Assembly: GCF_004216695.1 (NCBI RefSeq)
Contig: NZ_SGXC01000001.1
Span: 744,001 to 808,000, forward strand
Direction: 5' to 3'
Origin: Pigmentiphaga kullae
GTDB taxonomy: Bacteria > Pseudomonadota > Gammaproteobacteria > Burkholderiales > Burkholderiaceae_B
DNA: 64,000 bases
Each line of letters starts with the position of its first letter. Position 1 is the first letter of the stretch. The notes under the pieces are model-generated. The model was not told where the DNA came from and made no database searches. It worked only from the letters and a program-made list of their open reading frames with translations. Below are positions 1 to 64,000 of the stretch, one piece after another. A program made the translations under genes and the position numbers.

Positions 1-1407
1 GAATGGATGCCGGGCGTCTCGGCCCGCCCCAACGTCAATCCCTCGGACACCAGCGACGTAATCGGCCTGTACGCCCAGGCCGACGCCGGGCTGGCGCACC
101 GCGCCATCGCCGCGGCGGCGCGGGCCCGGCCGGCCTGGGCCGCGTCCACGCCCCAGCAGCGCTTCGACGTGCTGGACGCGGTCGGCAACGAACTGCTGGC
201 GCGCAAGGAAGAGATCGGCCGCATGCTGTCGCGCGAGGAAGGCAAGACCCTGCCCGAGGGCATGGGCGAAGTCGCGCGCGCCGCCATGATCTTCAAGTTC
301 TTCGCCGGCGAAGCGCTGCGCACGCCCGGCGACCTGCTGCCCTCGGTGCGGCCCAACGTCGGCGTCGAAGTGTTCCGCCAGCCCGTGGGCACGGTCGGCC
401 TGATCACGCCGTGGAACTTCCCCATTGCCATCCCCGCGTGGAAGATCGCGCCGGCGCTGGCTTACGGCAACACCGTGGTCTTCAAACCCGCCGAACTGGT
501 GCCGGGTTCGGCCTGGCTGCTGGCCGAGATCCTGTCGCGCACCGCGCTGCCCAAGGGCGCGTTCAACCTCGTCATGGGCGCGGGCTCGGCCGTGGGCCAG
601 GCATTCGTCGACTCCCCCGAGGTGCAGGCCATCAGCTTCACCGGATCGGTGGCCACCGGCCGCCGCATCATCGCCGGGGCCGCCGCGCGCGGCGCCAAGG
701 TGCAATGCGAGATGGGCGGCAAGAACCCGCTGGTGGTGCTGGACGACGCCAACCTGGAGCAGGCCGTGGAAACCGCGGTGCAGGGTTCGTACTTTTCCAC
801 CGGCCAGCGCTGCACGGCGTCGAGCAAGCTGATCGTGACCGAGAACATCCATGACCGCTTCGTGAAGGCGATGCAGGCACGCATGGCCACGCTGAACGTC
901 GGCCACGCGTTGCGGGCCGGCGTGGACATCGGCCCGGTCGTGGACGAGCGCCAGTTGGCGCAGAACCTGTCCTACCTGGACATCGCCCGGCGCGAGGGAG
1001 CGCAGGCCATCACCGGCGGCGAAACGCTGGAGCGCGACACCACGGGCTATTTCCAAGCGCCCGCGCTGGTGGCCGGCACCGAGCCCGGCATGCGCATCAA
1101 CCGCGAGGAAGTCTTCGGCCCCGTTGCCAGCGTGCTGCGCGCCCGCGATTACGACGAGGCCCTGCACCTGGCCAACGACACCGAGTTCGGACTGGCCTCG
1201 GGCATCTGCACGACCTCGTTGAAGTACGCCGCGCATTTCCGGCAGCACGCCCAGGCGGGCATGGTGATGGTGAACCTGCCCACGGCCGGCGTCGACTATC
1301 ACGTGCCCTTCGGGGGGACCAAGGCTTCGTCCTACGGCCCGCGCGAGCAGGGCCGCCATGCGGCCGAGTTCTACACCACGGTCAAGACCGCCTACATCGC
1401 AAGCTGA
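1..1407 (+). CDS. NAD(P)-dependent aldehyde dehydrogenase, 5' truncated by window edge
   Basis: Oxidises an aldehyde to the acid in the cytoplasm. The frame is open to the first base; the codons before the ATG at 7 read Glu-Trp, giving E-W-M-P-G, a usual N-terminal motif of the superfamily, so the true start probably lies outside the window. Counting from the ATG at 7, the catalytic Cys is residue 269 (GQRCTASS) and the general-base Glu is residue 235 (CEMGGKNP); the cofactor-site motif TPWNFPIAIPAWK is present. The wording around ITPWNFPIAIPAWK and KPAELVPGSAW resembles alpha-ketoglutarate semialdehyde dehydrogenases, so that substrate is my best guess, not proven. It is followed after 20 bases by a Bug receptor and a sulfatase on the same strand, suggesting one operon. 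Confidence 0.9.
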   Translation, partial: EWMPGVSARPNVNPSDTSDVIGLYAQADAGLAHRAIAAAARARPAWAASTPQQRFDVLDAVGNELLARKEEIGRMLSREEGKTLPEGMGEVARAAMIFKFFAGEALRTPGDLLPSVRPNVGVEVFRQPVGTVGLITPWNFPIAIPAWKIAPALAYGNTVVFKPAELVPGSAWLLAEILSRTALPKGAFNLVMGAGSAVGQAFVDSPEVQAISFTGSVATGRRIIAGAAARGAKVQCEMGGKNPLVVLDDANLEQAVETAVQGSYFSTGQRCTASSKLIVTENIHDRFVKAMQARMATLNVGHALRAGVDIGPVVDERQLAQNLSYLDIARREGAQAITGGETLERDTTGYFQAPALVAGTEPGMRINREEVFGPVASVLRARDYDEALHLANDTEFGLASGICTTSLKYAAHFRQHAQAGMVMVNLPTAGVDYHVPFGGTKASSYGPREQGRHAAEFYTTVKTAYIAS

Positions 1408-1427
1408 AAACCATCCAGGAGACAAAC

Positions 1428-2408
1428 ATGCACTTCCCCACCCGCCACAGGCTGGCCCTGGCCGCCGCCTGCACGCTGCTAGCCGCGCCCGCCGTCCAGG
1501 CCCAGGGCAACTTTCCCAGCCAGCCGGTCAGGATCATCGTCGGCTCGGAGGCCGGCAGCGCGCCCGACGTGCTGGCCCGCGTGCTGGGCAAGGAACTGTC
1601 CGCGGGACTGGGGCAGGCCATCATCGTCGAGAACCGCGCCGGCGCCACCGGCACCATAGGCGCCAATGCGGTGGCCTCGGCCGCGCCCGACGGCTACACG
1701 CTGCTGATGGGCACGGTGTCCAACATCGCGCTGGCCCCATCCTTCTACCCCATCAAGTACAAGCCCACCGAAAGCTTCACCCCCATCAGCATGGTCGCCT
1801 CGGTGCCGCTGGTGCTGGTGGCGTCCCCCGCCACCGGCATCGCCAGCGTCGAACAGTTGCGCGCCAAGCTGAAACAGGCTGCCAAGGGTTCGTACAGCTA
1901 TTCGTCGCCCGGCGTGGGCGGCCCCCAGCACCTGGCCGGCGTGCTGCTGGGCAAGCAGATGGGCACGGAACTGCTGCATGTTCCCTACAAGAGCGGCGGC
2001 GCGGCGCTGACCGCGGTGGCGGGCGGCGAGACCCAGATCGGCTTCGCCGGCATCGCCGCCGCCATCGGCCTGGTGCAGGCCAAGCGCGTGACACCGCTGT
2101 TCGTGACCGCCGGCCAGCGTTTCCCGCAATTCCCCAACGTGCCGTCGGCGCCGGAAGCCGGGCTGCCCGAGCTGGACGTGGACAACTGGCACGCGCTGTT
2201 CGCGCCGGCCGGCCTGCCCGCGCCGGTGCGCGCCACGCTGGAGGCGGCGGTGAACAAGGCCTTGCAGTCTCCCGAGGTGAAAAAGCAGTTCGAATCGCTG
2301 GGCGCCGCGCCCACGGGCAGCACCGGCAAGGAACTGGCCGAAAAAGTCACCGCGGAAACCGCGCGCTGGACGAAAATCGTCGACGACAACGGCATCAAGG
2401 CACAGTAG
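1428..2408 (+). CDS. Bug-family periplasmic solute receptor
   Basis: 326-residue extracytoplasmic binding protein of the Bug/TctC family, which captures small carboxylates or aromatic acids in the periplasm. A signal peptide with a Leu/Ala-rich core ends at about residue 25 (AVQA). The mature protein begins with the usual FPSQPVRIIVG stretch, then the ENRAGATGTIG and PDGYTLLMG motifs and the VPYKSGG segment typical of the family. An AGGAG ribosome site lies 7 bases before the ATG. No TctA/TctB membrane genes are nearby, so it is an orphan receptor that must borrow a permease or act as a sensor. It sits between an aldehyde dehydrogenase and a sulfatase whose start codon directly abuts its stop. 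Confidence 0.93.
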   Translation: MHFPTRHRLALAAACTLLAAPAVQAQGNFPSQPVRIIVGSEAGSAPDVLARVLGKELSAGLGQAIIVENRAGATGTIGANAVASAAPDGYTLLMGTVSNIALAPSFYPIKYKPTESFTPISMVASVPLVLVASPATGIASVEQLRAKLKQAAKGSYSYSSPGVGGPQHLAGVLLGKQMGTELLHVPYKSGGAALTAVAGGETQIGFAGIAAAIGLVQAKRVTPLFVTAGQRFPQFPNVPSAPEAGLPELDVDNWHALFAPAGLPAPVRATLEAAVNKALQSPEVKKQFESLGAAPTGSTGKELAEKVTAETARWTKIVDDNGIKAQ

Positions 2409-3857
2409 ATGAAACCCTCCAACCTGCTGATCATCATGGACGACGAGCACAACAAGAAGGTGCTCGGCTACAACGGCCATCCCATGGTCCGCACTCCCAA
2501 CCTGGACCGGCTGGCGGCGCGCAGCACCTCGTTCGAGGCCGCCTATTCCAGCTCGCCCATCTGCGTGCCGGCGCGGGCCGCCTTCGCCACCGGCCGCCAC
2601 GTGCACGAGACGGGCTACTGGGACAACGCCATCGCCTACGACGGCCGCGTCCCGAGCTGGGCCCACGCGCTGCGCGACGCCGGCCGGCTGGCGGTGTCCA
2701 TCGGCAAGCTGCACTATACCGGCGACGACATCGACGGCGGCTTCACCGAGCAGATCATCCCCATGCACATCGAGGCCGGGGTGGGCGACCTGTACGGTCT
2801 GATACGCGACCCGCTGCCCATCCGCCACCAGTCGGCCGACCTGGCCAAGAGCATCGGGCCCGGCGAAAGCAGCTATACCCGCTACGACCGCGACATCACC
2901 GACAAGACGGTCGAGTGGCTGCAGGCGCGCGGCCGGCAGCGCCAGGACCAGCCGTGGGTGCTGTTCACCTCCTACATCGCGCCCCATTCGCCGCTGATCG
3001 CGCCGCCCGAGTTCTACGCGATGTACGACCCCCAGGCCATCCCGCTGCCCAAGCGCGCATCGGGCCCGCTGCATCCCTGGATACAGGCCTGGAACGACTG
3101 CTATCGCTTCGACTCGCATTTCGAAAGCGACGAGCAGCGGCGCATCGCCATCGCCTCGTACTTCGGACTGTGCTCGTTCCTGGACCACAACGTCGGACGC
3201 ATCCTGCACGCGCTGGAGACCAGCGGACTGGCCGCCGACACCCGCGTCATCTTCCTGTCCGACCACGGCGACAACCTGGGCTCGCGGTCGCTGTGGGGCA
3301 AGTCGACCATGTACGAGGAATCCGCCGGCATCCCCATGCTGGCCAGCGGCCCCGGCTTCGAGGCCGGCCGCAAGGTGCGCACGCCGGTCTCGCACGTGGA
3401 CATGTATCCCACCGTCATGCAGGCGGCCGGACTGGCCTGCCCCGCGGGGCTGCCCGGCAAGTCCCTGCTGGAGATCGCCGCCGGGCCGGACGACGCCCAC
3501 CGCACCATCCTGAGCGAATACCACGCGGCCGGTTCGGTCAGCGCCGCCTACATGCTGCGCCGTGGCCACCACAAGTACATCCACTACACCGGCTACGCGC
3601 CCGAGCTGTTCGACCTGGAACAGGACCCCGAGGAATTGCACGACCTGGCGGGCAAGCCCGAAAGCGCGCCGCTGCTGGCCGGGTTCGAGACGCACCTGCG
3701 CGGCCTGCTCGACCCCGAGGCCGTGGACCGGCGTGCCAAGCGGGACCAGGCAGCGCTGATCGTCCAGCACGGCGGCGCCGAGCGCATCCTGAAGCGGGGC
3801 GGCAGCAGCTACACCCCCATCCCGGGCGAAGAGGTCAAGCTGCTCAATGAACAATGA
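2409..3857 (+). CDS. Sulfatase (formylglycine-dependent sulfohydrolase family)
   Basis: 482 residues, alkaline-phosphatase superfamily. It hydrolyses a sulfate (possibly phosphate or phosphonate) ester using a formylglycine made from Cys52 in the motif C-V-P-A-R followed by AAFATGR. Metal ligands are visible as the N-terminal MDDEHN pair and the C-terminal SDHGDN. No signal peptide is seen, so it is predicted cytoplasmic. It starts on the base after the Bug receptor stop (TAG-ATG) and overlaps the following b561 gene by 11 bases, so the three are probably translated together. First of four sulfatases in the window, each beside a Bug receptor. Whether it is an aryl- or alkyl-sulfatase cannot be told by eye. 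Confidence 0.88.
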   Translation: MKPSNLLIIMDDEHNKKVLGYNGHPMVRTPNLDRLAARSTSFEAAYSSSPICVPARAAFATGRHVHETGYWDNAIAYDGRVPSWAHALRDAGRLAVSIGKLHYTGDDIDGGFTEQIIPMHIEAGVGDLYGLIRDPLPIRHQSADLAKSIGPGESSYTRYDRDITDKTVEWLQARGRQRQDQPWVLFTSYIAPHSPLIAPPEFYAMYDPQAIPLPKRASGPLHPWIQAWNDCYRFDSHFESDEQRRIAIASYFGLCSFLDHNVGRILHALETSGLAADTRVIFLSDHGDNLGSRSLWGKSTMYEESAGIPMLASGPGFEAGRKVRTPVSHVDMYPTVMQAAGLACPAGLPGKSLLEIAAGPDDAHRTILSEYHAAGSVSAAYMLRRGHHKYIHYTGYAPELFDLEQDPEELHDLAGKPESAPLLAGFETHLRGLLDPEAVDRRAKRDQAALIVQHGGAERILKRGGSSYTPIPGEEVKLLNEQ

Positions 3858-4704
3858 CCCGCTCGGACGCGGCCCGCTGCGACCCGCTCCCGGCGTGCTG
3901 GCCGGGGCCGGCGCGGCGGCCCTGGTCGCACTGGTGGCGCTGGCCGTGCTGGCCTGGGTGGCCGGCTCCGACCCGCTGGCGTGGCTGCAACAGCCAATGG
4001 TAGACGGCCGGCCGCATCGCATCGACATGATCCAGGCCTGGCATGCCCGCGCGATGGTGCTGGCCTGGGCGGTCATGATCCCGCTGGGCATCCTGGCCGC
4101 GCGCTTCTTCAAGGTCACGCCGCGGCAGGCGTGGCCGGCGGCGCTGGACAACAAGTGGTGGTGGCATGCGCATCTCGCGCTCCAGATCGGCGGCGTGCTG
4201 CTGACCGCGGCTGCGGTGACGCTGGTCTGGCAGGTGTCGGGGTCGGACGAAGCACTGGCCCGCCTGCACCGCGTCTCGGCCTGGGCCACCTGCGCGCTGG
4301 CCGCCCTCCAGGTGCTGGGCGGCGTGCTGCGCGGCTCGAAGGGAAGTCCGGACGAACCGGGCGACCATTACGACATGACCGGCCGGCGCGTCGTGTTCGA
4401 AGCGGCGCACAAGCTGGCGGGCTATCTGGCGCTGGCCGTGGCGGCCGTGGCGATCGCCACCGGGCTGCTGCACGTCAACGCGCCGCGCTGGATGCCGGTG
4501 CTGATCGGCGCCTGGAGCCTGGCCTGGGCCGGCGCGTTCGCGTGGCTGCAATGCCGGGGCTGGTGCATCGATACCTACCAGGCGATCTGGGGCGCCGACC
4601 CGCGCCACCCCGGCAATCGCCGGCCGCCGGTCGGCCCGGGCATACGGCAACTGCGCGGCTCCGCCCATCGCGCGTGTCGGGGCGGGACGCCGCCGGCCGT
4701 CTAG
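3847..4704 (+). CDS. Cytochrome b561-type membrane protein
   Basis: 285 residues with about six hydrophobic helices: one near the N-terminus (residues 18-41) and a block at about 60-235. Helix-associated histidines are seen in MIQAWHARAM, WWWHAHLAL, ARLHRVSAW and EAAHKLAGY, the pattern of the eukaryotic-like b561/ferric-reductase transmembrane domain that carries two b haems and moves electrons across the inner membrane. Assignment is by pattern only. The start lies inside the sulfatase gene (11-base overlap), which implies co-translation. Its stop shares the palindromic CTAG with the stop of the converging dioxygenase gene. A link between sulfatase activity and this redox protein is not obvious. 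Confidence 0.72.
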   Translation: MNNDPLGRGPLRPAPGVLAGAGAAALVALVALAVLAWVAGSDPLAWLQQPMVDGRPHRIDMIQAWHARAMVLAWAVMIPLGILAARFFKVTPRQAWPAALDNKWWWHAHLALQIGGVLLTAAAVTLVWQVSGSDEALARLHRVSAWATCALAALQVLGGVLRGSKGSPDEPGDHYDMTGRRVVFEAAHKLAGYLALAVAAVAIATGLLHVNAPRWMPVLIGAWSLAWAGAFAWLQCRGWCIDTYQAIWGADPRHPGNRRPPVGPGIRQLRGSAHRACRGGTPPAV

Positions 4705-5645
4705 GCCGTACCCAGCGCGTCTTCCAGCATCGCCAGATCGGCCGCCCCGCCCTGCGCGAACGCCACCAGGAAGCCATCGGGATCGACGGCCGTCAGGCGC
4801 CGCGCCGCCGGGGCGCCCACCAGGCATCCCAGCGACCGGAGCCGACCGGCGGCCGCGTCCAGGTCCGCGCCGCCGGCCACGTCGAAGCCGTAGTGGTGCA
4901 TGCCGGCCACCTCGCCCTGGATGATCGCCAGTTGATAGGCGGTCGGATGCCCCGAGGCGCGCAGCAGGATGCCGCCCTGGGTGCGCGCCACCGTCTCCAG
5001 CCCCGCCACCTCGGTATAAAAGGCCGCCATGGGCGCCAGCGACGTCGTCGTCAGCACCACGTGCGACAGCCGCAGGGGCTGCATGACCGCGCCGGGCACC
5101 GGCCGGCGGTCGGGCTCGGCGTTCCAGCGCCGGTCGGTCGCGGGTGCCTCGCCTCCCGGCTTCCAGGTCGAGGTGATCAATGCCACGTCGCCATGCAGGA
5201 CGGCACGCCAATCCTTGATGGTGTCGGCGTAGAACTCGTTGGTGTTGCCGTCGGGATCCTTCAGGTAGACGCTGTGGGCGATCTGGTGGTCGAGCGTGCG
5301 CGGCACCGCAATGCCGGCGGCGCGCGCGCGTTCGTAGGCGCGTACCAGCTCGGCCTCGGTGTCCATCTCCCAGGCGATGTGGTTCAGGTTGACCGCCCGC
5401 GCCGCCCCCCTGGCGATCTGCGTGTGGCCGTCGCGGCCCTGGCGCGCCTCGCTCGTGCGCTCCATCATGCCCACGTCGTGGGGCGTATGGCCGGTGCCCA
5501 TGAAGGCGGCGCGCAGGCCGCTTTCGGTGAACTCCAGGTTCAGGCCGCAAACGTCGCGGTAGAAGTCGATGGACCGCTGCAGATCGGCCACGACGAGGTT
5601 CACGTGCCCCAGCCGGCGGGGTTGGAAGATGGCTCCCTGGTTCAT
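4701..5645 (-). CDS. Tandem-VOC extradiol-type ring-cleavage dioxygenase
   Basis: 314 residues made of two vicinal-oxygen-chelate domains. In the first domain His14 (GHVNLVV), His89 (NHIAW) and Glu137 (NEFY) form a complete 2-His-1-Glu Fe(II) set. In the second domain (His195, His250/251) the Glu position is occupied by Val within DPDGFLVAF. I infer oxidative ring cleavage of a catecholic substrate because the neighbours are an aromatic FAD monooxygenase, an aromatic-acid-like carrier and a hydrolase; other VOC chemistry is possible. The start ATG at 5645 overlaps the hydrolase stop as ATGA, so the two are coupled. Two-domain extradiol enzymes usually keep the metal in the C-terminal half, so the N-terminal location is unusual. 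Confidence 0.82.
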   Translation of the reverse strand: MNQGAIFQPRRLGHVNLVVADLQRSIDFYRDVCGLNLEFTESGLRAAFMGTGHTPHDVGMMERTSEARQGRDGHTQIARGAARAVNLNHIAWEMDTEAELVRAYERARAAGIAVPRTLDHQIAHSVYLKDPDGNTNEFYADTIKDWRAVLHGDVALITSTWKPGGEAPATDRRWNAEPDRRPVPGAVMQPLRLSHVVLTTTSLAPMAAFYTEVAGLETVARTQGGILLRASGHPTAYQLAIIQGEVAGMHHYGFDVAGGADLDAAAGRLRSLGCLVGAPAARRLTAVDPDGFLVAFAQGGAADLAMLEDALGTA

Positions 5646-6514
5646 TGTGGTTTTCCTGTGGTGAGGGTCGAAAGCAGGCGGCCGGCCGCGCGCGGCCACT
5701 CGCCGGCGGGATCGGCGCACGCTTCGTGCGAGGTGAAATGGTCGCCGGGCAGCTCCTGCCAGCTCACGCGGGCGCCGGGCTGTTCGGCCAGGACGCGGAC
5801 GAAAACCCTGTTCTGTTCGCGGGTACGGGGAAAATCGTGTTCGCCCCAGGCCACATGGAAGGGCACGGTATTGCCGGCGGCGTGCCGCGCCGGACTCCAG
5901 TCATCCAGGTCGCCGCCCAGCGCGGCCTGCATCCTGCGGTCCGCCTCGGTGGCGGGCCGTTGCAGGAAATCCAGGTCCAGCGGCGCGCTGGACGGCAGGC
6001 AGGCCTTGATCACATCGCCCGGCAGCCCCGCGTCGCGGCACAGGTCCGGGCGCAGGGCCAGCACCGCGGCAAGATGGCCGCCCGCCGAATGTCCGCCCAC
6101 CGCGATCCGGCCGGGGTCGCCGCCCAGCGCGGCGCAATGCCGGTGGACCCAGCGCAGCGCGGCCACGCAGTCGTCCACGATCTGCCCCATGCGCACGGAC
6201 GGCGCCAGCCGGTACGAGGCGGAGACGAACACGGCCGGCATGGCAAGTACCGGCGGCGCCAGATAGCCCATCCATTCCTTGTAGCCGTTCATCCAGGCCC
6301 CGCCGTGGAAGTACAGCAGCACCGGCAGCGGGCCGCGCGGCGCAGCGGGCAGGTAGGCGTCGACTTTCTGCCAGTAGTCGCCGCCGTAAGGCTGGTCGGC
6401 CAGGACGCGGCACCGGCCCATGACATCAGCGGCCGCGGCCAGCGCGCGGCGGGCATAGTCGGCCGCGCCGGGGTGCAGCAGGGGAGGGAGTGCCGGCAGG
6501 TCGTCGAGCGCCAT
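5642..6514 (-). CDS. Alpha/beta hydrolase (hormone-sensitive-lipase/esterase-like)
   Basis: 290 residues. The oxyanion motif is HGGAW and the nucleophile elbow is GHSAGG; the acid and His lie in AWGEHD and GDHFTSHE. Members are esterases, formamidases or C-C hydrolases; beside a ring-cleavage dioxygenase it may process the ring-fission product or an ester precursor. I chose the ATG at 6514 (MALDDLPAL) because a GGAG site precedes it by about 6 bases; an upstream ATG at 6571 would add 19 residues and run into the promoter region. It is the first gene of a two-gene operon reading away from the AT-rich divergent promoter. Confidence 0.85.
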   Translation of the reverse strand: MALDDLPALPPLLHPGAADYARRALAAAADVMGRCRVLADQPYGGDYWQKVDAYLPAAPRGPLPVLLYFHGGAWMNGYKEWMGYLAPPVLAMPAVFVSASYRLAPSVRMGQIVDDCVAALRWVHRHCAALGGDPGRIAVGGHSAGGHLAAVLALRPDLCRDAGLPGDVIKACLPSSAPLDLDFLQRPATEADRRMQAALGGDLDDWSPARHAAGNTVPFHVAWGEHDFPRTREQNRVFVRVLAEQPGARVSWQELPGDHFTSHEACADPAGEWPRAAGRLLSTLTTGKPQ

Positions 6515-6582
6515 GGATGCTCCGAAAGAGGCGGTCCGTTGCGGGCCGCGATGGGGGACAAGGTAGCGCACGCACCAAATAC

Positions 6583-6670
6583 ATGCAACTACATTTGAAT
6601 TTGAATTCGCTATTAATTAGTCATTAATTGGTGTTTTTCCTAGTCCCAATTTATTTAAATGTAATTGCAT
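6583..6670. promoter_or_regulatory. Divergent promoter region with an 18-bp inverted repeat
   Basis: The space 6515-6734 between the two divergent operons is strikingly AT-rich. An imperfect inverted repeat lies at 6583-6600 (ATGCAACTACATTTGAAT) and 6653-6670 (its reverse complement, 16 of 18 matching), with 52 bases between the arms. Between them are two ATTAATT elements (around 6612 and 6623). I infer binding sites of a regulator controlling both promoters; the MarR protein encoded at 9324-9818 is the nearest candidate. Confidence 0.5.
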
Positions 6671-6734
6671 ATATAAAACAAAGAGTCTAACTTAGCCGTC
6701 ATGGCGAGAACCGCTCGCCCCCAGGAGTCAGCAG

Positions 6735-7853
6735 ATGGCAAGGCGTCACGCAGAAATCTCCGGAGCCGGATTCGCGGGCCTGACCGCGGCGGCCGCGCTG
6801 GCACAGCGCGGCTGGTCGGTCCGCGTGCATGAACGGGCGGGCAGCCTGCGCACCGCCGGCGCCGGCATCTTCATCTTCGAGAACGGCCTGAAGGTGCTGC
6901 GCGCCATCGGCGCCTACGACGAAGCGGTGGCGGGCGGCCACCAGGCCCCGGCGCGCGAGACCCGCGACGCCCAGGGCAGGCTGCTGGCCCGCCTGAACAC
7001 CAGCCAGGACGGCCGGGTCTACACCGTGGTCCGGCAGCAGTTGCTGGAAGCGGTGGCCCAGGCGGCGCGGCGGGCCGGGGCCGAGATCGTCATGAATTCC
7101 GAGGTGGTGTCGGCCACGCCGCGCGGCGAACTGACACTGGCCGGCGGCGAACGCGCCACCGCCGACCTGGTCATCGCCGCCGACGGCGTGAACTCGCGCA
7201 TCCGCGATGCGCTGGGCCTCTTGAAATCGCGCGTCGCCATGGGCGACGGCGCCATCCGCGTGCTGATGCCACGCCACGGCGACGCCGTCGACTCCGCCGA
7301 CGAGATCGTCGAGCACTGGTCCGGCAAGCGCCGGCTGCTGTACGTGCCCTGCGGCAAGCCATGGCTGTATCTGGCGCTGACGACGCTGCTGGACGACAGC
7401 GCCGGCCATGCCCTGCCGCTGGATGCGCGCGCCTGGGGTGCCTCGTTCCCGCACCTGCGGCCGCTGCTCGAACGCATCGGCACGCTGGGGCGCTGGGATC
7501 CGTTCGAGACCATCCACCTGCGCACGTGGTCGTCGGGCCGGGTGGCGGTGGTGGGCGATGCCGCCCATGCCCAGGCCCCCAATCTGGGCCAGGGCGGCGG
7601 GTGCGCGATGATGAACGCGCTGGGCCTGGCGGTCGCGGTGGACCAGGACCCCGACCTGGGCAGCGCGCTGCGGCGCTGGGAGGCACGCGAACGGCCGCTG
7701 ACCGAACACACGCAGCGTGTCTCGCGCTTCTACGGCGCCGTGGGCCGGTGGCCGGAACGGCTGCGGTCCTTCACGTTCAACCTGGCCGGCCGTTCGCACT
7801 GGCTGCTCGAGCAGCGCATGCGCACCGCCCACCATTCCCCCACCGGGACCTGA
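6735..7853 (+). CDS. FAD-dependent aromatic monooxygenase
   Basis: 372 residues, group A flavoprotein hydroxylase. The dinucleotide motif GAGFAG is at residues 10-15, the DG motif is in IAADGVNSRIR, and the FAD-ribityl GD motif is GDAAHAQAPNLGQG. Such enzymes (salicylate, 4-hydroxybenzoate and 6-hydroxynicotinate hydroxylases) add OH to a phenolic ring at the expense of NAD(P)H. An AGGAG site lies about 10 bases before the ATG. With the MFS carrier downstream and the dioxygenase/hydrolase pair divergent, a small route is suggested: import, ring hydroxylation, ring cleavage, hydrolysis. The exact substrate is not recognisable. Confidence 0.88.
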   Translation: MARRHAEISGAGFAGLTAAAALAQRGWSVRVHERAGSLRTAGAGIFIFENGLKVLRAIGAYDEAVAGGHQAPARETRDAQGRLLARLNTSQDGRVYTVVRQQLLEAVAQAARRAGAEIVMNSEVVSATPRGELTLAGGERATADLVIAADGVNSRIRDALGLLKSRVAMGDGAIRVLMPRHGDAVDSADEIVEHWSGKRRLLYVPCGKPWLYLALTTLLDDSAGHALPLDARAWGASFPHLRPLLERIGTLGRWDPFETIHLRTWSSGRVAVVGDAAHAQAPNLGQGGGCAMMNALGLAVAVDQDPDLGSALRRWEARERPLTEHTQRVSRFYGAVGRWPERLRSFTFNLAGRSHWLLEQRMRTAHHSPTGT

Positions 7854-7913
7854 AGCACGGCCCCGCGCCGCCCGCCCTCCCACCGTTCACGATCAACCCG
7901 ACAGGGGATACGC

Positions 7914-9317
7914 ATGGGTGTTTCCGATCTTTCCCTGGGCGCCGCGGCCGACGGCCCGCGCGCGACGCTCTTGACCAGCGGCCACATCATCGCCCGCATC
8001 GAGCGACTGACCGCCAGCAGCATGCAGATACGCGCGCGGCTGCTGGTGGGCATGGCCACCTTCTTCGACGGCTTCGACGCCATCGCGATCGCCACCACGC
8101 TGCCGCTGCTGATCAAGCAGTGGGGCCTGAGTTCGACGCAGATCGGCCTGTTGATCGCGGCGGCGGCGGTCGGCCAGCTGATCGGCACCTTTCTCTTTCC
8201 CCTGTACGCGCAGCGTCACGGCCGCGTGCGCGCCATCGCCTACAGCTCGGGCATCATCGGCATCACCAGCATCGCCTGCGGCTTCGCGCCCTCGTTCGAG
8301 GTTTTCCTGCTGCTGCGGATAATACAGGGCATAGGCCTGGGCGGCGAACTGCCGGTGGCCGCCACCTACATCAACGAGATCACCCGCGCCCACAACCGCG
8401 GACGCTTCGTGCTGCTGTACGAGATCATCTACCCCATCGGCCTCCTGGCCTCGGCCGCCCTGGGCGCGTGGCTGGTGCCGCGCCACGGCTGGGAGATCAT
8501 GTACTACCTGGGCGGCGTACCCGTGGTCCTGATGTTCGTGCTGCCGCGCGTGATTCCCGAGTCGCCCCGCTGGCTGGCCGAAAAGGGACGGCTGGCCGAT
8601 GCCGACACCGCGCTGGCGCGCTTCGAGTCCAGCGCCCGCGTGACGCTGGCCGAACCGGAAGACGCGCACCGCTACGACGCCATGCTCGCCTCCCATCCGC
8701 GCCGCACCGTGCGCGACCTGTTCAGCCGGGCCTATCTGAGCCGCAACGTCGTCGTGGCGCTGCTGTGGTCATCGTGCGGCTTCATCCAGTATGGCCTGTC
8801 GACCTGGCTGCCCACCATCTACCAGACGGTCTACAAGGTGCCGCTGCAACAGGCGCTGAACCTGTCGCTGGGGGCCTCGGCGCTGGGCGTGGTGGGCTCG
8901 CTGGTGGCGGCGCTGACCGTGGACAGGTTCGGCCGCAAGCCCGTCATCGTCGCCGCCTTCCTGCTGTGCGCCGTCACGCTGGCGCTGGCTGGTGCCCTAT
9001 CGGGGCAAAGCATCTACGTCGTGGCGACGCTGTGCTCGCTGGCCTGGGGCTTCCTGGCCTGCGGCTTCATCATTTCCTACGTCTATACGCCCGAGATGTA
9101 TCCCACCAGCATCCGCGCGCTGGGATGCGGCCTGGGCGGGACCTGGGTGAAGCTGTCTGCCATGATCGCGCCGATGATCGTGGCCGCGCTGATGGCCAAG
9201 GGCAGCATGGACCTGGCGTTCTACGTGCTGGGCGCCGTGCCGCTGCTGACGGCGCTGGCGGTGGCCTGGCTGGGCATCGAGACGCGCGGCAAGGTGCTGG
9301 AGCAGTTGCACGCCTGA
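7914..9317 (+). CDS. MFS transporter, aromatic-acid or niacin symporter type
   Basis: 467 residues, about 12 hydrophobic helices, inner membrane. The first helix carries FDGFDAIAIA, the signature style of aromatic-acid:H+ symporters and niacin carriers. A sugar-porter-like loop is seen as PESPRWLAEKGR, and DRFGRKP lies at the start of the second half. I infer uptake of the acid handled by the neighbouring monooxygenase and dioxygenase. It follows the monooxygenase by 60 bases without a visible terminator and converges on the MarR gene with only 6 bases between the two stops. Confidence 0.87.
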   Translation: MGVSDLSLGAAADGPRATLLTSGHIIARIERLTASSMQIRARLLVGMATFFDGFDAIAIATTLPLLIKQWGLSSTQIGLLIAAAAVGQLIGTFLFPLYAQRHGRVRAIAYSSGIIGITSIACGFAPSFEVFLLLRIIQGIGLGGELPVAATYINEITRAHNRGRFVLLYEIIYPIGLLASAALGAWLVPRHGWEIMYYLGGVPVVLMFVLPRVIPESPRWLAEKGRLADADTALARFESSARVTLAEPEDAHRYDAMLASHPRRTVRDLFSRAYLSRNVVVALLWSSCGFIQYGLSTWLPTIYQTVYKVPLQQALNLSLGASALGVVGSLVAALTVDRFGRKPVIVAAFLLCAVTLALAGALSGQSIYVVATLCSLAWGFLACGFIISYVYTPEMYPTSIRALGCGLGGTWVKLSAMIAPMIVAALMAKGSMDLAFYVLGAVPLLTALAVAWLGIETRGKVLEQLHA

Positions 9318-9323
9318 CGGTGG

Positions 9324-9818
9324 TCAGGCCTGGTCGCCGTCTTCCTGTTCCAGCTTCTGTACCTGTTCGAACAAGCGGCCCAGCAAGGCATGCAACTGCC
9401 GCTGCTCGGCCGGTTCGAGCACCGACGCGGTAACCTCGACGATCCTGCGCGCCTGCGGATCGAGCGCGTCGTACACCGCCACGCCCACCGCCGTCAGCCT
9501 GACCTCGACCACCCGGCCGCTGGCGGCGCTGCGGCTGCGCGAGGCGAAGCCACGCTGCTGGAGCTGGTCGACGATGCGGCTGACCACCGATTGCTCGATG
9601 ACGGTGCCCTTGCAGATCTCGCTGATCGAGGCCACGTCCACCCAGCGCAGGAACTGCATGACGCGGAACTGCTGGATGGTCAGGTCGGTGGGCCGCAGGG
9701 CCTTCATCAGGCGCGCGTTCAGCCCGTTCATGAGCCGGCTCAGGGCATGCGGCAGGTAGCCTTCGGCCTGGGCCGGCGTGGCGAGCGGCGAACGGGACGA
9801 AGGGGGTGGCTGGTTCAT
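9324..9818 (-). CDS. MarR-family transcriptional regulator
   Basis: 164 residues with a winged helix-turn-helix at about residues 45-120: SISEICKGTVIEQSVVSRIVDQL is the recognition region and SASGRVVEVRLT the wing. MarR proteins are usually repressors released by phenolic ligands. It sits at the end of the monooxygenase/MFS operon on the opposite strand and is the only regulator close to the 6515-6734 divergent promoter, so control of that catabolic island is likely. No strong ribosome site is seen before the ATG; a consensus -10 box lies 26 bases upstream. Confidence 0.9.
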   Translation of the reverse strand: MNQPPPSSRSPLATPAQAEGYLPHALSRLMNGLNARLMKALRPTDLTIQQFRVMQFLRWVDVASISEICKGTVIEQSVVSRIVDQLQQRGFASRSRSAASGRVVEVRLTAVGVAVYDALDPQARRIVEVTASVLEPAEQRQLHALLGRLFEQVQKLEQEDGDQA

Positions 9819-9843
9819 GATGGCTCGGGCCCGGAAGCCGCTG

Positions 9844-9849
9844 ATTATA
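9844..9849 (-). promoter_or_regulatory. -10 box of the MarR gene
   Basis: On the minus strand the sequence reads TATAAT, a perfect -10 hexamer, which would place transcription start about 19 bases before the MarR ATG. The -35 region at about 9867-9872 is poor (TTCCGT). Confidence 0.4.
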
Positions 9850-9881
9850 TAAGCGCCCCCCGCGCCACGGAACCCTGGCCG

Positions 9882-10763
9882 TCAGGCGCCGCGCCCGATC
9901 ATCTCCAGCGTCGTTCGCGTCAGCGGACTATCCGGCTTCGCCAACTCGCACAGCAGGTTGAAGTGGTTGCAGTGCGCCGCCTCCACCCGCGTGACGTCCA
10001 CGCCGGCCTCGAGGCACGCCGCCTCGTAGGCAGCTGTCTGGTTCTTGAAGCCGTCGGTCTCCAGCCCGCCCACGGCCGTGATCACCGGCAGCCCCCGGCG
10101 CGGCAACGAGAACATCGGGCTCAGGCGCTCGGCCTGGTCGGGATACAGCCGCAGCCATTCGTTGATGTTGATGTCGCACAGCGGCCGCAGGTCGAACAGG
10201 CCGCTCAGCGCCAGCACACCCTTGACCGCATCGTCGGGCACACGGTACTTATCCTGCCAGCCGGTGGCCGCCAGCATGCCGGCCAGGTGCCCGCCCGCCG
10301 AACTGCCGCCCACGTAAATGCGGTCGCGGTCCAACCCGTAGCGGTCGGCATGGTGGTGTATCCAGGCCACGGCCGAGCGCACCTCGCGCACGGTCTCGGC
10401 CAGCGTGCCTTCCGGCAGCAGCGTGTACTCGACCGGCACCACGGCCACGCCTGCGGCGTTGAACGCCGGCGCCATGATGGGAGCGTCCTCCTTGGTCTGC
10501 GAACGCCAGTAGCCGCCGTGGATGAACACGAACACGGGCGCAGGCCGGCGCGCGGCCACGGGCAGGAAGATGTCCAGACGCTCGGCCGCGCCCATGCCGT
10601 AGTGCAGGTCGCTTACCGCGGCGCAGCGCCGGCGCGCCACGTCGGCCAGCTCGGCGTACTCGCGCACGCAGGCGTCGAAGTCGGGCACCGAGGCGCGGGC
10701 GTTGTACTGCACGGCGCGCTGGGCCAGGTCGGCGAACAGCAGGTCAGGCTTCCTGGGAGTCAT
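9882..10763 (-). CDS. Alpha/beta hydrolase, kynurenine-formamidase-like
   Basis: 293 residues. HGGYWRS is the oxyanion motif and GGSSAGG the nucleophile elbow; the N-terminal YNARASVPDF and the HGGYW/SSAGG combination resemble arylformamidase-type hydrolases, which cleave formamides or related amides and esters. The His is probably in EAAHCNHF. Last gene of a long minus-strand operon; it overlaps the GntR gene by 20 bases. I prefer the ATG at 10763, with AAGGA 11 bases upstream; an ATG at 10775 would add four residues. Being in an operon with a nitrilase and a gentisate-type dioxygenase, it may act on an amide or formyl intermediate; this is inference. Confidence 0.82.
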   Translation of the reverse strand: MTPRKPDLLFADLAQRAVQYNARASVPDFDACVREYAELADVARRRCAAVSDLHYGMGAAERLDIFLPVAARRPAPVFVFIHGGYWRSQTKEDAPIMAPAFNAAGVAVVPVEYTLLPEGTLAETVREVRSAVAWIHHHADRYGLDRDRIYVGGSSAGGHLAGMLAATGWQDKYRVPDDAVKGVLALSGLFDLRPLCDININEWLRLYPDQAERLSPMFSLPRRGLPVITAVGGLETDGFKNQTAAYEAACLEAGVDVTRVEAAHCNHFNLLCELAKPDSPLTRTTLEMIGRGA

Positions 10764-11523
10764 GCGAGGCAACATCCTTGAAAGGGGTGAAGCGTTCGAT
10801 CAGCGCCACCGTCTTGCGGTAGTGCTGGGCCAGCAGCGCGACGGCGCGCTTGCTGTCGCGCGCCAGCGCGGCGTCCATCAGGTCCTGGTGCTCGCGGCCG
10901 ACGTCGCGGCCCACGTCGCCCCAGCCCGAGCGGCCACGCAGCGTGGGGCGGCGGTAGCGTTCGGTCTGCGTGTACATCTGCACCGACAGCTCCATCAGCC
11001 AGCGCGAGCCACAGGCGGCGATCAGCGCGCGATGAAACTCCAGGTGGCGCTGCTCCAGCATCTCGCTGGCCTCGTCGTCGGGCGCCGGCATGTCGTGGAC
11101 GCGCCGGGCGGCCAGGTTGAGCGCGTGGTAGGCCGCCACCAGGCGGGTTTCCCAGACGTCGTCGCCGTTCTTGAGCGAACGGCGCATGGCCTCGCAGTCG
11201 ATCAGGATGCGGGTCTCGGCCGCATCCCACATTTCCTCGCGCGAGAACGGCGCGACCCGGAAACCGCGCGAGGCGGTGGACACCACCATGCGCTCGCTCT
11301 GCAGGCGATTCAGCGCCTCGCGAATGGGCGAGAAGCTGATGCCATAGCGCTGCTTCAGGAATTCCAGGCGCAGGGACTGCCCGGGCTCGATGTCCCCCGA
11401 GATGAGATCGCGCCGCAGCGAACGGTAGACCTGCTCGGCCAGGGTGATCTCCTCGACCTCGCCGTCCGGCGCATCGTAAGGCACTCCGGACTCCTGCCGG
11501 GTCGCCTTCACTCGTGGTTTCAA
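10744..11523 (-). CDS. GntR-family regulator, FadR/FCD subfamily, TTG start
   Basis: 259 residues. An N-terminal winged helix (LAEQVYRSLRRDLISG, then ISFSPIREALNRLQ) is followed by an all-helical FCD ligand domain with EFHRALIAAC and the metal/ligand histidines typical of the group. It probably senses an intermediate of the operon in which it is embedded. The start is unusual: AGGAGA lies 6 bases before a TTG at 11523, while the ATG-less extension to 11541 would place the ribosome site inside the gene. It lies downstream of the nitrilase, separated by a GC-only palindrome. Confidence 0.9.
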   Translation of the reverse strand: MKPRVKATRQESGVPYDAPDGEVEEITLAEQVYRSLRRDLISGDIEPGQSLRLEFLKQRYGISFSPIREALNRLQSERMVVSTASRGFRVAPFSREEMWDAAETRILIDCEAMRRSLKNGDDVWETRLVAAYHALNLAARRVHDMPAPDDEASEMLEQRHLEFHRALIAACGSRWLMELSVQMYTQTERYRRPTLRGRSGWGDVGRDVGREHQDLMDAALARDSKRAVALLAQHYRKTVALIERFTPFKDVASHDSQEA

Positions 11524-11544
11524 CTCGCTTCTCCTGGGCAAGGC

Positions 11545-11564
11545 CCGCCCCCCGCGGGGGGCGG
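11545..11564. terminator. Perfect 20-bp GC palindrome between nitrilase and GntR genes
   Basis: Half-site CCGCCCCCCG and its exact complement, forming a 9-10 bp all-GC stem 6 bases after the nitrilase stop. No T-run follows on either strand, so it may act as a transcript-stabilising or partial termination hairpin between the catabolic genes and the regulator rather than a classic intrinsic terminator. Confidence 0.4.
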
Positions 11565-11569
11565 CAGAT

Positions 11570-12622
11570 TCAGAACTTCCCAGATGATAATTCGCCGCCG
11601 CCGGGCATGCTCGCGGAAGGCGGTACGGCGTCGAAGGACTCGTCCGGCAGCGGATCGGGATCGTCCAGGAACTGCGCGGGCTGCTGGGTGCGCCGGTTCA
11701 CGCGCAGGTCGAACACGTCGAAGCGGTTGTAGTGGCCGATGATGTCGTGCATCTGGCGCGGCTGGATGCAGCGCGACAGGTCCACGTCGGCGTAGACGAT
11801 GCCCTCGCGGTCGATCAGCGGGTCGCCGATGACGCGGCCATCCGGGCCCAGGATGGCGGAGAACGCGCTGTTCGAGCGGCGCAGCAGGTCGCGCGTGTGC
11901 GGATGGGAGGCCGCCATGGCTTCGACGATCTCTTCCGAGATGGTCGAGCACGACACCACCGTGTAGACCTTGCCCTCGAAGCTGTGGGCGGCCGCGCGCA
12001 CGCGTATGGCCTCGGCCATGTCGTAGTCGGCCGGCGCCACGGGCAGCGAGATGTAGCTGGCCACGTGCACCAGTTCGCCCTGGGCCAGTAGGGCAAAGCG
12101 CGCCAGCGTGTTGGTGTTCTCGCCGCAGGCCAGCGCGCCCAGCCGGCCGATGGCGGTGTCGTGCACGCGCAGCGAGGAACCGTCGCCATTGGCCCAGGTC
12201 AGCTTCTCGGCCCAGGTCGGCACCAGCTTGCGGTGGCGGCCCAGCAGCTTGCCGTCGGGGCCGATGGTGACCAGGGTGTTGTAGATCGTGCCCAGGCCGT
12301 GCGCGGCCCGCTCGTTCACGCCCACCACCACGTGTACCTTGCAGGCCTGGGCGGCGGCGGCGATGCGCCGGATCTCGGGGCCGGGGATCTCGATGGCGCT
12401 GCGGCACAGCTTCTCGAACCACGGGCTGCCCTCGATGGGCGTCATGATCCAGTTCCAGTACGGATAGCCCGCCACGAACACCTCGGGGAAGGCCACCAGC
12501 GAGGCGCCGTTGCCGGCGGCTTCCTCGATCAGCGCGCACACCTTGTCCACGGTGGCGTCGGTGTCCAGGAAAACCGGGGCGGCCTGCACGGCCGCGGCCT
12601 TGAAACGGGGGAGATTCAACAT
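11570..12622 (-). CDS. Nitrilase
   Basis: 350 residues, carbon-nitrogen hydrolase superfamily. It converts a nitrile to the carboxylic acid and ammonia. The catalytic triad is clear: Glu47 (FPEVFVAGYP), Lys132 (RKLVPTWAEK) and Cys166 (ACGENTN); CGENTN and the AEKLTWANGDG segment are typical of true nitrilases rather than amidases. The start ATG is at 12622, 20 bases after the LivF-type gene on the same strand. In an operon with an ABC importer and a gentisate-type ring dioxygenase, the natural reading is aromatic nitrile to aromatic acid, but the substrate cannot be read from sequence. Confidence 0.92.
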   Translation of the reverse strand: MLNLPRFKAAAVQAAPVFLDTDATVDKVCALIEEAAGNGASLVAFPEVFVAGYPYWNWIMTPIEGSPWFEKLCRSAIEIPGPEIRRIAAAAQACKVHVVVGVNERAAHGLGTIYNTLVTIGPDGKLLGRHRKLVPTWAEKLTWANGDGSSLRVHDTAIGRLGALACGENTNTLARFALLAQGELVHVASYISLPVAPADYDMAEAIRVRAAAHSFEGKVYTVVSCSTISEEIVEAMAASHPHTRDLLRRSNSAFSAILGPDGRVIGDPLIDREGIVYADVDLSRCIQPRQMHDIIGHYNRFDVFDLRVNRRTQQPAQFLDDPDPLPDESFDAVPPSASMPGGGELSSGKF

Positions 12623-12642
12623 GATGTTCCTCGCGTCCTTGA

Positions 12643-13334
<692 letters not shown>

Positions 13335-13341
<7 letters not shown>

Positions 13342-14102
13342 GCCGCGTCTCCCAGATAGGCGCTGCGCACCTCGGGATGCTGGCGCACCTCGTCGCAGCT
13401 GCCGGTGAATATGAGCTTGCCGTAGACCAGCACGCTGATGCGGTCGGCCAGCGCGAACACGGCGTCCATGTCGTGCTCCACCAGCAGGATGCCATAGCGC
13501 TCGCGCATCCCCGCCAGCAGCCGCGTCATCCGCGCCGATTCCTCCGGCCCCATGCCGGCCATGGGCTCGTCCAGCAGCAGCAGGCGCGGCTCGCGCGCCA
13601 GCGCCACCGCCAATTCGAGCTGGCGCCGCTCGCCATGGGCCATGTCGGCCGCCGGCACGTCGGCGCGGTCGGCCAGGCCCACGCGCTCCAGCCACGATTG
13701 CGCGCGCCCGGCCAGCTTCGCGTCGCGCCGGGGATCGGACCAGATCGAGAAGATCGTGCGCGGGCCCACGGTCAGCGACAGCATGACGTTCTCGATGGCG
13801 GTGTACTCCAGGCACAGCTGGGTGATCTGGAACGACCGCCCCAGGCCGCGCCGCGCCCGCTCGTAGGCCGGCATCGCCGTCACGTCGCGCCCGGCAAGGT
13901 GGATCTGGCCCGCATCGGGCCGGATCTCGCCGCAGATCTGCGTGATCAGCGTGGACTTGCCCGCGCCGTTGGGACCGATCAGCGCATGGATCTCGCCCGC
14001 GCGCACGGTCAGGTCCACGTCCTGCGTGGCCGCCACCGCGCCGAACGACTTGCGCAGGCCCCGCACGTCCAGCAACACCTCTTCCATGACCGCGCTATCC
14101 AT
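13335..14102 (-). CDS. Branched-chain-type ABC importer ATPase (LivG-like)
   Basis: 255 residues. Walker A GPNGAGKST, Walker B LLLLDEPMAGMGPEE and the switch His in VEHDMDAVF. Longer than LivF and with the LSLTVGPR insertion typical of LivG. The start ATG at 14102 overlaps the LivM stop by 8 bases and has GGGAAG upstream; an internal ATG at 14087 is possible. The signature motif reads AHGERRQLELAVAL, a slightly degenerate form of LSGGQ that is common in LivG proteins. Confidence 0.93.
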
Positions 14103-15120
14103 GGCGCTTCCCTAGCCAGTGGCCGAAGAGCCCATGCTTGCCGGCCAGCACCACCAGCACCAGGATGGGACCCATGATGAACATCCAGTGCTCGGTCCAG
14201 GCCGACAAGGCCTGCTCCAGGCCCAGGAACACGGCGGCGCCCGCGATCGGCCCCAGCAGCGTGCCCACGCCGCCCAGGATGACGATGGCCATCAGTTCGC
14301 CCGACTTGGTCCACGCCGCCATGTCGGGCGTGACCAGCTCCGCGTAGTTGGCCCACAGGATGCCGGCCATGCCGGTGCCCACGGCCGAGATCACGAAGGC
14401 GCTGAGCCGGTACGGCATGGGCGCCACGCCCAGGTTCACCGCGCGCCGCTCGCTCTGGCGCAGCGCCTGCAGCACCATGCCGTAGCGCGAATTGACCAGC
14501 TTCACGCAGAAGAGCGTCCACAGCGCCAGCACGGCCAGGCTGAAGTAGTAGAAGCTGACCGGATCGGCCAGGTCGATGCCCGGCAACTGGCTGCGCTGCG
14601 ACATCATCAGGCCGTCGTCCCCGCCGTACACCTGGAGCGACACCAGGATGAAGTACACCATCTGGCCGAAGGCCAGCGTGATCATGATGAACTGCACCCC
14701 GCTGGTACGCAGCGCCAGGTAGCCCACGGCCCATCCCAACAGCGCGCAGCATGCCAGCGCGAGGGGCCAGACGACCAGTGCCTGCGTGCTGCCGGCCCAG
14801 CCGAACAACGGCCCGGCCTCGACCGCATGGAAGGTGACGATGGCCACCACGTAGCCGCCCAGTCCGAAGAACATGGCGTGGCCGAAGCTGATCAGCGCGC
14901 CGTAGCCCAGCACCAGGTCCAGGCTGACCGCCGCCAGCCCGTAGATGACGAAGCGCGTCATCGCGTTGATCAGGTAGGGCGTGTCGGTGGCGTGCGAGGC
15001 CACCGGCACGAGGGCCAGCAGCAACAGGCCCACCCAGCCGAACACGGCGCGGCGGTTCCATTGCGTGAACAGACCCGGCGCGCCGCGCCCGGGTACCGCG
15101 ATTCCACTCATCCGGTTCAT
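14095..15120 (-). CDS. Branched-chain-type ABC importer permease (LivM-like)
   Basis: 341 residues, about 9-10 hydrophobic helices in the inner membrane. The motif SFGHAMFFGLGGY and the EAA-like loop TSGVQFIMITLAFGQMVYF are characteristic of LivM. The start ATG at 15120 overlaps the LivH stop (ATGA), so translation is coupled. A second in-frame ATG is at 15111. Confidence 0.93.
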   Translation of the reverse strand: MNRMSGIAVPGRGAPGLFTQWNRRAVFGWVGLLLLALVPVASHATDTPYLINAMTRFVIYGLAAVSLDLVLGYGALISFGHAMFFGLGGYVVAIVTFHAVEAGPLFGWAGSTQALVVWPLALACCALLGWAVGYLALRTSGVQFIMITLAFGQMVYFILVSLQVYGGDDGLMMSQRSQLPGIDLADPVSFYYFSLAVLALWTLFCVKLVNSRYGMVLQALRQSERRAVNLGVAPMPYRLSAFVISAVGTGMAGILWANYAELVTPDMAAWTKSGELMAIVILGGVGTLLGPIAGAAVFLGLEQALSAWTEHWMFIMGPILVLVVLAGKHGLFGHWLGKRHG

Positions 15121-16022
15121 CCCAGGAGTCCCTTCGGTCGGAAGATAAGTACCAGCGCCATCAGCACGTAGACGCTGGCCGACACCAGCCCCGCCGCCAG
15201 CATGTCCGCCACCTCGGGCGAGAGCATCGCCCCCAGGATCTGCGGGAAATAGGCGCGGCCCAGACTGTCCACCATGCCGACCAGCAGCGCGCCGGCCAGC
15301 GCCCCGCGCACCGAGCCCACGCCGCCGATCACGATGACCACGAAGGTCGTGATCAGCACGCGTTCGCCCATGCCGATTTCCACCGCCAGCAGCGGCGCCG
15401 CCATCACCCCGGCCAGGCCGCACAGCAGCGCGCCCAGCCCGAATACCACGCTGTAGAGCTTCTGGATGTCGATGCCCAGCGCGTCCACCATCTCGCGGTC
15501 GTCGGCGCCGGCGCGCACCAGCATGCCGACGCGCGTCCGGTTGATCAGGAACCACAGCCCCAGCGCCACCAGCGCGCCCACCACGATGAAGGCCAGGCGC
15601 ATCAGCGGATACTGGAAGCCCGGCGCGAGCGGCACCGTGCCCTGCAGGAAGGCCGGGATCTCGACCATGGGCGGCTGGCGCCCGAAGATCATGCTGACCG
15701 CCTCGTTGGTGAACAGGATCAGCCCGAAGGTCGCCAGCACCTGGTACAAGTGGTCGCGCTTGTACAGGCGCCGGATCACCGTGAACTCCACCAGCAATCC
15801 GTACAGCGCGGCGCCCGCCAGGCCGGCCACCGCGCCGGCGGCAAAGGAGTTGGTGTGGGCCAGCGCGAACGCTCCGCAATAGGCGCCGACCATGTAGAAC
15901 GACCCGTGGGTCAGGTTGATGACCCCCATGATGCCGAAGATCAGGGTCAGGCCCGACGCCAGCATGAAGAGCATGGCGCCGAACTGCAGGCCGTTCAGCA
16001 GCTGTTCGAATAGCAGCGCCAT
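15117..16022 (-). CDS. Branched-chain-type ABC importer permease (LivH-like)
   Basis: 301 residues, about 8 helices. The N-terminal LLNGLQFGAMLFMLASGLTL and INLTHGSFYMVGAY are hallmark LivH sequences, and the TTFVVIVIGGVGSVRGALAGA loop is the usual cytoplasmic coupling region. It pairs with LivM to form the membrane channel. The gene begins one base after the stop of the binding-protein gene, confirming a single transcript. Confidence 0.94.
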   Translation of the reverse strand: MALLFEQLLNGLQFGAMLFMLASGLTLIFGIMGVINLTHGSFYMVGAYCGAFALAHTNSFAAGAVAGLAGAALYGLLVEFTVIRRLYKRDHLYQVLATFGLILFTNEAVSMIFGRQPPMVEIPAFLQGTVPLAPGFQYPLMRLAFIVVGALVALGLWFLINRTRVGMLVRAGADDREMVDALGIDIQKLYSVVFGLGALLCGLAGVMAAPLLAVEIGMGERVLITTFVVIVIGGVGSVRGALAGALLVGMVDSLGRAYFPQILGAMLSPEVADMLAAGLVSASVYVLMALVLIFRPKGLLG

Positions 16023-16023
16023 G

Positions 16024-17190
16024 TCAGCCTTTGCACTGGCCCACGTAGGCGTCCCGTCCGTCGGTGACCACCTTGCGCACGATCTTGGGCGCGAACCCGT
16101 TGCCGCTGCGTTCGATTCGCATCAGGTAATAGTCCTGGACAGGATGCCGGTTGGTGTCGAAGCGGAACTTGCCCCGCAGCGTCTGGAAGTCGGCCTTGGC
16201 CAGCGCGGCACGGAAGGCATCGCCCTTGGACAGATCGCCGTTCACGGCCTTCAGCGCCGAGGCGATCAAGAGCGCGGTGTCGTAGGCCTGCATGCCGTAG
16301 TCGGTAGGCTTGCGGCCGTAGGCCTCGGTGAAGGCCTTCACGAAGGCGCTGCTTTGCGGGTTATCCATTTCGGTGGTCCACATGCCGACCGTGTAGAGAC
16401 CCTCGGCCGACGCGCCCGAAGCGGCCAGCATGCGCCCATCCATCGAGAAGGACGGCATCAGCATGGGGATGGTCTTGGTCAGCCCCGCGTTCGCATACTG
16501 CTTGGCGAAGTTGATGCCCGCGCCGCCCGGATGGAACTGGTAGATCGCATCGGGCGCCAGCGAACGCACGCGTGCCATCTCCACCGAAAAATCCGATTGG
16601 TCGAGCTTGGTGTAGATCTCGGCCACCACCTCGCCCTTGTACGTGCGCTTGAAACCGGCCAGCGCATCGCGGCCGGCCTGGTAGTTCGGCGCCAGCAGCA
16701 CCACGCGCTTGTAGCCCAGCTCGTTGGCGGCCGCGCCGCCGGCCGAGTGGTAGGCGTCATTCTGGAAAGAAGCGACGAAGTAGTTCTTGTCGCACTTCTC
16801 GCCGGCGAAAGTCGAGGGCCCCGCGTTCAGGCTCACGTAGTAGGCGCCGTCGCGCAGCACGCTGGGCGCCACCGCCGCCAACACGTTCGAGAAGTTCACG
16901 CCGGTATACAGCTTGATGCCCGATTGCAGCATGCGGTCCACGGCCTGCTTGGCGTTCGCGGGCTTCAGGGCATCGTCCTCGACCACCAGCTCGACCGGCA
17001 CGCCGCCCAGCTTGCCGCCGCCCTGCTTGATCGCCAGGCTGAAGCCGTCGCGTTCGTCTTCGCCGATGTAGCCGGCGGGCGTCGACAGGGTGGTGATGAA
17101 GCCGATCTTGACCGGCGCCTGGGCCTGCGCCGCGCCGGCGCCCGCGAAAAGGAGCGCGCACAGTCCGCCCCGGATCATGTTCCTGACCAT
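16024..17190 (-). CDS. Periplasmic binding protein of the branched-chain-type ABC importer
   Basis: 388 residues, type I periplasmic binding fold (Peripla_BP_6 style). A signal peptide ends near residue 25 (GAAQAQA), and the mature chain opens with PVKIGFITTLSTPAGYIGED. The ligand-contact phrases VNFSNVLAA, YYVSLNAGPS and YDTALLIASAL follow the LivJ-like pattern used in many HAAT receptors for aromatic or amide ligands. It is the recognition component of the importer encoded by the next four genes and is co-transcribed with the catabolic genes, so its ligand is expected to be the pathway substrate. Confidence 0.92.
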   Translation of the reverse strand: MVRNMIRGGLCALLFAGAGAAQAQAPVKIGFITTLSTPAGYIGEDERDGFSLAIKQGGGKLGGVPVELVVEDDALKPANAKQAVDRMLQSGIKLYTGVNFSNVLAAVAPSVLRDGAYYVSLNAGPSTFAGEKCDKNYFVASFQNDAYHSAGGAAANELGYKRVVLLAPNYQAGRDALAGFKRTYKGEVVAEIYTKLDQSDFSVEMARVRSLAPDAIYQFHPGGAGINFAKQYANAGLTKTIPMLMPSFSMDGRMLAASGASAEGLYTVGMWTTEMDNPQSSAFVKAFTEAYGRKPTDYGMQAYDTALLIASALKAVNGDLSKGDAFRAALAKADFQTLRGKFRFDTNRHPVQDYYLMRIERSGNGFAPKIVRKVVTDGRDAYVGQCKG

Positions 17191-17255
17191 TGTTGTTCCC
17201 CATGGATGTACTGCAACAGCTGGAATGAACCCGCGCGGACGCGGGGGCTTGGACC

Positions 17256-18167
17256 CTAGATGGCGACCACCGGATGGCGCAGCGAGCCGATCTTCTCGAC
17301 CTGGGCCTCGACCACGTCGCCCGGCCACAGCCACTCCTGCGGCGTGCGGCCGGCGCCCACGCCCTCGGGCGTGCCGGTGGCGATGATGTCGCCCGCCTCC
17401 ATCGTCATGGCCGCACTGATGTCGGCGATCAGATGCGGCACCTTGAACAGCATGTGGCGGGTGTTGGAGCTCTGCTTGGTCACGCCGTTGACGGTCAGCG
17501 ACAGGTCCAGCACGTGCGGATCGGGGATCTCGTCGGCGGTGACGATGCAGGGGCCGAAGGGGCCGTAGGTATCCTGGCCCTTGGAATAGATCCACTGGCC
17601 GGCGCGGCGGCAGTCGCGCGCACTGACGTCGATCATCACGCTGTAGCCGAACACGTAGTCCAGCGCGTCGGCCTCGGCCACGCGATGCGTGCGGCGGCCC
17701 ATGATCACCGCCAGTTCCACTTCCCAATCCAGTTGCTGGGTGATCCGCGCATTGTGCTCGATGGCCTCGCCGGGGCCGATCACGCTGGTGGGCGGCTTCG
17801 AGAAGATGACCGGCTTGGTCGGCAGGTCCTTCGAGGTGTCCAGCGTACGGCTGGACTCCTCCACGTGCTCGACGTAGTTCAGGCCGATGCCGAAGATGTT
17901 CTTGCGCGGCCGCGGGATGGGCGCCAAAAGAAGCGCGTTCTCGGCCGGGATCGCCGTGCCCACCGGCCATTTGCCTTCGTGGGCCTGCAGCAATTCGGTT
18001 GCCGACCGCACCGCATCCGGACCGAGGTCGATGAAGGCCAGCATGTCGTCGGGCAGCGGCACGCCGGCCACGGCCCCCAGGCGGGCCAGATCCACCACGC
18101 GGTCGTCCACCGCCGCCCCCAGACGGGCTTGCTCGGCAACGGTGGTGCGGTAGGTCACAAGACGCAT
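17256..18167 (-). CDS. Fumarylacetoacetate-hydrolase-family protein
   Basis: 303 residues. The metal-binding acidic residues appear in WEVELAVIMG (two Glu) and VMIDVSARD (Asp), and NIFGIGLNYVEH is the usual entry to the catalytic domain. The family splits acylpyruvates or isomerises/decarboxylates ring-fission products. Directly downstream of the gentisate-type dioxygenase it is probably the hydrolase for that ring-fission product (fumarylpyruvate-like), although it is longer than minimal fumarylpyruvate hydrolases. The start is fixed by GGAG seven bases before the ATG at 18167. A small GC hairpin (CCCGCG/CGCGGG, 17230-17245) follows the stop. Confidence 0.88.
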   Translation of the reverse strand: MRLVTYRTTVAEQARLGAAVDDRVVDLARLGAVAGVPLPDDMLAFIDLGPDAVRSATELLQAHEGKWPVGTAIPAENALLLAPIPRPRKNIFGIGLNYVEHVEESSRTLDTSKDLPTKPVIFSKPPTSVIGPGEAIEHNARITQQLDWEVELAVIMGRRTHRVAEADALDYVFGYSVMIDVSARDCRRAGQWIYSKGQDTYGPFGPCIVTADEIPDPHVLDLSLTVNGVTKQSSNTRHMLFKVPHLIADISAAMTMEAGDIIATGTPEGVGAGRTPQEWLWPGDVVEAQVEKIGSLRHPVVAI

Positions 18168-18257
18168 TTTTTTCTCCATAGGGTCGCGCGAGGCGACAAG
18201 AATCCCGCCGCGGGCGGGACCCGCGGGATATGACAAGCATCGAATCGGTGTGGGCGC

Positions 18258-19379
18258 CTAGCCGATCAGCGGTTGGTGGCCATCGTTTTCCGCCAGCGCT
18301 TCTTCGCGGTAAAGCTTGAGCGCATGCATGACCGGCAGGTCGTTGAAGCAGAACAGGCAGGCGTCGTCGCGGCTGGACGCATTGGCATGTTCGTGGAAGG
18401 CCCAGGACGGCACGCAGAAGATGTCGCGCTCCTGCCAGTCGTAGCGGCGGCCGTTGATGATGGAATAGCCCTTGCCCTTGGCCACCTGGTAGAGAAAGCT
18501 GCCCGTGTGCCGATGGGCCCGGGTCTTTTCGCCGGGGCGCAACATCTGCATGCTGGCGCCCATGGTCGCCATGACCGGGCCGCCGGTAGCCGGGTTGGTG
18601 TAGTTCATCAGCACGCCGTCGTACGGGCTGCCGTCGGTGGTCGCGGCGTAGCGCCGCAGGGCTTCGTAGGTAGGTTCCCACTCGTACTTGAACAGCGGCG
18701 AATACGGTTTGTTCCAACTCTCGCCATGGGGCCGCAGCGCCACCCCGCCCCAGGCCGCGGTGGAATCGTCCACCGGGTGGGTCACGGCCTGGTTCAGGTC
18801 CGGATGCACCGCGTAGAAGCCGGCCTCCAGGGCGTTGACCAGCGGAATGTCCAGCCCGTCCTGCCAGATGCAGGGCGTGCCTTCCTCGCTCACGCCATGC
18901 TCGTGCCAGGTGCCGTTGGGCGTCAGCACGAAGTCGTTCGCGCCCAGGGTCATCTTGTGGCCGTCGACGATGGTGTAGGCGCCCCGCCCTTCCATGATGA
19001 AGCGCAGCGCGCTGGAGGAATGGCAGTGGGCCGAGGCGACCTCGCCCGGGTGCATGACCTGCAGGCCCGAGTACAGCCAGCCCACGGCCGCCGACACCTC
19101 GCGCCGGCCGGGATTGTTCAGGTAGATGACGCGGCGGCCGGCCTGCTCCGGCGTGACCAGGTCCACCGAGCGCAGCACGTGCTCGCGCAGGTCGCGGTAG
19201 CGCCAGACCACCGGCACCGATTCGGACTTCGGCTGCCAGGGCTCGATCTTGTTGGCCACGGTCCACAGCGCGCCGGTCTCGTATTTGGCCAGCTCGTCGT
19301 AGTAGGCCACCAGTTCCGGGGTATCGCCCACGTTGGCCCTGCCGATCACCTCTTCCCGATACGCATCGTGTCGCGCCAT
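18258..19379 (-). CDS. Bicupin gentisate/salicylate-type 1,2-dioxygenase
   Basis: 373 residues with two cupin domains. The first holds the Fe(II) ligands His118 and His120 (AHCHSSSALRF) and a later His at 159/161 (TWHEHG). The second keeps His289 and His291 (AHRHTGSF). This is the gentisate 1,2-dioxygenase group, which also includes salicylate and 1-hydroxy-2-naphthoate dioxygenases; it opens the ring between carboxyl and hydroxyl carbons to give a maleylpyruvate-like acid. The start at 19379 has GGAG upstream. First gene of the long minus-strand operon, so its promoter (19398-19450) probably drives the importer and nitrilase too. Confidence 0.9.
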   Translation of the reverse strand: MARHDAYREEVIGRANVGDTPELVAYYDELAKYETGALWTVANKIEPWQPKSESVPVVWRYRDLREHVLRSVDLVTPEQAGRRVIYLNNPGRREVSAAVGWLYSGLQVMHPGEVASAHCHSSSALRFIMEGRGAYTIVDGHKMTLGANDFVLTPNGTWHEHGVSEEGTPCIWQDGLDIPLVNALEAGFYAVHPDLNQAVTHPVDDSTAAWGGVALRPHGESWNKPYSPLFKYEWEPTYEALRRYAATTDGSPYDGVLMNYTNPATGGPVMATMGASMQMLRPGEKTRAHRHTGSFLYQVAKGKGYSIINGRRYDWQERDIFCVPSWAFHEHANASSRDDACLFCFNDLPVMHALKLYREEALAENDGHQPLIG

Positions 19380-19397
19380 GCCGGACTCCACTTTTTT

Positions 19398-19450
19398 ATA
19401 AAAGATTTTATTTTTTCGAAATAATAGATCGCGATCAGCCGCCGCCACAA
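19398..19450 (-). promoter_or_regulatory. Promoter and dyad operator of the dioxygenase/importer/nitrilase operon
   Basis: On the minus strand a -35 like TTGTGG (19450-19445), an 18-base spacer and a -10 TATTAT (19426-19421) are seen. Just downstream, in the untranslated leader, lies the dyad ATAAAA-GA-TTTTAT at 19398-19411, a likely repressor site; the GntR protein of the operon is the natural candidate. Inferred by eye. Confidence 0.4.
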
Positions 19451-19533
19451 CCGGACCCTACCTATCGTTTACCCGGAAACAAACCCCCGATCCGCAAAAT
19501 GTCCAGGGCCGGACAGGCGTGGCCCGATTCGGA

Positions 19534-19562
19534 TTGCCGCCCCCAAGGCGCATCTCTACATT
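19534..19562 (+). promoter_or_regulatory. Putative promoter of the sulfatase-Bug-AraC operon
   Basis: TTGCCG at 19534-19539, a 17-base spacer and TACATT at 19557-19562, each matching four of six consensus bases. Transcription would start about 20 bases before the sulfatase ATG. Confidence 0.3.
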
Positions 19563-19587
19563 GCGCTGACGAAACCGCGGACGCCCC

Positions 19588-21180
19588 ATGCGACAGCCCA
19601 ACATCCTGCTCATCATGACGGACCAGCACCGGGCCGACCACCTCGGGTGCTACGGCAACCGGCAGGTCCGCACGCCCCACATCGACGGCATCGCGGCCAG
19701 GGGAACGGTGTTCGACCGCTTCTACGTCGCCTCGCCGATCTGCATGCCCAACCGCAGCACGCTGATGACCGGCCGCATGCCGTCGCTGCACGGCGTCCGG
19801 CACAACGGCATCCCGCTGCGCCTGGACGACACGACCTTCGCCACCATGCTGGGCGCGCGCGGCTACCGGACGGCGCTGATCGGCAAGAGCCATCTGCAGA
19901 ACATGCAGGACATCCCGCCGCTGGTCCAGCGCGCGCCGCACGAGGGCCGGGCCGTGGTCCCGGCCCATCCCGACGCCACCGGCGACCGCCGCGACGGTCC
20001 GGCCTACGAACAGGAACTCGCCAGCCGCTGGCGCGACCCGGCGCACCGCATCCGGCTGCCCTACTACGGCTTCGATCACGTCGAGCTTTGCATGGAGCAC
20101 GGCGACGAAGCCTTCGGCGACTACCAGCGCTGGCTGGCGCAGCGCCTGCCCGAGGCCGACGGCCTGCGCGGCCGCCGGCACGCCCGGGCCGATGACCGCT
20201 ACGTGGCGCCCCAGGCCTGGCGCACGCGCCTGCCCGAAGCGTGCTACCCCAGCCGCTACATCGCCGAACGCGGCGCCGCCTACCTGGAGGCGCACGCGGC
20301 CCGCGGAGCGGCCCAGCCCTTCTTCCTGAAATGCTCGTTCCCGGACCCGCACCATCCGTTCACGCCCCCCGGCCGCTACTGGGGCATGTACGACCCCCGG
20401 AGCATCGCCGTCCCGCCCACCTGTGCCCCGCCGGCGGCCGAGGCGCCGCCCCATCTGCGCTGGCTGCACGACGAACGCGCCGGCGGCCGGGCGAACCTGG
20501 ACACGCCGCGCGTGGTGGCCGTCACGCCCCGCGAGGCGCGGGAAGCCATCGCGCTGAGCTACGGCATGATCACCCTGGTGGACGACTGCATCGGCCGGAT
20601 CCTGCAGGCGCTGGAAGCCACCGGCCAGGCCCGCGACACCATCGTGGCCTTCACCAGCGACCACGGCGATTTCATGGGCGACCACGGCCTGTTGTTCAAG
20701 GGCCCGCTGCACTACCAGGGGCTGGTGCGCGTGCCCTTCATCTGGGCCGATCCGCGGGCCCCCGGAGGACGGCGCAGCGCCGCCCTGCACGGCACGCTGG
20801 ATATCGCACAGACCTTGCTGCACCGGACCGGAACGGCGCCCTACCACGACATCCAGGGCATGAGCCTGCTGCCCGCGCTGGACGATCCCGGCTGGCAGGG
20901 GCACGACGCCGTGCTGATCGAGGACGAGATCCAGCGCGTGTTCGGCGGCTTCGACAGCCCGGTCCGGCTGCGCACGCTGATCACCCGCCAATGGCGGCTG
21001 AGCGTCTACCTGGGCGCCGAGTGGGGGGAACTGTACGACCTCGCGAACGATCCGCACGAACGCGTCAACCTGTGGCACGACCCGCGGCATGCCGGCACAC
21101 GCGCAAGCCTGATGGAAGCCCTGGTCCGGAAAATGATGGCCCTGGCCAGCCGTTCCCCCCTGCCCACCCGTATCGCGTAG
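19588..21180 (+). CDS. Sulfatase with C-M-P-N-R active-site motif
   Basis: 530 residues, alkaline-phosphatase superfamily. Metal-site motifs are IMTDQHRADHLG near the N-terminus and FTSDHGDFMGDHG near residue 360, with PDPHHPFTPPGRYW in between. The formylglycine Cys is residue 52 in C-M-P-N-R, which keeps the C-x-P-x-R core but has Asn instead of the usual Ser/Ala. No signal peptide. Closely similar in layout to the enzyme at 44693-46312 (shared TDQHRADHLGCYGN, PYYGFDHVELC and FPDPHHP segments), so the two are paralogues. It is the first gene of a sulfatase-Bug-AraC unit. Could be an aryl-sulfatase, choline-sulfatase-like or phosphonate/phosphodiester hydrolase. Confidence 0.87.
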   Translation: MRQPNILLIMTDQHRADHLGCYGNRQVRTPHIDGIAARGTVFDRFYVASPICMPNRSTLMTGRMPSLHGVRHNGIPLRLDDTTFATMLGARGYRTALIGKSHLQNMQDIPPLVQRAPHEGRAVVPAHPDATGDRRDGPAYEQELASRWRDPAHRIRLPYYGFDHVELCMEHGDEAFGDYQRWLAQRLPEADGLRGRRHARADDRYVAPQAWRTRLPEACYPSRYIAERGAAYLEAHAARGAAQPFFLKCSFPDPHHPFTPPGRYWGMYDPRSIAVPPTCAPPAAEAPPHLRWLHDERAGGRANLDTPRVVAVTPREAREAIALSYGMITLVDDCIGRILQALEATGQARDTIVAFTSDHGDFMGDHGLLFKGPLHYQGLVRVPFIWADPRAPGGRRSAALHGTLDIAQTLLHRTGTAPYHDIQGMSLLPALDDPGWQGHDAVLIEDEIQRVFGGFDSPVRLRTLITRQWRLSVYLGAEWGELYDLANDPHERVNLWHDPRHAGTRASLMEALVRKMMALASRSPLPTRIA

Positions 21181-21243
21181 ACTGCCCCGCCAACCGGTGG
21201 GCCGTCCCGACAACCACGTAGGAACCTCACACGGAGATTCACC

Positions 21244-22239
21244 ATGGTCTGGCCCTTCACCCTCCCCCGGCTGGGACGCATCCTGCTCTGGTCCTCGATC
21301 GGCGCCCTCTCGCTGGCCGCGAACGGCAGCCGCGCCCAGGCATGGCCCACCGGCCCCGTCAGCATCGTCGTGCCCTCGTCCCCCGGCAGCGGCCCCGACG
21401 TGCTCGCGCGCAGCCTGGGCGAACGGCTGGCCGCGGCCACGCAATCGACCGTCATCGTCGAGAACAAGCCCGGCGCCAACGGCGTGATCGGCACCGCGGC
21501 CGTGGCCAACGCGCCGCCCAACGGCGGCGCCCTGCTGCTGTACGATCGCCTGACGTTGACGGTCAACCCCGCGCTGCTGGCCAAGCTTCCCTACCACCCC
21601 AAGGACCTGGTCGGCGTCACCGACGTCGCCAGCGTCGACCTGGTCTTCGTCTGCCGCGCGAACGCGCCGTACAAGACCTGGGACGAGATGCTGGCGTTCG
21701 CCCGCGGCAAGGCCGGCGCGCTGACGGTGGGCACGGCGGGCATAGGCAGCGTGCACCATCTCAGCCTGGAGCTGATCAAGCGCCACTACGGCATCGCCAT
21801 GGTCGACGTTCCCTACCGGGGCATCGCCCCCGCCGTGGCGGGCCTGCTCGGCGGCGAACTGGGCTGTGTCATCACCGGCCAGGAAACGGTGCTCGAACAC
21901 ATCCGTTCGGGCAGGCTGCGGGCGCTGGCCATCGGCGCCGCCCAGCGGTCGCCGCTGTTGCCCGACGTACCCACCCTGCGCGAGGTGGGCGCGCCGGACG
22001 ATCTCCTGATCCCCACGCACTTCACCCTGTTCGTCCATGCCGCCACGCCACGGAACATGGTGGACCGCATGCAGGAAAAGGTGGCCGAGGCCTTGCGCAA
22101 CCGCGCGCTGATCGACCGCTTCGCCGAACGCGGGCTGATCGTCGCGCCCAGCAGCCCCGATCGGGTCGCCCAGGCCATGGCCCGGGAACAGGAACGCTTC
22201 ACGAAACTGATACGCGACGCCGGCATCAAGATGGAGTAG
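21244..22239 (+). CDS. Bug-family periplasmic solute receptor
   Basis: 331 residues with a signal peptide ending near residue 32 (GSRAQA). The mature start AWPTGPVSIVVPSSPGSGPDVLARS and ENKPGANGVIGTAAVA are Bug hallmarks. It lacks the usual PDGYTLL, having PPNGGALLL at that position, and shows VDVPYRGIAPAV later. It follows the sulfatase by 63 bases and precedes the AraC gene by 43 bases; the three likely form one operon. I infer it binds either the sulfated substrate or the desulfated product. No permease partner nearby. Confidence 0.92.
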   Translation: MVWPFTLPRLGRILLWSSIGALSLAANGSRAQAWPTGPVSIVVPSSPGSGPDVLARSLGERLAAATQSTVIVENKPGANGVIGTAAVANAPPNGGALLLYDRLTLTVNPALLAKLPYHPKDLVGVTDVASVDLVFVCRANAPYKTWDEMLAFARGKAGALTVGTAGIGSVHHLSLELIKRHYGIAMVDVPYRGIAPAVAGLLGGELGCVITGQETVLEHIRSGRLRALAIGAAQRSPLLPDVPTLREVGAPDDLLIPTHFTLFVHAATPRNMVDRMQEKVAEALRNRALIDRFAERGLIVAPSSPDRVAQAMAREQERFTKLIRDAGIKME

Positions 22240-22282
22240 GCTCGAACGTGAACGGCGCGTTGCCGGCGCAAGGGAGCAATAC

Positions 22283-23284
22283 ATGGCAGGCGGTTATCTC
22301 GCCCACTCGGAAAACGTGCTGAAGAACCACGTCCTGCTGTCCTCGTCGGACCTGGACGAGGTCCGCTCGGGCGTGGCCGGCGTGCTGAACGAACACCGGC
22401 TGACCCCGCGCGCCCGCCACCTGGACGCGCGCCTGTATGGCGCCGTCACTGCCGGCCTGCAGATGTGCCTGCTGGAATACGGCGGCGCCGTGGCGGTGGA
22501 GACCGCGCCGTCGCGCGACTTCGTGCTGGTCCAATCCGCGTTGCGCGGCGAAGTCAGCGTCCGGTGCCGGGAGGGGCAATGGTCCCTGCGGCCGGGCGAC
22601 ACCCTGATCATGCCCTCGAACGTGTCCCTGGAACTGGAGTGGGGAACGTCGACCACGCAGTTGCTGATCAAGATTCCCAAGGCGCTGCTGTACGAGGTAT
22701 ACGAACACCTGACCGGCAAGCCGGTCGACGATCCGATCGACTTCGCCCGCGAGATCCCGCTGGATGCCGCACCCGCCCAGGGGCTGCGCACGCTGATCGA
22801 GTATTTCTGTTCCCACCTCGCGCCGGCGCCCGGCGCGCCGGGCGGCCCGATGGGGCTGCGGATCGCGCAGCAGGCATTGATCGGGCACCTGCTGAACACG
22901 CAGGCCCAGGGCTTGCGCGACCGGCCGGCCACGGAGGCCCGCCGGGTATTGCCGCGCTGCGTGCGGCGCGCCCAGGAATTCATGGAGTCCTGTATGCAGG
23001 AAACCGTCTCGCTGCAGGACATCGCCGGCCATGCCGGAGTCAGCGTGCGCACGCTTTCCCGGGCCTACCAGGACCAGCATGGCGTCAGCCCCATGGCCGC
23101 GCTGCGCGCCATGCGCCTGGACCGGATCCGCGACGAACTCAAGGGCGGCACGGCGGACAGCGTCTCGGAAGTCGCGTATCGCTGGGGCTATCCGCACCTG
23201 GGCCGCTTCGCGGCCGCCTACCGGGAACGCTTCGGCGAATCCCCCAACGAGACCTTGCGCCGGCGCGTGCGCGGACAACCCTGA
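22283..23284 (+). CDS. AraC-family transcriptional activator
   Basis: 333 residues. The C-terminal double helix-turn-helix is at about residues 230-330 (VSLQDIAGHAGVSVRTLSRAYQ, then SVSEVAYRWGYPHLGRFAAAYRERFGESP). The N-terminal half has the AraC_binding_2/cupin-like character (WSLRPGDTLIMPSNVSLEL). GGGAG lies before the ATG. Third gene of the sulfatase-Bug operon, so autoregulation is possible; it also converges on the Rieske operon (16 bases between stops). A 13-bp direct repeat upstream of the Bug gene at 28108 is the type of site AraC proteins use. Confidence 0.9.
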   Translation: MAGGYLAHSENVLKNHVLLSSSDLDEVRSGVAGVLNEHRLTPRARHLDARLYGAVTAGLQMCLLEYGGAVAVETAPSRDFVLVQSALRGEVSVRCREGQWSLRPGDTLIMPSNVSLELEWGTSTTQLLIKIPKALLYEVYEHLTGKPVDDPIDFAREIPLDAAPAQGLRTLIEYFCSHLAPAPGAPGGPMGLRIAQQALIGHLLNTQAQGLRDRPATEARRVLPRCVRRAQEFMESCMQETVSLQDIAGHAGVSVRTLSRAYQDQHGVSPMAALRAMRLDRIRDELKGGTADSVSEVAYRWGYPHLGRFAAAYRERFGESPNETLRRRVRGQP

Positions 23285-23300
23285 GCGGACCGCCCGGCCG

Positions 23301-24134
23301 TTACTCCAGCCCTGATTCCGGTTGGCGAGCGGCCTGGAACCAATAGGCGGGCGAGCGCCCCTGGTCGGGGCCCAGCACCGCGTAACCGCCGTCCACGGGC
23401 AGGTCGGCACCGGTCACGAAGCCCGCCGCGCCGGAGCACAGGAACAGCACGGCCGCGGCCACGTCCTCGATGTTTCCCACCCGCGCCAGCGGGTGGAAGG
23501 TGGACGCGACGCGATCGGCCAGTTCGCGGTCTCCTGCCACCTGGGCCACCAGGGCCTCGGACCACGTCCAGGCGGGCGTCACGGCATTCACGCGTATGCC
23601 CTCGGGCGCCAGGTTTACCGCCATGCTGCGGGTGACCTGCAGGATGGCAGCCTTGCACGCGGGGTACAGCAGCCGGCCCAGCTGACCGACCTTGCCCGCG
23701 ACGCTGGACAGGTTCACGACGGCCGGACGCTCGGCCCGGCGCAGCAGGGGCACGGCGCGCCCGACCAGCAGCGCCCCGCTGACCACGTTCACGTTCAACG
23801 AGCGCAGCCATTGCTCCCGGGTCGAGGCCAGTCCCGCGTCGTCGTAGATGCAGGCGTTGTTGACCAGGCAGTCGAGCCGGCCGAACTCGCGATCCAGGCT
23901 GTCCACCAGCCCGTCCAGATCGGCGTCCTCGGCCAGGTTGGTGCGCACGAAGCCCGCCGTCTGGCCAGGCCGGACCTGCGTGCGCAGTCGGGCCGCCAGG
24001 GCCTCGCCCGCCTGGGCATCGATGTCGGCCACCACCACCGACGCGCCGGCGCGCAGGAACGCCCCGGCAATGCCGGCCCCCAGGCTCCTGGCTCCGCCCG
24101 TGACCAGGGCAACCTTGCCATGCAGTTCGGTCAT
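23301..24134 (-). CDS. Short-chain dehydrogenase/reductase, possible cis-dihydrodiol dehydrogenase
   Basis: 277 residues, Rossmann fold. The cofactor motif is TGGARSLGAG; VNNACIY marks the end of beta-4; the catalytic Ser is in NLSSVAG and the Tyr-Lys pair is YPACK; the C-terminal PVDGGYAVLG is usual. The start ATG at 24134 has a near-perfect AAAGGAGG; another ATG at 24152 sits on the preceding stop. As the last gene of an operon encoding a two-subunit ring-hydroxylating dioxygenase, it may re-aromatise the cis-diol product to a catechol, using NAD+. Confidence 0.85.
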   Translation of the reverse strand: MTELHGKVALVTGGARSLGAGIAGAFLRAGASVVVADIDAQAGEALAARLRTQVRPGQTAGFVRTNLAEDADLDGLVDSLDREFGRLDCLVNNACIYDDAGLASTREQWLRSLNVNVVSGALLVGRAVPLLRRAERPAVVNLSSVAGKVGQLGRLLYPACKAAILQVTRSMAVNLAPEGIRVNAVTPAWTWSEALVAQVAGDRELADRVASTFHPLARVGNIEDVAAAVLFLCSGAAGFVTGADLPVDGGYAVLGPDQGRSPAYWFQAARQPESGLE

Positions 24135-24148
24135 CGCGCCTCCTTTGT

Positions 24149-24751
24149 TCATGTTTCGGCCAACCGCTGGATCTCCTCCAGCCGGCCCACCTCGGCCAGC
24201 AGCCGCAGGTTGTGCAGGGCAGCCGTGTGCACCGCTGGACTGGCGGCGCCACAGGCGTCCTCGACCACGGCCGAATGCCAGCCCAGGTCGGTCGCGTGGC
24301 GGACGGTGTGCTCCACCACCGAGTTGGTGGCCACCCCGCCCACGAGCAGCAGCGACGGCCGCATCGCATCGAGCATGGTCTCCAGCCCGGAGCGGAAGAA
24401 CGCATTGATGCGGTTGTGCGTCACCACCGGCTCGCCCGCCATGGGCGCAAGCGCTTCCAGGAATTGCGCCCCCCAGCTCCCCTCGGCCATGACCGCCTGC
24501 GCCACCACTGTCCTGAAGATGGCGCAGTTCTGTGTCACGTCGGAAAAATCCGGGCGATAAGCGATGCGCACGTGCACCACCGGCCATCGCCGCCGGCGCC
24601 CCAGATCCAGCAGGCCGCGCGCGCCCCGCACCACCGCCGGCTGCGCGGCGCCGTCGCCGGCCACGCCGAAGGCGAACCTGCCGTCCGGATGCAGGACTTC
24701 GTTCTGGTAGTGCAGCGCCAGCACGACGGGGCGCGAGAAATCGAGAGACAT
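24149..24751 (-). CDS. Isochorismatase-fold protein lacking the canonical catalytic triad
   Basis: 200 residues. The fold is recognisable from VVLALHYQNEVL, NRINAFFRSGLETML and LLLVGGVATNSVVEHTVRHA. By eye-alignment the three catalytic positions of cysteine hydrolases are changed: Asp is His14, Lys is His112 and the nucleophile Cys is Val145. True isochorismatases can lack the Cys, but loss of Asp and Lys as well is unusual. It may be a binding protein, a pseudoenzyme or use different chemistry. It overlaps the beta-subunit stop by one base (TGATG), so it is tightly bound to the Rieske operon. Confidence 0.8.
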   Translation of the reverse strand: MSLDFSRPVVLALHYQNEVLHPDGRFAFGVAGDGAAQPAVVRGARGLLDLGRRRRWPVVHVRIAYRPDFSDVTQNCAIFRTVVAQAVMAEGSWGAQFLEALAPMAGEPVVTHNRINAFFRSGLETMLDAMRPSLLLVGGVATNSVVEHTVRHATDLGWHSAVVEDACGAASPAVHTAALHNLRLLAEVGRLEEIQRLAET

Positions 24752-25266
24752 CACAGGAACACCTGGAGGTTCTCGTGGATCGCGTCGCAGTTGACCAGGT
24801 CCACCCGTTTCATCTCGATCCGGAACGACCCGTCCGCGGCGGGATCCTCGCGCAGCGTGTGCGTATAGCTGCCGCCGAACGCGCGCTGGCTGTCGGCCCG
24901 CCATTCGAGCATCTGGAACGACGAACGGACCACGATCGTTCCGGGGCCCGGGTCGATCACCGATACGTTGCCTATCGTCCTCGTCCCATGCGTGGGCGGC
25001 TGTTGCGACCAGTTCCGGTGGTTGGCCAGCCGGCGCGCGCGCACGCTGCGCAGCAGCGCGTCCTCGTGGAACAGGGAAACCTGGGTACGGGCGTCCTGCT
25101 GGCCGCGCATGCGCGGGACCCAATACATGCCCGTGGGGGTGAACAGCCGCAGCCATTCGTCCCAGGCGTTGGCATCCAGCAGCCGCGCCTCCAGGAACAG
25201 GAACTGCTCGACCCTGTGCCGCTGCCGGATCGCCTCGTCCAACTGCGCCGCTCCGATCCCGTTCAT
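24751..25266 (-). CDS. Aromatic-ring-hydroxylating dioxygenase beta subunit
   Basis: 171 residues of the small-subunit (NTF2-like) family: EQFLFLEARLLDANAWDEWLRLFTPTGMYW and FHEDALLRSVRARRL are standard phrases. It has no metal and supports the alpha3beta3 assembly. The start at 25266 is preceded by GGGGGAG; an ATG at 25281 would add five residues but has no good site. It overlaps the alpha-subunit stop by 4 bases (ATGA). Confidence 0.92.
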   Translation of the reverse strand: MNGIGAAQLDEAIRQRHRVEQFLFLEARLLDANAWDEWLRLFTPTGMYWVPRMRGQQDARTQVSLFHEDALLRSVRARRLANHRNWSQQPPTHGTRTIGNVSVIDPGPGTIVVRSSFQMLEWRADSQRAFGGSYTHTLREDPAADGSFRIEMKRVDLVNCDAIHENLQVFL

Positions 25267-26594
25267 GCCACTCCCCCGCATCCTGCCCCACCTTCGGTCA
25301 TCAAGGCCTTCCAGGCCACGAACTGGTTGCGTATGGGCAGCTCGCTCGTGCCGTTGACGGCGACTTTCCCGCCCGGGATGTCCCGGTCGGTGCCACAGTA
25401 ACGGTGCATGCTGACCCAGTCCCCGCCGTCGAGCCGGTTGCCTTTCTGCACCCGGGTGTACAGCTCCACGTCGTCGGGCATCACATTGGACGACGGGGAA
25501 TTGATGGTGTTGGCGTAAGTCACGGCGCGCTCGAACACGGCCTCGGGCGCCCCCTTGAGCCGAAAGGTGACGATCTCGACCAGGGTGCGATCGACCGCGA
25601 CGGGCCGGATGACGCGGAACTGCTGGAACACCGTATGGGGCGACCCGCTGCCGTAGATGATGGTGTTGTGCAGGTTCATGCCCAGTATTTCCCGCGCCCG
25701 CGCCTCGCCCACCGCGGCGGCCAGGCTTTCATGGTGGGCACGGCTGGTCGGATCCCGGTCCGCGCCGCCGGGATCGAAGATCCCTTCCATGTAGCCGTGC
25801 CCGTGGTCGAAGGCGTGCACCGCCAGCTTCTCCCAGAACTGGTAGGGCTCGCCGTTGCCCGCCATGATGTGCAGCACGAACGGCATGTCCCGGCCGGCCA
25901 TCGAGGCCTCGTACTCGTCGCGGGCCGCGACGACGGAGGACTCGTGCGTGACCGCGGCATGCATGGTGTCGTGCAGGTTTTCGTAGAAAATCTTCCAGTT
26001 GGAGTTCTGCCAGACGCGGAACACGCCGCCGGCCACCTCCACCTCGCCCACAGGCGAGCGGTCGCACAGATTGTCGATCGCCGCCTTCGCCCCGCCCAGG
26101 AAATCCACCAGATCGTCGCCGCCCTGGGCCAGGCTGGCGAAGACAAAGCCTCGATAACTGGCCACGCGGGCGACGCGCCGCAGCCAGAACGCCTCGTCGG
26201 CGGGATCGAAGGCCGTGCCTTCGTAGCCGGCCCGCAGCGGCGCCGACAGCATCGGGCCGTGGAGCCTGAACGTCCAGGCGTGGTAGGGACAACGGAAATG
26301 CCGGTCCACGTGCCCGGCGCCCGGCGGCACGATCTGCGCGCCCTTGTGCGGACAGCGGTTGTACAGCACGTGGGGCTTGCCATCCGCCGCCCGTACCAGG
26401 ATGACGTCCTGCCGGCCGATGCGGCTCGTCAGATAATCGCCGGCTTGCGGGATCTGGCTTTCGTGCCCGACGTAGACCCATACGCGGCCATAGATGCGCT
26501 CCATCTCCAGGTCGAATATGCCGGGGTCCACATAGACCGCGCGGTGCACCTTGTCCGGCTTGACCATGTCAGCCAGTTGTTCGTTCGTGTACAA
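25263..26594 (-). CDS. Rieske aromatic-ring-hydroxylating dioxygenase alpha subunit, TTG start
   Basis: 443 residues. The Rieske [2Fe-2S] ligands are Cys81/His83 (CPHKGAQ) and Cys102/His105 (CPYHAW). The mononuclear iron site is ENLHDTMHAAVTH with bridging Asp209 and ligands His212 and His217. It inserts both atoms of O2 into an aromatic ring to form a cis-diol. The sequence style is like benzoate/anthranilate/salicylate-type oxygenases. The start is deduced from AAGGAG six bases before TTG at 26594; the longer frame to 26612 also begins with TTG but contains the ribosome site. No dedicated reductase or Rieske-type ferredoxin lies in the operon. Confidence 0.92.
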   Translation of the reverse strand: MYTNEQLADMVKPDKVHRAVYVDPGIFDLEMERIYGRVWVYVGHESQIPQAGDYLTSRIGRQDVILVRAADGKPHVLYNRCPHKGAQIVPPGAGHVDRHFRCPYHAWTFRLHGPMLSAPLRAGYEGTAFDPADEAFWLRRVARVASYRGFVFASLAQGGDDLVDFLGGAKAAIDNLCDRSPVGEVEVAGGVFRVWQNSNWKIFYENLHDTMHAAVTHESSVVAARDEYEASMAGRDMPFVLHIMAGNGEPYQFWEKLAVHAFDHGHGYMEGIFDPGGADRDPTSRAHHESLAAAVGEARAREILGMNLHNTIIYGSGSPHTVFQQFRVIRPVAVDRTLVEIVTFRLKGAPEAVFERAVTYANTINSPSSNVMPDDVELYTRVQKGNRLDGGDWVSMHRYCGTDRDIPGGKVAVNGTSELPIRNQFVAWKALMTEGGAGCGGVA

Positions 26595-26621
26595 CACAAT
26601 CTCCTTACGCAAGGATTCCTG

Positions 26622-27854
26622 TCAGTCCTTCCCTTCGCTTTTCGCCCAGGACTGCATCAAGACGTTCGACGGCAGGCTTTCATCCAGCAGCTTGGCCGCC
26701 GTTTCCCGGCCCGCCACCGGCAGGCCCGCGGGATCCAGCACGCCGATCTGCACCAGCACCGACGCCTGGTCCCAGTAGATATGCTCGTGGCAGAGCTTGT
26801 CGCCGCGGAACTTGACGACCGCGACCAGCGGAATCTCCACGTAGCGGCCGGTGGGCGCGATGCCGGGCAGCATCCATTCGATCTCTTCGTCGTGGGTGAA
26901 GCAGAACAGCTGCTCGTCCACGATCTGGGTCGCGCCCACGGTGCGCGAAATGGGAACGAGCCGCGTATCCTTGGGCGTGGACGGAATGAAGTGATGCTTG
27001 TAGAAGCGATGGAGCTGCCGGGCGCCGACGCCGCCGGTCAGGGTGGGGATATGGTTGACGTAGGGCTCGGCCACCATGGTGCGCATGGTCTCGGCCGCGT
27101 CGCGCACCTCGAACTCCAGCTCGGTATGGCGGTCCCACAGCGCCGACAGGTCATAGCGGGGCCCGATGTGCTCGTGCAGGAACGCAATCGTGCGTTCGTA
27201 GCTGACCAGGGCGGCGGGCTTGCGGTAGAGCGGGCTGCCCTCGCGGGCGAACGCGTGGTCGGCGTCCGGATAGCGGTGCACCCGGGCATCGGGCGATCCG
27301 GCCAGGTGCGCGGCGATGCGCGCCACCGTCGCGGGCGGACAGTAACGGTCGGCGTCGCCGAAATGCAGCATGAGCGGCCGCGCCGGCGGATGGTCCAGGT
27401 GCGCCTCGATACCCACGCCGTAGAAACCCGCGGCGCAATCGACCAGCGCCCCGGCGGCGGCCAGATAGGCCAGCCGGCCGCCCAGGCAGTAGCCCACCGC
27501 CGCCACCTGCCCCGTCGTCGCGGGCGACTCCCGCAGCGTCCGCGCGGCCAGCGCGACGTCGGCCAGGCCGACGTCTACGTCGAATCGTTCCAGCAGCGCG
27601 AAAGCCTGCGCGTGGTCCTCTTCGCCGTAGCCCAGATCGACCCCCGGCCGGATCTGCGAGAACAGGTCCGGAACCAGCACCACGTATCCCTCTTCGGCAT
27701 AGCGTTCGGCCAGCTTGCGCATGGTCTCGTTGACGCCGAAGATCTCGTGGCACAGCACCAGCCCGGGGCCATGGCCGGAAGCCGGCATCGCGCAGTACGC
27801 CGACGTTGCCGACCCGTCCGGGCGGGTCATGGGAATCGTGGTCTGGTGCTTCAT
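26622..27854 (-). CDS. Dienelactone hydrolase fused to a SnoaL-like domain
   Basis: 410 residues in two domains. Residues 1 to about 235 are a dienelactone hydrolase: Glu37 (CHEIFGVN), nucleophile Cys123 (GYCLGG), Asp in FGDADRYCPP and His in DADHAF. Residues from about 250 form an NTF2/SnoaL-like domain (LHRFYKHHFIPSTPKDTRLVPISRTVG, then KLCHEHIYWDQASVL). The hydrolase opens lactones from ring-cleavage routes; the added domain may be a second catalytic or ligand-binding module. First gene of the minus-strand operon, 27 bases before the Rieske alpha gene. Confidence 0.88.
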   Translation of the reverse strand: MKHQTTIPMTRPDGSATSAYCAMPASGHGPGLVLCHEIFGVNETMRKLAERYAEEGYVVLVPDLFSQIRPGVDLGYGEEDHAQAFALLERFDVDVGLADVALAARTLRESPATTGQVAAVGYCLGGRLAYLAAAGALVDCAAGFYGVGIEAHLDHPPARPLMLHFGDADRYCPPATVARIAAHLAGSPDARVHRYPDADHAFAREGSPLYRKPAALVSYERTIAFLHEHIGPRYDLSALWDRHTELEFEVRDAAETMRTMVAEPYVNHIPTLTGGVGARQLHRFYKHHFIPSTPKDTRLVPISRTVGATQIVDEQLFCFTHDEEIEWMLPGIAPTGRYVEIPLVAVVKFRGDKLCHEHIYWDQASVLVQIGVLDPAGLPVAGRETAAKLLDESLPSNVLMQSWAKSEGKD

Positions 27855-28012
27855 GGGACCGCCTCGTTCGATGCCGATGCCGAACTATAGGCAGCGGCCC
27901 CCGGGCCGGTCTCGCCGCTTCAGGCCACGGATATCCGAAGCTCGCCACGATCTGGCGCGTTGCGGGGCGGCGGCTGCACGCCCCATGTCGTCCGGTTATG
28001 GCCCATACGCAA

Positions 28013-28066
28013 AACGACTTGCCGGACCCGCGGCGGGCTGCGAAAGTCCCCTCAACGACTTGCCGG
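28013..28066. promoter_or_regulatory. 13-bp direct repeat in the divergent promoter 27855-28107
   Basis: AACGACTTGCCGG occurs at 28013-28025 and again, identical, at 28054-28066: 41 bases apart, close to four helical turns. It lies 42 bases upstream of the Bug start at 28108 and could reach the divergent hydrolase promoter. Direct repeats of this size and phase are typical of AraC-family sites; the AraC protein at 22283-23284 is a candidate. The remainder of this 253-base gap shows only GC-rich sequence without a clear promoter. Confidence 0.5.
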
Positions 28067-28107
28067 GCCAACCCAAGACGACCACGGTTCAAGCAAAGGA
28101 GACATCC

Positions 28108-29082
28108 ATGACCTTCACGTTCGGGAAACTGGCGCTGGCCGCCACGCTTGCCCTGGCCGCCATCGGCGCGCGGGCGGAGACCTGGCCGGCACGCCCGGTG
28201 CGCATCATCGTGCCGTACAACGCCGGCACGCCGCCCGACATCAGCAGCCGCATCATCGCGCAGAAGCTGACCGTCAAGCTGGGCCAGACCTTCTACGTCG
28301 ACAACAAGCCCGGCGCCTCGGGCAGCCTGGCGGCGGGCGACCTGGACCGCTACCCGGCCGACGGCTATACCGCGATGACGCTGCTGACCCCGGTGGTGGT
28401 CGGACCGGCGCTGCTGTCCTCGTTCAAGAAAGACTTCGCCCGCGACTACGCGCCCGTCGGCCAGTACGACTGGACCTACAGCGTGCTGGTCGTCACGCCG
28501 TCCCTGCCCGTGCACGACGTGAAAGGATTGATCGAACTGCTGCGCGCCAAGCCCGATACCTACAGCTTCCCCTCGGGCGGCTACGGCACGCCGGCGCACC
28601 TGGCGGGCGAGCTCTTCAAGCAGCGCTACGGCGTCACGGCCACCCACGTGCCCTACAACCAGTTCACGGCCGGACTGGCCGACCTGGTGGCCGGCCGGGT
28701 GAACTTCATGTTCCTGACCAGCACGGTGGCGGCGGCGCAAGTCCAGGGCGGCAAGGTCAAGGCGCTGGCCATCGCCTCGCGCGACAGCCGGCTGCCCGGC
28801 CTGCCCGACGTGCCGACCATGGAGGAACAGGGCTTCAAGGGCTTCGACGTGCGCAACTGGGACGGCTTCGTCATGCGCAAGGAAACGCCCAAGGACGCGG
28901 TGGCCGGGTTCACGCGGGCGCTGAACCAGATCCTGGCCGATCCCGAGACGCGCAAGGCGCTGGCCGACGCGGGCGCCGACCCGGTCCCGAACACCACTGC
29001 GGAACAGTTCGGCGCGCTGATCGCCAGCGAGCAGGCCCGGCTGACGGACCTGGTGCGCCAGACCGCCATCAAGATCGACTGA
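28108..29082 (+). CDS. Bug-family periplasmic solute receptor
   Basis: 324 residues. Signal peptide to about residue 23 (AIGARA); the mature chain starts with ETWPARPVRIIVPYNAGTPPDISSRI and has DNKPGASGSLAAG and PADGYTAM. AAAGGAGA lies 6 bases before the ATG. First gene of a plus-strand operon with a sulfatase, a XylT-like ferredoxin and a catechol 2,3-dioxygenase, so its ligand may be an aromatic sulfate ester or the released phenol. No TctAB partner nearby. Confidence 0.93.
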   Translation: MTFTFGKLALAATLALAAIGARAETWPARPVRIIVPYNAGTPPDISSRIIAQKLTVKLGQTFYVDNKPGASGSLAAGDLDRYPADGYTAMTLLTPVVVGPALLSSFKKDFARDYAPVGQYDWTYSVLVVTPSLPVHDVKGLIELLRAKPDTYSFPSGGYGTPAHLAGELFKQRYGVTATHVPYNQFTAGLADLVAGRVNFMFLTSTVAAAQVQGGKVKALAIASRDSRLPGLPDVPTMEEQGFKGFDVRNWDGFVMRKETPKDAVAGFTRALNQILADPETRKALADAGADPVPNTTAEQFGALIASEQARLTDLVRQTAIKID

Positions 29083-29100
29083 CTTCTTCCGGATACCAGG

Positions 29101-30654
29101 ATGCGCAACGTCCTTTTCATCATGTGCGACCAGCTGCGGGCGGACTACCTGTCCTGCTACGGCAGCCCCTGGCTGCGCACGCCCAACATGGACGCCCTGG
29201 CCGCGCGCGGCGTGGCCTTCACCCAGGCCTACGTGCAGTCGGGCGTCTGCGGACCGTCGCGCATGTCGTTCTACACCGGGCGCTATCCGTCCTCCCATGG
29301 CGCGACCTGGAACTTCATCCCCATGCCCATGAGCGAGCTGACGGTGGGCGACTACCTGTCGCAGGCCGGCCGCGCGCTCCACCTGGCGGGCAAGACCCAC
29401 TTCGAGCCCTCGGCCGAGGCGACGGCGGCCTGGCGCGGCGGCGCCTCCGGCCGTTCCGCCGCCAGCCTGCTGCAAGGCGGCTTCGAGGTGGTCTGCCGGC
29501 ACGAAGGCGACCTGCCCACCGGCAAGGAAGACTATCGGCGCTACCTGGAATCGGCCGGCTACGCGGGCGACGACCCCTGGCTGCAGCATGCCAACTCCGG
29601 CCGCCATCCGGACGGCTCCGTCGCCAGCGGCTGGCAGATGCGACACGCGCACCTGGCCGCCCACGTGGCCGAGCCGCATTCGGAAACCGCCTACGTCTCG
29701 AACGCCGCCATCGATTTCATCCGCCGGCATCGCGACGAGCCCTGGTCGCTGCACCTGTCCTACATCAAGCCTCACTGGCCCTACATCGCGCCGGCGCCCT
29801 ATCACGACATGTACCGCCGCGCCGAGCAGGCGCCCATCCGGCGCAACCGCGCCTCCGAGGCCGCCGAGCACCCGGTGCTGGCCGCGTACCGCTCGCACGA
29901 CGAATGCCGCAGCTTCGACCAGGAAGACGTGGTGCGCCACGTGCGCCCGGCCTACATGGGCCTGATCCGGCAGATCGACGACCACCTGGGCCGCGTGCTG
30001 GAAGTCCTGGAGCAGACCGGGCAGACCGACCGGACGCTGATCGTCTTCACCTCCGATCACGGCGATTTCCTGGGCGACTACGGCTTCGGCGAAAAGGAAC
30101 TGTTCCACGACGTCGTCCAGCGCGTACCGCTGATCGTGGTCGATCCGTCAGCCGCCGCCGACGCCACGCGCGGCACGCGCGACCGGCGCTTCGCCGCCGC
30201 GGTGGACGTCGCGCCCACCATCCTGGACGCGCTCGGCCTGCCCGCGCAGGCCCATCGGGTGGAAGGCCGCTCGCTGCTGCCGCTGGTACGCGGCGAAGCG
30301 GCGGACGACTGGCGCGACTGCGTCTTCAGCGAACTGGACTATGCGACGCGGCGTGCCCGGCATGTGCTGGGCCGGCCCCGCGACGCCGACTGCCGGGGCT
30401 GGATGGTGCGCACGGCGGACTGGAAGCTGGTGGCCTGGAACGGCTACCGCCCGCAGCTCTTCCACCTGGCCGAAGACCCGGACGAGTTCCACGACCTGGG
30501 CGCGGACCCCGCCTTCGAACCGGTGCGGCAATCGATGTCCGCGCGGCTGCTGGCGCACCAGTTGACGCTCAAGCGCCGCATCGCCGTGGACCTCGACCGC
30601 ATCGAAGCCATGACCGACAACCTGCCGCCGGGCATACACATCGGCCAGTGGTAA
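29101..30654 (+). CDS. Sulfatase/phosphonate-monoester-hydrolase-like enzyme with C-G-P-S-R motif
   Basis: 517 residues. The formylglycine Cys is residue 50 in C-G-P-S-R followed by MSFYTGR, a fully canonical motif. Metal-site motifs are FIMCDQLRADYLSCYG and FTSDHGDFLGDYGFGEKELF. Length and motif style are close to bacterial phosphonate monoester hydrolases, promiscuous enzymes that also cleave aryl sulfates, so the native ester is uncertain. No signal peptide, predicted cytoplasmic. It starts 18 bases after the Bug stop and precedes the ferredoxin by 19 bases, so it is in the catechol meta-cleavage operon, where it could release a phenolic from its conjugate. Confidence 0.87.
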   Translation: MRNVLFIMCDQLRADYLSCYGSPWLRTPNMDALAARGVAFTQAYVQSGVCGPSRMSFYTGRYPSSHGATWNFIPMPMSELTVGDYLSQAGRALHLAGKTHFEPSAEATAAWRGGASGRSAASLLQGGFEVVCRHEGDLPTGKEDYRRYLESAGYAGDDPWLQHANSGRHPDGSVASGWQMRHAHLAAHVAEPHSETAYVSNAAIDFIRRHRDEPWSLHLSYIKPHWPYIAPAPYHDMYRRAEQAPIRRNRASEAAEHPVLAAYRSHDECRSFDQEDVVRHVRPAYMGLIRQIDDHLGRVLEVLEQTGQTDRTLIVFTSDHGDFLGDYGFGEKELFHDVVQRVPLIVVDPSAAADATRGTRDRRFAAAVDVAPTILDALGLPAQAHRVEGRSLLPLVRGEAADDWRDCVFSELDYATRRARHVLGRPRDADCRGWMVRTADWKLVAWNGYRPQLFHLAEDPDEFHDLGADPAFEPVRQSMSARLLAHQLTLKRRIAVDLDRIEAMTDNLPPGIHIGQW

Positions 30655-30673
30655 ACCTCTCGCAAGGAATCCC

Positions 30674-31030
30674 ATGCATCCGGCCGAGCAGCGCTTCGAA
30701 GTCCATATCCTCGACACGGGCGAACGCTATGCCTGCGGCGGCTCGCAGACACTGCTGGCCGGCATGGAGGCGCTCGGCCGCAAGGGCATTCCGGTCGGCT
30801 GCCGCGGCGGCGGCTGCGGCGTATGCAAGAGCCGGATCGTACGGGGCGACTACCACGCCGCGAAGATGAGCCGCGCCTGCGTCAGCGCCGACGAGCTGGC
30901 GGCCGGCGTGGTGCTGGCCTGCCGCGTCGTGCCGCGCAGCGACATCGAGATCGAAGCGCTGGACAGGATGCGGCGCTGCGTGACCCGTCATTTGACGCCG
31001 GCGGCCCGGCCGCCTGCACCCCCTACCTGA
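30674..31030 (+). CDS. xylT: Plant-type [2Fe-2S] ferredoxin, XylT-like
   Basis: 118 residues. Cluster ligands Cys43, Cys48 and Cys51 (VGCRGGGCGVCKSR) and Cys83 (LACRVV) give the C-x4-C-x2-C...C spacing of chloroplast-type ferredoxins. Immediately upstream (22 bases) of a XylE-like catechol 2,3-dioxygenase, it matches the xylT-xylE arrangement known from meta-cleavage operons, in which the ferredoxin re-reduces the inactivated iron of the dioxygenase. Its C-terminal tail (ARPPAPPT) is Pro-rich. It is unlikely to serve the Rieske dioxygenase, which normally uses a different ferredoxin or a reductase domain. Confidence 0.87.
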   Translation: MHPAEQRFEVHILDTGERYACGGSQTLLAGMEALGRKGIPVGCRGGGCGVCKSRIVRGDYHAAKMSRACVSADELAAGVVLACRVVPRSDIEIEALDRMRRCVTRHLTPAARPPAPPT

Positions 31031-31052
31031 CAACGACAGCAAGGAGACCATC

Positions 31053-31997
31053 ATGGCGATCACAGGAGTGATGCGGCCGGGACACGTTTGCATACGGGTT
31101 CTGGAGATCGAGCCGGCGGTACGGCATTACGTCGATACCATCGGACTCAGGGAGGTCATGCGCGACACCGCCGCCGACGGCAGCGCGCGGGTGTTCCTGA
31201 AAGCCTGGGACGAAGCGGACCACCACAGCGTGGTGCTGCGCGAGGCCGATGAAGCCGGCATGGATTACATGGGCTGGAAAGTGGACTCGGAAGCCACGCT
31301 GGACAAGCTCTCGGCCGATGTCGAGGCCAGCGGCCTGGCGACCGACATGGGCTGGATCAGGGAAGGCGAGCATCCGATGACGGGACGGCGTTTTCGCTTC
31401 ACCGTTCCGACGGGGCACGTGATGGAGCTGTACGCGCACCGCGAGACGCCCGGATGCGCGGTGGGCTACCTGAACCCCGATCCGTGGCCGGACGACATGC
31501 ACGGCATGGGCGCGCGCCGCTTCGACCACTGCCTGCTGTACGGCGACGACCTGGCAGGCACCTTCAAGCTTTTCACCGAGGTGCTGGGCTTCAACCTGAC
31601 CGAGGCGGTGGTGGCCGGGCCGGACGAGCAGATGATAGGCGCCTTCCTGAGCTGCGCAACCAAGGCCCACGACGTGGCCTTCATCCAGCAACCGGTCAAG
31701 AACAAGCTGCATCACGTTTCGTTCCTGCTGGACAACTGGGGCGAAGTGCTCAAGGCGGCCGACATCATCTCCAAGCGGCGCGTATCGCTGGACATCGGGC
31801 CGACGCGCCATGGCATCACGCGCGGCGAAACGGTGTACTTCTTCGATCCGAGCGGCAACCGCAACGAGGTGTTCGCCGGCGGCTATACCTGGTACCCGGA
31901 CAAGCCGGTGATCAAGTGGACGGCCGAGGAGCTGGGCACGGGCATCTTCTATCACGACCGCAAGCTCAACGAGAAATTCCTGAGCGTGTTTACCTGA
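31053..31997 (+). CDS. xylE: Catechol 2,3-dioxygenase
   Basis: 314 residues, two-domain extradiol dioxygenase. Fe(II) ligands are His159 (RRFDHCLLYG), His220 or His221 (KLHHVSF) and Glu272 (GNRNEVF). The C-terminal segment with DIGPTRHGITRGETVYFFDPSG and FYHDRKLNEKF closely follows classic XylE/DmpB enzymes. It cleaves catechol next to the diol to give 2-hydroxymuconic semialdehyde. AAGGAGA precedes the ATG. The downstream meta-pathway genes (semialdehyde dehydrogenase or hydrolase, hydratase, aldolase) are not in this operon and are not evident elsewhere in the window. Confidence 0.94.
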   Translation: MAITGVMRPGHVCIRVLEIEPAVRHYVDTIGLREVMRDTAADGSARVFLKAWDEADHHSVVLREADEAGMDYMGWKVDSEATLDKLSADVEASGLATDMGWIREGEHPMTGRRFRFTVPTGHVMELYAHRETPGCAVGYLNPDPWPDDMHGMGARRFDHCLLYGDDLAGTFKLFTEVLGFNLTEAVVAGPDEQMIGAFLSCATKAHDVAFIQQPVKNKLHHVSFLLDNWGEVLKAADIISKRRVSLDIGPTRHGITRGETVYFFDPSGNRNEVFAGGYTWYPDKPVIKWTAEELGTGIFYHDRKLNEKFLSVFT

Positions 31998-32160
31998 GTC
32001 GCGCGGGCGCGTATCCTCGCCCTCCTGACTGTATCTGGCGCCTGCCCCGCGAGACGATCATGAACCTGGATTCCGCCCCCGTCGCCGCGCCGTCCGCGCG
32101 CCCGCATGACTGCCGGGACCAGGCGGGCGGCGCCCGGCCGACGCCGCGTCCGGCCTGAAC

Positions 32161-33069
32161 ATGCAGCTCCACCAACTCCGGGCCTTCGTGGCGGTGGCCG
32201 AGGCAGGCGGCATCAGCGCCGCGGCCAAGCTGCTGGACGTGACGCAGCCCGCCATCACGCGGGCGCTGCAACAACTGGAACTGTCGGTGGGCGCCACGCT
32301 GCTGACGCGGTCGGCGCACGGCATCGAACTGACCCCCTACGGGCAGGCCCTGCTGGAACATGCCCGACTCATCGTGCGCGCGGCGGCCGACGCGCACACC
32401 CACATCCGGCAACTGGCCGGCGACTTGTCGGGCAAGCTGTCCATCGCTTCTTCAGCGGCGCCATTCGCGCTGGTGGTGCCACGGGCGATCGAGACCATGC
32501 GGCTGCGCTTCCCCGACGTCTACATCCATCTCCAGGAAGCCACCTACCCCACGGTCATGGACCTGTTCCGCGAGAAGGGCCTGGACTTCGCCATCGGTCC
32601 GCTGCCCGCGGGCGGCCCCGGCGAAGGCTACCGGCACGACCCGCTGTTCACGCTGGACCTGGTGGTGGCGGTGCGGCGGGGCCATCCCAAGGCGCGGGCC
32701 AGATCGCTGCGGGCGCTGGCCGACGTGCCCTGGCTGGTCACCGGCCCCGCCGACGGACCGGGCATGGTCATCCGGCAGTCCTTCGTCGACGCCGGCCTGC
32801 CGCCGCCCCAGTGCGTCATGCACTGCGAATCCGTGGGCGGCGCCATCCAGATCATCGAGCACGGCAACATCGCCAGCTTCGTGCCGCGCTACCTGGCCGA
32901 GGAAGCCCGGGCCGCGGGCCGGCTGGCCATCGTGCCGGTGGCCGAGGCCCTGCCGTCGCTGACCATCTCCGCCTTCATGCCGGCGCAGAAGATCCTGAGC
33001 CCGGCGGGCCAGGCGCTGTATTCGGCCATCCACAGCATCAGCCGCAGCCTGCGGCCCCCAGGCGCCTGA
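32161..33069 (+). CDS. LysR-family transcriptional regulator
   Basis: 302 residues. The N-terminal helix-turn-helix MQLHQLRAFVAVAEAGGISAAAKLLDVTQPAITRAL is followed by the two-lobed effector domain. It reads in the same direction as both flanking operons: 163 bases after catechol 2,3-dioxygenase and 110 before the TauD-type gene. A possible 32-codon open frame (32060-32158) ends 2 bases before its ATG but has only a weak ribosome site. It probably controls either the meta-cleavage operon or the TauD/hydroxyacid oxidase operon. Confidence 0.92.
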   Translation: MQLHQLRAFVAVAEAGGISAAAKLLDVTQPAITRALQQLELSVGATLLTRSAHGIELTPYGQALLEHARLIVRAAADAHTHIRQLAGDLSGKLSIASSAAPFALVVPRAIETMRLRFPDVYIHLQEATYPTVMDLFREKGLDFAIGPLPAGGPGEGYRHDPLFTLDLVVAVRRGHPKARARSLRALADVPWLVTGPADGPGMVIRQSFVDAGLPPPQCVMHCESVGGAIQIIEHGNIASFVPRYLAEEARAAGRLAIVPVAEALPSLTISAFMPAQKILSPAGQALYSAIHSISRSLRPPGA

Positions 33070-33178
33070 CCCCCCGGTTGTTTTCGTTCAGGAAATAACA
33101 AGTTTGCGCCCGGCGGGGTGTCCAAACCGGCCGTCGGTGCCTACCATTTCGCCATCGATCAGCCAGACAGGACTCAAG

Positions 33179-34096
33179 ATGACGGATATCGCCCCCACCG
33201 GAAAGATACTCGGGGCCACGGTGCGCGGCCTGGACCTTTCCCGGCCGCTTGCCGAGCAGGATTTCGCCGCGCTGCTGGCGGCGCTGGGCGCGCACGGCGT
33301 CCTGCGCTTCCCGGCGCAGGCGATCACGCCGGCGCAGCTGCGGGATTTCTCGGCCCGTTTCGGCGGCCTGCAGCGGACGGTGTCCGACGCCAACGAACCC
33401 GGTATTCCCGAGGTCAGCATTCTTTCCAATATCGTCGAGAACGGCAGGCCGATCGGCATCGCCGACGCCGGCCAGGACTGGCACACCGACATGTCCTACA
33501 ACCCGACCGTGGGTTTCGTGAACGTGCTGCACGCCCTGAAGGTGCCGCGCCGCGACGGCCGCGCGCTGGGCTCGACCAGCTTCGCCAACATGCACGCCGC
33601 CTACGAAGACCTGCCCGCCGACGTCAAGCGTGAACTGGACGGCGCCACCGCCGTGCACGACTTCAACAAATTCTGGGAGAACATGCGGGCGCGGCCGGGC
33701 AGCGAGCGGCCGCCGCTTTCGCCTGAACAACGGGCCAAGCGCCCCCCTTCGACGCATCCGGTGTTCCTGGCGCACCCCATTACCGGCCGCAAGGTGCTGT
33801 ACTGCAATCCCGGCTACGCCATCCGGATCAACGAACTCGATGCGCACCGCAGCGACGAGATGCTGGAATTCCTGTTCGCGCACCAGTTGCAGGCCAAGTA
33901 CCAGTACACGCACGAATGGACCGAGGGCGACGTGCTGATGTGGGACCACATCGGCACGCTGCACAACGCCTGGCCCGACTACCTGCCCCACGAGCACCGG
34001 CTGATCAAGCGCTGCCAGGTCATGGCCGACCGCATCTTCGACCCGGCCTTCCTGCCGACCGCGATCCGCCCCGCGCGCGCCGCGGCCGCGCACTGA
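33179..34096 (+). CDS. TauD/TfdA-family Fe(II)/2-oxoglutarate dioxygenase
   Basis: 305 residues. The facial triad begins with His102 and Asp104 (WHTDMSY); the distal His is in GTLHNAWPD and the 2-oxoglutarate-binding Arg is in HRLIKR. Members hydroxylate taurine, 2,4-D, alkyl sulfates and similar compounds, releasing sulfite, a phenol or an aldehyde. AGGA lies 5 bases before the ATG at 33179; the frame is open further upstream, but no better start is seen. It leads an operon with an FMN hydroxyacid oxidase, an FAH-family protein and a SnoaL-like protein. The alkyl-sulfate option is attractive given the sulfatases nearby. Confidence 0.88.
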   Translation: MTDIAPTGKILGATVRGLDLSRPLAEQDFAALLAALGAHGVLRFPAQAITPAQLRDFSARFGGLQRTVSDANEPGIPEVSILSNIVENGRPIGIADAGQDWHTDMSYNPTVGFVNVLHALKVPRRDGRALGSTSFANMHAAYEDLPADVKRELDGATAVHDFNKFWENMRARPGSERPPLSPEQRAKRPPSTHPVFLAHPITGRKVLYCNPGYAIRINELDAHRSDEMLEFLFAHQLQAKYQYTHEWTEGDVLMWDHIGTLHNAWPDYLPHEHRLIKRCQVMADRIFDPAFLPTAIRPARAAAAH

Positions 34097-34103
34097 GCGC
34101 GCC

Positions 34104-35303
34104 ATGGGTCTGTTCGATCGCGGCATCGGCCGCGCCCAGTCCATCGACGACCTGCGGGCGGCGGCACGCCGGCGACTGCCCAGGCTGGTGTTCGACTTCT
34201 TCGACGGCGGCGCCGAAAGCGAAACCACGCTGTCCGACAACCGCCAGGCCTTCGAACGCGTGCGCCTGCTGCCGCGCGCCCTGGTGGACGTCTCCCAGGT
34301 CTCGACCCGGTGCACCGTGCTGGGCGCGCCGGCCGACTATCCGCTGGCCATCGCCCCCACCGGCGGCGTCGGCTACGGCCGCCACGGCGGCGACCTGGCC
34401 ATCGCCAGGGCGGCGGCGAAGCACGGCATCCCCTACACGCTGTCCACCAGCGCCACCGCGTCGATCGAGGAAGTCGCGCGCGAGGCGCCCGGCCGCCTGT
34501 GGTTCCAGGCCTACGTGCTGAAGAACCAGGATTTCTTCCACGCCCTGATCGAGCGCGCGCGGGCGGCCGACTACGAGGCCCTGGTCATCACCGTCGACCT
34601 GCCGGTGGGCGGCAAGCGCGAACGCGACGTGCGCAACGGCTTCCGCACCCCCTTCCGCCTTACGTACCGCAGTTTCGGCGACGTCGCGGCCCACCCCCGG
34701 TGGGCGCTGGCGCTGCTGCGCCACGGCATGCCGGTGAACAAGAACCTGATCGGCCTGCAGCGCGACGTGACCTCGGTGGCGGGGCTGGCCTCGGCGGTGG
34801 GACGCAACTACGACCCCTCGTTCGATTGGGACCGCCTGGCGCAGGTGCGCGACCGCTGGCCCCGCAAGCTGATCGTCAAGGGCGTCCTGCGCCCGGACGA
34901 CGCCGACCGGCTGGTCCGGCTGGGCGCCGACGCCGTGGTGGTGTCCAATCATGGCGGGCGCCAGCTCGACGGCGCCTGCGCGACGCTGGACGCGCTGCCC
35001 GGCGTGGTCGACGCGGTGGCCGGCCGCATCCCGGTCTGGCTGGACGGCGGCGTGCGGCGCGGCGTGGACATCCTGAAGGCCCGGGCGCTGGGCGCCGAAG
35101 GCGTGCTGGTCGGACGCGCGACGCTTTACGGCGCGGTGGCGGGCGGCGAGCCCGGCGCGCACCGGGCACTACAGATCCTGACCGAGGAACTGGTGCGCGC
35201 GATGAAACTGTGCGGCGCGCCCGGCATCGAGGACATCGACGAAACCCTCCTGGCGCGGCCACCGCGCCGGGCAACCCACGAAGGACGGACATGCGCTGGC
35301 TGA
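34104..35303 (+). CDS. FMN-dependent alpha-hydroxyacid dehydrogenase/oxidase
   Basis: 399 residues of the lactate dehydrogenase/glycolate oxidase/mandelate dehydrogenase family. The catalytic His is residue 283 in SNHGGRQLDG; FMN-phosphate contacts are WLDGGVRRG and GAEGVLVGRATLYG, and DFFDGGAESE is the typical N-terminal phrase. It oxidises a 2-hydroxy acid to the 2-oxo acid. It starts 7 bases after the TauD-type gene and overlaps the FAH-family gene by 13 bases, so it is co-translated. A mandelate- or lactate-like substrate fits, but cannot be chosen by eye. Confidence 0.92.
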   Translation: MGLFDRGIGRAQSIDDLRAAARRRLPRLVFDFFDGGAESETTLSDNRQAFERVRLLPRALVDVSQVSTRCTVLGAPADYPLAIAPTGGVGYGRHGGDLAIARAAAKHGIPYTLSTSATASIEEVAREAPGRLWFQAYVLKNQDFFHALIERARAADYEALVITVDLPVGGKRERDVRNGFRTPFRLTYRSFGDVAAHPRWALALLRHGMPVNKNLIGLQRDVTSVAGLASAVGRNYDPSFDWDRLAQVRDRWPRKLIVKGVLRPDDADRLVRLGADAVVVSNHGGRQLDGACATLDALPGVVDAVAGRIPVWLDGGVRRGVDILKARALGAEGVLVGRATLYGAVAGGEPGAHRALQILTEELVRAMKLCGAPGIEDIDETLLARPPRRATHEGRTCAG

Positions 35304-36067
35304 GATACACGGATTCGACGGGCACCCACTACGGACTGGCCGAGGGCGAACGCATACGCCGGGTCGAGGGCTCGCCCTTCGACGGCCATGTGCCGACGGA
35401 CGACTGGACCAGCCAGGACCAGGTGCGGCTGGAAGTGCCGGTGATCCCGCGCACCTTCTATTGCGCCGGCCTGAACTACGCCGAGCACGCCATCGAGGCG
35501 GCCCGCAAGCGGGGCCAGGAGCCGCAACTGCCCAAGCAGGCGGACATCGGCTACCGGGCCAACAACGCCCTGGTGCCGCACGGCCACGACGTGGTGATGC
35601 CGCCCGATGCCCGCACCATCCACTACGAGGGCGAACTGGTGGTGGTCATCGGCAAGCAGGCGCGCCACCTGACGCCCGAGAACGCGCTGGACTGCGTGCT
35701 GGGCTACACCATCGGCAACGACGTCAGCGAACGCAACTGGCAGCGGTCGGACCGTACTTTCTGGCGCGCCAAGAACTCGGACACCTTCAAGCCCATGGGT
35801 CCGTGGATAGACACCGATTTCGATCCGTCCCGCGCCCGCACCCAGGTACGCGTGAACGGCCGGACCACCATCGACTTCGCCACCGCGGCGATGATCTTCG
35901 ACGTGCCCACCTTCCTGTGCGCCATGACGCAATACCTGACCCTGTATCCCGGCGACGTGGTGTGGATGGGCACCGACGGCCAGTCGCCCGACCTGCATGC
36001 CGGCGACGTGGTGGAGATCGAGATCACCGGGCTGGGCACGCTGCGCAACACCTTCGTACAGGGATGA
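35291..36067 (+). CDS. Fumarylacetoacetate-hydrolase-family protein
   Basis: 258 residues. Metal ligands are expected in IHYEGELVVVIGK (two Glu) and GNDVSERN (Asp); FYCAGLNYAEHA opens the catalytic domain. The family cleaves or isomerises acylpyruvates and related 2-oxo acids, so it could use the 2-oxo acid made by the preceding oxidase. The ATG overlaps the oxidase gene by 13 bases with AAGGA just upstream. The C-terminal half is more like 2-hydroxyhepta-2,4-diene-1,7-dioate isomerases than true fumarylacetoacetases, a soft call. Confidence 0.88.
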   Translation: MRWLRYTDSTGTHYGLAEGERIRRVEGSPFDGHVPTDDWTSQDQVRLEVPVIPRTFYCAGLNYAEHAIEAARKRGQEPQLPKQADIGYRANNALVPHGHDVVMPPDARTIHYEGELVVVIGKQARHLTPENALDCVLGYTIGNDVSERNWQRSDRTFWRAKNSDTFKPMGPWIDTDFDPSRARTQVRVNGRTTIDFATAAMIFDVPTFLCAMTQYLTLYPGDVVWMGTDGQSPDLHAGDVVEIEITGLGTLRNTFVQG

Positions 36068-36071
36068 GGCC

Positions 36072-36500
36072 ATGACCGATCTGGAACATTGGGCGGCCGT
36101 GACCGGCTGCCAGCAGGCCATCCACGGCTTCTACCTGGCGCTGGACGGCGGCGACTTCGACGCGGTGGCGGCCTGCATGGCCCCACAGGGCGTCTGGCAT
36201 CGCCAGGGCCGGGCGCTGCAAGGTCCGGCCGACGTGCGCGCGGCGCTGGCCGACCGGCCCGCCGGACGCACCACCGCCCATCTGGTGCAGAACCTCGTGA
36301 TCGACCCTGATGGCCCGGACCGGGCCGCGGCGCGGTACATGACGCTGGTCTACCGCGTCGACGCGGCGGCCCCGCAGGCCGGGCCGCTCCCAATGCCGCC
36401 GCCCCTGTCCATTTCCCTGCACCACGAGCGCCTGTCCCGGACGCCGGACGGGCGCTGGCTGGTGGAGGAGAAGCGCGGCCAGCGCCGGTTCGGCGACTGA
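36072..36500 (+). CDS. SnoaL-like/NTF2-fold protein
   Basis: 142 residues with the pattern of the NTF2-like superfamily (AIHGFYLALDGGDFDAVAACMAPQGVWHRQG, then RLSRTPDGRWLVEEKRGQRRFG). Members include cyclases, dehydratases and hydroxylase accessory proteins; no catalytic residue can be assigned with confidence. The start ATG at 36072 lies 4 bases after the FAH-family stop, so it is the fourth gene of the operon. It meets the converging Bug gene with only 2 bases between stops. Confidence 0.75.
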   Translation: MTDLEHWAAVTGCQQAIHGFYLALDGGDFDAVAACMAPQGVWHRQGRALQGPADVRAALADRPAGRTTAHLVQNLVIDPDGPDRAAARYMTLVYRVDAAAPQAGPLPMPPPLSISLHHERLSRTPDGRWLVEEKRGQRRFGD

Positions 36501-36502
36501 GG

Positions 36503-37501
36503 CTATTGCAGCGTGTTCTTGGCCTGCTGCAGCAGGGCCTTGTACTGGGTGGTGTCGCGCACCAGCAGATCGCGCAGCTCGGCCGGCGACGTGGTCCGCA
36601 CCTCCATGCCCTGCGCCGCCAGCGTCTCGACGATCTTCGGCGACTTGCCGGCCTTGAGCAGCGCGGCATTCAGCCGGTCGACCACGGGCGCGGGCGTGCC
36701 GGCGGGCGCCAGCACGGCCTGCCAGGTCTCGGCCTGGAAGCCCTTGACGCCGCTCTCGTCGACCGTGGGCACGTCGGGCGTGGCGGGCGAACGCTTGGCG
36801 CCGGTGGTCGCGACCAGCACCAGGCGGCCGTCGGCCACGTGTTCCATGTTCCCCACCAGCGAGCTGAACATGACGTCCACGCGTCCGGCCAGCAGGTCGG
36901 CCATGGCCGGCCCCGTTCCCTTGTAGGGGACGTGCACCATCTTGACGCCGGCCGCCTTGGCGAAGGCTTCGCCCGCCAGGTGCTGCGCCGAGCCGTTGCC
37001 CGACGAGGCGAAGTTCACCTTGCTCGGGTTGGCCTTGGCGTAGGCGATGAAATCCTTGACCGTGCGGATCTTCAGCCCGGGCGTGACCAGGATGCCCAGC
37101 GACTGCACGGTGGCCTGGCCGACGGGCTGGAAGTCGGCCACGGGATCGTAGGTCTTGGCGTCATGCAGCAGCGGCGTGATGACGAAAGCATTGGTGCCGA
37201 ACAGCAGCGTGTAGCCGTCGGCCGGCGAACGCCTGACCGACTCGGTCCCCACCAGGGTGCCGCCGCCCGCGCGGTTCTCCAGCACCACGGTCTGCCCCAG
37301 GCTTTCGGACATCTCCTGGGCGAACATCCGCCCGACGATGTCGGTCGCGCCGCCCGGCGCGTAGGCTACGACCAGGCGCAGCGGATGCGAGGGAAAGCCC
37401 TGGGCGGCGGCCGGCGCGGCGGCCCAGGGGCCGGTGGCGGCAAGCGCGAGCGCCAGCACGGCCAGCCGGCGGCGAGGGAAGGACGAAGAGGGCTTGTGCA
37501 T
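36503..37501 (-). CDS. Bug-family periplasmic solute receptor
   Basis: 332 residues. Signal peptide through about residue 34 (AAPAAAQG) with twin Arg-rich FPRRRLAVLALALAA; the mature protein has FPSHPLRLVVAYAPGGATDIVGR, ENRAGGGTLVGTESV and PADGYTLLFG. GGAG precedes the ATG by 7 bases. It is transcribed divergently from a LysR gene (131 bases between), the usual arrangement of a regulated Bug gene, and converges on the TauD/oxidase operon, which may catabolise its ligand. Confidence 0.93.
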   Translation of the reverse strand: MHKPSSSFPRRRLAVLALALAATGPWAAAPAAAQGFPSHPLRLVVAYAPGGATDIVGRMFAQEMSESLGQTVVLENRAGGGTLVGTESVRRSPADGYTLLFGTNAFVITPLLHDAKTYDPVADFQPVGQATVQSLGILVTPGLKIRTVKDFIAYAKANPSKVNFASSGNGSAQHLAGEAFAKAAGVKMVHVPYKGTGPAMADLLAGRVDVMFSSLVGNMEHVADGRLVLVATTGAKRSPATPDVPTVDESGVKGFQAETWQAVLAPAGTPAPVVDRLNAALLKAGKSPKIVETLAAQGMEVRTTSPAELRDLLVRDTTQYKALLQQAKNTLQ

Positions 37502-37632
37502 GCGGAGTCTCCGGATTCTGATGTCGAATGCGAAACAATGAGTGGGGGCATTATTCGTTCGACCCGCCGGCTCAACAAGGCGGCAGTGCTAAATTTGAAA
37601 TTTCCTAAAGAGAAACCGGCAAGGACAAGCAC

Positions 37633-38553
37633 GTGGACCAGCTCAGTTGCCTGCGCATGTTTCTGGAGGTGGCCCGACGCAACAGTTTCGCCGGCGCCGC
37701 GCAGCATTTCGGCGTATCGCGCGCCACCTGCACCAAGCAGGTGGCCTGGCTGGAGCGTTCGCTGGGCGTCAAGCTGCTCAACCGCACGACCAAGCAGCTG
37801 GGGCTGACGCCGGCCGGCCTGCAGGTGCTGGAGAACGGCACCGAGCTCCTGCAACGCTACGACGACCTGCGCGAATCCGTGCACGACCTGTCGCGCGACG
37901 TCGCGGGCGTGGTGCGGGTGGGCGTGCCGCCGGCCTTCGGTACGCAGCGCCTGTTGCCGGTGATCGGCGAATTCCACGAGCGCTATCCCGACGTGCAGAT
38001 CGCGCTCAGCCTGCTGACGGTCCGCAAGCAGGAAACCTTCGTCGAACAGGGCCTGGACGTGGGCATCATCATCGTCCCGGTGCTGAAAGACGCCAGCTTC
38101 ATCGCCATTCCGCTGGCCGAGGCGCGCCAGGCGCTGGTCGCCGCGCCCGCCTATCTCGCGAAGGTGCCGCCCATCGTCCATCCCCGCGACCTCCAGCACT
38201 GCAAGTGCCTGGTCAACTGGAACAAGTCGCCCACCGCCACCTGGAACTTCACCGGTCCCGAGGGGCCGGTATCCGTCCGGGTCCAGGGGCCGCTGCGCTC
38301 GGACTTCGGCGATGCGCTCAAGGAAGCCGCGCTGGCCGGCATGGGCATCTCCATGCACCCCTACTACATGATCGCCGACGAGATCGCGCGCGGCGAGCTA
38401 CGGGTCGTGCTGCCCGACTACGTGCCCTCGGGACTGGACGTCTACGCCATCTACTCGTCGCGCAAGAACCTGCCCATGCGGGTGCAGGTTTTCCTGGAAT
38501 TCCTGAAGGAATGGGCCCGTACGCCCAAGTCCTGGAGCAAGGGCATGGAATGA
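37633..38553 (+). CDS. LysR-family transcriptional regulator, GTG start
   Basis: 306 residues. The helix-turn-helix MDQLSCLRMFLEVARRNSFAGAAQHFGVSRATCTKQV and the effector domain are complete, of the CrgA-like subgroup (LNRTTKQLGLTPAG, YDDLRESVHDLSRD). GTG at 37633 has AAGGA upstream. It is divergent from the Bug gene at 36503-37501 and probably controls it; in the gap, GTCGAA (37523-37528) and TTCGAC (37558-37563) form weak inverted arms. The next operon begins with its own strong promoter right after the stop. Confidence 0.92.
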   Translation: MDQLSCLRMFLEVARRNSFAGAAQHFGVSRATCTKQVAWLERSLGVKLLNRTTKQLGLTPAGLQVLENGTELLQRYDDLRESVHDLSRDVAGVVRVGVPPAFGTQRLLPVIGEFHERYPDVQIALSLLTVRKQETFVEQGLDVGIIIVPVLKDASFIAIPLAEARQALVAAPAYLAKVPPIVHPRDLQHCKCLVNWNKSPTATWNFTGPEGPVSVRVQGPLRSDFGDALKEAALAGMGISMHPYYMIADEIARGELRVVLPDYVPSGLDVYAIYSSRKNLPMRVQVFLEFLKEWARTPKSWSKGME

Positions 38554-38560
38554 CGCCCTC

Positions 38561-38609
38561 TTGACATTCCCGCCGCATGCGCGCGTAATACATAGCTAGC
38601 TATGTATTA
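38561..38609 (+). promoter_or_regulatory. Strong promoter overlapped by a perfect 24-bp palindrome
   Basis: A consensus -35 TTGACA is at 38561-38566. Seventeen bases on, CGTAAT (38584-38589) can serve as -10. Positions 38586-38609 are an exact palindrome (half-site TAATACATAGCT), starting within the -10 and ending 12 bases before the FMN reductase ATG. This is the layout of a tightly repressed promoter. The MarR protein encoded at the end of the operon (42233-42664) is the most likely repressor; inference. Confidence 0.7.
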
Positions 38610-38621
38610 ACGGAGACAGGC

Positions 38622-39224
38622 ATGAACACCTCCCCGCCCCGCGTGGTGGCACTGGGCGGCACCACCCGCCCCGACTCGTCCACCGAGCGCGCGCTGCGGC
38701 ACGCGCTGGATGCCGTGGCCGCCACCGGCGCGCAGGTCGTCCTGCTGGCCGGCGATGACCTGGTCCTGCCCATGTACGCCCCGCACGAACCCGGCCGCAC
38801 CCCGGCGGCGCTGCGCCTGGTGGCCGAGCTGCGCCGGGCCGACGGCGTCATCATCGCCTCGCCCGGCTACCACGGCAGCCTGTCCGGCCTGGTCAAGAAC
38901 GCGCTGGACTACACCGAGGACTTGCGCACCGACGCGCGGCCCTACCTGAGCGGCCGGGCGGTGGGCTGCATCGCCAACGCCGCCGGCTGGCAGGCGGCCG
39001 TCACCACGCTGGGCGCGCTGCGCGACATCGTGCACGCGCTGCGCGGCTGGCCTACGCCGCTGGGCGTGTGCATAGGCGGCACCGATCCCGCCTTCGCGCC
39101 CGACGGCCGCTGTATCGATGCGCGCGTGGACGAACAGTTGCGCACGCTGGGCCGCGAGGTGTCCGACTTCGCCCACCGCATGCGCGCGCCGCAATCCGGC
39201 GCCGCCATGCGCGCCGCCGCCTGA
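38622..39224 (+). CDS. NADPH-dependent FMN reductase
   Basis: 200 residues, flavodoxin-like fold. The FMN-phosphate loop is GGTTRPDSSTERAL and the second loop ASPGYHGSLSGLVKNALDY. It supplies reduced FMN. Two genes downstream is an LLM-type flavin monooxygenase, so the two probably form a two-component monooxygenase. GGAGA precedes the ATG by about 6 bases. First gene of an operon running to 42198 under the palindromic operator. Confidence 0.9.
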   Translation: MNTSPPRVVALGGTTRPDSSTERALRHALDAVAATGAQVVLLAGDDLVLPMYAPHEPGRTPAALRLVAELRRADGVIIASPGYHGSLSGLVKNALDYTEDLRTDARPYLSGRAVGCIANAAGWQAAVTTLGALRDIVHALRGWPTPLGVCIGGTDPAFAPDGRCIDARVDEQLRTLGREVSDFAHRMRAPQSGAAMRAAA

Positions 39225-39254
39225 AGCGGCGCCCCTTTCCCCCTAGGAGACATC

Positions 39255-40046
39255 ATGACCGCCATGGATGCGTCCACCCTGCGCATACGCGATACCACGC
39301 TGCGCGTCGCGCGCGCCGGCCGAGGCCAGCCGCTCTTGTTCCTGCACGGCCCCGGCGGGCTGGCCGAGTCGCAGGCCTGGCTGCCGGCGCTGGCCGAGCA
39401 CTACGACTGCCACGCCCCCGAACATCCCGGCTACGGCGGCGGCGCCGTCCCGGCCTGGCTGGACAACGTCCGCGACCTGGCCAATTTCTACCTGGACTAC
39501 CTGGACCAACAGAAGCTGCGCGGCGTGCATCTGGTGGGCTACGACCTGGGCGGCTGGATCGCGGCCGAGCTGGCGGTGCGCAACAGCCACGCGCTTGCCT
39601 CGCTCACCCTGATCTCGGCCCAGGGCATCCACGTGCCGGACGTGCCCACCACCGACGTTTTCCTGCGCACCGACGACGATCTCGTGCGCGACACCTACCA
39701 CGACCCCGCGCTGGCCGCGCGTGTGCTCGAACGCGCGCCGACCGAGGAAGAACTGGACGTGGCCGTGCGCAACAAGGAGATCACCGCCCGTCTGACCTGG
39801 CAGCCGCGCGGCCACGACCCCGACCTGGCCAAGTGGCTGCATCGCATCGCCGTGCCCACGCTGGTCGTGTGGGGCGCCAGCGACCGCATCCTGCCCGCCG
39901 AGTACGGCCGCGCCTGGCGCGACCGCATCGCCCGCGCCACGCTGGCCGAGATGGGCGATTGCGGCCATGCGCCCCACCTGGAACGCACGGCCGAGACCGT
40001 GGCCGCGCTGACACGATTCACCGCCTCGACCGGGAGCCCCGCATGA
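39255..40046 (+). CDS. Alpha/beta hydrolase with an Asp nucleophile
   Basis: 263 residues. The nucleophile elbow reads G-Y-D-L-G-G with Asp97 in place of the usual Ser; the oxyanion motif is HGPGG; the acid is in VVWGASDRILP and the His in CGHAPHLERT. Asp nucleophiles mark haloalkane/haloacetate dehalogenases and epoxide hydrolases, which attack carbon to form an alkyl-enzyme ester, though some others exist. Between a flavin reductase and a flavin monooxygenase, epoxide hydrolysis or dehalogenation is a reasonable proposal. GGAGA before the ATG; its stop overlaps the next start (ATGA). Confidence 0.87.
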   Translation: MTAMDASTLRIRDTTLRVARAGRGQPLLFLHGPGGLAESQAWLPALAEHYDCHAPEHPGYGGGAVPAWLDNVRDLANFYLDYLDQQKLRGVHLVGYDLGGWIAAELAVRNSHALASLTLISAQGIHVPDVPTTDVFLRTDDDLVRDTYHDPALAARVLERAPTEEELDVAVRNKEITARLTWQPRGHDPDLAKWLHRIAVPTLVVWGASDRILPAEYGRAWRDRIARATLAEMGDCGHAPHLERTAETVAALTRFTASTGSPA

Positions 40047-41179
40047 AGTTCTTCAATTTCCACCTGATGCCCTATCGCCATGCGGACCTGGAAGCGATCC
40101 AGAAGAACGGCTCGGCCTGGGTGACTTTCTCCAACCGCCACTACGATCCCCAGCTGGGCGCCGAGCTCTACCACGAGTACCTGGACCAGATGGAATACGC
40201 CGACCAGCTGGGCTTCGACGGCGTCTGCCTGAACGAGCACCACCAGACGGCGTACGGACTGATGCCCATTCCCGGCGTGCTGGCCGGCGCGCTGGCGCGC
40301 AGCGTCAAGCGCGCGCGCATCGCCGTGCTGGGCCGCGCGCTGCCGCTCTTGAACAACCCGCTGATGGTGGCCGAGGAATTCGCCATGCTGGACAACCTGA
40401 CGCGCGGCCGCTTCATCGCCGGCTTCGTGCGCGGCATCGGCGCCGAATATCACGCCATGGGCATCAACCCGGCCGAGTCGCAGGCGCGCTTCGCCGAGGC
40501 CCACGACCTGATCGTGCGCGCGTGGACCCAGCCCGGCCCCTTCTCGTACACCGGCAAGCACTACCAGTTCAACTACGTGAACCCCTGGCCCCGGCCCTAC
40601 CAGGACCCGCATCCGCCGATCTGGGTGCCGTCGCAGGGCTCCAGCAGCACCATCCGCTGGGCCGCCGGACTGCGCTACACCTACTGCCAGACCCTGAGCC
40701 CCATCGCCACGGTGAAGAAATTCTTCGACATGTACCGCGAGGAAGCGCGCAAAGCCGGCTACGAAGCGGGCCGCGACCAGCTCGCCTGGTCCAACTGCAT
40801 CTACGTGGCCGAGACCGACGAGCGCGCCATGGCCGAGGCCAAGCCGCACATGGAGGCCCTGATGACCCGCCTCTTGAAGATGCCCATGGAAATGCTGCTG
40901 CCGCCGGGTTACACCAACATCGAAGCCATGAAGCGCATCAAGTCCACGCGCGCGGTCGGCGCCAAGCCGCAGTCGGTGGAAGACCTGGTGAAGTCGGGCC
41001 TGGTCATCATCGGCAGCCCCGCCACCGTGCGCGAGAAACTGGCCGAGTACGAGGACCTGGCCGGCTTCGGCACCACGCTGACCAAAACCCAGTTCGGCAC
41101 CATGCCCGACGGCATGGTCCGCGCCAACATGCAGGCCATCGCGCAGGAAATCATTCCGCACTTCAAGGACGCCGCCTGA
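40043..41179 (+). CDS. LLM-class (luciferase-like) flavin-dependent monooxygenase
   Basis: 378 residues, TIM-barrel bacterial-luciferase family: FDGVCLNEHHQTAYGLMPIP, NNPLMVAEEFAMLDNLTRGRF and the usual IVRAWTQPGPFSYTGKHY. It uses free FMNH2 and O2, most probably supplied by the reductase at 38622. Reactions in the family include sulfonate and amine oxidation, Baeyer-Villiger oxidation and chelator degradation. Coupled by ATGA overlap to the Asp-nucleophile hydrolase. The substrate is unknown. Confidence 0.9.
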   Translation: MKFFNFHLMPYRHADLEAIQKNGSAWVTFSNRHYDPQLGAELYHEYLDQMEYADQLGFDGVCLNEHHQTAYGLMPIPGVLAGALARSVKRARIAVLGRALPLLNNPLMVAEEFAMLDNLTRGRFIAGFVRGIGAEYHAMGINPAESQARFAEAHDLIVRAWTQPGPFSYTGKHYQFNYVNPWPRPYQDPHPPIWVPSQGSSSTIRWAAGLRYTYCQTLSPIATVKKFFDMYREEARKAGYEAGRDQLAWSNCIYVAETDERAMAEAKPHMEALMTRLLKMPMEMLLPPGYTNIEAMKRIKSTRAVGAKPQSVEDLVKSGLVIIGSPATVREKLAEYEDLAGFGTTLTKTQFGTMPDGMVRANMQAIAQEIIPHFKDAA

Positions 41180-41211
41180 ACGGCGAACGACATCAAGGAG
41201 GAGACAGACAC

Positions 41212-42198
41212 ATGGCTTACACGCTATCGCGCGCCTTCGCGCCCTGGCTGGCGCTGGCGGGCATCCTGCTGGCCCCCGCCGCCGTGGCCGACACCACGGC
41301 CGGCTACCCCGAGCGGCCGGTCAAGCTGGCGCTGCCCTTCCCGCCCGGCGGCTCGGCCGACACCATCACGCGCAGCATGGCCGAACGGCTCCAGGCCCAG
41401 CTGCACCAGCCCTTCCTGATCGAGAACCGGCCCGGGGCGGCGGGCAACGTCGCCACCCGCTACATCGCCAAGGCGCCGGCGGACGGCTACAACCTGCTGG
41501 TGGGCGTGACCGGCGCCATGGCCATCAACCCCAACCTCTACACGCTGGACTACGACCCCGCCCGTGACTTCGTGGCGGTCTCGATGGTGGCGCGCGCGCC
41601 GGTCGTCGTCGTGGCCGACCCGCAGGCCGGCATAGGCAGCATCAAACAACTGATCGAACAGGCCAAGGCCAGGCCCGGCATGCTGACCTACGCCACCAAT
41701 GGCGTGGGCACCAGCCACCACCTGGCGGCCGAACTGTTCCGCCAGGCCGCCGGCCTGGACATGCGCAACGTGCCGTACAAGGGCACGCCCGAAGCCTTGC
41801 AGGACATCATCGGCGGACGCGTGCCGCTGGGTTTCATGGACCTGACCGCTTCCATTCCGCTGATCGCCTCGGGCAAACTGAAGGCGCTGGCCACCACGGG
41901 CATCAAACGCACGCCCGCGCTGCCCGACGTGCCCACCGTGGCCGAGGCCGGCGTGCCCGGCTTCGCGGCCGACACCTGGGTGGGCATCTTCGCGCCCAAG
42001 GGCACGCCCCAACCCATCGTGGAAAAGCTCAGCGCGGAAATGAAGACCGCGCTGGCGCTGCCCGAACTGCGCGCCCGCGCGCAGACGCAAGGCCTGGAAG
42101 TGGCAGGCAGCACGCCGGCGGAACTGCAGCGCTTCCTGCAGGAAGAATCGGCGAAGTGGAAACGGGTGGTGAACGAGGCGGGGATCAAGCTGCAATAG
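41212..42198 (+). CDS. Bug-family periplasmic solute receptor
   Basis: 328 residues. Signal peptide to about residue 26 (PAAVA); mature motifs are YPERPVKLALPFPPGGSADTITR, ENRPGAAGNVATRYIAKAPADGYNLLVG and MRNVPYKGTPEAL. AAGGAGGAGA precedes the ATG. Last gene of the FMN reductase/hydrolase/LLM monooxygenase operon; it likely captures that pathway's substrate. It converges on the MarR gene, with 34 bases between the stops. Confidence 0.93.
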   Translation: MAYTLSRAFAPWLALAGILLAPAAVADTTAGYPERPVKLALPFPPGGSADTITRSMAERLQAQLHQPFLIENRPGAAGNVATRYIAKAPADGYNLLVGVTGAMAINPNLYTLDYDPARDFVAVSMVARAPVVVVADPQAGIGSIKQLIEQAKARPGMLTYATNGVGTSHHLAAELFRQAAGLDMRNVPYKGTPEALQDIIGGRVPLGFMDLTASIPLIASGKLKALATTGIKRTPALPDVPTVAEAGVPGFAADTWVGIFAPKGTPQPIVEKLSAEMKTALALPELRARAQTQGLEVAGSTPAELQRFLQEESAKWKRVVNEAGIKLQ

Positions 42199-42232
42199 CG
42201 CGAACCGCTGCCGTGGGGCGGCCCGCGCCGCC

Positions 42233-42664
42233 CTACTTTTCCTCTTCCAGGTTCTCGATCATCTTCGCCCCTATGCGCAGGAACTCGGCCACCTCGTCCG
42301 GCGTCAGGCCCTCGCACGCGTCCTTGTAGACCTCCATCGCCGAATCGGTCATCAAGGCCAACATCTGCCTGCCGCGCTCGGTCAGCGATACCAGCCGACG
42401 GCGCGCGTCCTGCTCGTCCGACACACGCGCGATCAGGCCGTTCTTTTCCATGCGGGTCAGCGTGGCGGCCATGGACGGCTGCTCGACGCCGACCATGCGC
42501 GCCAGTTCCATCTGGGTCGATACCTGCACGTCGCGCAGGCAGCGCAGCACCGGGAACTGCCCGGGCATCACGCCGTGCGGGCCGGTCAGTTGCGCCAGGC
42601 GCCAGACCACGCGCCGGTTCAGCGTGCCGACGACGAAACCGAGGCTTTGCGTGCGTATGTTCAT
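42233..42664 (-). CDS. MarR-family transcriptional regulator
   Basis: 143 residues. Winged helix at about residues 40-110 (STQMELARMVGVEQPSMAATLTRMEKNGLIARVSDEQDARRRLVSLT, quoted in parts: recognition helix EQPSMAATLTRME, wing DEQDARRRLVSLT). Probably a ligand-released repressor. The perfect palindrome at 38586-38609 is the most attractive operator because it lies over the promoter of the operon this gene converges on. No clear ribosome site before the ATG; it lies 50 bases downstream of a LysR gene on the same strand and may be read through from it. Confidence 0.9.
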   Translation of the reverse strand: MNIRTQSLGFVVGTLNRRVVWRLAQLTGPHGVMPGQFPVLRCLRDVQVSTQMELARMVGVEQPSMAATLTRMEKNGLIARVSDEQDARRRLVSLTERGRQMLALMTDSAMEVYKDACEGLTPDEVAEFLRIGAKMIENLEEEK

Positions 42665-42714
42665 GAGCGGGGAAAGGGGCGGCGGAGCGGGAAAGGTAGC
42701 ACAGGATACCGGGA

Positions 42715-43617
42715 TCACTGGCTGAGCCGGGAGCGGAGTTCTTCGAACAGAAAATCGTTCAGCAGCCGGCAGCGCCGAGGCACGAGTTCGCGCCGAGGCA
42801 TGTAGATGAACAGTTCCACCGGCCGCGACACGTACCCAACCTCGATCCGCGCAAGCTGGCCCTGGCGGACCAACGGCTCGGCATAGTAATCGGTGATCTG
42901 CCCCACTCCCGCGCCGTTGAGCACCAGCCAGCGCTGCGTACCGACATCCGAGACCGTGATCGCATGCGGCAGCTCCAGCGTCCGCATCTCGTTGCCGATC
43001 TTGAAGGACCACGGCCGGATGGCATCGTTGCGCGGGTGCCTCAAGGCGATGCAGCGGTGAGCATGAAGATCTTCCGGCTTCCTGGGCACCCCTTGCGCGG
43101 CCAGATACCCGGGCGCAGCACACAGATAGTGTCCGACTACGCCGATGCGGCGCGCCGTCAGCGAGCTGTCCGGCAGGCCGCCGCCGATGACGCCGATGTC
43201 GGCCTTCATCTGCACCATGTCGGCCAACTGATTCAGCACCAGCAGCTCGACGTGGATCGCCGGATGCCTGGCCCCGAACTCCAGCAACAGCGGCGCGATG
43301 GTGGAGGCTCCCAGGCTGTGTCCCACGGCCAGCCTGACCGTGCCCACCGCATCGTTGTGCCTTTCCCGCAGGGCCGCTTCCCCTTCTTCGATAAGCGCCA
43401 CGCCCTGACGGCACTTTTCGTAGAAGATGCGCCCCTCTTCGGTCAACCATACCTGGCGGGTCGTTCGCTGGAACAGCCTGATGTCCAGCCAGGCCTCCAG
43501 TTGCGCGATTTGCGAACTGACGGCCTGCGGGGCGATCTTCAGCTTGCTTGCAGCCTCGCTGAAATTCTTCGCCTGCGCGGCTTGCAGGAAAGTGGAAATG
43601 AGCCGTAGTCGATCCAT
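42715..43617 (-). CDS. LysR-family transcriptional regulator
   Basis: 300 residues, CrgA-like LysR: MDRLRLISTFLQAAQAKNFSEAASKLKIAPQAVSSQI then LFQRTTRQVWLTEEGRIFYEKC. Divergent from the Bug/sulfatase pair at 43728-46312 with 110 bases between starts, so it most likely controls that pair. The gap contains no striking repeat by eye. Confidence 0.92.
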   Translation of the reverse strand: MDRLRLISTFLQAAQAKNFSEAASKLKIAPQAVSSQIAQLEAWLDIRLFQRTTRQVWLTEEGRIFYEKCRQGVALIEEGEAALRERHNDAVGTVRLAVGHSLGASTIAPLLLEFGARHPAIHVELLVLNQLADMVQMKADIGVIGGGLPDSSLTARRIGVVGHYLCAAPGYLAAQGVPRKPEDLHAHRCIALRHPRNDAIRPWSFKIGNEMRTLELPHAITVSDVGTQRWLVLNGAGVGQITDYYAEPLVRQGQLARIEVGYVSRPVELFIYMPRRELVPRRCRLLNDFLFEELRSRLSQ

Positions 43618-43727
43618 GGCGATTTACATCGGCTCCCTGCAAGTGTTTCCGGTCGGCGGCACTATGCCAGAGCAGGTGCGGTCGGTAAAGTGCCTCGCAT
43701 CCCAACGCCGACGCGCTTTCCGCCGCC

Positions 43728-44696
43728 ATGAAACGCACGCACGCCATTGCCGCCTGTCTCGCGGCGTTATCCCTGTCCGCCCACGCGGCCGGCACGTTTC
43801 CCTCGCACCCGGTCACCTTCGTCGTCCCTTTTCCGCCCGGCGGGGGCGTCGATCCCGTCGCGCGGCTGGTCGGAACGAAGCTGGCCGAGAAATGGGGCCA
43901 ACCCGTCATCGTCAGCAACCGTCCGGGCGCCAGCGGCAACATCGGCAGCGATCTGGTGGCGCGGGCGGCCCCCGATGGCCATACGCTGCTGGTCACGACC
44001 AACAGCTTCCTGATCAACCCCCACGTGCTGAGCCCGGCGAACAAGGCCAAGGCGGACGCCGTGGCCGACTTCAAGCCCGTGGCGATGCTGTCGACCACGC
44101 CGCTCGTCGCCCTGGTCCACCCCTCGGTGCCGGCCAGAAACCTGGCGGACCTGGCGGCGCTCGCGCGCAAGGAGCCGGGACTGCTGTTCGCCGGGTCCGG
44201 CAACGGATCGCCCATGCACATGGCCGGCGAACTGTTCAAGAAGGCGGCCGGCGTGTCGATGACCTATTCGCCCTACCGGGGCATCGGACTGGCCATGAAC
44301 GACGTCCTGGGCGGGCACGTGAAAGTCATCTTCGTGGGCCTGGCCGGCGGCAAGGCGCAGATCGATTCGGGCAAACTCGTCCCGCTGGCCACGCTCGAAA
44401 ACAGGCGGACGCCCCTGCTTCCCGAGGTGCCCACGGCCGAGGAGCAAGGCTTCCCAGGCACGCTGATGGACGCCTGGTTCGGCATGTACGGCCCCAGGGA
44501 CCTGCCGCCCGGCCTTGTCGCGCGGATCAACGAAGACGTCAACGCCGTCCTGAAAGACCCCGCCGTCGCGAAACAGCTGGCCGAGATGAGCCAGGCGCCC
44601 GAGCCCATGAGTCCCTCGGCCTTCGCCGCCAAGGTGAAAGCCGATTACGACCGCTATGGCCGCATCATCCGCGACGCGCACATCCAGCCGGAATGA
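43728..44696 (+). CDS. Bug-family periplasmic solute receptor
   Basis: 322 residues. Signal peptide to about residue 21 (LSAHAAG); the mature chain has FPSHPVTFVVPFPPGGGVDPVAR, SNRPGASGNIGSDLVARAAPDGHTLLV and MTYSPYRGIGLAM. The stop overlaps the sulfatase start (ATGA at 44693-44696), so receptor and sulfatase are translationally coupled. This is the tightest of the four Bug-sulfatase pairs and strongly implies a shared substrate. Confidence 0.93.
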   Translation: MKRTHAIAACLAALSLSAHAAGTFPSHPVTFVVPFPPGGGVDPVARLVGTKLAEKWGQPVIVSNRPGASGNIGSDLVARAAPDGHTLLVTTNSFLINPHVLSPANKAKADAVADFKPVAMLSTTPLVALVHPSVPARNLADLAALARKEPGLLFAGSGNGSPMHMAGELFKKAAGVSMTYSPYRGIGLAMNDVLGGHVKVIFVGLAGGKAQIDSGKLVPLATLENRRTPLLPEVPTAEEQGFPGTLMDAWFGMYGPRDLPPGLVARINEDVNAVLKDPAVAKQLAEMSQAPEPMSPSAFAAKVKADYDRYGRIIRDAHIQPE

Positions 44697-46312
44697 TCAT
44701 GCCGCGCCCCCGCTCCGCCCCGAACATCCTGCTGATCATGACGGATCAGCACCGCGCCGACCATCTCGGCTGCTACGGCAACGGCGTGCTGCGCACGCCT
44801 CACATCGACGCCATCGCCGGGCGCGGCGTCCGCGCCGAACACTTCTATGTGGCCAATACCACCTGTATGTCGAACCGCGCCACGCTGATGACGGGCCGCA
44901 TGCCCTCGCGGCACGGCGTGGTCCACAACGGGATCAATCTCGATCGTGGCCACGTCACGTTCGTCGACCTTCTGAAAGACGCGGGCTATGCCACCGCGCT
45001 GATAGGCAAGTCCCATCTCCAGGCCTTCGGCTACGACGGCCCGGGCCGGCGCGCCTGGACGAACACGGGAACGGGAACACCGCCGAATCCCGTGCTGCGG
45101 GACGCCGTGCGCGCCACCCGCTCAGGCCCGCAATACCTGAACGAGTGGACACCGCTCTGGCGAGAGGGCGGCCGTTCGGGGGTGGACACCCCTTACTATG
45201 GCTTCGATCACGTCGAGCTCTGCACCCTGCACGGCGATCAGGTCGGCGGCGACTACGATGCGTGGCTGGCCCGCCACCATGCCGATCCAGCCAGCCTGCG
45301 CGGCGCCGCCAACGCCATTTCCGGCCCGCGCCATGGCGCTCCCCAGGCCTGGCGGACGCGCATGCCCGAACATCTCTATCCCTCCGCCTACATCGGCGAG
45401 CGCACATGCGCCTGGCTGGAAGAACATGCGCGCCAACGCGCCACCCAGCCCTTCTTCCTGCAGTGCTCGTTCCCCGATCCCCACCATCCCTATACCCCGC
45501 CCGGGCGCTTCTGGGACATGTACCGGCCGCAGGACATCCCGTTGCCGCCGACATTCTTCCAGCAACCGCGGCCGGATGCGATCGAGCGCATCCATGGCCG
45601 CACACGCAATGGCCAGAGCCGCGAAGGCACGGCCGCGTTTTCCGTATCCCCGGCCGAATGCCGGGAAATCATCGCGCTGACCTACGGCATGATCTCGATG
45701 ATCGACGAACAGGTCGGACGCATCGACGCCACCCTCGACCGGCTGGGCCTGCGGGACGACACCGTGGTGATCTTCACCAGCGACCATGGCGACCTGATGG
45801 GGGACTACGGCACGATGCTCAAGGGCCCCATCCATGCGCAGGGCGTCATACGCGTGCCCTTCATCTGGCGCGAAGGACAAGGAAGGCACGCAGGTACGAC
45901 GCTGGATATGCCCGCCGGCACCCTGGACATCGCGCGGACCATCCTGGAGAAGGCGGGTGTCGCCCCGTACAACGGCCTCCAGGGGCTCAGCCTCCTGCCC
46001 TGGCTGGAAGGCCGCCACGGAGGCCCGCCTCGCCGGCGCGGCATGGTCATCGAAAGCGAGCAGCCGCGCCAGACCGATCCCGATCTTCCCCGGCTGCGGG
46101 TACGCAGCCTGGTGACCGACCGGTGGCGGATCACGCTTTCCAATCACCCGCAGGCGGGCGAACTGTACGACCTGCGCGAGGACCCCCTGGAGACGCACAA
46201 CCTCTGGGCTTCGGCGGATGCCCGCGCCCGGCGGGAAGACCTCCTGGTGCAACTGGTCCAGGAGATGCTGGATCTGTCTGATGAATCGCCGCTGCCCGCC
46301 GCCGTAGCCTGA
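44693..46312 (+). CDS. Sulfatase with variant C-M-S-N-R active-site motif
   Basis: 539 residues. Paralogue of the 19588-21180 enzyme: NILLIMTDQHRADHLGCYGN, PYYGFDHVELC, FPDPHHPYTPPGRFW and TSDHGDLMGDYG. The formylglycine position is Cys58 in C-M-S-N-R (then ATLMTGR): the Pro of the C-x-P-x-R recognition motif is Ser. All metal-site motifs are intact. Either the maturase tolerates this, another maturase is used, or the Cys acts unmodified. The ATG at 44693 overlaps the Bug stop; a second ATG at 44699 is possible. No signal peptide. Confidence 0.88.
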   Translation: MIMPRPRSAPNILLIMTDQHRADHLGCYGNGVLRTPHIDAIAGRGVRAEHFYVANTTCMSNRATLMTGRMPSRHGVVHNGINLDRGHVTFVDLLKDAGYATALIGKSHLQAFGYDGPGRRAWTNTGTGTPPNPVLRDAVRATRSGPQYLNEWTPLWREGGRSGVDTPYYGFDHVELCTLHGDQVGGDYDAWLARHHADPASLRGAANAISGPRHGAPQAWRTRMPEHLYPSAYIGERTCAWLEEHARQRATQPFFLQCSFPDPHHPYTPPGRFWDMYRPQDIPLPPTFFQQPRPDAIERIHGRTRNGQSREGTAAFSVSPAECREIIALTYGMISMIDEQVGRIDATLDRLGLRDDTVVIFTSDHGDLMGDYGTMLKGPIHAQGVIRVPFIWREGQGRHAGTTLDMPAGTLDIARTILEKAGVAPYNGLQGLSLLPWLEGRHGGPPRRRGMVIESEQPRQTDPDLPRLRVRSLVTDRWRITLSNHPQAGELYDLREDPLETHNLWASADARARREDLLVQLVQEMLDLSDESPLPAAVA

Positions 46313-46349
46313 GCGGCCCACCGGTTCTAGACGGTACGTGGGTGGGGGC

Positions 46350-47381
46350 TCAACCGCCCCTGCCCGCCTCCTCTTCCAGCAACTGCCCGACCACCCGCCT
46401 GGCCCGCACCGCCGCCGTATCGATCGGCAGCAGGACGGGCTTCAGGCTCATCAGGTCGGCCGTGCCCATGGCCTGCTGGACCGCCTCCAGCATGGGCTTG
46501 TCCTGCTGGCCGAACCCCACCTGCTGCCAGTGCGCGATGGCCCGGTCCATCTCTTCGTCGGCCACGCGGAAGTTGCGGCTGTGGGCGAAGAAGTAGTGCG
46601 TGGACGTTTCCGTTTCCGGCGTCACGATGTGGGCGGTGAAGCTCTGCCCCCCTTCTTCCCTGGGCCGCCCGGCGGGCGTGACGCCCGTGTCCAGGCGCAG
46701 CAGGCAGGGCGGGTCCCAGCGCATGTCCAGCCATTGGTCCACCGGCGAGCGGCCGTCGTAGCCGGGCAGGCGCTTGGCGAACATGGGCGAGGCCTCGCCG
46801 TCCGGACACCACAGGTTGCTGTGCACAGTGCGCCCGTCCTGCCTGACCTCGTGCCGGCCCTTCAGGATGGCTTCGCTGGAATGGAAGTTGGTGTGCACGA
46901 ACTGGGTGTGGCTCAGGTCGAGCAGGTTGTCGGTCTCCAGCAGGTAGTTGGCCCGCACGTGCAGGTAGCCGTCCACCCGGCGCCGCGCCGGGTCGTCCAG
47001 GAAGGAGAAGTCCGGGATGGCGGACGCATCGGCCAGCGCCGGCTCTCCCAGCCAAACCCACAGCAGCGTGTATTTCTCGATGGCGGGAAAAGCGCGCACC
47101 TGGGCCGCCTGCGGAATCCTGCCGTCGCCGTGCGGATTGCCCACGCATTTGCCGCTGCCATCGAACCGCAGCCCGTGATAGCCGCATTCGACGACGTCGC
47201 CCTCTACCCTGCCCCGGCTCAGCGGCGCGAAGCGATGAGGACATCTATCGTGCAGGGCGACCGGGCGGCCGTCCTCCCGCCTGTAGAAAACCAGCGGCGT
47301 ATCGGCGATCCGCCGGGCCAGCATGCGGCCGTCGATCTCGCCCGACCATCCCGCCATGTACCAGGTATTGCGCAAAAACAT
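46350..47381 (-). CDS. VanA-type Rieske oxygenase (O-demethylase-like)
   Basis: 343 residues, single-component-type alpha3 Rieske oxygenase. Rieske ligands are Cys47/His49 (CPHRFAPLS) and Cys66/His69 (CGYHG). The mononuclear iron site is NLLDLSHTQFVH with Asp154, His157 and His162. Such enzymes (vanillate or dicamba demethylases) usually remove O-methyl groups and need a separate VanB-like reductase, which is not in the window. GGGAG before the ATG at 47381. Co-transcribed with the Bug gene upstream (13 bases). Confidence 0.9.
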   Translation of the reverse strand: MFLRNTWYMAGWSGEIDGRMLARRIADTPLVFYRREDGRPVALHDRCPHRFAPLSRGRVEGDVVECGYHGLRFDGSGKCVGNPHGDGRIPQAAQVRAFPAIEKYTLLWVWLGEPALADASAIPDFSFLDDPARRRVDGYLHVRANYLLETDNLLDLSHTQFVHTNFHSSEAILKGRHEVRQDGRTVHSNLWCPDGEASPMFAKRLPGYDGRSPVDQWLDMRWDPPCLLRLDTGVTPAGRPREEGGQSFTAHIVTPETETSTHYFFAHSRNFRVADEEMDRAIAHWQQVGFGQQDKPMLEAVQQAMGTADLMSLKPVLLPIDTAAVRARRVVGQLLEEEAGRGG

Positions 47382-47394
47382 GTACCGCTCCCAT

Positions 47395-48372
47395 TCAATC
47401 GACCTTGATGCCCAGTTGCTTGACGATCGTTCCGTACTCCTCGTATTGCGAAGCGAAGAAACGCAGGAAAGCCGTCCGGTCCAGCCCGCCGGGCTCGACA
47501 CCCAGCTGGGCGATGCGCCGCCGCGTGTCGGGATCCGCCAGCGTGGCCTCGGCGGCGGCGGCCAGCTTGTCCACGGCTTGCCGGGGCGTGGCGGCCGGGG
47601 CGAACAGGCCGAACCACTGCGTCATCTGCACCGGCGCATAGCCCGCCTCGATAGTGGTGGGCAGCTCGGCCAGGAAGTCCGTCCGCTTCTTCGCGGTCAC
47701 CGCCAGGGCCTTGAGCTTGCCCGAGCGGATATAGGTGATGGTGGAGGCGATGGGCAGGACCGAGAAATCGAGCCTGCCGGCGACCAGGTCGTTGATGATG
47801 GCGGGCTCGCTCTTGTAGGCGATCTCGGTAACCGGCAGCGACGCCGCGTGCCCGAAGAGCTGCGACACGATGTTGGTCGTCGCCCCCGTTCCCAGCGACC
47901 CGAAGTTGATCGGCCGCCCGGCCTTCGCGGCCGACGCGGTAAAGTCGCGCAGGTTGCCGGCCGGGGTCTCGGCCGACACCAGGAAGACGCTGGGCGACGA
48001 TGCCACGTAGGCCACGGCCGCGAAATCCTTCCTGGCATCGTAGGGCACGCTGGCGTACACGTGCGGGTTGATGGCCATCACACCCGAGCTGCCCAGCATG
48101 ACCGTATAGCCGTCGGCCGCCGCCTGCGCCGTGGCGCGGGCGGCGATGAAGCCGCTGGCGCCCACGCGGTTCTCGACGATGACGCTTTGCCCCAGGCGCG
48201 TGGCCATGCCCTGCGCCAGGATCCGGCCCAGCAGGTCGGCCTGGCTGCCTGGCGCATTGGCCACGTAAATCGATACCGGCCGCGACGGAAATTCATCGGC
48301 GCGCGCCGGTCCGGCCAGCGCGCCCGAACAGGCGGCCGCGCACGCCGCATACACCATGCTTCGTCTCCACAT
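47395..48372 (-). CDS. Bug-family periplasmic solute receptor
   Basis: 325 residues from the ATG at 48372 (MWRRSMVYAACAAACSGALAG, signal peptide ending near PARADE). Mature motifs: FPSRPVSIYVANAPGSQADLLGR, ENRVGASGFIAARATAQAAADGYTVMLG. A longer start at 48432 would give an N-terminus unlike a signal peptide. GGAG lies close to the chosen ATG. It feeds an operon with the VanA-type oxygenase, so a methoxylated aromatic acid is a reasonable ligand guess. Divergent from a LysR gene. Confidence 0.92.
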   Translation of the reverse strand: MWRRSMVYAACAAACSGALAGPARADEFPSRPVSIYVANAPGSQADLLGRILAQGMATRLGQSVIVENRVGASGFIAARATAQAAADGYTVMLGSSGVMAINPHVYASVPYDARKDFAAVAYVASSPSVFLVSAETPAGNLRDFTASAAKAGRPINFGSLGTGATTNIVSQLFGHAASLPVTEIAYKSEPAIINDLVAGRLDFSVLPIASTITYIRSGKLKALAVTAKKRTDFLAELPTTIEAGYAPVQMTQWFGLFAPAATPRQAVDKLAAAAEATLADPDTRRRIAQLGVEPGGLDRTAFLRFFASQYEEYGTIVKQLGIKVD

Positions 48373-48455
48373 GTCTCCAACCCCTCTTGTCTGCTTCTGT
48401 CGGGTGAGGAAACATGCTATTGGTACGGGCATAATTGCTCAAACAAATTTTCATC

Positions 48456-49394
48456 ATGTCCACTATTGATGATGTAGATGTGCTGGCGGGCCGGCTGGAC
48501 TTGAACCTGCTGCGGGTCTTCATGGCCGTGATGCAGGAACGCAGCATCACCCTGGCTGGATCGCGGCTGGGCCTGACCCAGTCCGCCACCAGTGCGGCCG
48601 TCAATCGCCTGCGCCAGCAGTTGAACGACCAGTTGTTCGTGCGCACGCGCCAGGGCATGGAGCCGACCAGCCTAGCCATCGCGCTGGCCACGCCGGTGGG
48701 CAACGCGCTGGGGTTGATCCGCGATGCGCTGGAGGAATCGCGCGGCTTCGACGCGCGGACGACGGCGCGGGAGTTCCGGCTGTTGATGACGGACGTCGGC
48801 GAACTGATGTTCCTGCCGCGGTTGACGGCCTGGGTGCACGAACATGCGCCCGGCGTGCGCCTGAGCTGCCGGCAGGTGCCGCGCGACCAGTACGGCGCCG
48901 AGCTGGAGACCGGCGGCGCCGACCTGGCCCTGGGCATGCTGCCGCTGGGCGAACGGGACTTCGTGCAGCAGCGGCTCAAGGACGAAACCCTGGTCTGCCT
49001 GGCCTGCGCCGGCAACCCGGTCGCGCGCAAGCGCCTGACGATGGACGCTTTCCTGTCGCTGCCGCACGTGGTGATCCGCGCGCCCGCGATGGGCGACCGG
49101 TTCGTGGTCAAGGCGCTGGGCGAGCGAGCCGGCCGGCGCAAGATCGTGGCCGAGGTCCAGCACTATCTGTCGGTGCCCATGATCCTGCGCGACAGCCCCT
49201 TCCTGGCGGTGGTGTCGACCTCGGTGGCGGCGGAACTTGCCGGACCCAACCGGCTGGCGGCCCTGCCGCTGCCCTTCAAGCTGGAGCCCCTGGCAATCCG
49301 GCAGTTCTGGCACAAGCGCTGGAACAACGATCCGGGCCACCGCTGGCTGAGGAGCGGCATCGTGTCGCTGTTCGGCAGGGCGGCGCGGCGCTAA
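48456..49394 (+). CDS. LysR-family transcriptional regulator
   Basis: 312 residues, NodD/NahR-like layout: LDLNLLRVFMAVMQERSITLAGSRLGLTQSATSAAVNRLR, then the long effector domain ending HKRWNNDPGHRWLRSGIVSLF. Divergent from the Bug/Rieske operon (83 bases between starts), its probable target. The stop overlaps the stop of the next, converging LysR gene by 4 bases. Confidence 0.92.
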   Translation: MSTIDDVDVLAGRLDLNLLRVFMAVMQERSITLAGSRLGLTQSATSAAVNRLRQQLNDQLFVRTRQGMEPTSLAIALATPVGNALGLIRDALEESRGFDARTTAREFRLLMTDVGELMFLPRLTAWVHEHAPGVRLSCRQVPRDQYGAELETGGADLALGMLPLGERDFVQQRLKDETLVCLACAGNPVARKRLTMDAFLSLPHVVIRAPAMGDRFVVKALGERAGRRKIVAEVQHYLSVPMILRDSPFLAVVSTSVAAELAGPNRLAALPLPFKLEPLAIRQFWHKRWNNDPGHRWLRSGIVSLFGRAARR

Positions 49395-50344
49395 CTCGTG
49401 CCTTTCCGGCCGCGCTTGCCTTGCTGGCTGCCGAACAGTTCGACCAGGCTCTCGCGCAGCCAGGTCAGCGCGGGATCCGCGTGATAGCGGTGGTGCCAGT
49501 ACATGTTCAGGTCGAACACCGGAAACTTCACCGGAGATTCGCAGATTTCGAGGTTGGATTCCCGCACGGCCAACCGGCCGAAGTTGCTGGGCACGGGCGC
49601 GATCAGATTGGTGTCGGCCACGATGGGAAGCACCGACAGGAAGCTGCGCACGCGCAGCGCGATTTCGGCGCGCACCGCGCGGCTGAGCAGCACGCCCTCG
49701 ACCGCCGCCAGGTGATGCGTCGCCGGCGGAGCGGCAAGGATGTGGCGCGAGTTGCGCAGCTGGCCCAGCGTCAGGGGCTTTCCCTGCGTGGCGCGGTCTT
49801 TGCGCCGCACGTAGACGAAGTGCTCGGGAAACAGCGTCTGCTGGTGTATCTGCTTACCCAAGCCGGGAATGAAACCCATGGCCATGTCGATGTCGCCCGA
49901 GGCCAGGCCCTCGCCCAGTTCCCGCAAGTCCGCCGAGAGGCTTTCCACCGTGATGCCGGGCGCGTGCTCGCCCAGGTAGGCCAGCAGCTTGGGCAGGAAA
50001 TAGCGCTCGCCGGCATCGCTCATGGCGATGCGGAACGAGCGGTTGGCATCCTGGGGCTTGAACTCCGTTCGTTCTATGGTGGTCCGCACGGTTTGCAGCG
50101 CGGACGCGACGGGTATCGATAGTTGTTCGGCGAAGGGCGTCGGCACGACGCCGCGCTGCATGCGCACGAATAACGGATCGCCGTAGGTTTCGCGCAGCTT
50201 GGCCAGGCCGTAGCTGACCGCCGGCTGCGACAGGCCCAGCCGTTGTCCGCAGGCGGTCAGGTTGCGCGTCTGGTAGATGGTGTCGAACAGCTCAAGCAGG
50301 TTGAGGTCGATCTGCCGGGTTAGGGGCCGGGCCGTCGGGCGCAT
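49391..50344 (-). CDS. LysR-family transcriptional regulator
   Basis: 317 residues, NodD/NahR-like: IDLNLLELFDTIYQTRNLTACGQRLGLSQPAVSYGLAKLRETYGDPLF, ending MYWHHRYHADPALTWLRESLVELFG. A close relative in architecture to the adjacent LysR protein, suggesting related effectors. Divergent from the Bug/SDR/DMT operon with 98 bases between starts; paired GATATC elements in that gap are a likely binding region. Confidence 0.92.
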   Translation of the reverse strand: MRPTARPLTRQIDLNLLELFDTIYQTRNLTACGQRLGLSQPAVSYGLAKLRETYGDPLFVRMQRGVVPTPFAEQLSIPVASALQTVRTTIERTEFKPQDANRSFRIAMSDAGERYFLPKLLAYLGEHAPGITVESLSADLRELGEGLASGDIDMAMGFIPGLGKQIHQQTLFPEHFVYVRRKDRATQGKPLTLGQLRNSRHILAAPPATHHLAAVEGVLLSRAVRAEIALRVRSFLSVLPIVADTNLIAPVPSNFGRLAVRESNLEICESPVKFPVFDLNMYWHHRYHADPALTWLRESLVELFGSQQGKRGRKGTS

Positions 50345-50349
50345 GGTCA

Positions 50350-50370
50350 GATATCAGTGGATTCGATATC
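50350..50370. promoter_or_regulatory. Paired GATATC elements, likely LysR site
   Basis: GATATC at 50350-50355 and 50365-50370, 15 bases start-to-start, in the 98-base divergent gap just upstream of the LysR ATG. LysR proteins recognise short interrupted dyads of about this size (T-N11-A type) near their own start. Inferred. Confidence 0.4.
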
Positions 50371-50442
50371 ACAAATCTTATCTTTTAATTTCTCAAATGA
50401 GTACCCGTCCCCTAGAGTAGCAGCGCCAAGGGAGGCAATACC

Positions 50443-51420
50443 ATGAACCTGCACATACGACTGGCCGTCCTGGCCGGCATTCTTTCCATGGCCGCCACGG
50501 CGGCGAACGCGCAGTCTTTCCCCACGAAACCCGTCCGCATCCTCACCCCCTCTTCCGTGGGCAGCGGCCCCGACGTCGCGCTGCGGGCCATTGCCGAACA
50601 GCTAGGCAGGAAATGGGGGCAGCCCGTGATCGTCGACAACCGCCCGGGCGGCAACGGCTTCGTCGCCACCGGCCTGTTCAAGCAGGCCAAGCCCGACGGC
50701 TACGAACTGATCGCGCCGGACAGCAGCCACATCGCGACGCATCCGCACACCTTCCGCAAGCTGCCCTACGACCCGCGCAAGGACTTCGAGCCGATACGGC
50801 CGATCCTGAATACCGCGTTCTTCGTCGTGGTCGGCGCGAACAGCCCCTACAAGACGCTGGGGGACATCATCCGGGCCGCGAAGGAGCAGCCCGGCAGGGT
50901 GACCTATGGATCGTGGTTCGTGGGCAGTCCCGGACACCTGGGCGGACTGCGGCTGCAATCGCTCAAAGGCATCGAGATGCTGCACGTGCCGTTCAAGGAC
51001 ATGGGCCAGTTGATGGCCGCCGTCGCCGCCGGGGAAGTCGGGTGGACGCTGGGCAGCGACGCCAGCGCGGGGCCGCTGGAGAAAGCGGGCAAGCTGCGCT
51101 ATCTCGCGATCGCCGCGCCCACCCGATCGCCCATCCATCCGCAGGTGCCTTCCGTGGGCGAAAGCCCGGACACGAAGGGGTACGACGTGCAGGCCTGGGT
51201 CGGCCTGTTCGCGCCGTCCGGCACGCCCGAAGCGGTCAAGCAGCGCATCAGCGACGACGTCGCCGCCGTCCTGAAGTCGCCGCAGATCGTCGAACGCTAC
51301 CGGCTGCTGGGCTACGAGAACCCGGATCTCGATCCCGGGCAGTTCGCCGCCCGCATCCAGCGCGATACGGACGCCTGGGGCGCCGTCATCAAGCAGGCCG
51401 GCCTGCGGCTGGACGACTGA
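50443..51420 (+). CDS. Bug-family periplasmic solute receptor
   Basis: 325 residues. Signal peptide to about residue 23 (AANAQS); mature chain FPTKPVRILTPSSVGSGPDVALRA, DNRPGGNGFVATGLFKQAKPDGYELIAP. GGGAGG lies about 7 bases before the ATG. Its PSSVGSGPDV phrase is like that of the receptor at 21244 (PSSPGSGPDV), so the two may bind similar ligands. First gene of an operon with an SDR and a DMT-family transporter; divergent from its LysR regulator. Confidence 0.93.
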   Translation: MNLHIRLAVLAGILSMAATAANAQSFPTKPVRILTPSSVGSGPDVALRAIAEQLGRKWGQPVIVDNRPGGNGFVATGLFKQAKPDGYELIAPDSSHIATHPHTFRKLPYDPRKDFEPIRPILNTAFFVVVGANSPYKTLGDIIRAAKEQPGRVTYGSWFVGSPGHLGGLRLQSLKGIEMLHVPFKDMGQLMAAVAAGEVGWTLGSDASAGPLEKAGKLRYLAIAAPTRSPIHPQVPSVGESPDTKGYDVQAWVGLFAPSGTPEAVKQRISDDVAAVLKSPQIVERYRLLGYENPDLDPGQFAARIQRDTDAWGAVIKQAGLRLDD

Positions 51421-51452
51421 CCTCCACGCGCAACCAGAAGAGGAAGCTTTTC

Positions 51453-52223
51453 ATGCAATCGAAGTCAAGGCCGGGAACGATGGATCAATACCGGGTACAA
51501 GGCCAGCTTGCCGTCGTGACCGGCGGCGCCCACGGCATCGGCCTCGCATGCGCCGGACTGCTGCGCGAAGCGGGAGCCCGGGTCGTGATCGTCGACCGCG
51601 ACGGCCCCGCCGCCCGGGCCGCCGCGCAGGCGCTGGGCGACGGCGATGCCCGGGAACTGGACGTGCGAGACGCCGGCGCGATCGGCCCCGTGTTCGCCGC
51701 CATTCGCGCGCAGCACGGCCCCATCGGCATCCTGATCAACAACGCCGGCATCTCGATCCGCAAGGGCGCCCTGGAACTGGAACTGGAGATGTGGAGGCAG
51801 GTCCTGGACGTCAACGTGACCGGCGCCTTCCTGTGCGCGCGGGAAGCGGTGCGCAACATGGACGCGGCGGGCGGCTGCATCGTCAATACCGCGTCCATCA
51901 TGGGACTGTCCGGCGGAAGCCTGTATCCCAACGCGGCCTACCATACGGCCAAGGGCGCGGTGGTCAACATGACGCGGTCGCTGGCGATCGAGTGGGCGCC
52001 GCGCCGGATCCGGGTCAACGCCGTGGCGCCGACCTGGACCCGCACCTCGTTCATCGGCGAACTCTCGGCCGACGTCCGTGCGCGCATCGATGCCCTGACT
52101 CCGCTGGGAAGGCTGGCCGAACCCGAGGACGTAGCCGAGGCCATGCTGTTCCTGGCCAGCCCCGCCGCCTCGATGATCACGGGACACATCCTTCCGGTGG
52201 ACGGCGGCTACCTCGCCCAGTAG
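51453..52223 (+). CDS. Short-chain dehydrogenase/reductase
   Basis: 256 residues. The cofactor motif is TGGAHGIGLA, NNAGIS follows beta-4, the Ser is in NTASIMG and the Tyr-Lys pair is YHTAK; the C-terminal PVDGGYLAQ is usual. Oxidises or reduces an alcohol/ketone with NAD(P). GAGGAAG seven bases before the ATG at 51453 supports that start over an ATG at 51480. Thirty-two bases after the Bug gene. Confidence 0.9.
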   Translation: MQSKSRPGTMDQYRVQGQLAVVTGGAHGIGLACAGLLREAGARVVIVDRDGPAARAAAQALGDGDARELDVRDAGAIGPVFAAIRAQHGPIGILINNAGISIRKGALELELEMWRQVLDVNVTGAFLCAREAVRNMDAAGGCIVNTASIMGLSGGSLYPNAAYHTAKGAVVNMTRSLAIEWAPRRIRVNAVAPTWTRTSFIGELSADVRARIDALTPLGRLAEPEDVAEAMLFLASPAASMITGHILPVDGGYLAQ

Positions 52224-52232
52224 ATTCCGTCC

Positions 52233-53078
52233 ATGCCTCCCGTTGCCATTGCCTGCGCCATCCTCGCCCCGCTGATCTGGGGCGCGCAACTCGTCGTCAT
52301 CAAGGTAGGCCTCGCGGCGTTCCCGCCGCTGTTCTTCGTGTCGCTGCGCTTCGCCATCCTCTCGGCCATCCTGCTGCCCTTCGTGCCCAGGCCGCGGCGC
52401 GACCAGGTGTGGCCCGTCGTCCTGATCTCCATCTTCATGGGCGGCCTGAACTTCTCGCTGATCTTCATGGGGCTGGGGCAAGGCCAGGCCAGCCTGGCCG
52501 GCGTGGCCATCCAGCTGGCAACGCCGTTCACCGTGCTGCTGGCCTGGCCGCTGCTGGGCGAGCGGCCGCCGCTGCGCGTCCTGCTGGGGGTGGTCATCGC
52601 GTTCGGCGGCGTGGCCCTGGCGACCGTCGACCCTGGCGCGCAGGTCGCGCTGCTGCCCACGCTCATGTTCGTCGGCGCGGCCTTCGGCCTGGCCATGGGC
52701 GGCGTGCTGACCAAGCGCTACGGCCCCTTCGACCCGTTCATGCTGGTCGCCTGGATGTCCACGCTGGCGCTGCCGCAGATCTTCGTCATGTCGCTGGCGA
52801 TGGAAACCGGCCAGATCGACGCGCTGCGGTCCGCCCCCGGCTCGGCCTGGCTGGCGCTGGCCTATACCGTGTTGCTGGGAGGCATCGCCGGCTTCGGGCT
52901 CTGGTTCTGGCTGATCGGCCGCTACTCGATGGCGCGCGTCGCGCCGTATGGCCTGCTGCAGACGGCGTTCGCCGTCATCACCGCCACCCTCTTCCTGGAC
53001 GAGCCGCTGACCGTCACGCTGGTGGGCGGCATGTTCCTGTGCATTGCCGGGGTCGCCATCACGCAGCGGCGGACCTGA
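52233..53078 (+). CDS. DMT-superfamily transporter (EamA type)
   Basis: 281 residues, about ten hydrophobic helices in two EamA repeats. The N-terminal PPVAIACAILAPLIWGAQLVVIK and the second-half WFWLIGRYSMARVAPYGLLQTAFAVITATLFLDEPLT are typical. Likely an exporter or importer of a metabolite in the inner membrane. It starts 9 bases after the SDR stop and converges with a hydrolase gene, 4 bases between stops. Confidence 0.9.
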   Translation: MPPVAIACAILAPLIWGAQLVVIKVGLAAFPPLFFVSLRFAILSAILLPFVPRPRRDQVWPVVLISIFMGGLNFSLIFMGLGQGQASLAGVAIQLATPFTVLLAWPLLGERPPLRVLLGVVIAFGGVALATVDPGAQVALLPTLMFVGAAFGLAMGGVLTKRYGPFDPFMLVAWMSTLALPQIFVMSLAMETGQIDALRSAPGSAWLALAYTVLLGGIAGFGLWFWLIGRYSMARVAPYGLLQTAFAVITATLFLDEPLTVTLVGGMFLCIAGVAITQRRT

Positions 53079-53082
53079 GCCG

Positions 53083-53736
53083 TCAGCCGGCCAGGTGCGC
53101 CATCACCAGCGAACGCAGCACCGGCAGCCGACCCGAGAAGAAATGGTCCGCGCCCGGGACCACGACCACCGGCTGCGTCCGGGGACGCGCCCAGTCGAAC
53201 ACCAGAGGCAGGGGCACACGCTCGTCCTGCTCGCCGTGGATGACCATCGCGTCCGGAATGTCTTCGGGCGGATCGTAGCGGCGGCGCCCCGGTATATCGC
53301 CAGCGGGCATCCCGGCCAGGCACACGCGCCAGGCCGCATCGCCGCGGTCGGCCAGGATGCGCGCCACCCTGGCCTGCACGAAAGCGCCGAAGGAAAAGCC
53401 CACCAGCGCCAATCGCGTGCCTGGGTGGGCGTCGCGCAGCGCCTGGCAGAGAGCCAGTACGTCATCGGTCTCGCCCTCGCCTTCGCCGTGCGGACCCGCG
53501 CTGCGCCCCACGCCGCGAAAGTTCGGCCGGGCGACCAGCCAGCCCGCGTCGCACAGCGCCCGCGCCAGGAACTGGGGAATCTTGTGCCGGGCGCTCCCGC
53601 CCTGCAGCGGATGAGGATGTGTGACGACCGCCAGCCCGGCCACGGGACCGCGGGGCAGGTCGAACACGACCTCCAGGTCTCCCGCCGGGCCGTCCAGCAA
53701 CGCGGTGCCGCCCTGGGTCAGATCGAGTGTTTTCAT
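53083..53736 (-). CDS. Alpha/beta hydrolase of the HPHP/RPNFRGVG type
   Basis: 217 residues. The nucleophile Ser115 lies in GFSFGAF, the acid in IHGEQDERVP and the His in PGADHFF. The N-terminal THPHPLQGG and RPNFRGVGRSAG motifs define a widespread proteobacterial hydrolase family of unknown substrate. Not clearly linked to either neighbour: 46 bases downstream of the intradiol dioxygenase on the same strand, so it may be in its operon. An ATG at 53748 would add four residues. Confidence 0.82.
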   Translation of the reverse strand: MKTLDLTQGGTALLDGPAGDLEVVFDLPRGPVAGLAVVTHPHPLQGGSARHKIPQFLARALCDAGWLVARPNFRGVGRSAGPHGEGEGETDDVLALCQALRDAHPGTRLALVGFSFGAFVQARVARILADRGDAAWRVCLAGMPAGDIPGRRRYDPPEDIPDAMVIHGEQDERVPLPLVFDWARPRTQPVVVVPGADHFFSGRLPVLRSLVMAHLAG

Positions 53737-53782
53737 GGCGGGAATCATACGCCCTGGACAGCAGCCCCTCCCGCCGGAACCG

Positions 53783-54721
53783 TCACGACCGCTCGAGCAC
53801 CGTCAGCATGGGGCGCCCACCGGTGGCCTTCTCCCGTATGGGCGGGACCGGCAGCCGCGGGGCTCCCGGCTCGATGGCCAGGGTGTGCTCCAGGCTGTAC
53901 CAGACTTCCCCCGCATTTTCCCCGAAGCGAGGATTGCGCCCGGCATGGCGCACATAGTTCCCCACCAGTGCCCGCGTCACGCCGAACTGCACGTCGCTGT
54001 CCAGGTTCGGGTCATCGTTCGAATAGACCTGGGCGAACTGCGTCTTGTAGCCTGGCTTGTGGACCAGGAAATGAATGTGGGCGGGGCGCATGTTGTGCCG
54101 GCCCTGCTTGCGCAGCAGCGCGCCCACCGGACCGTCCACCGGTATCGGATAGCCCACCGGCTTGACCGAGACGAACTCCACCATCCCGGCCGCGTCCGTG
54201 CGGAACTTCCCCCTCAGGTTCATTTCCGCCTGCGCGGGGTCCTGGTTTTCGTAGAACCCTTCGGGCGAGCAGTGCCAGACATCGACCTCGGCGTCCGCCA
54301 CGGGTAGTCCAGCCGGATCGACGACACGCACGCGGACGAGCAGCGGCACGCCGGCGGTCTCGTCGCGGACGATGCTGTCGCCACTGGCCATCGGCGGCGA
54401 ATTTTCACGCCAGAACGGGCCGAGCAGGTTGGCGGTCGTCTCGCCTCCCTGCCCGTTGTTCAGCAGGCACACCAGCGACGACAGCCCCAGCGAACCGGCA
54501 GCCAGCACCACCTCGTTGTGGGATGCCGTCGTGCGCTGTCCCAGTTGCGCGATCACCGCGCAGGCCTGCTGGAACTCGGCCTCGGTCAGCCTGACTTCGC
54601 GGGCGAACTCATGCAGATGGCGCACGGCGGCGCCCATGATCTGCCTGAAGCGCGCATCGGGCGCCCGCTCCAGCTCATCGAGCACGGCGGCCGTTACATC
54701 GGCCTGGTTTCCTATGATCAT
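53783..54721 (-). CDS. Intradiol ring-cleavage dioxygenase (catechol/hydroxyquinol 1,2-dioxygenase family)
   Basis: 312 residues. Fe(III) ligands are Tyr157 (GFYENQD), Tyr191 (GYPIPVDGP), His215 and His217 (RPAHIHF). The N-terminal helical linker domain (residues 1-100) and LLGPFWREN are characteristic. It opens a catechol or hydroxyquinol between the hydroxyls to a muconate or maleylacetate. The start at 54721 has AGGAG six bases upstream; an ATG at 54742 has none. Divergent from a MarR gene that probably represses it. Confidence 0.93.
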   Translation of the reverse strand: MIIGNQADVTAAVLDELERAPDARFRQIMGAAVRHLHEFAREVRLTEAEFQQACAVIAQLGQRTTASHNEVVLAAGSLGLSSLVCLLNNGQGGETTANLLGPFWRENSPPMASGDSIVRDETAGVPLLVRVRVVDPAGLPVADAEVDVWHCSPEGFYENQDPAQAEMNLRGKFRTDAAGMVEFVSVKPVGYPIPVDGPVGALLRKQGRHNMRPAHIHFLVHKPGYKTQFAQVYSNDDPNLDSDVQFGVTRALVGNYVRHAGRNPRFGENAGEVWYSLEHTLAIEPGAPRLPVPPIREKATGGRPMLTVLERS

Positions 54722-54738
54722 CACTTTCTCCTGCTGCT

Positions 54739-54772
54739 GCATTGACTACCGATGGACATTGCTTTTCAATGC
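54739..54772. promoter_or_regulatory. Nested inverted repeats between intradiol dioxygenase and MarR genes
   Basis: GCATTGA (54739-54745) and TCAATGC (54766-54772) are 7-bp inverted arms; nested inside is CATTG-CTTTT-CAATG (54757-54771). Their position in the divergent gap suggests a site for the MarR protein encoded from 54836. Weak, by eye. Confidence 0.35.
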
Positions 54773-54835
54773 GAGGCCGAAGGGCCGCGATGCGTGCCCT
54801 CCGTTCCCATGTTTTTTCAAAGCGCTTCGCGAACG

Positions 54836-55396
54836 ATGACTCGTACCCCGAAATCCGGCCCCGCCGCCGAGAAACCCGGCGCCGATCGACCGGCCGATGA
54901 TTCGCCTTCCCTGATCGACGACCTGAACGAGCATCCCGGCCACCTCTTCCGCCGCGCGCAGCAGATCTCCACCTCGGTCTTCTACGCGAATCTCGGGGAA
55001 CACATCACGCCCATACAGTTCGCGCTGCTGAACGCCATCCAGCATCACCCGGGCGTCGACCAGGTCACGCTGGCCAGCCTGGTCGGCCTGGACACCTCGA
55101 CCACCGCGGCCACCGCCACGCGGCTGGAGGAAAAAGGCCTGATCGAGCGGCGTCTGGAAGTCGTCCTGCGCCGACAGCGCAAGCTGTACCTGACGGGCCA
55201 GGGAGTCCGGACCATGGAAAGCATGGCCCGGGGCCTGACCGACATGCGCACGCAATTGCTTTCCCGGCTGAGCCCGTGGGAACAGGAAACCCTGATGCGC
55301 CTGCTGCGCAAGTTCGTCGAGGTGAACAACGAGTTCAGCCGGGCGCCGCTGGGAGAAGTCAGCCGGCTCCCCAAGGGCAAGCGAAACTCCGCCTGA
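54836..55396 (+). CDS. MarR-family transcriptional regulator
   Basis: 186 residues from the ATG at 54836. Winged helix: HITPIQFALLNAIQHHPGVDQVTLASLVGLDTSTTAATATRLEEKGLIERR with the wing VVLRRQRKLYLT (positions about 65-125). Upstream in-frame ATGs at 54752 and 54809 would lengthen it, but the first leaves only 30 bases for the divergent promoters and none has a good ribosome site, so the start is uncertain. Divergent from the intradiol dioxygenase. It is also the closest regulator to the paired operators at 58194-58346. Confidence 0.85.
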   Translation: MTRTPKSGPAAEKPGADRPADDSPSLIDDLNEHPGHLFRRAQQISTSVFYANLGEHITPIQFALLNAIQHHPGVDQVTLASLVGLDTSTTAATATRLEEKGLIERRLEVVLRRQRKLYLTGQGVRTMESMARGLTDMRTQLLSRLSPWEQETLMRLLRKFVEVNNEFSRAPLGEVSRLPKGKRNSA

Positions 55397-55408
55397 CGCC
55401 ATGCCGCG

Positions 55409-56401
55409 CTAGTCCAGAGTCAGGCCCACGGTACGCACCAGCGCCTCGTTCTTGCGCGAGGTCGCCGACAGATCGGCTTTCACCGTGTCCGCCTTCCTGC
55501 CCTGGGGATCCAGGCCGTTCTGGGTGAAGACGGACGCGGCCTGGGGGTGGGCCAGCGCCTTGGCAAAGGCCTCGTTCAGGGTGTCGACGACCCGGTCGGG
55601 CACCGACGACGAGGCGAACACGATGAAGCTGACCCGCGGCTGGAGTTCGGCGAAGCCCGCTTCGGCGAACGTCGGCGTGTCGGGCAGCAGCGGACTGCGG
55701 GTCGCGCCGGTAACGGCCAGGGCCTTGATCGCGCCGGTCTTGATATGGCCGAGCGCCGGCGACCCGACCCCGCCGGACACGAGCTGGACCTGGTTGGCCA
55801 CGAGATCGTTGATGGCGGCCGCATAGCCCTGGTAGGGCACGTTCACGATGTCGACCCGCGCCTGCTGCTTGATCGACTCCAGCAGCAGATGGTGCGTATT
55901 GCCGATGCCCAGCGTCCCGTAGTTCAGCTTTCCGGGATGGGCCCGGGCGTAGTCCACCATGCCCCGCAAGGTATCCGCCGGCAGTCCCTTGGAAGCGGAC
56001 AAAACGATGCGGGACTCGGCCAGGTCCACCACCGGCCGCAGGTCGGCGGCCTTGTAGGGCAGCTTCTTGAACAGATGGGGATTGAGCGTCACGATCCCGT
56101 CGTCGGCCACCAGCAGGGTGTACCCGTCGGCCGGCGCGCGCAGCGCGGCGCTGGTCGCGATGATCTGGTTGCCCCCCGGGCGATTCTCGACGACCACCGT
56201 CTGGCCGAGCGCCGTGGTCAGTTGCTGGGCCACGGTCCGCGCGGCCAGATCGGCCACACCGCCGGTCGGATACGACACGATCAATGTGATGGGCTTGGAC
56301 GGGAATTGCGCCTGCGCGTGGGCGGGTACGGCCAGCGCACAGCCCAGCGCGATCGAGGCCTTCATCATCCGTATCCGTCCTGCGGTCTTGCTGCTTTTCA
56401 T
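55409..56401 (-). CDS. Bug-family periplasmic solute receptor
   Basis: 330 residues from the ATG at 56401, preceded by GGAGGAGA. Signal peptide to about residue 31 (PAHAQAQ); mature motifs FPSKPITLIVSYPTGGVADLAAR, ENRPGGNQIIATSAALRAPADGYTLLV and VNVPYQGYAAAI. Last gene of a minus-strand operon with a ketopantoate-reductase-like enzyme and a class II aldolase; divergent, across a shared operator region, from two Rieske oxygenases and a formaldehyde dehydrogenase. Confidence 0.93.
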   Translation of the reverse strand: MKSSKTAGRIRMMKASIALGCALAVPAHAQAQFPSKPITLIVSYPTGGVADLAARTVAQQLTTALGQTVVVENRPGGNQIIATSAALRAPADGYTLLVADDGIVTLNPHLFKKLPYKAADLRPVVDLAESRIVLSASKGLPADTLRGMVDYARAHPGKLNYGTLGIGNTHHLLLESIKQQARVDIVNVPYQGYAAAINDLVANQVQLVSGGVGSPALGHIKTGAIKALAVTGATRSPLLPDTPTFAEAGFAELQPRVSFIVFASSSVPDRVVDTLNEAFAKALAHPQAASVFTQNGLDPQGRKADTVKADLSATSRKNEALVRTVGLTLD

Positions 56402-56426
56402 GTTGTCTCCTCCGGCAATGTCCGGT

Positions 56427-57350
56427 TTATCCACGACGATTTCCATTCCTGTAGGGGCCCAGGCAGGCCAGCGCCAGGTCGGCGATGGGCGTGGGCACGC
56501 CGGCACGCCGCCCCTGACTGCACAGTTCCCCGATGATCCATTCGACTTCCAGCCGCCGGCCGGCCTCCAGGTCTTCCAGCATCGAGACCTTGGCATCGGG
56601 ATTGGCCCGATCGGTAAAACGCATGGCCTTCTCGATCAAGTCCGGCGGGAGGGGTACATCCAATGCGCTCGCCACCGCCGTCGCCTCGAGCATGGCGCGT
56701 TCGAGCTGTTCCCGCAGCCGCGCGTCGCCGGTGATCGGCCCGACCGGCTGGCGCGACAGGCAGCACAGCGCGGCGGTGGCCGCCAGCATGATGAATTTCT
56801 GCCAGAGTTCCGACACGATGTCCGCCGAAAGCTCGACGGAGAAACCGGCCTCCCGGCCCGCCCGCTGGAACGCCAGCATCGCGGGCGACACATTTCCGTC
56901 CGGGTCGCCCAGCGTCAGCGTGGCCGTGGGTGTCTTGCGCTCGATCACGCCCGGCGCGACGATGTGGGACGACAGCAGCACGGTGCCCGGACAGACGCTG
57001 CCGCGCGCAAAGTGTTCGGCCAGGATCCGGTGGGCCACGATGCCGTTCTGGGTTGTCACTACCAGCGTCCCTGGCCCCACCATGGGCCGGATGGGCTGGG
57101 CGGCATTCTGCAGGTCGTAGAGCTTGACGCCGCAGATCACGACGTCTGCCGACTCCGCCCCGGGCGTGTCCGTGGCCAGCAGGTTCGACACCGTGAATTC
57201 GTCCCCGCCATGGCGGATCTTCAATCCGTGCTTCCTGATCGCCTCCAGATGCGCCCCCCGGCAGACCAGGGTCACGTCATGGGAGGCCCGGGCCATCAAC
57301 GCCCCGAAGTACCCGCCTATCCCGCCCGCGCCAAATACCACTATCTTCAT
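56427..57350 (-). CDS. Ketopantoate-reductase-family oxidoreductase
   Basis: 307 residues. The NADP(H) motif is VVFGAGGIGGYFG; the catalytic Lys is expected in SELWQKFIML and the C-terminal domain is all-helical with NPDAKVSMLEDLEAGRRLEVEWIIGEL, as in 2-dehydropantoate 2-reductases. In a catabolic operon it more likely reduces or oxidises a pathway 2-oxo/2-hydroxy acid than makes pantothenate. It lies 13 bases after the aldolase gene. Confidence 0.88.
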   Translation of the reverse strand: MKIVVFGAGGIGGYFGALMARASHDVTLVCRGAHLEAIRKHGLKIRHGGDEFTVSNLLATDTPGAESADVVICGVKLYDLQNAAQPIRPMVGPGTLVVTTQNGIVAHRILAEHFARGSVCPGTVLLSSHIVAPGVIERKTPTATLTLGDPDGNVSPAMLAFQRAGREAGFSVELSADIVSELWQKFIMLAATAALCCLSRQPVGPITGDARLREQLERAMLEATAVASALDVPLPPDLIEKAMRFTDRANPDAKVSMLEDLEAGRRLEVEWIIGELCSQGRRAGVPTPIADLALACLGPYRNGNRRG

Positions 57351-57363
57351 CGCATGCTCCCGT

Positions 57364-58176
57364 TCAATCCCTGAAGCCGGGAGCCACCCTGCCCGCCAGC
57401 CTGAGCATGGCCGGCCACTCCTTGTGGCCGAGCGGGCTCTTGCCGGTGGAATATTCGTCCAGCCTGGCATCGCTGAATCCCAGCCGGGCGATCTCCTGCG
57501 CGATGCCGCCCGGCGGCAACCGGGGCGGGTGTCCACAGGCCAGGATGTCGAGCTGCGCCTGGCAGGCCTTCTCCAGGTGCCACATGATGCTGAAGGCCTC
57601 GGCCACGGTCTTTCCGACCACCAGCGTTCCATGGTTGCGCAGCATCAGGACGATGTTGTCGCCCAGGTCGCGCGCCAGCCGGGCCCGCTCGTCCAGGCTG
57701 AGCGCAAGTCCCTCGGATTCGTGATAGCCGATCCGTCCGTGGAAGAGCATGGCATGTTGCGTCAGCGGCAGCAGCCCTTCTTCCAGCGCGGATACCGCCA
57801 TGCCCGCACGGGTATGGAGGTGCAGCACGCAGTTGGCATCCTCGCGCATGGCATGGATGGCGCTGTGGATGACGAAGCCCGCCTTGTGGACCTCGTGTTC
57901 GGAAGGCTCGACCAGCGTTCCCTCCAGATCGACCTTCAGGAGATTCGACGCCGTGATCTCGTCGAACGCCAAGCCGAATGGATTGAGCAGGAACTGATCG
58001 TGCGAACCCGGAACCCGCATGGAAATGTGCGTATAGATCAGGTCGGTCCAGCCGAAGTGGGCGACCAGGCGATAGCAGGCCGCAAGGTCGACGCGGGCAA
58101 GCCGCTCGGACGTCATGCCGGATGGCGGCTCGCTCCCTCGCCGCGGACGGCTACCTGTCTCATCCATGTCATTCAT
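57364..58176 (-). CDS. Class II aldolase/adducin-family protein
   Basis: 270 residues. The metal-binding HLHT and a later His in RNHGTL, with the acidic residue in the first domain, match the L-fuculose-phosphate aldolase fold. Related bacterial enzymes cleave, decarboxylate or epimerise hydroxy-oxo acids. GGAG nine bases before the ATG at 58176; the operator 58194-58213 sits directly upstream. First gene of the minus-strand operon. Confidence 0.88.
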   Translation of the reverse strand: MNDMDETGSRPRRGSEPPSGMTSERLARVDLAACYRLVAHFGWTDLIYTHISMRVPGSHDQFLLNPFGLAFDEITASNLLKVDLEGTLVEPSEHEVHKAGFVIHSAIHAMREDANCVLHLHTRAGMAVSALEEGLLPLTQHAMLFHGRIGYHESEGLALSLDERARLARDLGDNIVLMLRNHGTLVVGKTVAEAFSIMWHLEKACQAQLDILACGHPPRLPPGGIAQEIARLGFSDARLDEYSTGKSPLGHKEWPAMLRLAGRVAPGFRD

Positions 58177-58193
58177 GCTTTCTTCTCCGGAAG

Positions 58194-58213
58194 CAATTCA
58201 GCTTACTGAATTG
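58194..58213. promoter_or_regulatory. Operator 1: 20-bp perfect-arm inverted repeat before the aldolase operon
   Basis: Arms CAATTCAG and CTGAATTG around CTTA. It ends 18 bases upstream of the aldolase ATG, a position where a repressor would block transcription. Same ATTCAG-N4-CTGAAT core as the site at 58331-58346. Confidence 0.65.
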
Positions 58214-58300
58214 AAGCTAGCATAGCGACAGCGAGAGGCTGCAACAAGAGCATTATCAGTTCACGTTTACCCTTAATACATGGGCTTTTTCAGCCGTATC

Positions 58301-58346
58301 TTGCTTTCCAAAATGGCTTTGCATAAACTGATTCAGTGTACTGAAT
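58301..58346 (+). promoter_or_regulatory. Promoter with operator 2 before the tandem Rieske operon
   Basis: A -35 like TTGCTT (58301-58306), 17-base spacer and -10 like TAAACT (58324-58329) are followed at once by the inverted repeat ATTCAGT-GT-ACTGAAT (58331-58346). It shares its ATTCAG-N4-CTGAAT core with operator 1, so one regulator probably controls both divergent operons. AAGGAGA precedes the ATG at 58377. The rest of the 200-base gap (58214-58300) shows nothing further. Confidence 0.6.
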
Positions 58347-58376
58347 TGCAATATCAGGAATGCGAAGGAGACCGCA

Positions 58377-59441
58377 ATGAAACATGACGGCGAAGCGACC
58401 GCGCGAACTTCATCGCCCGCGCTCCCGAAAAACCGCTGGCATGTCGCCGGTTTTTCCTGGGAACTCCAGAGGCAGCCCATCGCAAGAACCCTGCTCGGGC
58501 ATCCGGTCGTCCTCTTCAGGGCCGCGGACGGGGTCGCTGCGCTGGAAGACCGGTGCTGCCACCGCCACCTGCCGCTTTCGCTGGGAACGGTCGAAGACCG
58601 CGGACTGCGCTGCGGCTATCACGGCCTGCTCTACGACGCGCGGGGAGCCTGTATCGAAGTCCCGGGACAAGCCACCGTTCCCCCCCGCGCCAGGGTCCGA
58701 AGCCATCCCCTGCGCGAGCAGAACCAGATCCTCTGGATCTGGCTGGGCGACGACGAGGCCACCGCGCCGCCACCGGACTATGGCGTGCACGACGACGACC
58801 GCTATCGCTTCCGCGGCGGCGTCGTTCACTACGACGCTCCCAGCCAGTTGGTGCACGACAACCTGCTGGATCTCAGCCATCTCGCTTATGTGCACCTCAA
58901 GACCATAGGCGGCGATCCGGGCCTGCACATGCACGCGCCCATCCAGGTCGAGCAATCCGGCGACACCTTGCGGATCGTCCGTCTGATGCCCGATTCCGAT
59001 CCGCCCCCCACCTACGGGCTGGCCTGGCCGTTCGCAGGCAAGGTGGACCGCTGGCAGGAAATCGAATTCCACGGCAGTCACCTGCTGATATGGGCCGGCG
59101 CCATGGATGCCGGGTCGGGCGCGCTGGACGATCCGGACCGGGGCGGCCTGCACATCCGCGGCTTCCATGGCGTGACGCCGGAAACGGAAACGACCTGCCA
59201 TTACTTCTGGACGGTCGCCACCAATCCCCATCCCGGCATGCCGGACATGACGGATGCCATCCGCGAGCAGGTCGAACTGACATTCAACGAAGACAAGGCG
59301 GTCATCGAAGCCCAGCACCGCAACATGCGGCGATTCGCCGGCGCCCCGGCGGTCGACATCCGCGTGGACGTCGGCCCCAATCGCGCGCGCCGGCTGCAGG
59401 CCGAGGCAGCGTCACGGACGGTCAACGCCCATCAAACGTAA
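58377..59441 (+). CDS. VanA-type Rieske oxygenase, first of tandem pair
   Basis: 354 residues. Rieske ligands are Cys60/His62 (in CCHRHLPLS) and Cys79/His82 (CGYHG); the normally Pro residue between Cys and His is a second Cys (C-C-H). The mononuclear site is NLLDLSHLAYVH with Asp165, His168 and His173. Probably an O-demethylase needing a separate reductase, none of which is in the window. Start is fixed by AAGGAGA 7 bases upstream. Followed after 10 bases by a paralogous oxygenase. Confidence 0.9.
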   Translation: MKHDGEATARTSSPALPKNRWHVAGFSWELQRQPIARTLLGHPVVLFRAADGVAALEDRCCHRHLPLSLGTVEDRGLRCGYHGLLYDARGACIEVPGQATVPPRARVRSHPLREQNQILWIWLGDDEATAPPPDYGVHDDDRYRFRGGVVHYDAPSQLVHDNLLDLSHLAYVHLKTIGGDPGLHMHAPIQVEQSGDTLRIVRLMPDSDPPPTYGLAWPFAGKVDRWQEIEFHGSHLLIWAGAMDAGSGALDDPDRGGLHIRGFHGVTPETETTCHYFWTVATNPHPGMPDMTDAIREQVELTFNEDKAVIEAQHRNMRRFAGAPAVDIRVDVGPNRARRLQAEAASRTVNAHQT

Positions 59442-59451
59442 GGAGCAACTC

Positions 59452-60501
59452 ATGTGGATGAAGAACGCCTGGTACGTGGCGGCCTTTTCGAAAGAGGTTC
59501 ATACGAACCTCCTGGCGCGTACCTTTCTGGGAACCCGTGTCGTCCTGTACCGCCAGGAGGACGGCCAGGTCGCGGCCCTGGAGGACAGCTGCGCGCATCG
59601 CCGCCTGCCGCTTTCCTTCGGCCATGTCGAGAACGATCGACTCGTCTGCGGCTACCACGGCATGGCCTTCGGCGCCGACGGGAAATGCACCGGGATACCG
59701 GGCCAGGAGCGCATACCGCCGGCCGCGCGCGTACGCGCCTTTCCCATCCAGGAACGACATGACCTGATATGGATCTGGCTGGGCGATCCGGCCCTGGCCG
59801 GACAATCCTCGCCCCCGGACGCAGGCCGCATGAAGCACCCGGACTGGGTGCCCAGCGCGGGCTATTGCCACCTGGAAGCGGACTACCGGCTGCTCAACGA
59901 CAACCTGCTGGACCTGTCGCACGTCGCCTTCGTGCACGGGCGGACCATCGGCAACACCGCCGTCGCGCAATCGCCCATCAAGGTCAGCCAGCAGGGCAAC
60001 GTCGTCAGCGTCCATCGCGACGTCGTGGGCGCGCACGCACCGCCGTTCTATGCCCACCTGGGCGGCTTCCGGCAGCCCATCCACCGCTGGCACACCGTGA
60101 ACTACCACGCTCCTTCCACCTGCATCATCGAGGTCGGCTGCGAGGCGACGCAGCCGGGCGACGGGCTGGGCAGGATAGAGGGCGTCGTCATGCATCTGAT
60201 CACACCGGAAACCGAGGACAGCTCCCACTACTTCTGGGCCTTCATCCGCCGGTTCCGCCAGGACGAGCCGGCGCTGACCGAATACATCCGGCAGGCCATC
60301 GATGCGACCCACACCGAAGACAAGGTCGTGGTCGAGCTGCAGCACGCTTCGCTGACCGCGCCGCAACGGGAGAATCCCGTCAACCTCGCCATCGTCGTGG
60401 ACAGCGGTCCCCTGCGCGGCCGCCGCCTGCTGGAGGAACGGATCCAACAGGAGCAATCGGCGCCCGCCCCCGAACCCGTACCCGCCCACCTGGCGGGTTA
60501 G
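59452..60501 (+). CDS. VanA-type Rieske oxygenase, second of tandem pair
   Basis: 349 residues. Rieske ligands Cys47/His49 (CAHRRLPLS) and Cys66/His69 (CGYHG); iron site NLLDLSHVAFVH with Asp154, His157 and His162. It is a diverged paralogue of the preceding gene: same layout, many sequence differences. The pair may be two demethylases of different specificity or subunits of a hetero-oligomer. AAGGAG before the ATG. The formaldehyde dehydrogenase 28 bases downstream fits formaldehyde released by O-demethylation. Confidence 0.91.
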   Translation: MWMKNAWYVAAFSKEVHTNLLARTFLGTRVVLYRQEDGQVAALEDSCAHRRLPLSFGHVENDRLVCGYHGMAFGADGKCTGIPGQERIPPAARVRAFPIQERHDLIWIWLGDPALAGQSSPPDAGRMKHPDWVPSAGYCHLEADYRLLNDNLLDLSHVAFVHGRTIGNTAVAQSPIKVSQQGNVVSVHRDVVGAHAPPFYAHLGGFRQPIHRWHTVNYHAPSTCIIEVGCEATQPGDGLGRIEGVVMHLITPETEDSSHYFWAFIRRFRQDEPALTEYIRQAIDATHTEDKVVVELQHASLTAPQRENPVNLAIVVDSGPLRGRRLLEERIQQEQSAPAPEPVPAHLAG

Positions 60502-60529
60502 CGTTTTCCCACACTGAGGAGAGACAGAC

Positions 60530-61729
60530 ATGACAGGAAACCGTGGCGTTGCCTACGTCGGGCAAGGCGTCGTCGAAGTCCGGGAGATCCCCTTCCCGAA
60601 ACTCGAGAGTCCACAGGGCCGGGCGATCCGCCACGGCGTCATCCTCAAGGTCCTGACGACGAACATCTGCGGCTCGGACCAGCACATGGTCCGGGGGCGG
60701 ACGACGGCGCCGGCGGGGCTCATCCTCGGACACGAGATCACGGGCGAGGTCATCGAGGCCGGCCAGGACGTCGAGTTCCTCCGCAAGGGCGACATCGTCT
60801 CGGTGCCGTTCAACGTCGCCTGCGGCCGCTGCCAGACCTGCAAGGAACAGCAGACCGGCGTCTGCCTGACCGTCAACCCGGAGCGCGCCGGCGGGGCGTA
60901 CGGCTACGTCGACATGGGCGGCTGGATAGGCGGCCAGGCGGAATACGTGATGATTCCCTACGCCGACTTCAACCTGCTGAAGCTGCCCGGGCGCGACCGC
61001 ACCCTGGAGAAGATTCGCGATCTGACCTGCCTTTCCGACATCCTGCCCACCGGCTACCACGGCGCGGTGACCGCGGGGGTCGGACCGGGCAGCACCGTCT
61101 ACGTCGCCGGCGCGGGTCCGGTCGGGCTCGCGGCCGCCGCCTCGGCCCGCCTGCTGGGCGCCGCGGTGGTCATCGTCGGCGACGTCAATCCCGCGCGCCT
61201 GGACCATGCGCGCAAGGTGGGGTTCGAGACCGTCGACCTGTCGCGCGACGCTTCGCTGGGCGACCAGATCGCGCAGATACTGGGCGTGCCGGAAGTCGAC
61301 AGCGCCGTGGACGCGGTAGGCTTCGAGGCGCGGGGCCATGGCCACGAGGGCGCGCGGCACGAGGCGCCCGCCACCGTGCTGAACTCGCTGATGGAGGTCA
61401 CCCGCGCGGCCGGGAAGATAGGCATCCCCGGCCTGTACGTGACCGACGACCCGGGCTCGGCCGACCCGGCGGCGCGCAAGGGCGCATTGAACGTCCGGTT
61501 CGGGCTGGGCTGGGCGAAATCGCACAGCTTCTTCACCGGCCAGACACCCGTCATGAAATACAACCGCGCACTGATGCAGGCCATTCTGTGGGACCGCATC
61601 AGGATCGCGGACATCGTCGGCGTGCAGGTCATCTCGCTCGACGAGGCACCGGGGGGCTACGCCGAATTCGACGCGGGCGCGCCGAAGAAATTCGTCATCG
61701 ATCCCCACGGCATGACGAAGAAGCATTGA
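60530..61729 (+). CDS. fdhA: Glutathione-independent formaldehyde dehydrogenase
   Basis: 399 residues, zinc-dependent medium-chain dehydrogenase. Catalytic Zn ligands include Cys47 (CGSDQH) and His68 (GHEI); structural Zn is held by Cys98, Cys101, Cys104 and Cys112 (CGRCQTC...C). NAD site GAGPVG. Length, the Cys/His pattern and phrases such as NVRFGLGWAKSHSF match Pseudomonas-type formaldehyde dehydrogenase, which tightly binds NAD and dismutates formaldehyde to formate. In this operon it would detoxify formaldehyde from the two Rieske demethylases. GAGGAGA before the ATG. Confidence 0.93.
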   Translation: MTGNRGVAYVGQGVVEVREIPFPKLESPQGRAIRHGVILKVLTTNICGSDQHMVRGRTTAPAGLILGHEITGEVIEAGQDVEFLRKGDIVSVPFNVACGRCQTCKEQQTGVCLTVNPERAGGAYGYVDMGGWIGGQAEYVMIPYADFNLLKLPGRDRTLEKIRDLTCLSDILPTGYHGAVTAGVGPGSTVYVAGAGPVGLAAAASARLLGAAVVIVGDVNPARLDHARKVGFETVDLSRDASLGDQIAQILGVPEVDSAVDAVGFEARGHGHEGARHEAPATVLNSLMEVTRAAGKIGIPGLYVTDDPGSADPAARKGALNVRFGLGWAKSHSFFTGQTPVMKYNRALMQAILWDRIRIADIVGVQVISLDEAPGGYAEFDAGAPKKFVIDPHGMTKKH

Positions 61730-61838
61730 GCGAAGCGCGGTGAAGGGCCGGACCGGGGCTGGGATAGCTTTGTCCCGCCCGGCCGCCGGACTTGCCACGT
61801 TTGGACGGATACTGCAACTTTCCGTTCCCCCTGCCGCC

Positions 61839-63374
61839 ATGACCCTCGCCGTCCTCGCCAGTTGCGCCCTGACCGGCATCGATGCACCGCCGGTGCGCGT
61901 CGAGGTCCACCTGGCACCCGGCCTGCCGTCCTTCACCATGGTCGGCCTGGCCGATACCGAAGTGCGCGAAAGCCGCGAGCGCGTGCGGGCCGCGCTGCTC
62001 AGTTCCGGCTTCGACTTTCCCGCGGGCCGGCTGACCGTCAATCTCGCGCCCGCCGACCTGCCCAAGGAATCCGGTCGCTTCGACCTGCCCATCGCGGTGG
62101 GCGTGCTGCTGGCGTCCGGACAGATCGCCATGCCCTCGCTGGCCGGCCGCGCCCGCGCGCGGGACGCGGTCCCGCCGCTGGCCCGGCTGGTGCTGGCCGG
62201 CGAACTGTCGCTGACCGGCGCGCTGGTGCCCATTTCGGGCGCCCTGGCCATTGCCCTGTCGTTGTCGCGGCGCCAGCCGGGCGCCGAACTGCTGCTGCCC
62301 GCCGGCAGCGCCGGACAGGCGGCGCGGGTGCCCGGGCTGCGGGTCTACGGCGCCGCCACGCTGCGCGACGTCGTGGCACACCTGGAGGAAAAGCAGGTGC
62401 TGGCCGCCACGGCCCGCCGCGTCGATGCCACGTCCGGCCCGCCGCCCTGCCTGTCCGACGTCAAGGGCCAGTACGGCGCGCGGCGCGCGCTGGAGGTCGC
62501 GGCGGCCGGCGGCCACAACCTGCTGATGCTGGGTCCGCCCGGTTCAGGCAAAAGCATGCTCGCGCAGCGCCTGGCCGGGCTGCTGCCACCCCTGCGCCAT
62601 GACGATGCGCTGGAAGCCGCCGCCATCGCCAGCCTTGCCCCCGGTCCTGCTCCAACTTTCGGCTTGCGCCCCTTTCGCGCGCCGCACCACTCCGTATCCG
62701 GCGCCGCCCTGGTCGGCGGCGGCACTCGCCCCCGGCCAGGAGAAATCACCTACGCCCACCTGGGCGTGCTGTTCCTGGACGAGTTGCCCGAGTTCGGCCG
62801 GCACGTGCTCGACACCCTGCGCGAACCGCTGGAAACCGGCCGCGTCTCCATCGCGCGAGCCCAGCACCGCACCGAGTATCCCGCGCGCTTCCAGCTCGTG
62901 GCCGCGATGAACCCCTGCCGATGCGGCTGGCACGGCAGCAACGTGAAGGCCTGCGCCTGCACGCCCGACCAGGTGGCCGCATACCGCGCCCGCCTGTCCG
63001 GTCCGCTGCTCGATCGCATCGATCTCCAGGTCGAGGTCCCCGCCGCCGGCGACGACTGGGCCGACCTGCCGCCCGGCGAACCGACCGACGCCGTGCGCCC
63101 GCGCGTCGAAGCCGCCCTGGATAGGCAGCATCGCCGCCAGGGCTGCGCCAATGCCGCGCTCGCGCCCGGGCAGGTCGACGACCACTGCCATCCCGATACC
63201 GCCGCGCGGGCCTTGTGGAAGCAGGCCATGAAGCAATTCGCGTGGTCGGCGCGCACGGCGCACCGGGTCTTGAAGGTGGCGCGGACGGTGGCGGACCTGG
63301 CCGGCGCGGAAGAAATCGGCAGCCCGCACATGGCCGAGGCGGTGCAGTTCAGGCGGCCGCTGCGGGAGCGGTGA
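61839..63374 (+). CDS. comM: ComM/YifB-family Mg-chelatase-like AAA+ ATPase
   Basis: 511 residues. The N-terminal Lon-protease-like domain (residues 1-165) is followed by an AAA+ core: Walker A GPPGSGKSM, Walker B LFLDELPEFG, then the small Cys-rich segment NPCRCGWHG...CACTP and a C-terminal Mg-chelatase domain. ComM is a branch-migration helicase for natural transformation and is a core gene in many beta- and gammaproteobacteria. The ATG at 61839 is chosen by homology of the start (MTLAVL); the frame is open further upstream. It marks the end of the catabolic region. The 109-base gap before it holds a weak GC hairpin near 61756-61792. Confidence 0.93.
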   Translation: MTLAVLASCALTGIDAPPVRVEVHLAPGLPSFTMVGLADTEVRESRERVRAALLSSGFDFPAGRLTVNLAPADLPKESGRFDLPIAVGVLLASGQIAMPSLAGRARARDAVPPLARLVLAGELSLTGALVPISGALAIALSLSRRQPGAELLLPAGSAGQAARVPGLRVYGAATLRDVVAHLEEKQVLAATARRVDATSGPPPCLSDVKGQYGARRALEVAAAGGHNLLMLGPPGSGKSMLAQRLAGLLPPLRHDDALEAAAIASLAPGPAPTFGLRPFRAPHHSVSGAALVGGGTRPRPGEITYAHLGVLFLDELPEFGRHVLDTLREPLETGRVSIARAQHRTEYPARFQLVAAMNPCRCGWHGSNVKACACTPDQVAAYRARLSGPLLDRIDLQVEVPAAGDDWADLPPGEPTDAVRPRVEAALDRQHRRQGCANAALAPGQVDDHCHPDTAARALWKQAMKQFAWSARTAHRVLKVARTVADLAGAEEIGSPHMAEAVQFRRPLRER

Positions 63375-63416
63375 ACAAGCCTCCGCCAAAGTCCATCAAC
63401 AATCGGCGCGCTCCTC

Positions 63417-63446
63417 TCGACCACCGCTTCGATGTAGTCCTACAAT
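63417..63446 (+). promoter_or_regulatory. Putative promoter of the membrane-protein gene
   Basis: TCGACC (63417-63422), an 18-base spacer and TACAAT (63441-63446), in the 170-base gap after comM. The -10 matches five of six bases. The rest of the gap shows no clear repeat. Confidence 0.35.
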
Positions 63447-63544
63447 CGCGGACGCTCAAACACGCCCCGGGTTGCTCATCCCTCCTATGATCGCCTGTCC
63501 TCCTGTTCGACGAGATCCGATTCCCACCCTCCAGCCGGTGCGAC

Positions 63545-64000
63545 ATGAGTGTTGAGTTCGTCATCGGAGTGCTGAACACGTCCATGTCGGCGATCTTCGG
63601 CGCAAGCCTGCTCGCCCTTTGGTACTACCAGCGCGAACTGGGCTACATCGCCATCCTCGTTGGTTCGTACGCGGTCAGAATCCTTTCCTTCGGCAGCCTG
63701 TACGCCGCCTTCGCGCTGGACCAGCTGGAGCTGCGGATGGTCGCCAACGGGTTGATCCTGGCAGCCACCGCTCTGCTGTCCGTCGCGATTTCCAGGCGGC
63801 TCCGGCTGCGGCCCCATTACGGTAGCCTGGCGGCCATAATGACGATCTCGCTGGCAGCCGGATGCTTCTTCGTGTTCGCCCAGGACAACCTGCCCATCCG
63901 GGCCGCGGTCATCAATCTCGGACTCGCCGCGATCTGTTTCGTGATGCTGACCGACCTGACCCGACGCCATCAACGCACGCCGGTCGAGCAACTGCTGTTC
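63545..64000 (+). CDS. Integral membrane protein, 3' truncated by window edge
   Basis: The frame is open from the ATG at 63545 to the last base (152 codons). It begins MSVEFVIGVLN and has about five hydrophobic segments (near residues 5-24, 33-55, 64-83, 96-112 and 118-134) joined by short charged loops such as RRLRLRPHYG, ending in TDLTRRHQRTPVEQ. The layout is like the N-terminal sensor part of membrane diguanylate cyclases or histidine kinases, but no catalytic domain is visible in the window, so no function is assigned. Confidence 0.7.
   Translation, partial: MSVEFVIGVLNTSMSAIFGASLLALWYYQRELGYIAILVGSYAVRILSFGSLYAAFALDQLELRMVANGLILAATALLSVAISRRLRLRPHYGSLAAIMTISLAAGCFFVFAQDNLPIRAAVINLGLAAICFVMLTDLTRRHQRTPVEQLLF

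What the first reader, a model, noticed from the sequence alone, without database searches (positions are those of the whole stretch)
1428..46312. Sulfatase-Bug receptor module repeated four times
Every sulfatase in the window is next to a Bug receptor: 1428-3857 (Bug then sulfatase, abutting), 19588-22239 (sulfatase then Bug), 28108-30654 (Bug then sulfatase) and 43728-46312 (Bug then sulfatase, overlapping ATGA). Gene order differs and the sulfatases are not all close relatives, so this is repeated association rather than simple tandem duplication. None has a signal peptide although the receptor is periplasmic, implying import of an intact sulfate (or phosphonate) ester followed by cytoplasmic hydrolysis. 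A Bug-fed sulfate-ester scavenging system would extend the known ligands of this receptor family beyond carboxylates.
Basis: partly seen in the sequence, partly recalled or inferred. Interest (0 to 1): 0.75.

Follow-up and report, generated by a model that had tools for sequence, protein, structure and literature searches.

The report
Paired receptor and sulfatase uptake modules
Most cytoplasmic sulfatase genes found in this bacterium and its close relatives sit beside a gene for a periplasmic capture protein of the Bug family, which suggests that these bacteria import sulfate-ester compounds whole and cut the sulfate off inside the cell, and gives a concrete guess at what some of their many unexplained Bug receptors bind.

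Summary
All four window sulfatases directly neighbour a same-strand Bug (TctC) gene. Genome-wide 15 of 18 do (11 of 14 without the window), against 24 of 299 random non-Bug genes, 13 of 30 CoA-transferases and 8 of 30 amidohydrolases. Of the other three, one has a Bug one gene away, one has a TRAP transporter, and one is the only enzyme with an export-like start. Of 60 sites drawn at random from those listed for same-family genomes, 46 as called (47 corrected) are adjacent, against 5 of 235 background genes. Sulfatase and Bug distances co-vary (r = 0.60, 0 of 2000 permutations), yet gene order changes 7 times on the sulfatase tree. In 69 non-Burkholderiales loci no adjacent same-strand Bug was found; 9 have TRAP parts nearby. 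Best reading: a capture-import-desulfate module whose orphan Bug borrows a shared TctAB permease (7 TctA genes). Ligand and substrate are untested; phosphonate or phosphate diesters remain possible.

The parts
1428..2408 (+). Bug1, periplasmic TctC-family receptor, module 1
   Evidence: PF03401 176 bits; signal-peptide-like N-terminus by inspection
2409..3857 (+). S1, cytoplasmic sulfatase, motif CVPAR, nearest solved relatives are choline sulfatases
   Evidence: PF00884 149 bits
19588..21180 (+). S2, cytoplasmic sulfatase, motif CMPNR, module 2
   Evidence: PF00884 150 bits
21244..22239 (+). Bug2, receptor of module 2
   Evidence: PF03401 165 bits
22283..23284 (+). AraC-type regulator downstream of module 2 (resembles AndR, below its cut-off)
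   Evidence: NCBIfam 155 bits, cut-off 350
24751..27854 (-). three genes between modules 2 and 3: ring-hydroxylating dioxygenase beta and alpha subunits and a dienelactone hydrolase family protein
   Evidence: PF00866, PF00355/PF00848, PF01738
28108..29082 (+). Bug3, receptor of module 3
   Evidence: PF03401 167 bits
29101..30654 (+). S3, cytoplasmic sulfatase, motif CGPSR, close to solved 4UPI and 4UPL 'sulfatase family' proteins
   Evidence: PF00884 163 bits
30674..31030 (+). 2Fe-2S ferredoxin-like gene, same strand, 19 bases after S3
   Evidence: ferredoxin-type NCBIfam matches, below their cut-offs
31053..31997 (+). catechol 2,3-dioxygenase downstream of module 3 (start uncertain; 31158 in my gene call)
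   Evidence: TIGR03211 399 bits, cut-off 320, scanned from 31158
43728..44696 (+). Bug4, receptor of module 4
   Evidence: PF03401 192 bits
44693..46312 (+). S4, cytoplasmic sulfatase, motif CMSNR (no Pro), ATGA overlap with Bug4
   Evidence: PF00884 143 bits

Best explanation
Each pair is a capture-import-desulfate module. A Bug receptor in the periplasm binds an organic anion carrying a sulfate ester (shown: it is a TctC-family receptor; inferred: its ligand). The receptor hands it to a shared TctAB membrane unit encoded elsewhere (inferred; 7 TctA genes in the genome, none in the window). A cytoplasmic alkaline-phosphatase-superfamily sulfatase hydrolyses the ester (shown: intact catalytic residues, no export signal; inferred: substrate), releasing sulfate and an alcohol or phenol for catabolism. 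Different modules serve different esters, many with a regulator of their own nearby; module 3, next to a catechol 2,3-dioxygenase, probably serves an aryl sulfate.
For: Direct same-strand adjacency in 15 of 18 own-genome sulfatases against 24 of 299 random non-Bug genes (Fisher 9e-13); more than CoA-transferases (13 of 30, p = 0.008) or amidohydrolases (8 of 30, p = 0.0002). Without the four window modules that prompted the question: 11 of 14, p = 2e-9, 0.05 and 0.003. In same-family genomes 46 of 60 against 5 of 235; 24 of 33 clusters at 70% identity. Gaps are 65 bases or less in 41 of 47 pairs. Sulfatase and Bug divergence correlate: r = 0.60 for 16 own pairs, 0.69 for 59 pairs, 0 of 2000 permutations. 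Bug-less members often have other uptake genes: TRAP DctP (own C3:90856, L254, L242), TAXI receptor (L213), NMT1-type ABC receptor (L208, L235), and TRAP parts within three genes in 9 of 69 non-Burkholderiales loci. One of those, L144 (Roseibium), also has a TctA gene convergent with the sulfatase and a Bug further on. Catalytic Cys in 77 of 78 rows, the last lacking that region. Aromatic ring-cleavage or hydroxylation genes near modules.
Against: No ligand or activity data. The sulfatase fold also covers phosphonate monoester and phosphodiester hydrolases, and none of the four reaches the cut-off of a named NCBIfam sulfatase. No TctA in the window. No pocket signature survives multiple testing. 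No formylglycine-generating enzyme was found in the genome apart from an EgtB-like match, so full sulfatase activity is not assured. Bugs also sit beside many other catabolic genes (13 of 30 CoA-transferases), and without the window modules the excess over these is only borderline (p = 0.05). Ten of 60 relatives' sites have no Bug next to the sulfatase or one gene away; for 5 of these I confirmed another uptake receptor, L259 has the same layout as one of them but was not scanned, and 4 (L225, L229, L230, L248) have none that I identified.
Confidence: 0.62

Rival explanations
1. Same import module, but the cytoplasmic enzymes are phosphonate monoester or phosphodiester hydrolases, and the Bugs carry phosphonates or phosphodiesters rather than sulfate esters.
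For: S3 matches phosphonate monoester hydrolase structures 2VQR and 2W8S at 208 bits and NCBIfam PehA, a phosphoric/sulfuric ester hydrolase, at 316 of 900 bits. Bug3 has a weak Phosphonate-bd match below cut-off.
Against: S3 is far closer to 4UPI and 4UPL, deposited as sulfatase family proteins (462 and 425 bits); S1 is closest to choline sulfatases. No phosphonate-catabolism family appeared among the 30 neighbouring proteins scanned one by one (the tally shows only 25 of 79 families).
Confidence: 0.15
2. The Bug brings in the unsulfated carboxylic acid of the same compound class (or the enzyme's product), and the sulfatase acts on esters that enter by another route or arise inside the cell; the adjacency reflects a shared catabolic regulon.
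For: Known TTT ligands are mostly carboxylates (PMC5812351, passages); the ligand loop is kept; Bugs also neighbour 13 of 30 CoA-transferases, and without the window modules the difference from these is only p = 0.05.
Against: At least three own-genome modules (L032, L035, L037) are a Bug-sulfatase pair with a divergent LysR next to the Bug, a minimal layout in which the enzyme is the only partner; the TRAP, TAXI and ABC replacements point to the sulfatase itself needing an uptake partner.
Confidence: 0.15
3. The adjacency is a by-product of very high Bug density plus inheritance of a few old gene pairs.
For: The PF03401 search had 422 first-look candidates in the own genome, 150 of them scored and all over cut-off; receptor and enzyme distances correlate.
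Against: Background rates are 24 of 299 and 5 of 235; gene order changes 7 times on the sulfatase tree and the Bugs come from several lineages; 24 of 33 sulfatase clusters at 70% identity are adjacent.
Confidence: 0.03
4. The Bug is a sensor or regulatory accessory for sulfatase expression, not a transport receptor.
For: Orphan receptors without permeases; a role in signalling was raised as one possibility for Bug27 (PMC5812351, passage).
Against: No sensor kinase family is among the 25 commonest of 79 families in the neighbour tally, where LysR regulators lead (rarer families are not shown). Cytoplasmic enzymes still need substrate import.
Confidence: 0.05

Closest known systems
Orphan Bug/TctC receptors of Bordetella-type Burkholderiales (review PMC5812351)
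   Same: Large receptor excess over TctA; many receptors without permease genes beside them
   Different: Here one enzyme class, cytoplasmic sulfatases, has a receptor beside it most of the time; I found no report of this pairing in the searches made
Arylmalonate decarboxylase-TTT gene clusters (Maimanakos et al. 2016, as described in PMC5812351)
   Same: Orphan TTT receptor near the enzyme in beta-proteobacteria and complete systems in alpha-proteobacteria; import-then-catalysis model
   Different: Substrate class there is carboxylated; here a sulfatase, and near the alpha-proteobacterial relatives seen TRAP parts are commoner than TTT
SlcHFG sulfolactate TTT system (cited in PMC5812351)
   Same: TTT system for a sulfur-containing organic anion
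   Different: Named as a complete uptake system for a sulfonate, not a sulfate ester with a sulfatase
Sulfatase-family structures 4UPI/4UPL and choline sulfatase 6FNY
   Same: S3 matches 4UPI at 462 bits, S1 matches 6FNY at 212 bits; catalytic residues kept
   Different: No receptor pairing known to me; S2 has only distant solved relatives (183 bits), and S4 was not searched

Membership tests
TctC/Bug receptor family (PF03401) | Profile match over cut-off along the whole receptor | tested here: met
   164-192 bits, cut-off 27, nearly full model length in all four
TctC/Bug receptor family (PF03401) | Export signal | tested here: met
   Signal-peptide-like N-termini in the four window Bugs by inspection; 41 of 60 sulfatase-linked Bugs pass a simple hydrophobicity threshold, 19 do not, start calls being uncertain
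TctC/Bug receptor family (PF03401) | Loop-1 motif with its conserved Asp (motif from PMC5812351, section 13) | tested here: met
   Asp kept in 15 of 15 own sulfatase-linked Bugs with that region aligned, of 16
Complete TTT transporter | TctA and TctB genes alongside the receptor | tested here: not met
   7 TctA matches in the genome, none in the window; TctB was not searched
Type I sulfatase (PF00884) | Profile match and Cys nucleophile in C-x-P-x-R | tested here: met
   143-163 bits; S1-S3 CVPAR, CMPNR, CGPSR; S4 deviates as CMSNR
Type I sulfatase (PF00884) | Metal-site and active-site residues | tested here: met
   Asp12 in 77 of 78; Lys100, His102, His255, Asp358, Lys371 in 78 of 78; His359 in 76 of 78
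Type I sulfatase (PF00884) | Cys converted to formylglycine | tested here: inconclusive
   No dedicated FGE or anSME found in the genome, only an EgtB-like match
Choline sulfatase (TIGR03417) | Score over curated cut-off | tested here: not met
   S1 300 bits, cut-off 433; others lower
PehA phosphoric/sulfuric ester hydrolase (NF045661) | Score over curated cut-off | tested here: not met
   S3 316 bits, cut-off 900; others lower
Organosulfate import module (proposed) | Receptor binds the sulfate ester that the enzyme hydrolyses | not testable with these tools
   Needs purified proteins

The most novel reading that the evidence does not exclude
Burkholderiales use a large, diversified set of modules, each a dedicated Bug receptor plus a cytoplasmic sulfatase, to import specific organosulfate esters whole; about sixteen of the Bugs of this genome are organosulfate receptors, the pairings formed repeatedly, and the enzymes work without any known formylglycine-generating enzyme in this cell.
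Probability: 0.5. Interest if true: 0.75.

Novelty: new variant of a known kind. Interest (0 to 1): 0.6.

Why it matters
Bordetella species carry roughly 50 to 210 Bug receptors with 2 to 8 TctA genes (PMC5812351, Table 3 in section 14), and few Bugs have a known ligand. A tight link to a single enzyme class gives a direct, testable ligand guess for a whole subset of them and predicts an uptake route for sulfate esters in Burkholderiales. If the cytoplasmic enzymes are active without a known maturation enzyme, this genome also becomes a place to look for the missing one.

Tried and rejected
Chance adjacency from high Bug density: rejected. Simple tandem duplication of one pair: rejected as the sole cause, given order changes and several Bug lineages, though receptor and enzyme co-vary, so some modules were probably duplicated whole.

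A pocket signature for sulfate: the residue before the loop-1 Asp is non-polar in 15 of 15 own sulfatase-linked Bugs, against polar in 26 of 55 others (p = 5e-4), but in relatives it is polar in 11 of 41 against 13 of 25 (p = 0.06). About 1600 column-by-class tests were run besides single-residue tests, so I do not claim it.

Sulfur-starvation regulation: 10 neighbouring LysR-type candidates gave no CysB-type NCBIfam match at E 1e-40 (7 of 10 had some match, 4 of these to PcaQ, all below cut-off). This weakens but does not exclude it.

Structure prediction and fold search were not run: the Bug fold is clear from sequence (Bug4).

Rows dropped or corrected: my gene caller missed the pair at C1:234382, in a stretch of about 58% GC; it was counted from six-frame search. 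In L265 an over-long sulfatase frame hid the Bug; it is counted only in the corrected total of 47 and in the cluster count. Five PF00884 sites (C2:693476, C2:1544183, C1:2712173, C1:2728358, C1:2704298) were left out of the 18 because they score 31 bits or less, or nothing, with my sulfatase model; what they are was not tested. The control families were the best-scoring 30 matches, not random ones, with 1.5 kb flanks. Ten of the 69 non-Burkholderiales loci end at the sulfatase.

Literature: searches (open-access papers only) listed no paper whose title or shown abstract reports a sulfatase-Bug pairing; only passages or sections of PMC5812351, PMC6277516, PMC6189696 and PMC3885589 were opened.
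Full report
Observation. The window is C1:744001-808000 of a 6.22 Mb genome in 5 contigs, GC 68.7%. Pfam confirms four TctC receptors and four sulfatases at the stated places. The modules are Bug-sulfatase with no gap (1428-3857), sulfatase-Bug with 63 bases (19588-22239), Bug-sulfatase with 18 bases (28108-30654) and Bug-sulfatase with an ATGA overlap (43728-46312). The PF00884 search places no other match in the window. Identities of the other three sulfatases to S2 are 51, 34 and 30%.

Is it more than chance in this genome? PF00884 marks 23 gene sites (25 hits, two genes appearing as two hits each). My sulfatase model, built from the four window proteins and iterated, scores 18 of them above 200 bits and the other five at 31 bits or less or not at all. 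Of the 18, 15 have a Bug as direct neighbour on the same strand: 14, and C1:234382, which the gene caller missed because it lies in a stretch of about 58% GC. C1:26932 has its Bug one short gene further on. C3:90856 has TRAP genes, DctP and DctM, upstream with a MarR-type regulator between. C3:325984 has no Bug neighbour; it is also the only one of 78 sulfatases examined with a signal-peptide-like, lipoprotein-like start, and its four nearest neighbours match no transporter family (two of the four match nothing). In 20 random stretches of 20 kb, 24 of 299 non-Bug genes have a same-strand Bug neighbour. As stricter controls, 13 of 30 CoA-transferase III genes and 8 of 30 amidohydrolase 2 genes do (the best 30 of 38 and of 41 matches). 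The sulfatase excess is significant against all three (Fisher 9e-13, 0.008 and 0.0002). Leaving out the four window modules that prompted the question, it is 11 of 14, with p = 2e-9, 0.05 and 0.003, so the excess over CoA-transferases is then only borderline.

Is it there in other genomes? In the same family 70 of 151 genomes, the own one included, have a close sulfatase match at E 1e-70. I drew 60 of 135 usable listed sites at random, from 36 genomes. Forty-six have a same-strand Bug neighbour, 47 after correcting L265, and three more (L236, L239, L241) have a Bug one gene away. Background in 20 random stretches from 11 genomes of the same family was 5 of 235. The Bug is upstream in 24 and downstream in 23, one site having both. 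After clustering the sulfatases at 70% identity, 24 of 33 clusters are adjacent and none is mixed. At least one of the sampled sites is adjacent in 29 of 36 genomes. In a broad draw over the order, 3 of 41 genomes have the enzyme at E 1e-60, the own genome included.

None of the 69 others has one, ten of these being cut off at the sulfatase. Nine of the 69 have a TRAP membrane part or a TAXI receptor within three genes, and a Pfam tally of 108 neighbours of 21 of the closer non-Burkholderiales loci gives DctM in 7 and NMT1_3 in 7 proteins. L144 (Roseibium) has, besides TRAP parts, a TctA gene convergent with the sulfatase and a Bug about 3 kb away. Among Bug-less sites of the own family, L208 and L235 have an NMT1-type ABC receptor, L242 and L254 a DctP receptor, and L213 a TAXI receptor. 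L259 has a gene of the same size at the same place as L213 but was not scanned. In L225, L229, L230 and L248 I identified no transporter.

Evolution. On a tree of 77 sulfatases, counting the 62 with a Bug, the upstream or downstream state changes 7 times (shuffled mean 20.0). In the own genome 16 sulfatase-linked Bugs among 73 need 10 changes, shuffled mean 14.5, with at least 4 forced by well-supported branches. So pairings arose or were rearranged several times, yet within lineages receptor and enzyme travel together: distance correlation 0.60 for 16 own pairs and 0.69 for 59 pairs, 0 of 2000 permutations as high. The 59 include orthologues, so the own-genome figure is the fairer one.

Enzymes and receptors. 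Active-site Cys, Arg, Asn, Lys, His and Asp positions are kept in 76 to 78 of 78 sequences. Motifs fall into groups CGPSR, CMPNR, CVPAR/CIPAR, CQP[AS]R and CMSNR, with two single variants and one row lacking the region. S3 is close to solved sulfatase-family proteins 4UPI and 4UPL (462 and 425 bits), S1 to choline sulfatases (212 bits), S2 only distantly to any (183 bits). None of the four reaches a named NCBIfam sulfatase cut-off. Bug4 matches Bug27 and other solved TctC proteins. TctA matches number 7 in the genome and none lies in the window, against at least 150 scored Bugs of 422 candidates, so these receptors are orphans in the sense of PMC5812351 (section 14).

Context. Of 76 neighbours at 12 out-of-window sites, 11 are LysR regulators; other families include PdxA, LigB, Rieske and homogentisate dioxygenase (individual PdxA and LigB genes). 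In relatives, 9 of 46 adjacent pairs have a divergent LysR directly before them by my model, which was built from two seeds and may undercount. Ten LysR-type neighbours match no CysB model at E 1e-40 and four match PcaQ below its cut-off. In the window, module 3 is followed by a ferredoxin-like gene and a catechol 2,3-dioxygenase, and ring-hydroxylating dioxygenase subunits and a dienelactone hydrolase lie between modules 2 and 3. I infer carbon catabolism of aromatic and other esters rather than only sulfur scavenging.

Maturation puzzle. The only FGE-domain match in the genome is an EgtB-like protein next to an EgtD-like gene (both names recalled from the sequence). No anSME match was found. 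A same-genus genome, G112, has a 399-residue FGE-type protein with an export-like N-terminus by inspection, beside a partial sulfatase match (46 bits); searching the own genome with it returns only the EgtB-like stretch. Of 25 relatives, 21 have some PF03781 match, 13 of them over 250 bits, so such enzymes are common in relatives although absent here. One study reports low but multiple-turnover activity of an unmodified Cys choline sulfatase and says that the E. coli machinery converting Cys was not yet identified (PMC6189696, passages).

What is known. PMC5812351 (passages, sections 13 and 14 part 1) lists TTT ligands, mostly carboxylates, with sulfolactate and nicotinamide among the exceptions, and describes decarboxylase-TTT clusters. 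A Bordetella pertussis paper mentions sulfatase-domain proteins as a possible local sulfate source (PMC3885589, passages); another, PMC6277516 (passages), saw no difference in sulfatase proteins between its strains. I found no report of a sulfatase-Bug pairing in the searches listed under tried and rejected.

Verdict. The association is real, strong and phylogenetically repeated; the mechanism of import and cytoplasmic ester hydrolysis is the best inference; the ligand is unproven.

Noticed in passing
own genome C3:924673-925383 (L045); L287:2042-3241: Eighteen Cys-type sulfatases but no formylglycine-generating enzyme or anSME found; the only PF03781 match looks like EgtB. A same-genus genome has an FGE-type protein with an export-like start beside a partial sulfatase match.
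   Followed up: partly
window 44693-46312 and own C1:203244, C1:473788: Sulfatases with CMSNR instead of C-x-P-x-R, 4 of 78 sequences (one in a relative, L260), all with an upstream Bug; may not be standard maturation targets.
   Followed up: partly
own genome C1:225100-245099 (L036): A Bug-sulfatase pair with 4-base overlap inside a stretch of about 58% GC, against 68.7% in the window, suggesting horizontal gain of a module.
   Followed up: partly
window 40043-42198: A luciferase-like monooxygenase directly followed by another Bug; a similar enzyme-receptor pair of a different kind.
   Followed up: no
window 33179-34096: TauD/TfdA-family dioxygenase; this family includes some alkylsulfatases (recalled), so it might act on sulfate esters too.
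   Followed up: no
L144:3995-9552: In a Roseibium locus a TctA gene (529 bits) lies convergent with the sulfatase and a Bug about 3 kb from it on the other strand; possibly a complete TTT system beside a sulfatase, with TRAP parts on the other side.
   Followed up: partly
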